Shown in pieces: positions 1 through 35,907 of a stretch of 35,907 nucleotides of DNA; position 1 is the stretch's first letter, and each line of letters begins with the position of its first letter. The DNA comes from Candidatus Rokuibacteriota bacterium (lineage in GTDB: Bacteria > Methylomirabilota > Methylomirabilia > Rokubacteriales > CSP1-6). The position numbers and the translations under genes are program-made. The notes under the pieces were generated by a model. The model saw nothing but the letters and a program-made list of their open reading frames with translations, ran no database searches and had not been told where the DNA came from. The stretch covers positions 1 to 35,907 of the forward strand of contig QHSQ01000009.1 in NCBI GenBank assembly GCA_003221615.1, read 5' to 3'.

Positions 1-1461
1 ACCCAGACGGTCGTGGCCGGCATCGAAGCCGCGATGTTGCAGGAGCGGCCCGACGTCACCCGCAGCCTCATCCAGGAGCTCCGCGAGCTGCGGGCCCACC
101 CGGTCGCCGACGCGGCCCCGCTCGAATCGCTGATGATCTATCGCCGCAACGGCGTCGAGGCGTTCACTGACCTCGCGACCGTCACCGAAGTCGCCCGTAC
201 CGCCGGGCTCTCGGACGACGTCATGAAGAACATCGCGAAGATGCAGCGGGCGCCCGGCGCGACGATGACGGGCCCGCTCTTCTCCCGGGCCCTGGAGACC
301 CTGACCACCCAGGAGTCGCTGGAGGTCGAGAACGGCGTCTCGCTCTTCACGCAGCACTATCCGATCCTCAACAAGGAGAAGTGTCAGGGCTGTCACGGCA
401 GCGATCACCAGGTGCGCGCGGTGGTGCGGGTCGCGACCTCGATGGAGCCGGTCTTCGCCGAGGTCCGCCGCCACCGGAACCGCCAGATCATGATCGCCGC
501 GCTGACGATCCTGGCCGCCGCGGCCGTCTTGACGGTGGCGATGAGCTCCGTCGTCGTCCGGCCGATCGTGGCACTCTCGGCGGTCGCCCGGCGCATCGGC
601 GACGGCGATTTCGAGGCGCGGGCGCCAGCCCAGGCGCGCGACGAGATCGGCGAGCTCGGGGGCGCGTTCAACGACATGACGTCGCGGCTCGCCCGGGCCC
701 ACACCGAGCTGGCGACCAAGAACAAGGAGCTGGAGACCGCGCTCCAGAACCTCCAGGAGTCGCGCCAGCGACTGGCGCTGCTCGAGCAGCTCAAGGGCGA
801 GCTGTCCAAGTTCGTGCCCGACGCCGTCAAGAAGCTCCTCGAGCGGAGCCCGAACGCGACCGAGCTCGAGAAGCGCACGGTCGAGGTCTCGGTCGTGTTC
901 CTCGACATCGCCGGCTACACGAAGCTCTCCGAGCAGCTCGACGCCAAGCGGCTCAATCAGCTCGTGCAGACCTATTTCTCGAGCTTTCTGGAGATCATCC
1001 AGAACCACCACGGCGACGTGAACGAGACGGCCGGCGACGGCCTGATGGTCATCTTCCAGTCGGAGCGCAGCTCGACCGACCACGCGCTGAACGCGACGCG
1101 GGCAGCCTTCGCCATCCACCAGCGGACGTCGACGCTGAACGAGGAATACGGCGGGATCTTCCCGGCGATCCAGCTCCACATGGGCATCAACACCGGCGAG
1201 GCGCTGGTCGGCGCCACCAAGCTCGGCACCGGCGCGGGGCAGCGCTGGACGTTCACCGCCACCGGGCCGACCACCAACGTGGCGGCGCGGTTCGCCGGCT
1301 CGGCCCAGGGCGGCGAGATCGTCGTGGGCCCCACCACCGCCGAGCGGATCCGCGCCCACTTCGTGCTCGAGAGTCTCGGTGAGCGGACGTTCAAGAACGT
1401 CTCCCAGCCGATTCACGTCTATCGCATGATCCCGCCCGGCATCTACGAGAAGATCGTCTAA
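1..1461 (+). CDS. Haem-sensor HAMP class III adenylate/guanylate cyclase (5' partial)
   Basis: The frame is open at the first base, and a first membrane helix expected before the sensor domain is missing, so the true start lies upstream. Residues below count from the GTG at 13. Residues 1-155 form a periplasmic domain like DUF3365/Tll0287, with a CQGCH motif (124-128) of the c-type haem-binding form CxxCH. Then come one membrane helix (about 159-181), a HAMP domain (182-233), a coiled coil (233-270) and a class III nucleotide cyclase domain. The metal-binding Asp298 (FLDIAGYT) and Asp342 (AGDG) and the transition-state pair Asn422/Arg426 (NVAAR) are all present, so the domain looks active. 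It probably makes cAMP (or cGMP) in response to a redox or gas signal sensed by haem outside the membrane. The family call is firm; ligand and product are inferred. Confidence 0.88.
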   Translation, partial: TQTVVAGIEAAMLQERPDVTRSLIQELRELRAHPVADAAPLESLMIYRRNGVEAFTDLATVTEVARTAGLSDDVMKNIAKMQRAPGATMTGPLFSRALETLTTQESLEVENGVSLFTQHYPILNKEKCQGCHGSDHQVRAVVRVATSMEPVFAEVRRHRNRQIMIAALTILAAAAVLTVAMSSVVVRPIVALSAVARRIGDGDFEARAPAQARDEIGELGGAFNDMTSRLARAHTELATKNKELETALQNLQESRQRLALLEQLKGELSKFVPDAVKKLLERSPNATELEKRTVEVSVVFLDIAGYTKLSEQLDAKRLNQLVQTYFSSFLEIIQNHHGDVNETAGDGLMVIFQSERSSTDHALNATRAAFAIHQRTSTLNEEYGGIFPAIQLHMGINTGEALVGATKLGTGAGQRWTFTATGPTTNVAARFAGSAQGGEIVVGPTTAERIRAHFVLESLGERTFKNVSQPIHVYRMIPPGIYEKIV

Positions 1462-1478
1462 GGGGACGATCGTCGAGC

Positions 1479-2429
1479 GTGAGCAGGCGTATCCGCGTCG
1501 GGATCTGCGCGTGGGCCGACCCGGCGCTCATCGAGTCCGGCGCGTTCTATCCGCGCAAGTCGATGTCGGCCGAGGCGCGGCTGCGGCACTACGCGAGCGT
1601 CTTCGACGTCGTCGAGGTCAACAGCTCGTACTACGCGATCCCGGACATCCGCAACACGCAGCGATGGGTCGAGCGGACGCCCCCGGGCTTCGTCTTCCAC
1701 GTGAAGGCGTACGCGCTCATGACCGGCCATCATCCCCGCGCCGAGACCGTGCCGGCCGATCTGACCGCCCTCCTGCCGCGCGCGCCCCGGCGCACGCGCC
1801 GCGGTGAGATCGACGCGACGAGCTTCTCGCCCGAAGCCCTCGATCGCGCCTTCGCGCTGTTCCGTACCGCCGTCGGGCCGATCGCCGAGGCCGGCAAGCT
1901 CGGCTACGTGCTGTTCCAGTTCGCGCCGTGGGTGCACTTCGACGCCGACCGGCTCGAATACCTCGCGTCGCTCCCGGCTCGGCTGCCGGGCTTCACGATC
2001 GCGATCGAGTTCCGTCATCGCTCGTGGCTGCCCGATCACGTCGAGGACACCCTGCGCGCCCTGAGCGACGCGCGCCTGGCCCACGTGATCGTCGACGCGC
2101 CGTCGGGGGGCGCCGCCATCCCCCGCGTGACGACCGTGACGGCGCCGACGGCGGTGTTCCGGCTCCACGGCCGTAACGCGGAGGGATGGCAGCGCCAGCT
2201 CCGGGGCGAGGAGCCGTCGGTGCGGGAGAAGTACGACTACCTCTACCGCGAGGACGAGCTGCGGGCGTTATTACCGGAAATCGAAGCGGTAAGCGGGGAG
2301 ACCGAGGATGTCTTCATCTCGTTCAACAACAACAACCGCGACTACCCGGTGAAGAACGCCCTGATGATGAAACGGCTCCTGGGCCAGCCGACGGCGAGCG
2401 AGTCCACGCCGCTCGACCTGTTCACCTGA
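1479..2429 (+). CDS. DUF72 family protein (YecE-like)
   Basis: This 316-residue protein of the DUF72/YecE family adopts a TIM-barrel-like fold whose biochemical role is unknown. Family-typical stretches are visible from end to end: VGICAWADP near the N-terminus, VVEVNSSYY (about 47-55), FHVKAY, LFQFAP, IAIEFRHRSW, FRLHGRN, and the C-terminal FISFNNNNRDYPVKNA. The start is a GTG 17 bases after the cyclase stop, with a purine-rich AGGGGA further upstream than ideal. The gene may be read together with the cyclase, but nothing links them functionally. The length is slightly above the common 240-300 residues, because of an Arg/Pro-rich insert around residues 95-110. Confidence 0.85.
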   Translation: MSRRIRVGICAWADPALIESGAFYPRKSMSAEARLRHYASVFDVVEVNSSYYAIPDIRNTQRWVERTPPGFVFHVKAYALMTGHHPRAETVPADLTALLPRAPRRTRRGEIDATSFSPEALDRAFALFRTAVGPIAEAGKLGYVLFQFAPWVHFDADRLEYLASLPARLPGFTIAIEFRHRSWLPDHVEDTLRALSDARLAHVIVDAPSGGAAIPRVTTVTAPTAVFRLHGRNAEGWQRQLRGEEPSVREKYDYLYREDELRALLPEIEAVSGETEDVFISFNNNNRDYPVKNALMMKRLLGQPTASESTPLDLFT

Positions 2430-2439
2430 GGGCCCTGTC

Positions 2440-2458
2440 GGTCTGGTAGAATCGTAGC
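2440..2458 (+). promoter_or_regulatory. Candidate extended -10 promoter before the alpha/beta hydrolase
   Basis: TAGAAT at 2447-2452 is preceded by TGG (a TGn extended -10). It sits ten bases before the ATG at 2462, so the predicted transcription start falls within about three bases of the ATG. No clear -35 box and no Shine-Dalgarno sequence precede the ATG. Together this suggests a leaderless mRNA. It is inferred from sequence only. Confidence 0.4.
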
Positions 2459-2461
2459 CCC

Positions 2462-3313
2462 ATGCCGGAACTGCAGCTGCGCGGAGGCGAAGTCGACGGG
2501 CTCCGCCTGCACTATGTCGTCGAGGGGCGCGGACCCGCCGTCATCTTCGTCCACGGTCTGGGCGGATTCGCCGAGTCGTGGCGCCACAACGTGCGCCCGC
2601 TCGCCGGCCGCGCCACGGTGTTCGCGGTCGACCTTCCGGGCTTCGGCGATTCCGCGAAACCGCGCACGCGTTATCGCCTCGGATACTTCGCGAACGCGCT
2701 CCGTGGTTTCATGGACGCGCTCGGGCTCGCGCAGGCCTCGCTCGTCGGCCATTCGCTCGGCGGCGCCGTCTCGATCACGCTCGCGCTGACGCATCCGTCG
2801 CGGGTCGAGCGGCTGGCGCTCGTCGGCGCCATCGTCCCGGGGTGCTGCTACCGTCCGTCGTGGATCTACCGGCTCGTCGCGCTGCGCGGCCTCGGCGAGA
2901 TCCTGTCGCTCGGCGGGAACGCGCGGCTCTACAAGGCCGCGCTCGCGCGCTGTTTCCACGCGCCCGACCGGCGCGAGATCGACTACTTCATCGACTACAG
3001 CTACGCGACCCGCACCGACGGCGTGGCGCGCGCGGCCTATCTGGCGACGCTGCGCGACGTGCGAGTCGATTTCGAGACCCATGCCGAGGACTATCGGCGC
3101 GCGCTGACGACTCTCCAGTTGCCGGTACTGCTGATCCACGGCCGCCAGGACCGCGTGGTGCCGGCCGAGCACTGCGCGGAAGTCGCCGGAGTGCTCCGGC
3201 ACGCGGCGGTTCGCTGGGTCGATGCGTGCGGGCACTTCCCGCAGATCGAACACGTCGAGGCGGTGAACGGCTGGCTCGTCGATTTTCTGGTCGGCCGCCC
3301 GGCGCCCCGCTAG
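2462..3313 (+). CDS. Alpha/beta hydrolase
   Basis: This 283-residue alpha/beta hydrolase is probably cytoplasmic, since no signal peptide is visible. The oxyanion-hole HGLGG lies near residue 31. The nucleophile elbow GHSLGG places Ser98. The acid is Asp230 in HGRQDRVVP and the base is His258 in CGHFPQIEH, so the triad is complete and correctly spaced. The cap region lies roughly between residues 125 and 200. Substrate cannot be told from sequence; esterases, lactonases and C-C hydrolases all share this layout. It is followed after 13 bases by a rhodanese gene and then an enoyl-CoA hydratase, which suggests one transcript with acyl or thioester chemistry, but this is weak evidence. Confidence 0.88.
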   Translation: MPELQLRGGEVDGLRLHYVVEGRGPAVIFVHGLGGFAESWRHNVRPLAGRATVFAVDLPGFGDSAKPRTRYRLGYFANALRGFMDALGLAQASLVGHSLGGAVSITLALTHPSRVERLALVGAIVPGCCYRPSWIYRLVALRGLGEILSLGGNARLYKAALARCFHAPDRREIDYFIDYSYATRTDGVARAAYLATLRDVRVDFETHAEDYRRALTTLQLPVLLIHGRQDRVVPAEHCAEVAGVLRHAAVRWVDACGHFPQIEHVEAVNGWLVDFLVGRPAPR

Positions 3314-3326
3314 CGGAGCCACCGAG

Positions 3327-3644
3327 ATGGACGAGATTTCCCCGCAGGACCTCAAAACGCGTCTGGCCGGAAGCGACCGGCCCCTCCTGCTCGACGTCCG
3401 CCAGGACTGGGAGACGCGCCTCTGTCGGCTCGAGAACGCCGTGCACATCCCGATCGAGGAGATCGAGCACAGGGTCGATGAGCTGAACGCCGATGACGAG
3501 ATCGTCGTCTACTGCCATCAGGGGGTCCGGAGCGCCGCCGTCGCCGACTACCTGAGGCAACGCGGCTTCAAGAACGTCAAGAACCTCCACGGCGGGCTGG
3601 ACTACTGGGCCCGTACCGTCGACCCGTCGATGCGCCGATACTAG
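3327..3644 (+). CDS. Single-domain rhodanese (sulfurtransferase)
   Basis: This 105-residue protein is a single rhodanese domain. The catalytic Cys63 sits in a six-residue loop CHQGVR followed by Ser, preceded by the hydrophobic strand IVVYC. The N-terminal LLLDVRQDWE and the C-terminal NLHGGLDYWA are the other family hallmarks. It would carry persulfide sulfur on Cys63 and pass it to a thiophilic acceptor such as cyanide, thioredoxin or a biosynthetic enzyme; the acceptor is unknown. Its stop codon overlaps the GTG of the next gene by one base (TAGTG), so the two are translationally coupled. The start ATG follows a GGAG-containing leader. Confidence 0.9.
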   Translation: MDEISPQDLKTRLAGSDRPLLLDVRQDWETRLCRLENAVHIPIEEIEHRVDELNADDEIVVYCHQGVRSAAVADYLRQRGFKNVKNLHGGLDYWARTVDPSMRRY

Positions 3645-4411
3645 TGGGGGCTCCACTCACCCTCCAGCGCGCGGGCGCCGCGGTCTGGTGCACGCTCGAT
3701 CGTCCGCCGCTCAACCTCTTCGAACCGACCCTGATCCGAGCCGTGCGCGACACGTTCGCCGAGCTGGCGGCCGATCGCGCGACACGGGTGGTCGTGGTCG
3801 TCGGCAGCGGCCGCGCGTTCACCGCAGGGATGGACGTGCGCGTGCTGCGCGATCTCGACACCGGCCGGGCGCGCGATCTGATCACGACGCTCCACGACGC
3901 CATCGCCGCCGTGCACCGGGCGCCGTTCCCGGTGATCGCCGCCGTGAACGGCCCGTGTCTCGGCGCCGGCTTCGAGCTCGCGCTGGCGTGTGATCTCCGG
4001 GTGTCGGCGGCGAGCGCCTCCTTCGGCCTGCCCGAGGTGCGCGTCGGCGTCCCGTCGGTGATCCAGGCCGCGTTGCTGTCGCCGATGATCGGGCCCGGAC
4101 GCGCCGCCGAGATGCTGCTGACGGGCGCGCCGATCAGCGCCGCACAGGCGCTCGACTGGGGCCTCGTGAACCGGGTTGTGCCCGACGACCGCCTGCGCGC
4201 CACCGCCGAGGAATTCGTCACGGCAATCCTCGCGAGCGGCCCCGAGGCGATCCGATTGCAAAAGGAGCTGATCGTCCGCTGGCGCGAGACCGACCTCGCG
4301 ACCGCGGTGCGCTATGGGATCAATGCGTTCGCCACCGCGTACGCGACCGACGAGCCGCGCGAGGGCATGAGCGCGTATCTGGAGAAACGACCGGCGAATT
4401 TCATACGGTGA
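3644..4411 (+). CDS. Enoyl-CoA hydratase/isomerase family protein
   Basis: This 255-residue crotonase-fold protein would add water across a 2,3-enoyl-CoA. The oxyanion-hole segments are AGMDV (about 58-62) and GPCLGAGFELA. The two catalytic glutamates of true hydratases are both present, Glu111 in GFELA and Glu131 in GLPEVRVG, with the same 20-residue spacing as the mammalian Glu144/Glu164 pair. It is therefore likely a functional hydratase rather than an isomerase-only or thioesterase relative. The GTG start overlaps the rhodanese stop. The chain length of its substrate is unknown; a general beta-oxidation role is the default reading. Confidence 0.9.
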   Translation: MGAPLTLQRAGAAVWCTLDRPPLNLFEPTLIRAVRDTFAELAADRATRVVVVVGSGRAFTAGMDVRVLRDLDTGRARDLITTLHDAIAAVHRAPFPVIAAVNGPCLGAGFELALACDLRVSAASASFGLPEVRVGVPSVIQAALLSPMIGPGRAAEMLLTGAPISAAQALDWGLVNRVVPDDRLRATAEEFVTAILASGPEAIRLQKELIVRWRETDLATAVRYGINAFATAYATDEPREGMSAYLEKRPANFIR

Positions 4412-4414
4412 AGC

Positions 4415-5158
4415 GTGAAGGTCGAAACGATCACGATCGATCTCTGGGGTACGCTGCTCCTCGACGGCCCGGCCAGCGACAATCGCTACAAGAGGCGCCG
4501 CATGGCCGACTTCCAGACGCTGCTGGGGGCCGCGGGCCTGTCGACATCGGGATCGGCGCTCGATCGCGCGTACGACGAGTCGGGCGCCTACCTCAGCCGT
4601 ATCTGGTCCACGCACCGGGACGTCCCGGCCGTCGACCACGTTCGCGCGATCTTGGCCGGTGTCGATCCGGGACTGCCGCGCCGGGTCCCGCCGGCGCTCC
4701 TCACGGCGATGGTCGACGCGTATGCGCGCCCCATCCTGCTGCTGCCGCCGGCGGTCGACGACGGCGCGCTCGCGGCGCTGGAGACGCTCAAGGGATCAGG
4801 CTACAAGCTCGCGCTGGTGTCGAACATCATGCGAACTCCGGGCGCGACGCTCCGCCAGCTGCTCGGCCGGTTTCGGCTCCTCGGCTATTTCGAGCAGACG
4901 ACGTTTTCCGACGAAGTGGGAATTCGAAAACCCGCGCCCGAGATCTTCGCGCTGACCTTGCGCGCGATCGGCGGTGACGCGGCGACCGCGGTCCACGTCG
5001 GTGACGATCCGATGCTCGACGTGCAGGGGGCTCAGGCGGCGGGGATGCGCGTGATCCAGGTGGCTTCGTCGTCGGCCCGCAGCAATTCGGTCGGACCCGA
5101 TCTGATCATTCACAGGCTCGCCGAGCTGCCGGCGGCCATCGAGCGGCTGGAGAGCTAG
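4415..5158 (+). CDS. HAD family hydrolase (haloacid dehalogenase-like, subfamily IA)
   Basis: This 247-residue HAD hydrolase starts with motif I as IDLWGTL: Asp9 is the nucleophile, but the usual second Asp is Trp11, as in dehalogenase-like members where this position is aromatic. Motif II is LVSN, motif III is the Lys of GIRKPAPEIF, and motif IV is VGDDPMLD. A helical cap lies between residues about 20 and 95. Loss of the second Asp argues against a standard phosphatase mechanism and fits a dehalogenase-like or unassigned activity. It starts with GTG three bases after the hydratase stop and its end overlaps the convergent gene by four bases. The substrate is not assignable. Confidence 0.85.
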   Translation: MKVETITIDLWGTLLLDGPASDNRYKRRRMADFQTLLGAAGLSTSGSALDRAYDESGAYLSRIWSTHRDVPAVDHVRAILAGVDPGLPRRVPPALLTAMVDAYARPILLLPPAVDDGALAALETLKGSGYKLALVSNIMRTPGATLRQLLGRFRLLGYFEQTTFSDEVGIRKPAPEIFALTLRAIGGDAATAVHVGDDPMLDVQGAQAAGMRVIQVASSSARSNSVGPDLIIHRLAELPAAIERLES

Positions 5159-5532
5159 CCGGCGTAGTTGATGCTCGAGCGGGCGGTGGCCGTCTGAGCG
5201 CGCGGCGCGACGCGCCCGGGCATCATGAGGCCGATCTCTTCGAAGTAGCGGCGAATCGGATCCGTGATGCGGTCGGCGTACGCTTCGAGCACGCGATACG
5301 AGATGCCGCGGTGGTAGGTCGCGCTCCTGAAATCGCCGCTTCGCCAGCCGAGGACTTTGGCGCTGCGGTTCTGACGATTTCGCAGGATGAGCCCGAACGT
5401 CCCGAGGCCCGAGACCCAGTGCTCGGGATTGTGCAGGCTCAGCTCGGAACAGAGGCCCGTGACCTGCCACTCCGGCGCGAACTCGGCCAGGGCCAGCTCG
5501 ACCAGGCGCTGCACTTGTTCGGGAAGCAACAT
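5155..5532 (-). CDS. Hypothetical protein, 125 residues
   Basis: I do not recognise this protein. It is 125 residues long, soluble-looking, with no signal peptide or membrane segment, and carries Trp residues in WQV, HWVSG and LGWRSGDF. The N-terminal half is acidic and the last 20 residues are Ala/Arg/Ser/Thr-rich and probably disordered. It is a real gene rather than an antisense shadow: no gene lies opposite it, and GAGGAGGAGC lies four bases before the ATG, placing the AGGAGG core at good Shine-Dalgarno distance. It converges on the HAD gene with a four-base overlap and is divergent from apt. Nothing in the context suggests a function. Confidence 0.72.
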   Translation of the reverse strand: MLLPEQVQRLVELALAEFAPEWQVTGLCSELSLHNPEHWVSGLGTFGLILRNRQNRSAKVLGWRSGDFRSATYHRGISYRVLEAYADRITDPIRRYFEEIGLMMPGRVAPRAQTATARSSINYAG

Positions 5533-5536
5533 CGAT

Positions 5537-5546
5537 GCTCCTCCTC
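5537..5546 (-). promoter_or_regulatory. Strong Shine-Dalgarno sequence of the 125-residue gene
   Basis: Read on the minus strand this is GAGGAGGAGC, just upstream of the ATG at 5532. It is one of the strongest ribosome binding sites in the window and is the main support for calling this otherwise unrecognised gene real. Confidence 0.75.
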
Positions 5547-5608
5547 AGATCGACCTTGCCGCGGTGGGGAGCAAGGAGGGTGCCACGGGGATCTTAATCG
5601 GGATCCCA

Positions 5609-5633
5609 GGCTGAAAAACCGGGGTTTTGAGCC
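5609..5633. repeat. Imperfect inverted repeat (AAAAC/GTTTT hairpin)
   Basis: GGCT...AAAAC and GTTTT...AGCC can pair around a CGGG loop, with a small internal loop. There is no T-run after it on either strand, so it does not look like an intrinsic terminator. Its place between divergent genes would suit a regulator binding site or a leader structure; neither is proven. Confidence 0.4.
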
Positions 5634-5722
5634 GTTCCGAGCGATGGGACGTGGCCGTCAGCGCCCTGACGTTCAGGCGGCAAACGGTGTCACGGTGCCA
5701 CGGCTTCGGACACATTGGCCGC

Positions 5723-5757
5723 TTGCGCACCGCGCCATCGATGTAAGATAACCCGCG
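5723..5757 (+). promoter_or_regulatory. Candidate apt promoter, possibly leaderless
   Basis: TAAGAT at 5744-5749 is a good -10 match, with TTGCGC at 5723-5728 as a weak -35 at 15-base spacing. Transcription would begin about at the apt ATG (5758), and no Shine-Dalgarno sequence precedes that ATG, which again suggests a leaderless transcript. Confidence 0.35.
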
Positions 5758-6282
5758 ATGGACACCGCCGATCTCAAGGGGAAGATCCGTGACATCAAGG
5801 ACTTCCCGACCGAGGGCATCCTCTTCAAGGACATCACCACGCTCCTGAAGGACGGCCCGGCGTTCCGTTACGTCATCGACACCTTCGTGCAGCGCTACCA
5901 GAAAGAGCGCGTCGACGTGGTCGTCGGAATCGAGTCGCGGGGCTTCATTCTCGGCGGGGCTCTCGCGCATCAGCTCAACGCCGGCTTCGTTCCCGTGCGC
6001 AAGCTCGGCAAGCTCCCGGGAAAGACCATCGAGGTCGAATACGAGCTGGAGTACGGGCGCGACGCACTCGCGGTCCACGAAGACGCGATCAAGCCCGGCC
6101 AGCGCGTGCTCGCCGTCGACGATCTCCTCGCCACCGGTGGTACGATGGGGGCAACCCTGCGGCTGATCCGCCAGCTCGGCGGGCAGGTCGTCGGGGTGGC
6201 GTTCATGATCGAGCTTGCGTTTCTGCACGGACGGGACAAGCTGAAGGAGCAATCGCTCCACTCGCTCATCGTCTATGAATAA
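5758..6282 (+). CDS. apt: Adenine phosphoribosyltransferase
   Basis: Apt makes AMP and pyrophosphate from adenine and PRPP, salvaging purine bases in the cytoplasm. The 174-residue length is standard. The PRPP-binding loop is VLAVDDLLATGGT, with Asp121 and Asp122, and the family-typical GIESRGFILGGALA and VPVRKLGKLPGKT segments are present, as is the N-terminal DFPTEGILFKDIT. The only oddity is its 3' end, which overlaps the start of a small exported protein by eight bases. Confidence in identity is high. Confidence 0.97.
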   Translation: MDTADLKGKIRDIKDFPTEGILFKDITTLLKDGPAFRYVIDTFVQRYQKERVDVVVGIESRGFILGGALAHQLNAGFVPVRKLGKLPGKTIEVEYELEYGRDALAVHEDAIKPGQRVLAVDDLLATGGTMGATLRLIRQLGGQVVGVAFMIELAFLHGRDKLKEQSLHSLIVYE

Positions 6283-6589
6283 GCTCGCTGCGTTCGCGGG
6301 ATCGCTTGTGCTGGTCGGCGTGTGGTCTGCGGCGGCTCTGGCCGACGAGGCGAAGTCACCGATCAGCGCCTCGATGCTGCTCAGCGTCGTGGCGCCGATC
6401 ACCGAGTCGCGTGAGGCCGCGTTCGATCGCGCGATGAAGGAGCCCGGACCGCCGGCGCGCCGGCCCGATGGCGAGATCCAACCCGATGGAAGTGTGCGGT
6501 ACGGGTCGGTGACGATCACGGTGAGGAATCCCTGCCCGCCAGGAACGCACTACGAGCTGCAGCCTCTGCCCGGTCGCGTTCGGAAGTAA
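6275..6589 (+). CDS. Small exported protein of unknown function
   Basis: This 104-residue protein begins with a clear Sec signal peptide: a Lys in position 3, a hydrophobic core (about 4-20) and an AxA cleavage site (ALADE) after residue 23. The mature part is about 80 residues, with PDGEIQPDGSVRYGSVTITV suggesting beta-strands and a C-terminal CPPG segment containing the only Cys of the mature chain. I do not recognise a family. Its ATG lies inside the end of apt, in another frame, with eight bases of overlap, so translation is probably coupled to apt, although an exported protein has no obvious link to purine salvage. The next gene starts 18 bases later. Confidence 0.7.
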   Translation: MNKLAAFAGSLVLVGVWSAAALADEAKSPISASMLLSVVAPITESREAAFDRAMKEPGPPARRPDGEIQPDGSVRYGSVTITVRNPCPPGTHYELQPLPGRVRK

Positions 6590-6607
6590 GCGACTCCACC
6601 CCAGCTC

Positions 6608-7462
6608 ATGGCCGTCCGGAACGTCGGTGTCATCGGCTGTGGTCTCATGGGTTCCGGCATCGTTCAGGTCGCCGCCCAGGCCGGGTTCCAGGTCCTCTTC
6701 GTGGAAGCCAACGACGATCTGGTCAAGCGCGGGCTCGGGCGACTCCGCGAGACCCTCGAAGGCCTCGCGAGCCGCGGCAAGATCGAGGCGAAAGCCAAGG
6801 ACGCCGCGCTCGCGCTCATCGCCGGAACGACGCGCCTCGACGACATGAGTGGGTGCGATCTGGTCGTCGAGGCGATGACCGAGAATCAGGCGCTCAAGAA
6901 CGAAACGTTCGCCAAGCTCCACAAGATCTGCGCCCCGCACGCGATCCTCGCGTCGAACACCTCCTCGTGCAACGTGACCGCGATGGCGGCCGCCACCGGG
7001 CGCCCGGCGCAGGTGCTCGGGCTCCACTTCTTCAACCCGGTGCCGCTCATGAAGCTCGTCGAGGTGGTGCGCACGATCCTGACCGACGACGCCGCCGTGA
7101 AGACCGCCACCGCGTGGGTGCAGGCGGTCGGCAAGACTCCGGTGCAAACGAAGGATTCGACCGCCTTCATCGTCAACCGGCTCCTCGTGCCGTACCTCCT
7201 CGACGCCATTCGCGTGTACGAGAGCGGGCTCTCGTCGCTCGAGGACATCGATGCGGCGATGAAGCTCGGGTGCGGCTATCCGATGGGCCCGTTCACGCTC
7301 CTCGATCTCGTCGGCCTCGACACGACGATGTACGTCGCCGAGGTGATGTTCGAGGAGTTCCGGGAGGCGCGCTACGCGCCGCCGCCGCTGCTCAAGCGCA
7401 TGGTCATGGCCGGGCAGCTCGGGCGGAAAACGGGCAAGGGCTTCTACACCTACGCCCGCTAG
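6608..7462 (+). CDS. hbd: 3-hydroxybutyryl-CoA dehydrogenase
   Basis: This 284-residue enzyme oxidises (S)-3-hydroxyacyl-CoA to 3-ketoacyl-CoA with NAD+, or works in reverse during butyrate/PHB-type metabolism. The Rossmann motif is GCGLMGSG (10-17). The catalytic His140 is in LHFFNPVP and its Glu partner follows in KLVEVV; the family-typical ASNTSS and FIVNRLLVPYL are present. The length and the C-terminal GKGFYTYAR ending are standard for single-domain Hbd rather than the fused FadB type. It ends four bases into the convergent metal permease gene, so there is no room for a terminator between them. Confidence 0.94.
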   Translation: MAVRNVGVIGCGLMGSGIVQVAAQAGFQVLFVEANDDLVKRGLGRLRETLEGLASRGKIEAKAKDAALALIAGTTRLDDMSGCDLVVEAMTENQALKNETFAKLHKICAPHAILASNTSSCNVTAMAAATGRPAQVLGLHFFNPVPLMKLVEVVRTILTDDAAVKTATAWVQAVGKTPVQTKDSTAFIVNRLLVPYLLDAIRVYESGLSSLEDIDAAMKLGCGYPMGPFTLLDLVGLDTTMYVAEVMFEEFREARYAPPPLLKRMVMAGQLGRKTGKGFYTYAR

Positions 7463-8739
7463 GTGGCCGGCCGGCGCCGCGCCAGCCAGAGCGTGCCGCC
7501 CGCGCCGAGCACCAGCAGCGGCACTCCGAGCCACCAGCGCTGCCGCGCTCGTGCGCGCGCTTTCAGTGTTCGGAGCACCAGCCGGTCCCCCGCCACGATC
7601 TCCGCACGCCCCGCGAGATATTGCCGCATCCGCTCCCGCATCTCGTCCGTCACCGGACGCGTGCCCCATTGAGCCTCGCGCTGCATCGCGCGGACCCGCT
7701 CGAGCTCGGCCACGCTACGTCGGATGTCGTCCTCGGTGTCACGACGGGTCTCGCGCTCGTCGGCGCTCAGGAACAGGGTCTGGGCGACCGGCATCGACGC
7801 TTCCAGCCAGTCGAGCCACCAGTGGTCCATACGCGGAACGAGCACGAGCATGAGCCCCGCGACCCCGACGACCGCACAGAGCCCGACGGAGGGGCCGCGT
7901 AAGGCTTCGACACCGCGCTCGCGCGTCGCTCGCGCGCCGGCGCGCACCGCGAGCGCCACGGCGACCGCGGCCACCAGCACGCCGAACGTCACCACCACGG
8001 TGGCTCCGGTCGGCAGGTCCCACGTCCATGAGGCGACGAGACCGGCCACGCTCACCAGGAGTCCGAGCGCCCATCCGACGAGCAGCCGGCCGCGGGCCGA
8101 GCGCGCGAGCGCCGCGGCGGCCGTTGCCGGCACGATCAGGTAGGCGAAGACGAGCAGCACGCCCGCGAGCCTCACCGAGCTCGTGACGACGACGCCGAAC
8201 GATGCGTAGAAGATGAAGTCCCACGCGCGCACGGCGCGCCGCGCGCCGGCACCCTCGGGATCGAAGGAGATCTCGAGCAGCGGGCGGCGGACGAGCCAGT
8301 GCAGGACGCCGATCGGCGCGTAGAGGAGCGCCAGCGTGCCGACCTCGGCGGGCGTGACGGTGAGGATGCTCCCGACCAGGATCTGCTTGATGTGCTCGCC
8401 GCCCTGCGGTGCTCGATCGACGACGAGGACGGCCGCCGCCGCGGACACGGCGTAGACGATGCCGATGATCGCCTCCTGGGGCACCGGCGCCCGGCGCGTG
8501 CGGCTCGCCGCGAACAGCGCGGCGCCGCCGAGCGTGAAGGCGAGCGCGTACCAGTAGGCGGCCTCGCTCTGGATCGCGTGCCCGGCCAGGAACGCGATCG
8601 TGACGCCGAGCGCCGCCACCTGGGCGAGCGCCAGATCGACGAAGATCACGCCGCGCGCCAGCACGTGCAGGCCGAGATAGACGTGGATCGCGGTCAGGAC
8701 AAGGCAGGCGAGGAACGGCGCCCACAGAAACTCGACCAT
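7459..8739 (-). CDS. ZnuB-like metal ABC transporter permease with C-terminal extension
   Basis: The first roughly 285 residues are an ABC-3 family permease (ZnuB/MntB type) with about eight membrane helices; typical segments are GVIFVDLALAQVAALG and the conserved QEAIIGIVYAVSAAAA. Family members normally end near 270-290 residues, but here the chain continues: another helix (roughly 300-315), then about 90 charged residues rich in Glu, Arg and Asp with coiled-coil character, then a last helix and a basic tail (RRRPAT). I chose the ATG at 8739 because GAGGG lies eight bases before it; a TTG at 8754 overlapping the binding-protein stop is also possible. It would import Zn2+ or Mn2+ with the upstream binding protein. 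No ATPase gene is adjacent, so one must come from elsewhere. Confidence 0.85.
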   Translation of the reverse strand: MVEFLWAPFLACLVLTAIHVYLGLHVLARGVIFVDLALAQVAALGVTIAFLAGHAIQSEAAYWYALAFTLGGAALFAASRTRRAPVPQEAIIGIVYAVSAAAAVLVVDRAPQGGEHIKQILVGSILTVTPAEVGTLALLYAPIGVLHWLVRRPLLEISFDPEGAGARRAVRAWDFIFYASFGVVVTSSVRLAGVLLVFAYLIVPATAAAALARSARGRLLVGWALGLLVSVAGLVASWTWDLPTGATVVVTFGVLVAAVAVALAVRAGARATRERGVEALRGPSVGLCAVVGVAGLMLVLVPRMDHWWLDWLEASMPVAQTLFLSADERETRRDTEDDIRRSVAELERVRAMQREAQWGTRPVTDEMRERMRQYLAGRAEIVAGDRLVLRTLKARARARQRWWLGVPLLVLGAGGTLWLARRRPAT

Positions 8740-8750
8740 CGCAACGGCCC

Positions 8751-9659
8751 TCAACGGCCTCCGGCCAGCGCCTCGGTGAGCCGTCGCACGTTGAGCTCGA
8801 ACAGCTGCAAGTAGTCCCGCGCCTCCGGATCGCCGCCGACGGAGGGAACGAGCGTGATGACACGCGCGCCGCTCGACGCCGCCACGCGGCTCGCGATCGA
8901 GTGGCCCGCGGAAGGCTCCACGATCAGGAGTCTCACGCCGGCGTCCTTCATCCTCGTCGTCAGCGCGGCGAGGGAGGCGGGTGAGGGCGGGACGCCCGGA
9001 ACCGGCTCGACGGTGGCCACGACCACGAGGCCGAAGCGCCGCGCGAAATAGGGCCAGCTGTCGTGGTACACGACCACGCGCGCGCCGCGGTGGGCCGCCA
9101 TGATATCGGTCCAGCGCGCAATGCTTGCGTCGAGTCGTTCGAGGAAGCGGGCCCGGTTCCGCGCGAAGATCTCACGCCCGTCGGGGGAGCGTCGCGCGAG
9201 CGCCTCGAGGATGGTCCGCGTCATCGGCCGCGCGTTGGCGGGGTCGAGCCAGTAGTGGGGGTTGCCGAAGCCGTGCACGTGGGCGCCCTGCTCGCTCTTG
9301 ATCTTCGGCGTCTCGATCTGGAGGAGATCGATGCCGCGGGACAGGTCGACATCGCCCGGGCCGCCGGGCGCGAAGCGGGGATCGTGCACGGTGGCGCGAA
9401 CGCGGGCGAGCCACGGCTCGTGATCGAGCCCGACCCGGACCAGCAGCGCGGCCGACTTGAGCCGTGCGAGCTGACCCGGCGTGACGTCGACCGCGTGGGG
9501 CTCGTGGAGCGCGGGCGCCAAACTCGCGACGGTCACGCGCTCGCCGCCCACCGCCTCGACGAGCGCCTTGAGGTCCGTCGAGGTCGTGACGACGGCCAGC
9601 ACGTCGTTGCCCCGCGCCGGGGCCGCGGCGAGCAGGACGAGGGCGAGCGCCCTCAGCAC
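8751..9659 (-). CDS. ZnuA-like metal ABC transporter substrate-binding protein
   Basis: This 302-residue protein is a cluster 9 (TroA/ZnuA) periplasmic metal-binding protein. A short signal peptide ends near AAAPARG. Candidate metal ligands are the His residues in HEPHAVD, NPHYWLDP and VVYHDSW and the acidic residue in LIVEPSAG, matching the usual three-His plus one-acidic set. The long His-rich loop of many ZnuA proteins is reduced to HVHG, so Zn versus Mn cannot be decided. The start is GTG, directly after the stop of the acetamidase-like gene (TAGGTG), and its end overlaps the permease region, so the three are one transcript. Confidence 0.88.
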   Translation of the reverse strand: MLRALALVLLAAAPARGNDVLAVVTTSTDLKALVEAVGGERVTVASLAPALHEPHAVDVTPGQLARLKSAALLVRVGLDHEPWLARVRATVHDPRFAPGGPGDVDLSRGIDLLQIETPKIKSEQGAHVHGFGNPHYWLDPANARPMTRTILEALARRSPDGREIFARNRARFLERLDASIARWTDIMAAHRGARVVVYHDSWPYFARRFGLVVVATVEPVPGVPPSPASLAALTTRMKDAGVRLLIVEPSAGHSIASRVAASSGARVITLVPSVGGDPEARDYLQLFELNVRRLTEALAGGR

Positions 9660-10781
9660 CTACGATTTCTTGGTGAAGATCGACTTCGGGATCATGCAGT
9701 GGACGCCCTTGCGCACGTCCACCACCTGCGACACGCGGCAGTCGGCGGCCATCGAGCTGAGCGCGTAGGCCTCGTATCGGCTCATCGGCACCAGCTTCTG
9801 CTGCTCGAGGAAGTCGACGCTCTCGCGTACCGCGTTGACCATCGCCTTGTTGAGATCCTCGTCGAAGCCGGTCGCGATCCAGTGGGTCTTGGTCTCGATC
9901 CGCGGCCACTCGAGCTTCATGTCCTTGCGGACGATGAGCTGCAGCGCGATCTCCCGATACGAGCACTCGAGCGCGGTCAGGTTGACCTCGCCGTTGCCCT
10001 GCCGGCAGTGCGAGTCGCCCGTCCACACGAGCCCGCCCTTGAGGAAGATCGGGATGAAGATCGTGGCGCCCTCTTGCAGCTCGTTGATGTCCATGTTCGA
10101 GCCGTTCTTCCACGGCCGCAGGGTGGACACGGGCGCCATCGGGTCCGTGGCGCCGCCCTTGCGCGGTGACGGGTCGTTGGGATCGATGCCGACCGCGAGC
10201 GTACCGGGGAACGGCTTGAGGTCGAGCGTGATCCCCGGCTTGAATTCCGCCTGACGCTTCTTCAGATCCAAGGTGAAGAACTTGACGTAGCCGTCGGGCA
10301 TCTCCGGCGCGAGCGCGCCGATCGTCGGAAAGTCCTTGCCCGGCAGATTGAAGTTGATCCCGAACGGCTTGGGCACGATCTTGACGATGCGGATCTCCAT
10401 CACGTCGCCGGGCTCGGCGCCGTTGACGTAGATCGGGCCCGTCATCGAGTGCGGCCCGCCGCCCGGGTTCGCGCGCCGCAGCGCGACGATCTCGTCGATC
10501 GTGATCCCCGGACGCACCTTGTCGTGCGAGTGCATCATCGTCTCGATCGAGACGGTGTCACCCGAGTCGACGGTGAGCTTCGGCGGCTCCTTCGGATCGA
10601 GCCAGCCCCACTGGACCGTCTCGAGCATCGCCGCGAGCGTGTGACGCTTACCGGCCGGCGCGGCCGGGCTCTTCTTCGCCTCGCCGGTCTGCTGAGCCAG
10701 GGCGTAGAAGGCGGCCGAGAGCATCAGCACGAGAGCGACCAGAGCCGTGAGGATCCGCTGTCTCGAGGTCACCGCTGCCAT
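9660..10781 (-). CDS. Exported acetamidase/formamidase family protein
   Basis: This 373-residue protein belongs to the FmdA/AmdA family. The diagnostic stretch is near the C-terminal half: SNMDINELQEGATIFIPIF, then WTGDSHCRQGNGEV, matching the family's GGNMD and GDxHxxQGxGEV motifs; HSHDKVRPG is an N-terminal family element. Unlike the classical cytoplasmic amidases, it has an N-terminal signal peptide (basic start, hydrophobic core, ALAQQ cleavage region), so it should act outside the cytoplasmic membrane. The ATG at 10781 is preferred over one 13 codons upstream because AAAGGAGA lies six bases before it. It would hydrolyse a short-chain amide, but the real substrate is unknown. It abuts the metal-transport genes. 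Confidence 0.85.
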   Translation of the reverse strand: MAAVTSRQRILTALVALVLMLSAAFYALAQQTGEAKKSPAAPAGKRHTLAAMLETVQWGWLDPKEPPKLTVDSGDTVSIETMMHSHDKVRPGITIDEIVALRRANPGGGPHSMTGPIYVNGAEPGDVMEIRIVKIVPKPFGINFNLPGKDFPTIGALAPEMPDGYVKFFTLDLKKRQAEFKPGITLDLKPFPGTLAVGIDPNDPSPRKGGATDPMAPVSTLRPWKNGSNMDINELQEGATIFIPIFLKGGLVWTGDSHCRQGNGEVNLTALECSYREIALQLIVRKDMKLEWPRIETKTHWIATGFDEDLNKAMVNAVRESVDFLEQQKLVPMSRYEAYALSSMAADCRVSQVVDVRKGVHCMIPKSIFTKKS

Positions 10782-10787
10782 CGCGCG

Positions 10788-10795
10788 TCTCCTTT
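10788..10795 (-). promoter_or_regulatory. Shine-Dalgarno sequence setting the acetamidase-family start
   Basis: Read on the minus strand this is AAAGGAGA, six bases before the ATG at 10781. It favours this start over the in-frame ATG at 10820, and the resulting protein begins directly with a signal peptide. Confidence 0.75.
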
Positions 10796-10876
10796 CGAAA
10801 CCGAGCTCGGGAGGGCGCAATGATCCGGCGGAAGAGCGAGGTCGTCAAGGGCCGCCGAGGTGACGACAGAGTCTGG

Positions 10877-11155
10877 CTAGATAACGAGCAGCACGACGCC
10901 CCACGCGGCGACGAGCGTCACGAGGAGCAGGCGGCTCAGCACGCGACGCCGGAGACGTTTTCTCGCGAGGGTAGCGCCCTGCGCGCCGGGCAGGTCGCGC
11001 AGGCGCTCACCCTCGGCACGGCTCGACCCGACGCCGTGCTGGTTCTGATCGATGCCGATGAACAGATCGCTGTGCGGAAACGTGATCTTCAAGAGGTCCA
11101 GCCGGTCGACGACGGCCGCACCACCCTCTGGGAGTTGCCGATCAGTGAGCCACAC
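10877..11155 (-). CDS. Small protein with C-terminal membrane anchor, in frame behind the glycosyltransferase
   Basis: This 92-residue ORF starts with GTG two codons after the glycosyltransferase stop and in exactly the same frame, so it is either a separate small gene or the end of the glycosyltransferase split by one TGA. Residues 1-65 look soluble and match nothing I recognise. A basic stretch (RKRLRRR) is followed by a single hydrophobic helix (LLLVTLVAAWGVVLLVI) that reaches the C-terminus, as in tail-anchored proteins with the basic side in the cytoplasm. AGGCGGA lies about nine bases before the GTG and could act as a ribosome site. Existence as an independent gene is uncertain. Confidence 0.5.
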   Translation of the reverse strand: MWLTDRQLPEGGAAVVDRLDLLKITFPHSDLFIGIDQNQHGVGSSRAEGERLRDLPGAQGATLARKRLRRRVLSRLLLVTLVAAWGVVLLVI

Positions 11156-11158
11156 GAC

Positions 11159-11989
11159 TCAGCGTCCGCCTGCGGGAACGGACCGGCGAGTGTCGACGGC
11201 CACACGAGGCGCCATCGGAGCCGGCTGGAGCCGCGTGTATCGCGCGCGGAGGCTGTCGAAGGCCCGCGAGTGCCACACGCCGTGCCGGTGCAGACGGTAG
11301 CGGGCGAGGAGCGAGAGGATACGCAGACCGTACACGGCCGAGGCCGAGAAGCTCGCCGACGACGCTTCGGGGAAGTAGCGGGTCGGCACCGCGATCTCGG
11401 CGATCCGGAAGTCCGAGGACACGATCTGGGCCACGATCTGCTGATCGAAGATGAAACCGTCCGAGTTCAGCGCGAGGTTCACCGTCTCCAGCACCTGCCG
11501 GCGGAAGGCGCGGTAGCCCGTGTGGAACTCGGAGAGCGACAGATCGAACGTCCGATTCTCGAGGTTCGTGAGGAAGCGGTTCGAGAAATACTTCCACCAG
11601 GGCATCCCCTGGGCCAGCGCCGAACCGCTCTTCAGTCGCGAGCCGAACACGACGTCGGCCTCCCCACGGACGATCGGATCGATGATCTGCGGAACCAGCC
11701 GCGGATCGTACTGGTAGTCGGGATGGACCATGACCACGATGTCCGCTCCGGCGCGCAGCGCCTCCGTGTAGCACGTCTTCTGGTTCGCGCCGTAGCCGTA
11801 GTTCCGGTTGTGCACGAAGATCTCGAGGCCGAGCTGCCGCGCGACCTCGAGCGTTCCATCGGTGGACCCGTCGTCCACCAGGATCACGAGGCTGACCGTG
11901 TCCTTCGGCAGCTCCTCGTATGTGAGACGGAGCGTACGCCCCGCGTTGTAGGCCGGCATCACGACCACGACCTTCTCCGACGTCTGCAT
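11159..11989 (-). CDS. Family 2 glycosyltransferase (dolichyl-phosphate-mannose synthase-like)
   Basis: This 276-residue GT2 enzyme transfers a sugar from a nucleotide donor to a lipid carrier or glycan at the cytoplasmic membrane face. The N-terminal VVVVMPAYNAG, the VDDGSTDGT motif and HPDYQYDP (the position of the DxD metal site, here DYQYD) are typical. ALAQGMPWWKYFSNRFLTN resembles the DPM1-like branch. No membrane helix is present within this ORF, whereas many relatives carry C-terminal helices; one follows in frame after the TGA. The ATG at 11989 is used because the conserved strand begins eight residues later; a GTG at 12007 is a less likely alternative. The frame stays open far upstream, but that part only mirrors the dehydrogenase opposite. 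Confidence 0.85.
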   Translation of the reverse strand: MQTSEKVVVVMPAYNAGRTLRLTYEELPKDTVSLVILVDDGSTDGTLEVARQLGLEIFVHNRNYGYGANQKTCYTEALRAGADIVVMVHPDYQYDPRLVPQIIDPIVRGEADVVFGSRLKSGSALAQGMPWWKYFSNRFLTNLENRTFDLSLSEFHTGYRAFRRQVLETVNLALNSDGFIFDQQIVAQIVSSDFRIAEIAVPTRYFPEASSASFSASAVYGLRILSLLARYRLHRHGVWHSRAFDSLRARYTRLQPAPMAPRVAVDTRRSVPAGGR

Positions 11990-12169
11990 GGCGCCACCCA
12001 GGTGCACCCTCGATGCCAGGTGGTGGCTCGTCACAATCTCGCGCACTTGCAGCGCGGCGCCGCGGTATCCGGATTTTTTCGCTACAAAAATTCGTAGGCG
12101 CGCGTGACGAGAATTGTCAGCGGCGGGCCTTGAGCGAGGCGTAGCCTGTACGAGACGAGACCGCGTGCG
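11990..12169. other. Divergent intergenic region, locally AT-rich
   Basis: About 180 bases between the divergent glycosyltransferase and acyl-CoA dehydrogenase genes. The segment 12070-12096 has T- and A-runs unlike anything else nearby, as expected for promoters. CTCGTCAC at 12027-12034 recurs inverted as GTGACGAG at 12104-12111. I cannot assign -35/-10 boxes with confidence, and no RNA gene is evident. Confidence 0.45.
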
Positions 12170-13330
12170 ATGGGGCGTGACGACTTCTATCTGACGGCGG
12201 AGCAGCGCGAGATGCGCGACCTGGTGCGCGCGATCGCGCGCGACCGGATCGCACCGCTGGCCGCCCACGTGGACGAAGCCGAGGCTTATCCCGACGAGTC
12301 CCTGAAGCTCCTCGGCGACCAGGCGCTCATGGGGCTCTACATCCCCGAGGCGTACGGCGGGACCGACATGGGCACCCTGGCGTTCTGCCTCGCCGTCGAG
12401 GAGATCGCCTGGGCGTGCGCGTCGTCCGCCACGATCTATCTCGTCCAGTACGCCGGCGGCTGGCCGATCGTCGCGGTGGGCAACGAGGCGCAGAAGCGGC
12501 GCTACCTGCCGCGCCTGGCCTCGGGCGAGATCACGGCGGCGTTCTCGCTCTCCGAGCCCGGCGCCGGCTCCGACGCGGCCTCGATCTCCACGCGCGCCGT
12601 TCGCAAGGGCGACTGCTACGTGCTGAACGGCATCAAGCTCTGGGTGACGAACGGAAGCAAGGCGTCGGTCATCACGCTCTTCGCGACGGTCGACAAGGGC
12701 CGCGGCAAGGGCGGCGTGACGGCCTTTCTCGTGGAGCCGACCTTCCCAGGCTTCGCCGTCGGCAAGCTCGAGCGCAAGCTCGGGATCCGCGGCTCGCCCA
12801 CCGCCGCGCTCCATCTCTCCGACTGTGAGGTGCCGGTCGAGAATCGCCTGGGAGAAGAAGGCGAGGGCTACAAGATCGCGCTTCGGGTTCTCGACGGCTC
12901 GCGCCCCGCGGTCGGCGCCGAGGCGGTGGGCATCGGCCAGGCCGCGCTCGACGCCGCGGTGGGGTACGCGAAGGAGCGCCAGCAGTTCGGTCAGCCGATC
13001 GGCGCCTTCCAGGGCGTCCAGTTCATGCTGGCCGACATGGCGATCGCCGTGCACGGCGCCAGGCTCCTCGTTCATCACGCCGCGGCCCTGGTGGATCGCG
13101 GGGGGGTCGCGACGGCCCTCGAATCATCGATGGCGAAGTGCTTCGCCGCCGACACCGCCATGAAGGTCGCGACCGACGCCGTGCAGATCTTCGGCGGGTA
13201 CGGCTACACCCGCGAGTATCCGGTCGAGCGCTTCATGCGCGACGCCAAGATCACCCAGATCTACGAAGGCACGAATCAGATCCAGCGAGTCGTGATCGCG
13301 CGCGAGCTCGTCCGCGCGGCCGGCCGATGA
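12170..13330 (+). CDS. Acyl-CoA dehydrogenase
   Basis: This 386-residue FAD enzyme would oxidise an acyl-CoA to a trans-2-enoyl-CoA and pass electrons to ETF. N-terminal helical, middle beta ([20 protein letters not shown]) and C-terminal helical domains are in the usual order. The catalytic base is present as Glu366 in [10 protein letters not shown], the short/medium-chain and butyryl-type arrangement. RQQFGQPIG and [16 protein letters not shown] are standard FAD- and tetramer-contact segments. It overlaps the DinB gene by four bases (ATGA). Chain-length preference is not readable. It contrasts with the second dehydrogenase at 18471, which lacks this Glu. Confidence 0.94.
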
Positions 13331-13854
13331 CGCAGGACCCGAGACCGCTCGCGCCCGCCGAGGTCGTGCGGCTGCTCGAAAGCGCGGCGGCGGCGATCCG
13401 CGCGGAGCTTGCGGCACTGACCGAGGACGTCCTCGGCTGGCATCCGGCACCCGGCGAGTGGTGCGTGAAGGAAGTGCTCGGTCACCTCGTCGAGAGCGAG
13501 CGCCGCGGATTCGCGGGCCGGATCCGCCTGATCCTGGCAAAGGACGAGCCCGACCTGGAAGGCTGGGATCAGGGCGAGGTCGCTCGGGCGCGCCGTGACT
13601 GCGAGCGGCCGGCCGTAGCGCTGATCGCCGAGTTCGACGCGCTCCGGCGGGACAGCGTCGCCCTGGTCGCCGGTCTCCGGGCCGCCGACCTCGCACGTGG
13701 CGGACAGCATCCGAAGGTCGGCCACCTACGGGTGAGTGACCTGCTGCATGAGTGGGTCCACCACGACCGCAACCACTTCCGTCAGATGCTGGCGAACGTG
13801 CAGGCGGCCGCCTGGCCCCACATGGGCAACGCGCGCCGCTTCTCGGCCGGGTAG
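13327..13854 (+). CDS. DinB family protein (putative metal-dependent enzyme)
   Basis: This 175-residue protein of the DinB/YfiT four-helix-bundle family has three metal-ligand His candidates: His53 in LGHLVESE and His146 and His150 in HHDRNH, in the family's H...HxxxH layout. The N-terminal [18 protein letters not shown] is a strong family match. Family members include bacillithiol or mycothiol S-transferases and maleylpyruvate isomerases; which applies cannot be told. The start ATG overlaps the dehydrogenase stop (ATGA), so the two are translationally coupled. In-frame codons further upstream belong to a shadow of the dehydrogenase gene. Confidence 0.85.
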
Positions 13855-13877
13855 TTCCTCCGTCGAGCGCGCGAGAT

Positions 13878-13907
13878 TTGACGACGGCCGCCCCATGGTG
13901 GTACGTG
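13878..13907 (+). promoter_or_regulatory. Candidate promoter of the regulator and catabolic operon
   Basis: TTGACG at 13878-13883 is a good -35 match. The -10 is weak (TACGTG at 13902-13907, 18-base spacing) and overlaps the palindrome that starts at 13906. A repressor bound there would block RNA polymerase. The -10 assignment is the weak part. Confidence 0.35.
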
Positions 13908-13915
13908 TCTAGACA
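13906..13915. promoter_or_regulatory. Palindromic operator of GntR/HutC type
   Basis: TGTCTAGACA is a perfect ten-base palindrome containing GT-C-TA-G-AC, the GT-N-TA-N-AC pattern known for HutC-subfamily GntR operators. It sits 26 bases before the start codon of just such a regulator and ahead of its Shine-Dalgarno site, so autoregulation, and control of the genes behind it, is the natural reading. Confidence 0.65.
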
Positions 13916-13925
13916 TCTTGACAGC

Positions 13926-13932
13926 AGGAGGT
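13926..13932 (+). promoter_or_regulatory. Shine-Dalgarno sequence setting the TTG start of the regulator
   Basis: AGGAGGT, a near-perfect match to the anti-Shine-Dalgarno, lies eight bases before TTG at 13941. It outweighs in-frame upstream codons, which would extend the protein back into the DinB gene. Confidence 0.8.
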
Positions 13933-13940
13933 CGCCCCCT

Positions 13941-14666
13941 TTGAATTACCGCCCCGGCATTCCTCGCTATCTGCAGATCGCCGACACCATCCGCGGAGAG
14001 CTCCGCGACGAGGGGGAGCGGATCGCCTCCGAGCACGCGCTCTGCGCCCGCTTCAAGGTGAGCCGCCCCACCATCCGCCAGGCGCTCGACGTCCTGGTCC
14101 AGGAGGGACGACTCTATCGCCATGCCGGCCGCGGGACATTCGCGACCCCCGCCGCGGGCGGTGACCGGAAGCTCCGGGTGATCGGCTCGGTCGGCGACAT
14201 GATGGCGCTGGGCGACGAGACCTGGTTCAAGTTCGTGTCGCGCGAGGTCGTGCTCCTGCCGGCGAACATCGCTCAGGCGCTCCGCCTGCCGCCCCGCTCG
14301 TCGGCGTATTGCATCGTCGGGGTCCGGCACTCCGAAGCCGGGCCCTTCCAGCACGTGACGGCCTACATGCCGCTGACGATCGGTACCGCGCTCTCCGAAG
14401 AAGACCTCTCGAAGACCTCGATGATCGGCGCGATCGAACGGCTGCTCGGTATCCCGATCAAGCTGATGGAGCAGGTCGTGGACGCCGCGCTCGCGCCGCG
14501 GCAGGTGGCCGAGCAGCTGCAGATCCGCGCTCGATCGCCGCTGCTCTTCTTCGAGCGCACCTATTTCGCGCTGAGCGGCGAGCCCGTCGAGCACACGATC
14601 TCGTGGCAGACCGGGCGCCGTTATCCGTACCGCATCGTGCTCTCGCGCGCGGAGCGCCGGAACTGA
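13941..14666 (+). CDS. GntR family transcriptional regulator (HutC subfamily, UTRA domain)
   Basis: This 241-residue regulator starts at TTG: the preceding AGGAGGT and the palindrome at 13906 both lie between the DinB stop and this codon. The winged helix-turn-helix covers about residues 8-72, with IPRYLQIADTIRGEL, SEHALCARFKVSRPTIRQAL and the wing GRGTFA. Residues about 90-236 form a UTRA effector-binding domain (VTAYMPL, LLFFERTYF, VEHTISW). HutC-type proteins usually repress their operon until a pathway metabolite binds. The next gene follows after two bases, so it heads, and likely controls, the catabolic operon downstream. The effector is unknown; a substrate or CoA-free intermediate of that pathway is the obvious guess. 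Confidence 0.9.
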   Translation: MNYRPGIPRYLQIADTIRGELRDEGERIASEHALCARFKVSRPTIRQALDVLVQEGRLYRHAGRGTFATPAAGGDRKLRVIGSVGDMMALGDETWFKFVSREVVLLPANIAQALRLPPRSSAYCIVGVRHSEAGPFQHVTAYMPLTIGTALSEEDLSKTSMIGAIERLLGIPIKLMEQVVDAALAPRQVAEQLQIRARSPLLFFERTYFALSGEPVEHTISWQTGRRYPYRIVLSRAERRN

Positions 14667-14668
14667 CA

Positions 14669-16738
14669 GTGCCCTATCGCGTCGGGTTCGATGTCGGCGG
14701 AACCTTCACCGACTTCGTCCTCCAGTCGCCCTCCGGCGAGCTCTCCACCGGCAAGCGGCTCACGACGTATCCCGACCCGTCGGAGGCCTGCCTGGCCGGC
14801 CTCGATGCGCTCCTGGCGCAGGCCGGCGTGCCGTGGAGCGACGTGGCGCAGGCGGTTCACGGCACCACGCTCGGCTCCAACGTCGTCATCGAGCGCAAGG
14901 CGCGCGGCGTCGGGCTCCTGACGACCCGCGGCTTTCGCGACGTGCTCATCATCGGACGTGAGAAGCGCTATCAGGTCTACGATCTCCAGATCGAGAAGCC
15001 GGCGTCGCTGATTCCGCGCCGGCTGATCGGCGAGGTCACCGAGCGCGTCCTGGCCGACGGCACGGTGCGAACGCCGCTCGAGGAGGCCGACGCGCGGCGG
15101 GCGATCCGCGAGCTGGTCGCTCGCGGCGTGACCACGCTCGCGGTGTGCCTGCTCCACGCGTACCTGAATCCCGTGCACGAGCGGCGCATCGCGGCCCTCG
15201 TCGCCGAGGAAGCGCCCCACGTCACGGTCACGCTCTCTCACGAGGTGTCGCCCACCTTCCGGGAATACGAGCGGACGTCGACGACCGTCGTGAACGCCTA
15301 CGTGATGTCGATCGTCCGCGAGTATCTCCGCGGTCTCGCGACCGCCATGGGCCGGCGCGGATACCGCGGCCGGCTGTTCGTGATGCAGTCCTCCGGTGGT
15401 ATCGCGACGGCCGAGGCGATGCAGCGCTACCCGGTTAGGATGATCGAGTCCGGTCCCGCCGCCGGCGCCTTGATGGCGGCCGCGTACGGCGAGCTCACCG
15501 GCCACCGCGAGCTGATCGCTTTCGATATGGGCGGCACGACCGCCAAGCTCGCGCTCATCGAGAACGGGCGACCGGCGACGACGACGGCCTTCGAGCTTCA
15601 TCGCGTGAACAATGCGCCCGGCAGCGGGCTGCCCATGAACATCCAGGCGATCGACCTGGTCGAGATCGGCGCGGGGGGCGGCTCGATCGCGCAGGCCCGG
15701 CTCGGGGTCATCGCCGTCGGGCCCGAGAGCGCCTCGTCGACGCCGGGGCCCGTCTGCTACGGGCGCGGCGGCGTGGACCCTACCGTCACCGACGCCGACG
15801 TCGTGCTCGGCTACATCAATCCCGACTACTTCGCCGGCGGCTCGATCAAGCTTCAGGCGGGCGCCGCGGCGCGTGCGATCGAGGAACGGGTCGCGCGGCC
15901 GCTGGGGCTGTCGCTCGAGGACGCGGCGTGGGGCATCCATGCGATCGTCAACACCAACATGGAGCTGGCGACGCGCGTGGTGTCGATCGAGCGCGGGCGC
16001 GACCCGCGCGATCTCACGCTCGTCGCGTTCGGCGGCTCGGGGCCCGTCCACGGCTGCCGGCTCGCTCAGGCGCTCGGGATTCCGCGCATCGTGCTGCCGG
16101 CGTCGGCCGGGGTGACGGCGGCGATCGGCTTGCTCGCCGCCGAGGTGAGGTTCGACGTCGCGCGCACGTACGTGCGCCGCCTCGATGCGGTCGACGGCGC
16201 CGCGCTCGACGCGATGTACGCCGAGATGAGCGCCCAGGCGATCGCGGTCGTGCAGGAATCCGCGGTCGCGGGCGACGCGATGGTCGCGCGCTCGGCCGAC
16301 GCCCGATACGTCGGCCAGGGCTACGAGGTCACCGTGCCGATTCCCCGGGGCCGGCTCGACGGCGCCGCGCTCGCCCGCGTGCAGGCGAGCTTCCACGAGG
16401 TCTACGCCGCCCGCTACGGCTACGCGAACCCGGCGGAGCCGGTCGAGGTGGTCACGTGGAAGCTCTCGGCCGTCGGCGGCTCGCCGCGCATCGCGCTCGC
16501 CAAGGCGGGCGCGAGGGCGGCGGACCTGCGGCGCAAGGCGACGCGTCGCGCGTATTTCCCCGAGGCTCGCGGCTACACCGACACGCCGGTGTATGACCGC
16601 TACGAGCTCGCCGCGGGCACGTCACTCACCGGCCCGGCGATCGTCGAGGAGCGCGAGTCGACGACGGTCCTGCCCCCTCGTGTGACGGCGACGGTCGACG
16701 AGTACGCGAACCTGATCGCGGAGACGCGTCCGGCATGA
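14669..16738 (+). CDS. hyuA: Hydantoinase/oxoprolinase subunit A
   Basis: This 689-residue protein is the ATP-binding subunit of the hydantoinase A/5-oxoprolinase/acetone carboxylase beta family. The actin-like nucleotide-binding motifs are visible: FDVGGTFTDF near residues 7-16, GTTLGSNVVIERKARG, and FDMGGTTAKLALI in the middle. Such subunits phosphorylate an amide, lactam or ketone carbonyl so that subunit B can hydrolyse or carboxylate it. The GTG at 14669 is chosen because it follows the regulator stop by two bases and directly precedes the conserved strand. It overlaps hyuB by four bases. Members of this family open oxindole-type lactams in anaerobic indoleacetate breakdown, which the rest of the operon suggests here. 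Hydantoin or oxoproline are the alternatives. Confidence 0.93.
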   Translation: MPYRVGFDVGGTFTDFVLQSPSGELSTGKRLTTYPDPSEACLAGLDALLAQAGVPWSDVAQAVHGTTLGSNVVIERKARGVGLLTTRGFRDVLIIGREKRYQVYDLQIEKPASLIPRRLIGEVTERVLADGTVRTPLEEADARRAIRELVARGVTTLAVCLLHAYLNPVHERRIAALVAEEAPHVTVTLSHEVSPTFREYERTSTTVVNAYVMSIVREYLRGLATAMGRRGYRGRLFVMQSSGGIATAEAMQRYPVRMIESGPAAGALMAAAYGELTGHRELIAFDMGGTTAKLALIENGRPATTTAFELHRVNNAPGSGLPMNIQAIDLVEIGAGGGSIAQARLGVIAVGPESASSTPGPVCYGRGGVDPTVTDADVVLGYINPDYFAGGSIKLQAGAAARAIEERVARPLGLSLEDAAWGIHAIVNTNMELATRVVSIERGRDPRDLTLVAFGGSGPVHGCRLAQALGIPRIVLPASAGVTAAIGLLAAEVRFDVARTYVRRLDAVDGAALDAMYAEMSAQAIAVVQESAVAGDAMVARSADARYVGQGYEVTVPIPRGRLDGAALARVQASFHEVYAARYGYANPAEPVEVVTWKLSAVGGSPRIALAKAGARAADLRRKATRRAYFPEARGYTDTPVYDRYELAAGTSLTGPAIVEERESTTVLPPRVTATVDEYANLIAETRPA

Positions 16739-18474
16739 GCCCCGTCGATCCGATCACGCTCGGCGTCATCTGGGGCGCTCTGCAGTCGATCGCGGTCGAG
16801 ATCGGGACGACCGTGCACCGGACCGCCTACTCGGAGCAGGCGCGCGAGGGCCAGGATTTCTCGGTCGCGGTCTTCGATCCGCGCGGGCGCATGGTGGCGC
16901 AGGGCCCGTACTCGCCCGGGCACATGGGCGCGATGTCGTTCGCGGTGCGAAACGCGCTCGCGGCTCACGCGGTCGAGACCTTGAAACCCGGCGACGCCAT
17001 CCTCTTGAACGATCCGCTCCTCGGCTCCGGTCATCTGCCCGACTTCTTCATCACGCAGCCCGCGTTCCACGATGGTGCGCTGGTGGGCTTCGCCGTCAAC
17101 ATCCTGCACCACACCGACGTCGGCGGTCAGCGGCCGGGCAGCCAGGGCGTCGAAGGGATCTTCGACTACTTCCAGGAAGGGCTGCGCATCCCGCCGACGA
17201 AGGTCTGGAAGGAATACCAGGAGCAGGAGGGCATCGTCGGGATCATCGCGGCGAACACGCGCACGCCCGACAAGGTGCTCGGCGACCTGCGCGCCCAGCG
17301 GAGCGCCCTGCGGGTGGGCGAGCTCCGGCTGCAAGAACTGGCGGCGCGCTACGGTCGCGAGACGCTGCTGGCCGGTATGGACGAGATCATCACGCGTACC
17401 GAGGCGAGCATGCGCGCCGCCATCGAGAAGATCCCGAACGGCGTCTACCGCTTCGAGGACTTCATGGACGATTGCGGCCCCGGCACGGAGCCGCTGCGCG
17501 TGGCCGTCACGGTGACCGTAGCCGGCGACTCGATGGTCATCGACTACGCGGGCTCGAGCCGAGAGACCGCGTCGGGCATGAACTCCTACATCAACTACAC
17601 GCGCTCGTATTCCTACGCCGCGGTGAAGTGCCTCACCGACCCGCTCGGTCCCATGAACGAGGGCGCGCTGCGCCCGATCACCGTCGAGGCGCCCGAGGGC
17701 TCGTTCCTCAACCCGCGACCGCCCGCGGGCGGCGGGCCCCGCGCGATCATCTGCTATCGCACGTTCGAGTCGGTGCTGGGCGCGCTCGCACCGGCCCTGC
17801 CGGATCGGGTCGCGGCGGCCGCCTCGCACATGGCCAACCCGACCTTCGGCGGCTGGGACCGCGCGCGGAAGCGCCGCTTCGTCGCCTACGAGCTGGTGCT
17901 CTCCGGGACCGGCGCGCGCGCCACCAGGGACGGCTGCGAGGTGATGGTGTGGGTGTTCAATGTCGCCAACATTCCGGTCGAGGCGCAGGAAGCCAACCAG
18001 CCGATCGTCGTCGAGCGCTTCGAGCTGATCGGCGATTCCGCCGGCGCCGGGAAATTCCGAGGCGGCTGCGGCGTCCGCCGCGACCTGCGTCTGCTCGGCG
18101 ACGAGGGCAAGCTGACGAATCTCTCCGATCGGCAGAAGTTCGCGCCGTATGGTCTGTGCGGCGGCCGGCCCGGAGCGCTCGGCCGCACCGTCCTCAACCC
18201 CGGAGGGGGCGGAGAGGTCGTCCACGGTAAGGAGTCGCGCGAGTTCGCCTACGGCGACGTCGTGTCGTTCCAGCTGTCGGGCGCCGGCGGCTATGGTGAT
18301 CCGCTCGAGCGCGACCCCGGGCGCGTCCTCGAGGACGTCCTCGACGACTACGTGTCGATCGAAGCGGCACGCCGCGAGTACGGCGTGGTGATCACGGGAA
18401 CCGGCGCCGCGCTGTCGGTCGACGCGGACGCGACGCGGCGGCTTCGCGACGAGATGGGGACGGCGCGGTCATGA
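16735..18474 (+). CDS. hyuB: Hydantoinase/oxoprolinase subunit B
   Basis: This 579-residue protein is the hydantoinase B/oxoprolinase partner of HyuA. Family features are TVHRTAYSEQAREGQDFSVA near the N-terminus, LNDPLLGSGHLPDFF, and HHTDVGG with His125, His126 and Asp128, the likely metal site. GKFRGGCGVRRDLRLL and SGAGGYGDPLERDP mark the C-terminus. With HyuA it should form an ATP-dependent amidohydrolase; no gamma-type subunit of acetone carboxylase is nearby, which favours hydrolysis over carboxylation. ATGA overlaps couple it to hyuA before it and to a dehydrogenase after it. Confidence 0.93.
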   Translation: MSPVDPITLGVIWGALQSIAVEIGTTVHRTAYSEQAREGQDFSVAVFDPRGRMVAQGPYSPGHMGAMSFAVRNALAAHAVETLKPGDAILLNDPLLGSGHLPDFFITQPAFHDGALVGFAVNILHHTDVGGQRPGSQGVEGIFDYFQEGLRIPPTKVWKEYQEQEGIVGIIAANTRTPDKVLGDLRAQRSALRVGELRLQELAARYGRETLLAGMDEIITRTEASMRAAIEKIPNGVYRFEDFMDDCGPGTEPLRVAVTVTVAGDSMVIDYAGSSRETASGMNSYINYTRSYSYAAVKCLTDPLGPMNEGALRPITVEAPEGSFLNPRPPAGGGPRAIICYRTFESVLGALAPALPDRVAAAASHMANPTFGGWDRARKRRFVAYELVLSGTGARATRDGCEVMVWVFNVANIPVEAQEANQPIVVERFELIGDSAGAGKFRGGCGVRRDLRLLGDEGKLTNLSDRQKFAPYGLCGGRPGALGRTVLNPGGGGEVVHGKESREFAYGDVVSFQLSGAGGYGDPLERDPGRVLEDVLDDYVSIEAARREYGVVITGTGAALSVDADATRRLRDEMGTARS

Positions 18475-19631
18475 TCCAGTTCACCGCCGAGCAGGAAGAG
18501 TTCCGCAAGGCCGTCGCGCGGTTCGTCGACGCCGAGGTGGTCCCGGCGGCGGAGACGCTCGACGAGCGCGCCGAGTTCCCGACCAAGCTCTTCAAGCGCA
18601 TCGGCGAGCTCGGCTATCTCGGCCTTCGCTACCCGGAGAAGTACGGCGGCGCCGACGCCGACATGGTGACGTATTGCCTCTTCGCCGAGGAGCTGGCGCG
18701 GGGCTCGCTGTCGGTGGCCGCGGCGGCGGCGATGCAATCGCTGATGGGGACCTACTTCGTTCATAAATACGGCTCCGAAACGCTGCGCCAGCGCTACCTG
18801 GTGCCGGCCCTCCGCGGCGATCTGATCGCGACGTTCGCGCTGACCGAGCCGAACGCCGGCTCGGACGTCGCGAACATCACCACGCGGGCCCGGCGGCGCG
18901 GCGATCGCTACGTGCTGCGCGGCACGAAAACGTGGGTGACGAGCGCGCCGGTCGCCGATCTCCTGACGGTCGCGGCCAAGACGTCGGACGAGCGCGGCCT
19001 GCAGAGCATCGCGCTCTTCTTGCTGGACCGCGCGACGATGCGCGGGATCACCCTCGGCAAGTCGATCGAGAAGATGTCCGTGCGCGCCTCGGTGACCGGC
19101 GAGATCCTGCTCGAGGACGTCGAGGTTCCGGCCGAGCACCTGCTCGGCGGCGAGACGGGCGGGGTCGAAAAGATCGGGGGCATTCTCTCCGAGATCCGTG
19201 TCATGACCGCCGCGATCTCGGTGGGGCTGGCCCGCGCCGCGTACCAGGCGGCGCTGGGCTACGCGCGCGAGCGGCAAGCGTTCGGCAAGCCGATCGCGGA
19301 GCACCAGGCGATCGGCTTCAAGCTCGCCGACATGCTGACCTCGCTCCACGCGGCGATCCTCGTGACCTACCAGGCGGCGGCGCAGCTCGACCTCGGGCGG
19401 GTCATCACGCGGGAGGCGGCGATGGCGAAGCTCTTCGCCTCGGAGACCGCGGTCAGGATCACCGACGAGGCGGCCCGGATCTTCGCCTCGTATGGGCTCG
19501 CCACGGAGTACCCGGTCCAGCGCTACTTCCGGGACGCGCGCTTCCTCCTGCCCGGGGGCGGCACCTCCGAGATCCTGCGTGTGATCATCGGGCGCGATCT
19601 CGACTGGGACCGGGGCCCGGCATTCGCCTGA
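18471..19631 (+). CDS. Acyl-CoA dehydrogenase family protein lacking the usual catalytic Glu
   Basis: This 386-residue protein has the complete acyl-CoA dehydrogenase fold: LTEPNAGSDVAN and WVTSAP for FAD and substrate, RQAFGKPIA, and a C-terminal helical domain. At the position of the catalytic base (Glu in IYEGTNQIQ of the 12170 gene) it has Gly363 (LPGGGTSEI). Long-chain and isovaleryl-type enzymes also have Gly or Ala here and use a Glu just before an Arg on helix G; this protein has Glu241 there, but one residue off (SEIR). Its place between hyuB and beta-oxidation genes would suit a benzylmalonyl-CoA-type oxidative decarboxylase, where CO2 loss could replace proton abstraction. That role is inference. 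Confidence 0.88.
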   Translation: MIQFTAEQEEFRKAVARFVDAEVVPAAETLDERAEFPTKLFKRIGELGYLGLRYPEKYGGADADMVTYCLFAEELARGSLSVAAAAAMQSLMGTYFVHKYGSETLRQRYLVPALRGDLIATFALTEPNAGSDVANITTRARRRGDRYVLRGTKTWVTSAPVADLLTVAAKTSDERGLQSIALFLLDRATMRGITLGKSIEKMSVRASVTGEILLEDVEVPAEHLLGGETGGVEKIGGILSEIRVMTAAISVGLARAAYQAALGYARERQAFGKPIAEHQAIGFKLADMLTSLHAAILVTYQAAAQLDLGRVITREAAMAKLFASETAVRITDEAARIFASYGLATEYPVQRYFRDARFLLPGGGTSEILRVIIGRDLDWDRGPAFA

Positions 19632-19656
19632 CGCGAGTCGATCCACTGGAGGGACG

Positions 19657-20109
19657 ATGCAATCACGCGGACGCTTTTTCGAGGATTTCAAGGTGGGTGA
19701 GGTGCTCGTGACGGGACGCCGGACGGTGGAGGGCGGGGACGTCTCGCGCTTCGCCGGCCTCACCGGCGACTTCAACCCGCTCCACACCGACGAGGTGTTC
19801 GCGAAGCAGACGCCGTTCGGGGCCCGCGTGGCCCACGGTATCCTGACGCTCGCGGTGTCCAACGGTCAGCAGAACCTCTCGGGCTGGTTCGAGGGGACGG
19901 CGCTGGCGCTCCTCGGACTCGACCGGCTCCGCTTCACGCTACCGGTGAAGTTCGGCGACACGATCCACACCGAGATGACCGTGAAGCAGGCGCGCGAGTC
20001 GTCCAAGACCGACCGCGGTGTCGTCACCTTCGACGTGGTCGTGAAGAACCAGCGGGACGAGGTGGTCTGCACCTACGAGGAGCACGTCCTCATGCGGAGG
20101 CGGTCGTGA
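19657..20109 (+). CDS. MaoC family (R)-specific enoyl-CoA hydratase
   Basis: This 150-residue hotdog-fold protein hydrates enoyl-CoA. The hydratase 2 signature is clear: Asp38 and His43 in TGDFNPLHTD, then FGARVAHGILTLAV. Proteins of this type usually give (R)-3-hydroxyacyl-CoA. That would not match a classical (S)-specific dehydrogenase, so stereochemistry with the dehydrogenase at 21272 is open. GGAGGG lies three bases before the ATG, and the gene overlaps the following thiolase by four bases (GTGA). The 25-base gap before it is one of the longest within the operon. Confidence 0.92.
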   Translation: MQSRGRFFEDFKVGEVLVTGRRTVEGGDVSRFAGLTGDFNPLHTDEVFAKQTPFGARVAHGILTLAVSNGQQNLSGWFEGTALALLGLDRLRFTLPVKFGDTIHTEMTVKQARESSKTDRGVVTFDVVVKNQRDEVVCTYEEHVLMRRRS

Positions 20110-21275
20110 GGAAGGTCGCACTGGTCGGGGCGGGTGTGTCGAAGTTCGGCGTGCGGAAGGCGAGCTATCGGGACCTGATCTGGGAAGCCGGGAAGGCCTG
20201 CTTCGACTCGGTGCCGGCGGTGAGGCCGAAGGACGTCGAAGGCCTCGTGGTGGGCTCGGTGATGCCGGAGCGGACCGCGTTCCAGTCCCACATCTCGTCG
20301 ATGGCCGCCGAGGCGCTCGGGATCAGGCCGACCGCCTTGAGCGCGCGCACGGAGCACATGTGCGCCTCGGGCACGGTCGGCATCCGCTATGCGTACGCCT
20401 TCATCGCCGCGGGGCTGGCCGACCTCGTCATGGTGCTCGGCGTCGAGAAGCTCAACCAGCCGAGCAGTGACGAAGCGATCCTCAACATGGGGACCGGCGT
20501 CGATCGCGAGTGGGAGGCCTCGTTCGGGCTCACGGCCCCGCCCTGCTTCGCGCTGGCCGCGCAGCGTCACATCGCGGAGTACGGGACCACCGAGGAGCAG
20601 CTGGCGATGGTCGGCGTGAAGAATCACACGCACGCCTCGAAGAACCCCAACGCGCACTTCCAGCGCGGCGCGACGCTCGAGCAGGTGCTCGGCTCCCGGA
20701 TGATCTCGTCGCCGCTCCGGCTCTTCATGTGCTCGCCGATCACCGACGGGGCCGCGGCGGTGATGATCGCGTCGGAAGACCGCGCGCGAGCCCTCACCGA
20801 CAAGCCGGTCTGGATTCGCGGCACCGGCCAGGCGCTCGACGGCTTCCAGCTGACGTCGCTCCACGAGGACTACGCACACTGGCCCGCCCTCGGGCGCGCC
20901 GCCCAGTCGGCGTACACGATGGCCGGTGTCCGCGCGCAAGACATCGACGTCGCCGAGGTCCACGACTGTTTCGCGATCGCCGAGCTGATCGCGTACGAGG
21001 AGCTGGGCTTCTGCCGCAAGGGCGAGTCCGGCGCCTTCGTCGCGGCGGGCCGGAGCGATTACGGGGGCGATGTCGTGGTGAACCCGCGGGGCGGGCTGAT
21101 GGGTTGCGGCCATCCGCTGGGCGCGACCGGCGTGGCCCAGGCAGCCGAGGTGTTCTCTCAGCTCCGGGACGAGGCAGGCGCCCGTCAGGTGCCGGAGCCG
21201 TCCGTCGGGCTCACCCACAACAACAGCGGGATGGGTGAACACGTCGTCATGATCTACGGCCGCGAGAGTCGATGA
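20106..21275 (+). CDS. Thiolase family protein (SCP2-thiolase type)
   Basis: This 389-residue protein is of the lipid-transfer/SCP2-thiolase branch. The acyl-accepting Cys86 is in HMCASGT. AEVHDCFAIAE and NPRGGLMGCGHPLGATG supply the catalytic His residues and second Cys region. These thiolases normally work with a small DUF35 OB-fold protein, and one is encoded two genes downstream. It would cleave a 3-ketoacyl-CoA with CoA, releasing acetyl-CoA and a shortened, possibly aromatic, acyl-CoA. The GTG start overlaps the MaoC stop, and its own stop overlaps the next dehydrogenase. Confidence 0.92.
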   Translation: MRKVALVGAGVSKFGVRKASYRDLIWEAGKACFDSVPAVRPKDVEGLVVGSVMPERTAFQSHISSMAAEALGIRPTALSARTEHMCASGTVGIRYAYAFIAAGLADLVMVLGVEKLNQPSSDEAILNMGTGVDREWEASFGLTAPPCFALAAQRHIAEYGTTEEQLAMVGVKNHTHASKNPNAHFQRGATLEQVLGSRMISSPLRLFMCSPITDGAAAVMIASEDRARALTDKPVWIRGTGQALDGFQLTSLHEDYAHWPALGRAAQSAYTMAGVRAQDIDVAEVHDCFAIAELIAYEELGFCRKGESGAFVAAGRSDYGGDVVVNPRGGLMGCGHPLGATGVAQAAEVFSQLRDEAGARQVPEPSVGLTHNNSGMGEHVVMIYGRESR

Positions 21276-22237
21276 GCGCGTCGACGAATCACGCCGCGGT
21301 GCTCGGGCCGGGCAGGATGGGACGGCAGATCGCGCTCGCGTTCGCCCTCGGCGGCTCCCGCGTCTTCCTGGTCGACGCCAAGGATCGGCCGGCCGGTGGT
21401 GCCGCCGCGGTGTTCGCCGACGCTCGGCGTGAGATCCGGCGCGACCTCGCCCTGATGGCCGAGGAGGGCGTCATCGCGGCCGCGGAGATCGCGCCGGCGC
21501 TCGACCGGATCGAGGAGCGGATCGGGCTCAACGGTCTCGACGGCTGTGGGTTCATCCAGGAGGCACTGCCGGAGCTCGTCGATCTCAAGCGCGACGTCCT
21601 CGGGCGCGTATCGGTCCGGGTGGCGCCCGAGGCGATCATCGCCTCCACTAGCTCCACGATCTCGCCCAAGCACATGGTCGACTCGGTCCGCGGCGACCAG
21701 CGCTTCCTGGTCGTTCACTGGCTCAATCCGGCGCACATCATTCCGCTCGTCGAGGTGGTGCCCGGCCGGGCGACCGCCGCTGCGGTCGTCGAGCGGACCG
21801 TCGCCTTCCTCGAAAAGCTTGGAAAGATCCCGGTGCGCTGCGCTGACTCGCCCGGGTTCATCGTGCCGCGGATGCAGGCCCTGCTGATGAACGAGGCCGT
21901 CCGTCTGGTCGAGGAAGGCGTCGCGACACCCGAGGACGTGGACCGGGCGTTCAGGGCCGGGATGGGATTCCGCTACGCGACGGTCGGGATCTTCGAGTTC
22001 ATCGACTGGGGCGGCGTCGACATCCTCCACCGCGCGAGCGGGTTTCTCGCCGAGGCGCTCGGCGACGACCGCTTCCGCCCGGCGCGGCTGGTCGAGGAGA
22101 AGATCGCGCGCAACGAGCTCGGCCCCAAGACCGGGCGCGGCTTCTTCGACTACACGGGCGACCGCCGCGAGGCGTTCGAGATGGCCAAGGTGCGCGACCT
22201 GCTCCGCCAGCTCAAGCGGCGGCGGGAGGCGACGTGA
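21272..22237 (+). CDS. 3-hydroxyacyl-CoA dehydrogenase family protein
   Basis: This 321-residue NAD-dependent enzyme has the Rossmann motif [11 protein letters not shown] and the catalytic region [16 protein letters not shown], where HWLNP replaces the HFFNP of Hbd. STSSTI and the C-terminal [13 protein letters not shown] are family features. It is clearly diverged from the Hbd at 6608, in line with a different substrate: in this operon it would oxidise the 3-hydroxyacyl-CoA made by the MaoC hydratase and feed the thiolase. ATGA-type overlaps join it to both neighbours. Confidence 0.9.
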
Positions 22238-22662
22238 GCTACTTCCGGGCGACCGACCCGTTCCCGCTGGAATCGGCGGAGCACACGAAGCTCCACGAGT
22301 TCTACGCGCGGCTCGCCGCCGGGCGCCTGGCCACGACGCGGTGCGCGGCGTGCAAGCGGCTGGCGTGGCCGCCGCGCGCGTTCTGTGGCGAGTGCGGATC
22401 GGACCGGTTCGACTGGGTCGACCTGTCGGGCGAGGGAACGATCCACGCGTTCACGGTTCAAGAGGTCGGGTTGCCCGCCGGCTTCGAGGGACCGCGTGTC
22501 TTCGCGATCGTGAAGATCGACGGGCTCCGCGTCTTCTCGATCCTGATCGACGCCGAGCCGGCGAAGGTCGCGATCGGCCAGACCGTCCGGGTCTCGCCGC
22601 TCCGAATCGCCGACGATCCCAACGGGAACGCGCGCTGGCTGCCGGCGTTTCGTCCGGCATGA
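22234..22662 (+). CDS. DUF35 OB-fold protein with zinc ribbon (thiolase partner)
   Basis: This 142-residue protein has an N-terminal helix, a rubredoxin-like zinc ribbon with Cys37, Cys40, Cys51 and Cys54 (CAAC and CGEC), and a C-terminal OB-fold (GTIHAFTV onward). DUF35 proteins bind SCP2-type thiolases and are needed for their activity or substrate channelling in several systems, so it is most likely the partner of the thiolase at 20106. The start is GTG and both ends overlap neighbours by four bases. There is nothing atypical in length. Confidence 0.92.
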
Positions 22663-23042
22663 AGGTCCTCATCGCGAAGCCCGGGCTCGACGGCCACGAT
22701 CGCGGCGCGAAGGTGGTCGCCCACGCGCTGCGCGACGCCGGGTTCGAGGTCGTGTATTCCGGGCTCAAGCGGACGCCGGAAGAGATCGTGCGAGAGGCGA
22801 TCCAGGAAGACGTCGACGTCGTCGGCCTCTCGGTGCTCTCGGGCGCCCACCTCCTGCTGGCGCGGCGCGTCGTCGACGGGTTGCGGGCGCAGGACGCGGG
22901 TGACATCGCGGTGGTCGTCGGAGGTATCATTCCTCCGCGTGACGTCGAGGCGCTGAAACAGCTGGGCGTGCGTCACGTGTTCCCGATGGGGACGCCGCTC
23001 CCCGAGATCGTGAAGGCGTTCAAGAAGGAGCCGCCGCGTTGA
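22659..23042 (+). CDS. B12-binding small subunit of acyl-CoA mutase
   Basis: This 127-residue protein is the cobalamin-binding subunit of a split methylmalonyl-CoA-mutase-family enzyme. The B12 motif DxHxxG is Asp11-Gly-His13-Asp-Arg-Gly16; His13 replaces dimethylbenzimidazole as the cobalt ligand. [11 protein letters not shown] and VVVGGIIP are the other nucleotide-loop contacts. Its ATG overlaps the DUF35 stop (ATGA). Its last codons contain AAGGAG, which serves as the ribosome site of the following micro-ORF. It pairs with the large subunit at 23145. Confidence 0.95.
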
Positions 23043-23128
23043 TTCCTGCGTGGGTCGACCGCCGGGAGTACCCGTTCGAGCCGCGAGGCCTCGACGTGCC
23101 GTTCCTCACACGCTTTCTCGAGCGGTAG
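23039..23128 (+). CDS. 29-residue micro-ORF between the mutase subunit genes
   Basis: TTG at 23039 overlaps the mutase small-subunit stop (TTGA), the same coupling used throughout this operon. AAGGAG at 23025-23030 lies eight bases before it, and nearly all its codons end in G or C. It encodes 29 residues starting [19 protein letters not shown]. This start resembles the N-terminus of alpha/beta hydrolases of the haloalkane-dehalogenase type, where WxDRxxYPF precedes the first strand, but the rest of a hydrolase is absent. So it is either a translated remnant or a true small protein tied to the mutase. The sequence features support translation; function is unknown. Confidence 0.55.
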
Positions 23129-23132
23129 GCCC

Positions 23133-23141
23133 GAGGAGGAG
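23133..23141 (+). promoter_or_regulatory. Strong Shine-Dalgarno sequence of the mutase large subunit
   Basis: GAGGAGGAG, with its AGGAGG core five bases before the ATG at 23145, gives the mutase large subunit its own strong initiation site, unlike the overlap-coupled genes around it. Confidence 0.75.
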
Positions 23142-23144
23142 ACG

Positions 23145-24740
23145 ATGAAAGAGATCAAAGCGCATGCCGGCTTCCCGATCGCGCCGGTCTACGGACCCGA
23201 CGACGTCGCTGGCGTCGAGTTCGACCGCGACATCGGGCGGCCGGGCGAATACCCGTACACGCGCGGAATCCACAAGCACATGTACCGCGACCGGGTGTGG
23301 ACGATGCGGCAGTACGTCGGCTTCGGCACGCCGGGGGAGACGAACGCGCGATTCAAGTACCTGATGGCCCACGGCCAGGACGCCCTCAATGTCGCCTTCG
23401 ACCTGCCGACGCAGCTCGGGCTCGACTCCGACGATCCCAAGGCGGAGGGCGAGGTCGGCCGGGTCGGCATGGCCGTCGACACGCTCGCCGACATGGAAGA
23501 CGCCTTCGCCGGCATCCCGCTCGACCGGGTCAGCGTGTCGCTCACGATCAACGGCATGGCGGCGCCGATCACCGCCATGTACTACGCGGTTGCCGAGAAG
23601 CAGGGCGTGGCGGCGGAGCGCGTCGTCACCACGCCCCAGAACGACATCCTGAAGGAGTTCATCGCGCGCGGGACGTGGGTCTATCCGGTCGATCCCTCGC
23701 TGCGTCTCGTCGCCGATCTGATCGAGTTCTCGGCCCGCCACTATCCGCGCTCCAACCCGGTGTCGGTCTGCGGCTACCACATCCGCGAGGCCGGCTGCAC
23801 CACCGCGCAGGAGATGGCGTACGGCCTCGCCATCGCCGCCGCGTACGTCGAGCTGATGCTCGCGCGGGGCATGGCCGTCGACGAGTTCGCGCCCCGGATC
23901 TCGTTCAACTTCACGGCGTGGGGGAAGATCTTCGAGGAGGTCGCGAAGTTTCGCGCGGGCCGGCGGCTCTACGCGCGCATGCTCCGCGAGCGCTTCCAGG
24001 CGTCCAATCCCAAATCGTGGATGTTCCGCAGCCTGATCGGCGGCGGCGGCTCGGCCTTCGCCGTCCAGGAGCCCGAGAACAACATCGTGCGCGGCGCCTA
24101 CATCGCGCTGGCCGCGGCGCTCTCCGGCGCTCAGACCATGGCGTTGCCGACCTACGACGAGGCCTACACGATCCCGTCGCCCAAGGCCCAGCTGATCGCG
24201 CTGCGCACGATGCAGATCTGCGCCGAGGAGTCGGGCGCCGCCGACACGGTGGATCCGCTCGCCGGCTCGTACTACGTCGAAGCGCTCACGAGCGCGATGG
24301 AGAAGCGGATCGAGGAGGAGCTGGCGAGCGTCGCTCGCATGGGCGGCATCGTCGAGGCCGTCCGGAGCGGCGCGATCCAGGCCGAGGTGGCCCGCCAGGC
24401 GTACCTCTTCGAGCAGAAGGTCATCTCCGGTGAGATCCCGAGGGTGGCGGTGAACTGCCACGTCGGCGACGCGGCCGCCGAGGCCGATCGCGACGTGGAG
24501 CTCTACGCGTTCGACCTCAAGGCGCACGCGGCCCAGCTGGCCAAGCTCGAGCGTATCCGCGGCCAGCGCGACGGCGGCGCCGTGAGCACCGCGCTCCGCC
24601 GCGTCGCCGAAGCCGCGCGCGGCCGCGAGAATCTCATGTATCCGATCCTCGAAGCCGTGAAGGCGTACGCGACGCTCGGCGAGATCGCCCAGGCGATGCG
24701 GGACGTGTTCGGCGAGCACAAGGAAGCGGTGAAGTTCTGA
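23145..24740 (+). CDS. B12-dependent acyl-CoA mutase large subunit, divergent pocket
   Basis: This 531-residue protein is the catalytic subunit of a methylmalonyl-CoA-mutase-family enzyme. The counterparts of Propionibacterium Tyr89, Arg207 and His244 are kept (Tyr57 in TMRQYVGF, Arg175 in QNDILKEFIAR, His212 in CGYHIREAG). Tyr and Arg here fit a substrate with a free carboxylate, unlike isobutyryl- or hydroxyisobutyryl-CoA mutases. However, the nearly universal HxQTxG segment is LIGGGG (297-302), removing the counterparts of His328 and Gln330, and the QSLHTN segment is QTMALP (330-335). The pocket should be larger and less polar than in methylmalonyl-CoA mutase, as needed for an aryl- or alkyl-succinyl-CoA. 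No MeaB-like chaperone gene is nearby. Confidence 0.92.
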   Translation: MKEIKAHAGFPIAPVYGPDDVAGVEFDRDIGRPGEYPYTRGIHKHMYRDRVWTMRQYVGFGTPGETNARFKYLMAHGQDALNVAFDLPTQLGLDSDDPKAEGEVGRVGMAVDTLADMEDAFAGIPLDRVSVSLTINGMAAPITAMYYAVAEKQGVAAERVVTTPQNDILKEFIARGTWVYPVDPSLRLVADLIEFSARHYPRSNPVSVCGYHIREAGCTTAQEMAYGLAIAAAYVELMLARGMAVDEFAPRISFNFTAWGKIFEEVAKFRAGRRLYARMLRERFQASNPKSWMFRSLIGGGGSAFAVQEPENNIVRGAYIALAAALSGAQTMALPTYDEAYTIPSPKAQLIALRTMQICAEESGAADTVDPLAGSYYVEALTSAMEKRIEEELASVARMGGIVEAVRSGAIQAEVARQAYLFEQKVISGEIPRVAVNCHVGDAAAEADRDVELYAFDLKAHAAQLAKLERIRGQRDGGAVSTALRRVAEAARGRENLMYPILEAVKAYATLGEIAQAMRDVFGEHKEAVKF

Positions 24741-24742
24741 CG

Positions 24743-27031
24743 ATGGCCTCGTCGTTCGACGTCGTCGGCAAGTCGACCCCGAAGCGGGACGGCCCGGACA
24801 AGGTCACCGGCCGGACGCGCTATCTGCACGATCTCGAGCTGCCGCGGCTCCTGCACGGGAAGATCTTGCGCACGCCGGTGCCGCACGCGCGCATCGTCCG
24901 GATCGACACGAGCCGGGCGCGCGCGCTGCCGGGCGTGCTCGCGGTGCTGACCGGCGAGGACGTCGAGCAGCGACCCTTCGGCTTCGTCAAGGACCAGCTC
25001 GCGCTCAAGCGCGGCAAGGTGCGCTGCATTCGCGACGAGGTGGCCGCGGTGGCGGCCGAGACGGCCGAGATCGCCGAGGAGGCGCTGACCCTGATCGACG
25101 CCGACTACGCGCCGCTCCCCGCGGTGTTCGAGCCGCTGGCGGCGCTCGAGCCGGGCGCGCCGATCGTTCACGAGGAGCTCGTCACGAATGCGCATCATCT
25201 CCGTTACCGGTTCGTTCACGGCGACGTCGACCGCGCGTTCGCCGAGGCGGCCGCGGTGGTCGAGGACACCTACCGGCTGAACTTCGTCACGCCGGCGTGT
25301 CTGGGCACGATGGTCGCGATCGCCGACTGGGACCCCACCGGCAACCTCACCATGTGGTCGACGACCCAGGTGCCGTTCCTGTACCAGAAGGACCTCGGCG
25401 AGGCCCTCGGGATCGGCGGGGACCGTATCCGGGTGCTGCAGCCCCCGGTCGGCGGTAACTTCGGCCGCGGCCTCGACATCTATCCGATCGACGTCATCGC
25501 CGCCATGCTCGCCCGGGTGGCGCGACGCCCGGTGAAGATCGAATTCGACCGGGTCGAGGAGTTCGTGGCCTGTCCGACGCGAGAGCCGTGCGCGATCCGG
25601 TTGCGCACGGCGGCCGATCGGGACGGGAGGCTCCTCGCCCGCGACGCGCACGTGACGATCGACAGCGGCGCCTATACGTCATGGGGGTCGACCACGCCCT
25701 ACGTGATGATGTCGACGGTGGCCGGGCTCTACCGCGTGCCGAACGTGCGGTTCGATACCACGATCGCGTACACGAACAATCCCTACTCGGGCTCGATGCG
25801 CGGCTACGGCAACCCCGAGTCCACGTTCGCGGTCGAGTCGCAGATGGACGACCTGGCCGACCGGCTCGGCATGGACCGGCTCGAGCTGCGGCGGCTGAAC
25901 GCCACGAAGTCGGGCGACGTCAACCTTCAGGGCTTCGTGCTGACGTCGTTCGCGATGCGCGAGTGCCTCGACGCCGCGGCGGAGGAGATCGCGAAGAACC
26001 CGCCGCCGCCGGCGCCCGGATGGAAGCGCGGAGTCGGCTACGCCGGCATGTTCCACGTCGGCGGCGGCGCGCGCATCTACCGCTCGGACGGCTGCGGCGC
26101 GATCGTGAAGCTCGACGACTTCGGCAAGGTCACCCTGCTCACGGGGGCGAGCGAGATCGGCCAGGGCTCGGAGACGGTCCTCGCCATGATCGTGGCCGAG
26201 ACGCTCGGCGTCCCGCTCGCGCGCGTCGACGTCATCAACTCGGACACGAGCGTCAGACCGTGGGACGTCGGGACCCACGCGAGCCGCACGACGTTCGTCG
26301 CCGGCAACGCCGCGCGCCTGGCGGCGGACAAGGTGAAGGCGCAGCTCCTCGCGATGGCCGCCGCGCAGCTCGGTGAGCCCGCGTCGGCGCTCGCCGTGCA
26401 GGGCGGCTGGGTCTTCGTCGAGGGCGATCCGTCGCGCCGGCTCCAGTACGAGGCGGTCGCACGCGCGGGACACTTCCGGGGCGGGGGCCGCGTGCTGGTC
26501 GCGGAAGCGTTCTACGATCCGCCGACCACGATGCTCGACAAGGATTTTCAGGGCAACGTGTCGGCCGCCTACACCTCGGCGTTTCAGGCGGCGCTGGTCG
26601 ACGTCGATCCCGACACCGGCCGGGTCGCCGTCCGTAAGATCGTGTCCGCGCACGACGTGGGCCGCGCGCTCAACCCGGCCGCCGCCGAGGGCCAGGTGCA
26701 CGGCGGCATCCACATGGGGCTCGGCTACGCGCTCGCCGAGAAGCTCGTCGTCGAAGAGGGCCAGGTGCTGAGCCAGACATTCATGGACTACGCGGTGCTC
26801 AAGGCCGACGATATGCCGGAGATCGTCGTGCGGCTGATCGAGTCGATCGACGCCGAGGGGCCGTTCGGGGCCAAGGGCCTGGGCGAGTCCGGCGTGATTC
26901 CGGTCGCCGCCGCCGTCCGCAACGCGATCAAGGACGCGATCGGCGCGCGATTCTTTGAGCTGCCGATCACCGCCGAGCGAGTCCGTTCAATGACCGAGAC
27001 CACGCGTCAGTCGCGGCAGGAGTCGAGATGA
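24743..27031 (+). CDS. Molybdenum hydroxylase large subunit (xanthine dehydrogenase family)
   Basis: This 762-residue protein is the molybdopterin-binding subunit of the xanthine dehydrogenase/aldehyde oxidase family. The N-terminal GKSTPKRDGPDKVTGRTRY start, PVGGNFGRG, GSMRGYGNPE and the final GAKGLGESG with the catalytic Glu715 are all present. Such enzymes insert water-derived oxygen into N-heteroaromatic rings, aldehydes or CO, or, in the 4-hydroxybenzoyl-CoA reductase branch, reduce rings. Normally a 2Fe-2S small subunit and an FAD subunit are encoded alongside; neither is in this window. In the inferred pathway it would hydroxylate the indole-like ring at C2 to a lactam. It starts two bases after the mutase stop and overlaps the CoA-transferase by four. 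Confidence 0.93.
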   Translation: MASSFDVVGKSTPKRDGPDKVTGRTRYLHDLELPRLLHGKILRTPVPHARIVRIDTSRARALPGVLAVLTGEDVEQRPFGFVKDQLALKRGKVRCIRDEVAAVAAETAEIAEEALTLIDADYAPLPAVFEPLAALEPGAPIVHEELVTNAHHLRYRFVHGDVDRAFAEAAAVVEDTYRLNFVTPACLGTMVAIADWDPTGNLTMWSTTQVPFLYQKDLGEALGIGGDRIRVLQPPVGGNFGRGLDIYPIDVIAAMLARVARRPVKIEFDRVEEFVACPTREPCAIRLRTAADRDGRLLARDAHVTIDSGAYTSWGSTTPYVMMSTVAGLYRVPNVRFDTTIAYTNNPYSGSMRGYGNPESTFAVESQMDDLADRLGMDRLELRRLNATKSGDVNLQGFVLTSFAMRECLDAAAEEIAKNPPPPAPGWKRGVGYAGMFHVGGGARIYRSDGCGAIVKLDDFGKVTLLTGASEIGQGSETVLAMIVAETLGVPLARVDVINSDTSVRPWDVGTHASRTTFVAGNAARLAADKVKAQLLAMAAAQLGEPASALAVQGGWVFVEGDPSRRLQYEAVARAGHFRGGGRVLVAEAFYDPPTTMLDKDFQGNVSAAYTSAFQAALVDVDPDTGRVAVRKIVSAHDVGRALNPAAAEGQVHGGIHMGLGYALAEKLVVEEGQVLSQTFMDYAVLKADDMPEIVVRLIESIDAEGPFGAKGLGESGVIPVAAAVRNAIKDAIGARFFELPITAERVRSMTETTRQSRQESR

Positions 27032-28221
27032 AGCTCTTCGAAGGCGTTCGCGTTCTGGATCTCTCACGCATGCTCGCGGGCCCCTATGGCTCGATGCTGC
27101 TCGCCGACATGGGCGCCGAGGTGATCAAGATCGAGGATCCTGACGGCGGCGATCCGATGCGCATGATGGGCCCGCCGTTCCTGCCCGACGGCGAGTCGGC
27201 GTACTTCCTCGCGATCAACCGGAACAAGAAGTCGCTGGCGCTCGATCTCGCGCGCGACCGGGGCCGCGAAGTCTTCTACGACCTCGTGCGTCAGGCCGAC
27301 GTCGTCTGGGAGAACTTCCGGCCGGGGATCATGGAGCGCATGGGCCTCGCCTACTCGAAGCTCTGGTCGCTCAATCAGCGAATCATCGTCTGCTCCGTCT
27401 CGGCCTACGGGCAGGACGGGCCGTATCGCGACTGGCCGGCCTTCGATCTGGCGCTGCAGGCGATGGGCGGCGCGATGTCCGTCACCGGCGAGCCGGGCGG
27501 ACGACCGGCGCGCATGGGCCTGCCGATGGCCGACCTCGCAGGGGCACTGTTCGGCGCGTTCTCCATCTCGGGCGCGCTGTTCCGCCGCGAGCGAACGGGT
27601 GAGGGCGCCCACATCGACCTGTCGCTGCTCGACTGTCAGGTCTCGCTCCTCACGTACATCGCGCAGTACTTCTGGACGAACGGGCGGGTTCCGACACCGC
27701 TCGGCTCGGGCCACGCCTCGGTCGTGCCGTATTCGGCCCTGCAGACGCGCGACGGCCACCTGATCGTCGCGATCTTCGCCGAGAAGTTCTGGCCGCTCTT
27801 CTGTCGCGCGGTCGAGCACCCGGAGTGGGAGCGCGATCTGCGCTTCGCGACCAACCGCGATCGCGTCCTTCACCGCGACGTGCTGATGCCGCTCGTCGAA
27901 GCCGCGTTCCGGACCCGGACCACCCGGGAATGGCTCGAGCGTCTGCAGGGCGCCAACGTCCCGGCGACGCCGATCCACACCGTGGACCGTGTCCTGTCCG
28001 ATCCCCAGGTGCTCCAGCGCGGGATGGTCGTGGAGATGAATCATCCGCGCCACGGCAAGACGCAGACCCTCGGGACGCCGATCAAGATCGACGGCGCGAT
28101 GGGCCTCGAGGTGACGCCGCCGCCGCGCCTGGGCGAGCACACCAACGAGATCCTCACCCGCCTGCTCAAATACTCGAACGTGAAGATCGCCGAGCTCCAC
28201 GCGACCGGGGCGATCGCGTGA
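27028..28221 (+). CDS. Class III CoA-transferase (CaiB/BaiF)
   Basis: This 397-residue family III CoA-transferase starts with VRVLDLSRMLAGPYGSMLLADMG and carries the catalytic aspartate as Asp169 in LPMADLAG, the same number as in formyl-CoA transferase. It would move CoA from a donor such as succinyl-CoA to the carboxylate substrate via an aspartyl-CoA anhydride. Between the Mo-hydroxylase and an octopine-dehydrogenase-like gene, it is the best candidate for activating the ring-opened dicarboxylate, as the phenylsuccinyl-CoA transferase IaaL does in Aromatoleum. Both ends overlap neighbours by four bases. The substrate assignment is inferred from context only. Confidence 0.93.
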   Translation: MKLFEGVRVLDLSRMLAGPYGSMLLADMGAEVIKIEDPDGGDPMRMMGPPFLPDGESAYFLAINRNKKSLALDLARDRGREVFYDLVRQADVVWENFRPGIMERMGLAYSKLWSLNQRIIVCSVSAYGQDGPYRDWPAFDLALQAMGGAMSVTGEPGGRPARMGLPMADLAGALFGAFSISGALFRRERTGEGAHIDLSLLDCQVSLLTYIAQYFWTNGRVPTPLGSGHASVVPYSALQTRDGHLIVAIFAEKFWPLFCRAVEHPEWERDLRFATNRDRVLHRDVLMPLVEAAFRTRTTREWLERLQGANVPATPIHTVDRVLSDPQVLQRGMVVEMNHPRHGKTQTLGTPIKIDGAMGLEVTPPPRLGEHTNEILTRLLKYSNVKIAELHATGAIA

Positions 28222-29327
28222 ACGTCGCCGTCCTCGGCGCCAGCAACGGCGGATTCACGACCGCCGCCGACCTCGCGCTGGCCGGCCACTCGGTTCGTCT
28301 CTGGGGCCGGACCGCGCAGGCCCTGGGCTCGCTGGCAAAGGACCCCACGATCGCCCTGGCGGCCGAGGGCCGCGCGGGCAGCGCGCGCCTGGCGCGCGTG
28401 ACGACCGATCTCGCCGAGGCGGTCGCCGGCGCCGAGGTCGTGATCGCGGCGATCCCCGCGACCGGGCACGACGACCTGGCCAAGCGCCTGGCGCCCCACG
28501 TGAACGAGCGGCAGATCATCCTGCTGACGCCGGGCACGCTCGGCAGCTGCGCGATGGCCCGCGCGCTCGCCCGAGCCGGCGCGATGCTGCCCTTCGCGCT
28601 CGCCGAGACCGGCACCTTACCCTATCTCACGCGCAAGACCGGTCCGGCGGCGGTGTCGGCGCCCGTCCGCGCCGCGAACCTCCCGCTGGGCGTCTTTCCG
28701 GCCTCGCGCGGTAAGCAGACGTTCGCGCGGTTGGCCGATCTGTTCCCCGCCGCGCGGCCGTGCGTCGACGCGCTGGACGCGGCGCTGACCAACGCGGGGC
28801 CGGTGATCCATCCGCCGCTCGTGCTGCTGAACGCGGGCGCGATCGACGGCGGGCGCTTCGACGTCCATGCCGCGGGGACCACGGCGAGCGTGCGTCGCTT
28901 GATCGACGTGGTCGACGCCGAGCGCCTCGCGACGCGAACAGGGTGGGGATATCCGGCGCCCCACTACGAGCTGGCGACCTACTACGAGGAGGCGCGCGCC
29001 GCCGAGGGCCTCTATGGCGCGGGGGCTAAGGCCAAGCTCCTCGCCAGCGGGCTCTGGAGCGAGATCCTGACCTTCGACCACCGGTACGTGACCGAGGACG
29101 TGGCGTTCGGCCTGGCGCTCTTCGAATCGGCCGGACGCGCCGCCGGCGTCGAGACGCCGGGTGTCTCGGGTCTCCTCCTGACGTTCGGCGCGCTCCTCGG
29201 GCGCGAGCTCTCGGGACGGGGGCGAGCGCTCGAGCACCTCGGGCTCGGCGATTTCAGCCGGCGCGAGATCAGGGGATTTCTCGACCAGGGCTGGGAGTCG
29301 CCGATGTGGGCGAAGGTGATTCGATGA
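28218..29327 (+). CDS. Octopine/opine dehydrogenase-like NAD(P)-dependent protein
   Basis: This 369-residue protein matches the NAD/NADP octopine/nopaline dehydrogenase family: an N-terminal Rossmann domain (VAVLGASNGGFTTAADLALAG) and a C-terminal helical substrate domain containing NAGPVIHPPLVLLNAG, which carries the family's active-site His region, and TGWGYPAPHYE. Classical members condense an amino acid with a 2-oxo acid, or split the resulting secondary amine. The GTG start overlaps the CoA-transferase stop. It has no counterpart in the indoleacetate pathway I know, so it may handle a conjugate or an N-linked side chain of the true substrate, or be a generic dehydrogenase. Its role is open. 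Confidence 0.85.
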   Translation: MNVAVLGASNGGFTTAADLALAGHSVRLWGRTAQALGSLAKDPTIALAAEGRAGSARLARVTTDLAEAVAGAEVVIAAIPATGHDDLAKRLAPHVNERQIILLTPGTLGSCAMARALARAGAMLPFALAETGTLPYLTRKTGPAAVSAPVRAANLPLGVFPASRGKQTFARLADLFPAARPCVDALDAALTNAGPVIHPPLVLLNAGAIDGGRFDVHAAGTTASVRRLIDVVDAERLATRTGWGYPAPHYELATYYEEARAAEGLYGAGAKAKLLASGLWSEILTFDHRYVTEDVAFGLALFESAGRAAGVETPGVSGLLLTFGALLGRELSGRGRALEHLGLGDFSRREIRGFLDQGWESPMWAKVIR

Positions 29328-30202
29328 GCCCGACAGCGCTCGTCCACGTCGTCGTCAGCGGCCTCGCCACCGGCTCGATCTACGCGCTGATGGCGATCAG
29401 CCTCGTGATCATCTACAACGCCACCCGCACGCTCAACTTCGCGCAGGGCGAGATGCTGATGGTCTCGACGTTCATCGGCTGGACCGCGCTGCAGGTGCTG
29501 GACGCGCCGCTGGTGGTCGCGCTGCTGGTCGCGGTCGTCGCGGCGGCGCTGCTCGGCTTCATCCTCGAGCGTGTCGTCATCCGTCACGCGATCTCGGCCA
29601 CGCACTTCGACGTGCTGATCATCACGCTCGGGCTCTCGCTGATGCTGCGCTCGGCCGCCGGCGTCATCTGGACCCACGACGAGTTTCCGTTCCCCTCGTT
29701 CTTCTCCAACCGGCCGCTGGTCGTGGGGCCGATTCGCGTGGCGCCGGTCTCGCTCGGGATCATCGGCGCCTCGCTGGCGCTCATGCTGGCGCTCGCTGCG
29801 CTGTTCCGCTGGACGCGCCTGGGCCGGGCGATGCGCGCGGTCGCGCAGAACCAGCGGGCGGCGCGGCTCATGGGCATCAGCGTCGAGCGCGTCTACTCTT
29901 CGTCCTGGGTCATCGCCTCGGTCGTGGGCGCGGTGGCCGGGGTGCTGATCGCGCCCGTCATCTTCCTCTCCTCGAAGATGGGTCTGGTGGCGATCAACGG
30001 GTTCACCGCCGCGGTCCTCGGCGGCTTCGGCTCGATGCCGGGCGCGGTCGTGGGCGGCATGCTGCTGGGCGTGCTCGAGAACCTCGCGCCCCTGTATCTG
30101 CCGGCGTCGATCAAGCACTCGGTGCCGTTCCTGGTCATGATCTCGATCCTGATCGTGCGTCCCGGCGGCGTGCTCGGACGCGTCGCGCGGCGAAAGGTCT
30201 GA
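29324..30202 (+). CDS. livH: Branched-chain amino acid-type ABC transporter permease LivH
   Basis: This 292-residue inner-membrane permease has about eight helices and the N-terminal LATGSIYALMAISLVIIYNATRTLNFAQGE typical of LivH. The EAA-like loop is the RWTRLGRAMRAVAQN stretch, followed by GAVAGVL. With LivM it forms the translocation pore. The ATG at 29324, overlapping the previous stop (ATGA), is chosen over a GTG six codons upstream because overlap-coupling is the rule here. Such transporters frequently import aromatic acids as well as amino acids, which fits the neighbours. Confidence 0.93.
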   Translation: MSPTALVHVVVSGLATGSIYALMAISLVIIYNATRTLNFAQGEMLMVSTFIGWTALQVLDAPLVVALLVAVVAAALLGFILERVVIRHAISATHFDVLIITLGLSLMLRSAAGVIWTHDEFPFPSFFSNRPLVVGPIRVAPVSLGIIGASLALMLALAALFRWTRLGRAMRAVAQNQRAARLMGISVERVYSSSWVIASVVGAVAGVLIAPVIFLSSKMGLVAINGFTAAVLGGFGSMPGAVVGGMLLGVLENLAPLYLPASIKHSVPFLVMISILIVRPGGVLGRVARRKV

Positions 30203-31131
30203 TGCGACACGCCGCGCTCGCGACCGGCGCCGCGGTGGTGGTGGGCTGGCCCTGGGCGGCGCCGCCCTACTTCGTCTTCCTGGCGAGCCTCATCGCCATC
30301 AATGCGATCGTGGCGATTGGGCTCAATCTCCTCTCGGGCTACACCAACCAGCTCTCGTTCGGGCACGCCGGCTTCCTGGCGATCGGCGCATATGCGGCGG
30401 CGATCCTCACGATCCGCGCGCCGGCGCTGCCGGTCCCCGCGAGTCTCCTGCTGGCCGGTCTCGCCACCGCCGCGGTGGGTTTGGCCCTGGGCGTGCCGTG
30501 CCTGCGCCTCGAGGGCCTCTACCTGGCGATGGCGACGCTCGCGTTCGGCTTCGTGGTCGTCGAGGCGATCCTGAACCTCGAGTGGCTCACGCGCGGCAAC
30601 GACGGCCTCCACGTGCCCGCCGCGCGCCTCGGTCCCTGGGCCTTCGCGACTGACACCGCCCGGTACTATCTGGTCGTCGCGGTCGCCGCGCTCCTGATCG
30701 TGGCCGCCGTCAACATCAGCCGGACGCGGACGGGGCGCGCGCTCCTGGCCGTCCGCGAGAGCGAGATCGCGGCGCAGGCCAGCGGCGTCAACCTGGCCGC
30801 GTACAGAACGCTCGCGTTCGTCGTCTCGGCGTTCTACACCGGCGTGGCCGGCGGCCTCTTCGCGCTCGTGGTGGGATTCCTGTCGCCCGATTCCTTCGAC
30901 GTGTTCCTCTCGGTCGATTTCGTGGCGATGATCATCGTCGGCGGCCTCGGGTCGATCCTCGGCTCGGTGGTCGGCGCCGCCGTCATCACCGCCCTCAACG
31001 ACTCGCTCGCGGGCTTTCAGAATTACCGGCCGCTCATTTTCGGCGCCATTCTGGTGACCTCCATGCTGTTCATGCCGGGCGGGATCGCGAGCGCGCTCCG
31101 CAAAATTCCCTCGATAAGGAGACTTCGATGA
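30202..31131 (+). CDS. livM: Branched-chain amino acid-type ABC transporter permease LivM
   Basis: This 309-residue permease is the LivM partner of LivH. Characteristic stretches are IGLNLLSGYTNQLSFGHAGFLAIGAYAAAIL near the N-terminus, the cytoplasmic coupling loop TRTGRALLAVRESEIAAQASGVN, and VDFVAMIIVGGLGSILGSVVGA. About eight to nine membrane helices are predicted by eye. Its ATG shares one base with the LivH stop (TGATG), and its own stop overlaps the binding-protein gene by four bases. Confidence 0.93.
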   Translation: MRHAALATGAAVVVGWPWAAPPYFVFLASLIAINAIVAIGLNLLSGYTNQLSFGHAGFLAIGAYAAAILTIRAPALPVPASLLLAGLATAAVGLALGVPCLRLEGLYLAMATLAFGFVVVEAILNLEWLTRGNDGLHVPAARLGPWAFATDTARYYLVVAVAALLIVAAVNISRTRTGRALLAVRESEIAAQASGVNLAAYRTLAFVVSAFYTGVAGGLFALVVGFLSPDSFDVFLSVDFVAMIIVGGLGSILGSVVGAAVITALNDSLAGFQNYRPLIFGAILVTSMLFMPGGIASALRKIPSIRRLR

Positions 31132-32288
31132 TCAGCCGTGCAAGCCTTCTGCTGCTCCTGGCCGTCACGCTGAGCGCGCTGCCCGCCGCCGCCCAGCCGG
31201 GCGTCAGCGACACCGAGATCGTGATCGGCAGCTCGAACTCGTTCTCCGGCCCGCTGGCCTTCACGGGAGAGCAGATCACGAAGTTCGGCGTCGACCTCTA
31301 CTTCCGTGTGGTCAACGACGCCGGCGGCATCCACGGCCGCAAGGTCCGGACCGTCTACTACGACGACGGCTACCGGCCGCAGGACGCGGTCGCCAACACC
31401 AAGAAGCTCGTCGAGCAGGACAAGGTGTTCGCGATCATCATCCCGCAGGGCTCACCGCCGGTCGTCGCGACGCTCGAGTACCTCGAGGAGAACAAAGTGC
31501 CGCTGCTGTTTCCGTATCAGAGCTCTCCGGTGACGCGGGGGAAGCGCTACGTGCTGCAGGGGATGACCCTGAGCGACCGGTCGTCCAAGATGATGATCGA
31601 CTACCTGGCCGGGCAGCGGAAGCTCAAGAAGTTCGCCGCGCTCTACCAGGACGACGAGTACGGCAAGTCGTTCCTCACCGCCTTCGAGAAGGATCTGGCG
31701 CGGTTCGGCCTCAAGCTGGTCGCCGCCGAGTCGGTCAAGCGCGGTGTCACCGACGTGAGCGCTCAGGTCGCGAAGCTCCAGGCCGCCAAGCCGGAGGTGA
31801 CGTTTCTGGTGCTGGTGCCGGGTCCGGGCGCACAAGCGCTGAAGGAGCGCCAGAAGATCGGCTGGACGGACACGCTCATGGTCTCGACGGGACCGCTGAC
31901 CGACGAGCGCTACCTGTCGCTCGCGGCCGAAGCGGCCGAGGGTGTCGAAGGGCTGTCGCTCTGGCCCGATCCGCTGACCTCCGATCTGCCGGGTGTCAAG
32001 CTCTACCGGGAGCACATGCAGCGCTATTTCCCGAAGAACGAGCCGAATCGGTACTCGATCGCCGGCTACTTCGCGGGGATGCTCTTCGCGGAGGGCGCCA
32101 AGCGCGCCGGGCGCAACCTGACGCGCGAGTCGTTGATCGCGTCGCTCGAGTCCGTCAAGGGATTCGAGAGCGGTATCTTGCCGCCGATCACGATCGGGCC
32201 GGACCACGAGACCCAGAAGCAGGGGTTCTGGGTGCGCGTCGAGAAGGGACGCTTCAAGCAGCTGACGGACTGGCTCAAGTCCGAGTAG
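31128..32288 (+). CDS. ABC transporter substrate-binding protein (LivK-like)
   Basis: This 386-residue periplasmic binding protein of the type I Leu/Ile/Val family has a Sec signal peptide (hydrophobic core at about 6-20, cleavage near PAAAQ). The mature start GVSDTEIVIGSSNSFSGPLA, GGIHGRKVRTVYYDDGY and YQDDEYGKSFLTAFEKDL are typical. Binding proteins encoded inside aromatic-catabolism operons of this type usually bind aromatic or dicarboxylic acids; the ligand cannot be read from sequence. It is the only exported component of this operon and likely captures the pathway's starting compound. Confidence 0.92.
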   Translation: MISRASLLLLLAVTLSALPAAAQPGVSDTEIVIGSSNSFSGPLAFTGEQITKFGVDLYFRVVNDAGGIHGRKVRTVYYDDGYRPQDAVANTKKLVEQDKVFAIIIPQGSPPVVATLEYLEENKVPLLFPYQSSPVTRGKRYVLQGMTLSDRSSKMMIDYLAGQRKLKKFAALYQDDEYGKSFLTAFEKDLARFGLKLVAAESVKRGVTDVSAQVAKLQAAKPEVTFLVLVPGPGAQALKERQKIGWTDTLMVSTGPLTDERYLSLAAEAAEGVEGLSLWPDPLTSDLPGVKLYREHMQRYFPKNEPNRYSIAGYFAGMLFAEGAKRAGRNLTRESLIASLESVKGFESGILPPITIGPDHETQKQGFWVRVEKGRFKQLTDWLKSE

Positions 32289-32292
32289 GGCG

Positions 32293-33057
32293 GTGCTCCG
32301 CGTCGAAGATCTCTCGATCAGCTTCGGCGGCCTCGCCGCCCTGAGCGAGCTCGGCTTCGAGGTCCGCGATCGAGAGATCTTCGCGCTGATCGGCCCCAAC
32401 GGCGCCGGCAAGTCGACCGTCTTCAACCTGATCACCGGGCTCTACCGTCCGCGGGCGGGCCGGGTCACGCTCGACGGTGAAGACTTGCTCGCGCTGGCGC
32501 CGCACGAGGTCGCCCGGCGCGGTGTCGCCCGTACGTTCCAGAACACCGAGGTGTTCCGTCAGCTGACCGCCCTGGACAACGTCCTCATCGGTCGCCACGC
32601 TCACCTGCGCGCGGGTGTGATTCGCGGGGCCCTCGGGCTGCCCGCGGTGCGCCGCGAGGAAGCGCGGGCGCGCGAATCCGCCCGCGCGCTGCTGGCGCGG
32701 TTCGGGCTCGACGGCGTCGCCGCGACCGAGGCGGGCAGCCTCCCGCTCGGCGCCCAGAAGCGGCTCGAGATCGCCCGGGCGCTCGCCTCCGAGCCGCGGC
32801 TCTTGCTGCTCGACGAGCCGGCCGGCGGGCTCAATCCGACGGAGACCCAGACGTTGATGGCCGTGATCCGACGGCTGCGGGACGAGAGTGGCCTGACGAT
32901 CGTCGTGGTCGAGCACGACATGGAGCTCGTCATGGGCATCTCGGACCGGGTGGCCGTCCTCGATCACGGCCGCAAGATCGCGGAGGGTAAGCCCCGCGAG
33001 ATCGTCGCCGATGCGGCGGTCGTCGAGGCCTATCTGGGGAGCGAGGAAGACGCGTGA
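32293..33057 (+). CDS. livG: ABC transporter ATPase LivG
   Basis: This 254-residue ATPase of the Liv importer has the Walker A motif GPNGAGKST, the Q-loop region RTFQNTEVF, the LivG-style signature LPLGAQKRLEIARAL in place of LSGGQ, Walker B LLLLDEPAGGLNP and the switch His in VVEHDM. The GTG start lies four bases after the binding-protein stop. It overlaps livF by four bases (GTGA). It pairs with LivF at the membrane to power uptake. Confidence 0.95.
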   Translation: MLRVEDLSISFGGLAALSELGFEVRDREIFALIGPNGAGKSTVFNLITGLYRPRAGRVTLDGEDLLALAPHEVARRGVARTFQNTEVFRQLTALDNVLIGRHAHLRAGVIRGALGLPAVRREEARARESARALLARFGLDGVAATEAGSLPLGAQKRLEIARALASEPRLLLLDEPAGGLNPTETQTLMAVIRRLRDESGLTIVVVEHDMELVMGISDRVAVLDHGRKIAEGKPREIVADAAVVEAYLGSEEDA

Positions 33058-33791
33058 CACCGGTGCTCGAGCTCGACGACGTCGCCGTCGCCTACGGCAA
33101 GCGTCGCGCGCTCGACGGCGTGAGCCTGAGTGTCGCGCCCGGCGAGATCGTCACCTTGCTCGGGGCCAACGGCGCCGGGAAGTCGACGACGCTCCGCGCG
33201 GTGTCCGGCCTCGTCCGGCCGACGCGGGGACATATTCTCTACGAGGGCCGCGACATCACGCACGTCCCGGCCGACGCCACCGTCGCCGCCGGTGTCAGCC
33301 ACGTTCCGGAAGGGCGCGAGATCTTCCCGGAGTTCACGGTCCGCGAGAATCTGCTCGTCGGCGGCCATACCGTGGAGCGGTCCCGGATCGACGAGCGCCT
33401 CGAGTCGGTCTTCGGGCTGTTTCCGGTGCTCCGGGATCGCCAGGCGCAAACGGCCGGAACGCTCTCGGGCGGCGAACAGCAGATGCTCGCCATCGGCCGG
33501 GCGCTGATGACCCGGCCGCGGCTGCTCTTGCTCGACGAGCCGTCGCTCGGCCTGGCGCCGATGCTCGCGCGCGAGATCTTCCGCGTGATCCGGCGGATCA
33601 ACGAGGACGGCGTCGCGGTCCTGCTGGTCGAGCAGAACGCGCGCCGCGCGCTGGCCCTCGCCTCGCGCGGCTACGTGCTCGAGACCGGGCGCCTGGTCAC
33701 GTCGGGCACGAGCGCGGAGCTCTCGGCGGACCCGCGCGTGCGCACCGCCTACCTCGGGCTCGACCGAGCCCGCAGCGACGTCGCGGGCTGA
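33054..33791 (+). CDS. livF: ABC transporter ATPase LivF
   Basis: This 245-residue second ATPase of the importer has Walker A GANGAGKSTT, the signature LSGGEQQMLAIGRAL, Walker B LLLLDEPSLGLAP and the typical switch region LLVEQNARRAL (Gln in place of His is usual for LivF). The GTG start overlaps the livG stop. After its stop there are 15 bases before the PaaK-like gene, where a weak internal promoter may lie. Confidence 0.95.
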   Translation: MTPVLELDDVAVAYGKRRALDGVSLSVAPGEIVTLLGANGAGKSTTLRAVSGLVRPTRGHILYEGRDITHVPADATVAAGVSHVPEGREIFPEFTVRENLLVGGHTVERSRIDERLESVFGLFPVLRDRQAQTAGTLSGGEQQMLAIGRALMTRPRLLLLDEPSLGLAPMLAREIFRVIRRINEDGVAVLLVEQNARRALALASRGYVLETGRLVTSGTSAELSADPRVRTAYLGLDRARSDVAG

Positions 33792-33798
33792 CGCGCGC

Positions 33799-33804
33799 TA
33801 GACT
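33799..33804 (+). promoter_or_regulatory. Weak candidate -10 box before the PaaK-like gene
   Basis: TAGACT is a fair -10 match only two bases before the ATG at 33807. If used, transcription would start near 33811, and the GTG at 33813 would be a leaderless start. No -35 box is evident, and read-through from livF is equally possible. Confidence 0.2.
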
Positions 33805-33806
33805 CG

Positions 33807-35093
33807 ATGGCCGTGAGCGCCATGTGGCAGCCCGAGCTCGAATCCCTCGACCGCGCGCCGCTCGAGCGTCTGGTCGTCGAGCGGATGCGCGCGACGCTCG
33901 CGCGCGTGCTGGCCGAGCCCGCGTGGGCGCGCCGCCTGCCCGGCGTCCGGCCGGAGGACATCGCGTGGGTTGAAGACTGGCGGACGCTGCCCTTCCTCAC
34001 GAAGGAGGAGCTGCGCGACGCGTATCCGTACGGGCTCGCGTGCGCGCGCCCGGCGGGCTACCGGCGGATTCAGATGTCGAGCGGGACGACCGGCAACCCC
34101 ATTCTGAATCCCTACACCGCCTCCGACGTCGCGCAGTGGGCCGAGGTCATGGCGCGATGCTACGTCACCGCCGGGGTCGGCCCGACCGACGTCATCCAGA
34201 TCACGCCCTCGTTCGGGCTCTTCACCGGCGGGTTCGGCTTCCACTACGGCGCCGAGCGGCTCGGCGCGATGGTGATCCCGATGGGCGCCGGCCGCACCGG
34301 CCTGCAGCTCCGGCTCATGCGCGATCTGAAGGCGACCGTCGTCACCGCAATCGCGACCTACCCCTTGCGCTTGATCGAGGCGGCGCGTGAGGAACGTTTC
34401 GACCTCGGCTCGCTCTCGCTCCGCGTGGGCATCCTCGGCTCCGAGATGTGGTCGGACGAGCTGCGGGCGCGCATCGAGCGCGAGCTCGACATCCGCACCT
34501 TCGACATCATCGGCATGACCGAGAGCGGCGGTCCCGGGCTCGGCATCGACTGCGCCGCCCGCGCCGGCGTTCACGTCTGGGAGGACCACTATTACCCCGA
34601 GATCGTCGACCCGGCGACCGGCGCGGTCGTGCCCGACGGCACCGAGGGGGAGCTCGTGATCTCGACCTTGACCCGCGAGGGCCTGCCGCTGATCCGCTAT
34701 CGCACGCACGACCTCACGCGCGTGGTGTCGCGCGGTCGCTGCGACTGCGGGCGCACCTCGCTCAGGCTCGACCGCCTCCGCGGACGAGTCGACGACATGG
34801 TCATCTACAAGGGGATCAACTTTTATCCGCGCCAGATCGAGACGACCCTGCTGCGACACGCCGGCGTGAGCCACGAGTACCAGGTGGTGATCGACACGGA
34901 TGGGGGCGGCGAGCGGATGACGATCCACGTCGAGACCGATCCGGGATGCGATCCGGCGGTCGGGGCGCGCATCCGGCGCGAGCTTCACGACGCGCTCGCG
35001 CTGAGTCCGGAGGTGCGTCTCTGCGCCCACGGCGCGATCGAGCGGGCGCAGGGCAAGGCGGTGCGCGTCGTCGATCGCCGGCCGCGCCAGTGA
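33807..35093 (+). CDS. Phenylacetate-CoA ligase family protein (PaaK-like)
   Basis: This 428-residue AMP-forming ligase joins an aryl acid to CoA. The P-loop is MSSGTTGNP (from residue 90), IIGMTESGGPG is the A5-like motif, the CDCGRTSLRL segment is typical of PaaK, and the catalytic Lys is in RAQGKAVRV near the C-terminus. The length matches the PaaK family (about 430-440). It may activate phenylacetate, indoleacetate (as IaaB does) or a related acid. ATG at 33807 is used; GTG 33813 and ATG 33822 are alternatives. It overlaps the next CoA-transferase by four bases. Confidence 0.92.
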   Translation: MAVSAMWQPELESLDRAPLERLVVERMRATLARVLAEPAWARRLPGVRPEDIAWVEDWRTLPFLTKEELRDAYPYGLACARPAGYRRIQMSSGTTGNPILNPYTASDVAQWAEVMARCYVTAGVGPTDVIQITPSFGLFTGGFGFHYGAERLGAMVIPMGAGRTGLQLRLMRDLKATVVTAIATYPLRLIEAAREERFDLGSLSLRVGILGSEMWSDELRARIERELDIRTFDIIGMTESGGPGLGIDCAARAGVHVWEDHYYPEIVDPATGAVVPDGTEGELVISTLTREGLPLIRYRTHDLTRVVSRGRCDCGRTSLRLDRLRGRVDDMVIYKGINFYPRQIETTLLRHAGVSHEYQVVIDTDGGGERMTIHVETDPGCDPAVGARIRRELHDALALSPEVRLCAHGAIERAQGKAVRVVDRRPRQ

Positions 35094-35907
35094 CGCTCCT
35101 GGCCGGCGTGACCGTGCTCAGTCTCGAGCAGGCCACGACCCTGCCGTTCCTGACCTACCGGCTTGCCTGCGACGGCGCCCGCGTCATCCGGATCGAGAAC
35201 GCCGAGCGGCCCGATCCCAACCGGTTCGTCGGCAAGGACGTCCTCGCCGAGCCCGCGATGCGGAGCTACTTCCTCTCGAACAACTGCGGCAAGGAGGCCA
35301 TCACGTTGAACCTCGGCCACCCCGAGGGCCAGGCGCTCTTGCGCGAGCTGATCGTGAAGCTCCGCGTCGACGTGTTCGCCTGCAACCAGCGACCGCGGAG
35401 CTACGCGCGTCTCGGGATCGAGCCGCCGGCGCTCTGCGCCGTGAAGCCCGACCTCATCTGGCTCGGGATCACCGGCTTCGGCCCCGAGCACGACGAGGCG
35501 GCGTACGATCCGGTGCTCCAGGCGCGCAGCGGGTTCATGGAGCTGACCGGCGAGGCGAACGGCTCACCGCTGGTCTTCGGCCTGCCGATGGTCGATCTCG
35601 GCGCCGCCGAGCACGGCTACAGCGAGGTGATGAAGGCGCTCTACCATCGCGCCACGACCGGCGAAGGCTCACGCATCGACGTGTCGATGCTGAGAAGCGC
35701 GGTGTCGTGGATGGTCGCGCCCGTCGTGCTCTCGAGCCTCGGCGAGCGCGTGACCCGCAAGGGCAACCGGCATCAGTTCTTCGCCCCGGTGGCCGTGCAC
35801 CGCACGCGCGACGGCCACGTGTACCTGGCGATCGGCAACGATCAGCAGTGGGCGGCGCTCACGGCCTTGCCCCGCTTCGGCGCGCTCGCCCGGCCCGAGT
35901 ACGCCGC
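35090..35907 (+). CDS. Second class III CoA-transferase (3' partial)
   Basis: The frame begins with GTG at 35090, overlapping the ligase stop, and stays open to the window end (272 full codons); the C-terminal third is missing. It is a CaiB/BaiF protein: LAGVTVLSLEQATTLPFLTYRLACDGA at the start and the catalytic Asp169 in GLPMVDLG, the same position as in the first CoA-transferase at 27028. It is clearly divergent from that one, for example CNQRPRSYARLGIE in place of WENFRPGIMERMGL, so the two likely use different acceptors. It shows that the operon continues past the window. Confidence 0.9.
   Translation, partial: MTLLAGVTVLSLEQATTLPFLTYRLACDGARVIRIENAERPDPNRFVGKDVLAEPAMRSYFLSNNCGKEAITLNLGHPEGQALLRELIVKLRVDVFACNQRPRSYARLGIEPPALCAVKPDLIWLGITGFGPEHDEAAYDPVLQARSGFMELTGEANGSPLVFGLPMVDLGAAEHGYSEVMKALYHRATTGEGSRIDVSMLRSAVSWMVAPVVLSSLGERVTRKGNRHQFFAPVAVHRTRDGHVYLAIGNDQQWAALTALPRFGALARPEYA

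Follow-up and report, generated by a model that had tools for sequence, protein, structure and literature searches.

The window, a 35,907-nucleotide stretch of DNA that makes up the entire contig C38 of its source genome, carries a probably GntR-controlled catabolic operon whose gene content, on balance, favors an iaa-type route with indole-3-acetate as the most likely substrate. The core is called iaa-like because it contains an acyl-CoA dehydrogenase with a GGG motif, a mutase and a Mo subunit from the iaa clades, and an IaaL-type CoA-transferase, and because clusters in other organisms overlap with it. The operon is a variant of the iaa-like pathway and is not complete within the window. 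A first-pass annotation had proposed a complete indoleacetate-type operon, with every step present, in an unexpected lineage. Completeness fails at three points: the FAD and [2Fe-2S] subunits of the hydroxylase are unmatched in the window, the IaaL counterpart is truncated, and HyuA is not a member of the IaaC clade. The lineage claim is supported by an apparent placement in the Rokubacteriales. The source organism is presumably uncultured and probably soil-dwelling. Rokubacteria are a lineage common in soil. Among the matches listed in the open-licence literature, no description of an iaa-like operon in Rokubacteria was found, a weak negative. Denitrifiers are known to break down auxin by an iaa-type route, and sulfate reducers and a few archaea are predicted to do so (PMC8360864).

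Organization and control of the gene run

Twenty genes, all on the + strand, extend from gntR (TTG at 13941) to the contig end at 35907, and 12 of the 19 junctions between them are 4-bp overlaps, in line with the earlier view of one coupled run of about 20 genes (Table 1). The gene identities proposed there also hold in domain and profile scans covering 19 of the 20 genes, while the cut gene at 35090 was identified by BLAST and a tree. Comparison with G005 places the continuation of this last gene at one end of G000:C596, and the whole IaaL-type transferase measures 391 amino acids in G005, G003, and G032.

The TTGACG element and the start region of gntR are conserved in an upstream alignment of six genomes; a generic promoter scan found no site. 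The palindrome TGTCTAGACA is the only such site in the window at up to 1 mismatch, yet 22 of 100 shuffles had at least one. Of the 15 family genomes searched, 14, including the source genome, have it immediately 5' of their gntR orthologue, a count in which the site of G001 was placed by coordinates. GntR would act at this palindrome, overlapping the promoter, and its position adjoining gntR offers an easy in vitro test of candidate inducers.

Table 1. Features of the operon, with window coordinates and strand
Feature	Position (strand)	Basis
Putative promoter	13878..13906 (+)	TTGACG 13878-13883, 17-nt spacer, GTACGT 13901-13906; read from sequence
Putative GntR operator	13906..13915 (.)	Perfect palindrome TGTCTAGACA
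GntR/UTRA (HutC-type) regulator	13941..14666 (+)	TTG start, AGGAGG 13926-13931; PF00392, PF07702
HyuA, ATP-dependent hydantoinase/lactamase large subunit	14669..16738 (+)	PF05378, PF01968, PF19278
HyuB, hydantoinase/lactamase small subunit	16735..18474 (+)	PF02538
IaaF-like decarboxylating acyl-CoA dehydrogenase	18471..19631 (+)	GGG at residues 362-364; 49% to IaaF, tree
MaoC-type enoyl-CoA hydratase	19657..20109 (+)	PF01575
SCP2-type thiolase	20106..21275 (+)	BbsB-like, below model cut-off
3-Hydroxyacyl-CoA dehydrogenase	21272..22237 (+)	PRK08269-like, below cut-off
Zn-ribbon/OB-fold thiolase partner	22234..22662 (+)	PF01796, PF12172; BbsA-like, below cut-off
IaaG-like B12-binding small mutase subunit	22659..23042 (+)	PF02310; 49% to Aromatoleum subunit
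IaaH-like large acyl-CoA mutase subunit	23145..24740 (+)	53% to IaaH, tree, residue test
IaaK-like Mo subunit, xanthine-oxidase-family hydroxylase	24743..27031 (+)	47% to Aromatoleum Mo subunit, tree
Class III CoA-transferase, second type (not IaaL)	27028..28221 (+)	29% to IaaL, separate clade
Octopine/opine-dehydrogenase-like NAD(P) oxidoreductase	28218..29327 (+)	PF02317; closest solved structure 1bg6
Liv-type ABC importer	29324..33791 (+)	Five genes
livH	29324-30202 (+)	
livM	30202-31131 (+)	
Liv binding protein	31128-32288 (+)	
livG	32293-33057 (+)	
livF	33054-33791 (+)	
PaaK-type aryl-acetate CoA ligase	33807..35093 (+)	TIGR02155 at 390.9 bits (below cut-off); PaaK structures are the closest solved
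IaaL-like class III CoA-transferase, cut by contig end	35090..35907 (+)	50% to IaaL, IaaL clade (tree)

The iaa-like core

The dehydrogenase falls in the IaaF clade (100/99) and carries 15 of 19 marker residues. In place of YEG it has GGG, as do IaaF and all 20 Rokubacterial copies (that of the window and 19 others), a motif linked to the decarboxylating IaaF (PMC8360864), for which benzylmalonyl-CoA served as test substrate in that study. Since the phylum of L032 also has a number of loci in which a GGG dehydrogenase stands with no mutase small subunit next to it, the motif alone does not signify indoleacetate.

In the mutase tree, the IaaH-like clade of the window is split at 100/100 from 15 other mutases, a reference set that includes no characterised propionate mutase by name. 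Branching with true methylmalonyl-CoA mutases had been put forward as grounds for rejecting the pathway, and the window's mutase stays apart from the other mutases in the tree. Its assignment to the IaaGH clade is by tree for the large subunit and by identity only for the small one. The residue test found 19 of 32 positions in common with the IaaGH type, among them a glycine loop where other mutases have the H..QT active-site loop; the Tyr/Arg pair characteristic of dicarboxylic acyl-CoA mutases is retained. Among the other family genomes, 27 of 34 encode a mutase orthologue, and an IaaF query matched 2 of 398 genomes of Aromatoleum's phylum, figures obtained with different queries and cut-offs. 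Mutases of G047, G049, and G051, from other families of the class, are 52-54% identical but lie on the opposite side of the 100/100 branch. The dehydrogenases adjoining them are 41-47% identical to that of the window.

The Mo subunit groups with IaaK (94/95); the Mo-hydroxylase proposed at 24743 consists of this subunit only. Its FAD and [2Fe-2S] partners have no match in the window, and 23 of 24 related regions, as fetched, likewise lack one; G037, from a sister family, still has both within its cluster. The source genome has 18 Fe-S subunit matches, but none stands out clearly as an unpaired partner for the window's Mo subunit: 16 have their own Mo-subunit-like match in the short stretch read (the exceptions are L098 and L102). 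The iaa-type CoA-transferase had been assigned to the gene at 27028, which belongs to a clade separate from the IaaL type (100/100); the true counterpart is the cut gene at the contig end.

Proposed route and competing readings

The proposed route would begin with Liv-mediated import of an aromatic N-heterocyclic acetic acid (indole-3-acetate being the likeliest), which the PaaK-type ligase would convert to its CoA ester. Oxidation at C2 by the Mo hydroxylase would give the lactam (2-oxo) form, and HyuAB would open this lactam with ATP to yield an aryl-succinyl-CoA. The IaaL-type transferase may then shift CoA to the other carboxyl group, allowing the B12 mutase to form an aryl-methyl-malonyl-CoA, which the GGG dehydrogenase would oxidize and decarboxylate to an aryl-acrylyl-CoA. 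The final steps, by MaoC, the 3-hydroxyacyl-CoA dehydrogenase, and the two-subunit thiolase, are predicted to release acetyl-CoA and an aryl-CoA, the latter being 2-aminobenzoyl-CoA if indoleacetate is the substrate. A 2-aminobenzoyl-CoA-monooxygenase-like enzyme encoded elsewhere in the genome could continue from there. The search for such genes gave a candidate match, to NF006101 (1184.8 bits against a cut-off of 1078), but the family is named for salicylyl-CoA 5-hydroxylase, and the gene's neighbors on C120 do not resemble a degradation cluster. Also counting against the proposed route, maoC was found in only 9, and hbd in 16, of the 24 related regions as fetched.

Less probable is that the same chemistry acts on another N-heterocyclic or lactam-forming acid, such as a substituted indoleacetate or a hydantoin- or pyrrole-type compound, with HyuAB, the second transferase, and the octopine-dehydrogenase-like enzyme reflecting that substrate. 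HyuA and HyuB, placed relative to the IaaCE clade by tree and by identity, respectively, are 36% identical to IaaC and 30% to IaaE. The hydantoinase-type pair at 14669 and 16735 is present as annotated, but HyuA is not part of the IaaC clade, does not group firmly with two solved enzymes, and is ambiguous as to the proposal that affinity with characterised 5-oxoprolinases or hydantoinases would speak against the pathway. An IaaE-type gene occurs in 11 of 57 family genomes and in none of the 9 of the source genus (E up to 1e-150), and in some relatives an IaaCE-type pair shares a region with the window-type pair. Because HyuA lies outside the IaaC clade and this second pair stands beside it in some relatives, the window's HyuAB may have another job. 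A Natrinema plasmid carries close HyuAB relatives beside octopine-dehydrogenase- and HBD-like genes; the 31.7 kb read from it gave no match to a mutase, a GGG-type dehydrogenase, or a Mo subunit. Among the 24 fetched related regions the 27028-type transferase is found in 22 and the octopine-dehydrogenase-like gene in 19. Against a different substrate stands the grouping of four proteins with those of the iaa type: the Mo subunit, the mutase, the dehydrogenase, and the IaaL-type transferase. Moreover, iaa-like clusters, archaeal ones included, contain HyuA of several kinds, and therefore the HyuAB type need not track the substrate. We also offer, tentatively, a related proposal: a hydantoinase/opine-dehydrogenase/CoA-transferase module added to an iaa core for a non-indoleacetate N-heterocyclic acid, as a widespread hallmark of the Rokubacterial family. 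If so, relatives with both HyuAB types would open two different lactams. The HyuAB difference lets one test whether the lactamase type sets the substrate.

It is improbable that the operon serves an aryl- or alkyl-succinate route in which HyuAB, the Mo enzyme, and the importer merely share a transcription unit for separate purposes. The GGG dehydrogenases that lack an adjacent mutase small subunit are compatible with such a route, as is the distribution of the importer: livH of the window's type is found in 9 of the 24 related regions as fetched, and Liv genes were not found in the cluster of many relatives. The gene overlaps in the window argue the other way, as does a core gene set that is common to many genera with some rearrangement. 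Genes for the Mo enzyme, HyuAB, the mutase, the GGG dehydrogenase, and the IaaL-type transferase also recur together in other lineages (G250, G549, G705, and G746). An ordinary propionate or branched-chain pathway is scarcely credible: Pfam and NCBIfam label both subunits methylmalonyl-CoA mutase, but the 100/100 branch, the glycine loop, and the presence of other mutases in the source genome all oppose it.

Indoleacetate is the likeliest candidate substrate as judged from the genes, and the bacteria may live on auxin or on a chemically related compound. Should indoleacetate prove to be what the operon degrades, Rokubacteria would be an overlooked auxin sink in soil.

Comparison with known systems

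The iac and iad auxin loci of Pseudomonas and Variovorax share the proposed substrate but differ in chemistry. Domains of their hallmarks, a ring-hydroxylating dioxygenase pair and MarR, are absent from the 19 genes scanned, and the twentieth gene is a CoA-transferase. Octopine-dehydrogenase/HBD pairs occur in 5 of 6 annotated plasmid regions examined (121 records matched). By our own reading, the pair on an Acinetobacter plasmid adjoins an iac-like locus, and a Paracoccus region from the same search has a possibly iad-like dioxygenase cluster next to it. A general tie of the pair to auxin loci was rejected, as one pair in the six regions stands beside an iac-like locus. When plasmids were searched for the dehydrogenase, the mutase, and HyuB, the best 30 of 1863, 30 of 427, and 20 of 925 records, respectively, reached identities of at most 44.5%, 48.3%, and 50.3% among the matches listed. 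Three plasmid records were examined and set aside: a Halostagnicola plasmid with adjacent dehydrogenase and mutase genes but no HyuAB or Mo gene annotated there, and two unannotated records with HyuAB but without an iaa core in the stretch read. The neighboring genes in Caballeronia resemble sugar-acid enzymes.

Archaea and L032's phylum have iaa-like clusters whose gene content overlaps with that of the window, and several of these include a PaaK-type ligase; the Mo subunit has no match in the five archaeal regions fetched. In G878, presumably Ferroglobus placidus, genes for Hbd, an SCP2-type thiolase, its OB partner, HyuAB, a GGG dehydrogenase, and the mutase subunits lie close together, and some 10 kb upstream are genes of the PaaK and IaaL types. 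The window's lower module resembles that of such an archaeal cluster. G878 differs from the window in that identities are 32-56%, the HyuA of G878 belongs to a separate clade, and no Mo subunit was matched in the stretches read.

The reference system is the iaa operon of Aromatoleum (iaaABCDEFGHIJKLMPQR), responsible for anaerobic indoleacetate degradation, with sequences taken from Aromatoleum buckelii. Both systems have a GGG dehydrogenase, a mutase pair, a Mo subunit, an IaaL-type transferase, an ATP-dependent hydantoinase-family pair, and an extracytoplasmic binding protein (24% identity only). In Aromatoleum the FAD and [2Fe-2S] genes adjoin the Mo gene, giving a three-subunit enzyme read as IaaIJK, whereas the window has the Mo gene only. 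The window's lactamase comes from another HyuA clade, and its ligase is of the PaaK type, replacing IaaB. MaoC, HBD, and a two-subunit thiolase stand where Aromatoleum has IaaA and a fused dehydrogenase-hydratase, and a UTRA-type GntR with a conserved palindrome stands where Aromatoleum has an FCD-type GntR and a TetR regulator. To this common plan the window adds a full Liv importer, a second CoA-transferase, and an octopine-dehydrogenase-like enzyme.

Gene run and upstream site

The stretch between 13941 and the end of the contig at 35907 carries 20 genes, all in the same orientation and with 4-bp overlaps at 12 of the 19 junctions, bearing out the single coupled run of about 20 genes described in the first-pass annotation. 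Families were assigned to 19 of the 20 by profile or domain search, and window G+C is 69.6%. The order is gntR, hyuA, hyuB, acyl-CoA dehydrogenase, maoC, thiolase, 3-hydroxyacyl-CoA dehydrogenase (hbd), OB-fold partner, mutase small and large subunits, Mo subunit, CoA-transferase (27028, named by start coordinate), an octopine-dehydrogenase-like gene, five Liv genes, a PaaK-type ligase and a second CoA-transferase (35090), which is cut at the contig end. The dehydrogenase and small gene upstream are sited before the palindrome TGTCTAGACA and would fall outside the operon. Leftward genes further upstream resemble by eye a metal-type ABC uptake system (membrane and binding protein), unrelated to the operon.

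The palindrome follows TTGACG-17-GTACGT, has AGGAGG and then the gntR TTG start after it, and resembles DasR-type operators. No other site with one mismatch or fewer occurs in the window, although at least one turned up in 22 of 100 shuffles. The palindrome is present in 14 of 16 genomes searched, each of the 14 having a copy immediately before the gntR orthologue (13 placed by alignment, G001 by coordinates); none was found in the other two, G021 and Aromatoleum. One further copy each occurs in the window's own genome (G000), G001, G011 and G032, and in the three examined gntR is not nearby. Because a reversed control pattern likewise gives 0-2 sites per genome, site number alone means little; the fixed position by gntR carries the meaning.

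The window spans all of contig C38 in a genome of 7.24 Mb and 596 contigs (completeness 96.5, contamination 8.6), so there is some risk that a gene from any other contig is foreign. A second cluster lies downstream of the operon, contiguous in G005 and G003 and reached across a contig break in G000. It holds an ETF pair, a second GntR, acyl-CoA dehydrogenases, an aminotransferase, another Liv importer and another mutase, in which Phe/Gln stand in place of Tyr/Arg; we take these to be isobutyryl-type residues.

Coordinates of features in the window and in compared sequences
Feature	Sequence	Position
Leftward ABC uptake genes	window	7459-10820
Upstream dehydrogenase and small gene	window	12170-13854
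Palindrome TGTCTAGACA	window	13906-13915
hyuA and hyuB	window	14669-18474
Acyl-CoA dehydrogenase	window	18471-19631
Mo subunit	window	24743-27031
Second TGTCTAGACA copy	L239 (G000:C166)	near 610
Downstream cluster	L027 (G000:C596)	36094-37800
Downstream cluster	G005:C42	76173-77879
Downstream cluster	G003:C55	38794-40467
IaaCE-type pair	L080	385-4130
IaaCE-type pair	L076	16426-20000
IaaCE-type pair	L083	1-3196
Octopine-dehydrogenase-like/HBD pair and neighbors, Acinetobacter plasmid	L247	6988-17264
Octopine-dehydrogenase-like/HBD pair and neighbors, Paracoccus	L241	163-11102

Dehydrogenase, mutase and CoA-transferases

An iaaF primer taken from PMC8360864 matched 10 stretches in a scan of named genomes, Aromatoleum buckelii among them and A. 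aromaticum not, and the A. buckelii iaa operon found in this way served as reference. It is made up of a thiolase, AMP-ligase, HyuA, HyuB, IaaF, two mutase subunits, FAD, [2Fe-2S] and Mo subunits, IaaL and a binding protein; the letters I, J and K for its three hydroxylase genes are our own reading of gene order. Identities to the window proteins are 49% for the dehydrogenase, 49% and 53% for the small and large mutase subunits, 47% for the Mo subunit, 36% for HyuA, 30% for HyuB and 24% for the binding protein. Against the whole A. buckelii genome, the window dehydrogenase scores 355 bits with iaaF and at most 269 with the other 13 matches.

The replacement of YEG by GGG is linked to the decarboxylating IaaF in PMC8360864. 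The window motif is FLLPGGGTSE, and GGG is found in all 20 Rokubacterial copies (the window and 19 others) as well as in IaaF. At 19 marker positions that distinguish 16 iaa-like dehydrogenases from 13 others, the window agrees with the iaa-like enzymes at 15; rows with GGG or AGG but no mutase small subunit in a short stretch, seven in all, had been excluded beforehand. In a 43-row tree all 30 GGG-group rows (29 GGG, one AGG) fall on a single 100/99 branch, within which the Rokubacterial rows are sister to G495 (100/99), with no supported placement relative to the Aromatoleum row. Across 40 loci (best-scoring plus four from another search), 35 carry GGG, four do not and one has AGG. At L121, L128-L130, L132 and L135, GGG-type dehydrogenases adjoin IaaL-like transferases; the short stretch covered at each contained no mutase small subunit.

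Of the 32 residues that tell 15 iaa-like mutases from 15 others, the window mutase carries 19, and of the 24 typical of the others it carries 7. Where the others have an H..QT loop, the window and the iaa-like enzymes alike have a glycine loop. In a tree of 39 rows from 59 collected (those omitted were mostly near-copies, plus one distant 34% copy), a 100/100 branch sets 15 iaa-like and 9 Rokubacterial rows apart from 15 other mutases, two of them from G000. The mutase half of the outcome named beforehand as counting against the pathway, firm branching with true methylmalonyl-CoA mutases, is not borne out: the tree keeps the window mutase apart from the other mutases, a set in which no characterised propionate mutase is named. 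On their side of the branch, the Rokubacterial rows form a sister group beside the iaa-like rows rather than being nested among them.

The first-pass annotation took 27028 for the pathway's CoA-transferase, which does not hold up: 27028 is only 29% identical to IaaL vs 50% for 35090, and a 31-row tree places 35090 in the IaaL half and 27028 in the other (100/100). Relatives of 27028 (55-61%) adjoin the mutase in L147, L148 and L152, iaa-like clusters of two archaea and G495, and 27028 therefore appears to belong to a subset of such pathways.

Lactamase, hydroxylase and accessory genes

Predicted 2-oxoindoleacetyl-CoA lactamases form a defined cluster according to PMC5214803. Our HyuA tree has 34 rows, 32 selected from 62 and two for solved enzymes, with some open forks and flagged long branches. 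In it six iaaC-type rows form one clade (100/99), with the second HyuA of G021 and G025 as sister (99/96). A branch at 100/99 has all 15 non-iaaC cluster rows, ungrouped paralogues among them, on the side away from the six iaaC rows. HyuA of the window and its kin groups with plasmid copies from Caballeronia and Natrinema (89/65 and 99/96), G495 and the archaeal copies make up another clade, and three rows from the phylum of L032 a third. The lactamases of iaa-like clusters are thus of several kinds, and the window HyuA is not IaaC. Of 57 family genomes, 11 have an IaaE-type HyuB, while the nine from the window's genus, G000 included, have none (E limit 1e-150). IaaC-type HyuA lies inside the fetched cluster region of G016, G021, G025 and G031. 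A second, IaaCE-type pair, with 49-58% identity to Aromatoleum IaaC and IaaE, occupies this region in three related genera, G031 belonging to a fourth. Both types together in relatives is the strongest argument against a simple swap.

The Mo subunit groups with Aromatoleum, G250, G549, G705 and G746 in a tree of 21 rows, several partial, at 94/95, slightly under the star threshold. No FAD or FeS subunit matched within the window; both adjoin the Mo gene only in G037 (sister family) among 24 related regions, and none of the 18 Fe-S domain matches elsewhere in G000 was demonstrated as a partner. The earlier claim that every iaa step is present accordingly stands for the dehydrogenase, mutase, Mo subunit and IaaL-type transferase, by identity and clade, and fails for the hydroxylase partners and HyuA.

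A search for 2-aminobenzoyl-CoA degradation genes, also proposed beforehand, was answered in part. Contig C120 of G000 encodes a 751-residue protein scoring 1184.8 bits with NF006101 (cut-off 1078; 1178.1 in G005, 1397.7 in Aromatoleum), with what we take to be the domain order of 2-aminobenzoyl-CoA monooxygenase/reductase. The role of that enzyme is given in PMC4539516. Because NF006101 is named salicylyl-CoA 5-hydroxylase, the protein is only a candidate for that role, and its neighbors, resembling glutamate dehydrogenase and sugar-acid dehydratases below model cut-offs, lend it no support.

Plasmid-borne relatives of the octopine-dehydrogenase-like gene adjoin a window-like HBD in five of six annotated records opened, and on a Natrinema plasmid one lies near such an HBD. 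On an Acinetobacter plasmid the pair adjoins MarR, amidase, dehydrogenase, dioxygenase-pair and catechol genes, by our own reading an iac-like auxin locus; iac and iad types are described in PMC9613470. This association of the pair with an auxin locus is suggestive only. In Paracoccus the pair adjoins a dioxygenase cluster.

Relatives and comparable clusters

Mutase matches of at least 74% identity (E limit 1e-100, some cut by contig ends) were found in 27 of 34 other family genomes, two of three genomes from the order's other families and none of 21 other class members. Within the 24 related regions the mutase large subunit is present in 24, the small subunit, 27028-type CoA-transferase and OB partner in 22 each, thiolase and Mo subunit in 21, dehydrogenase and octopine-dehydrogenase-like gene in 19, hyuB in 17, hbd in 16, hyuA in 15 and maoC in 9; the absences are not all true losses, because many regions stop at contig or fetch limits. 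The arrangement of genes between gntR and the octopine-dehydrogenase-like gene is largely conserved, except in G016, G024, G036 and G037, where the CoA-transferase follows the mutase and the Mo gene comes after it or was not seen. The Liv set was not seen in many regions as fetched.

The IaaF query matched two of 398 genomes of Aromatoleum's phylum, its own included (E limit 1e-92), a count not like for like with that for the mutase because query and E limit differ. A dehydrogenase profile (E limit 1e-112, up to four candidates scored per genome) matched 98 of 395 genomes in the phylum of L032, many of which need not be iaa; for an archaeal phylum the count was 5 of 392. Around GGG-type dehydrogenase genes 20 regions were fetched. 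PaaK-like matches occur in seven, the only strong IaaB match (55%) being in G250. The clusters are not uniform, in that no Mo-subunit match came from any of the five archaeal regions, some of them short. G705 and G746 hold the CoA-transferase, GGG enzyme, mutase pair, HyuAB, PaaK-type ligase, FAD, FeS and Mo genes all together. G878, probably Ferroglobus placidus, is like the window in that window-type hbd, thiolase and OB genes adjoin HyuAB, the GGG enzyme and mutase. A predicted iaa operon is named for F. placidus in PMC8360864.

Orthology and motifs make the predicted conversion of an aryl-succinyl-CoA to an aryl-acrylyl-CoA well supported. The earlier steps (ligase, hydroxylation and lactam opening), with two weak points, are plausible, and indoleacetate is the best single guess for the substrate. 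Because three features tested were not found in it, the window operon is not classed as an iaa operon proper, though it would work like one.
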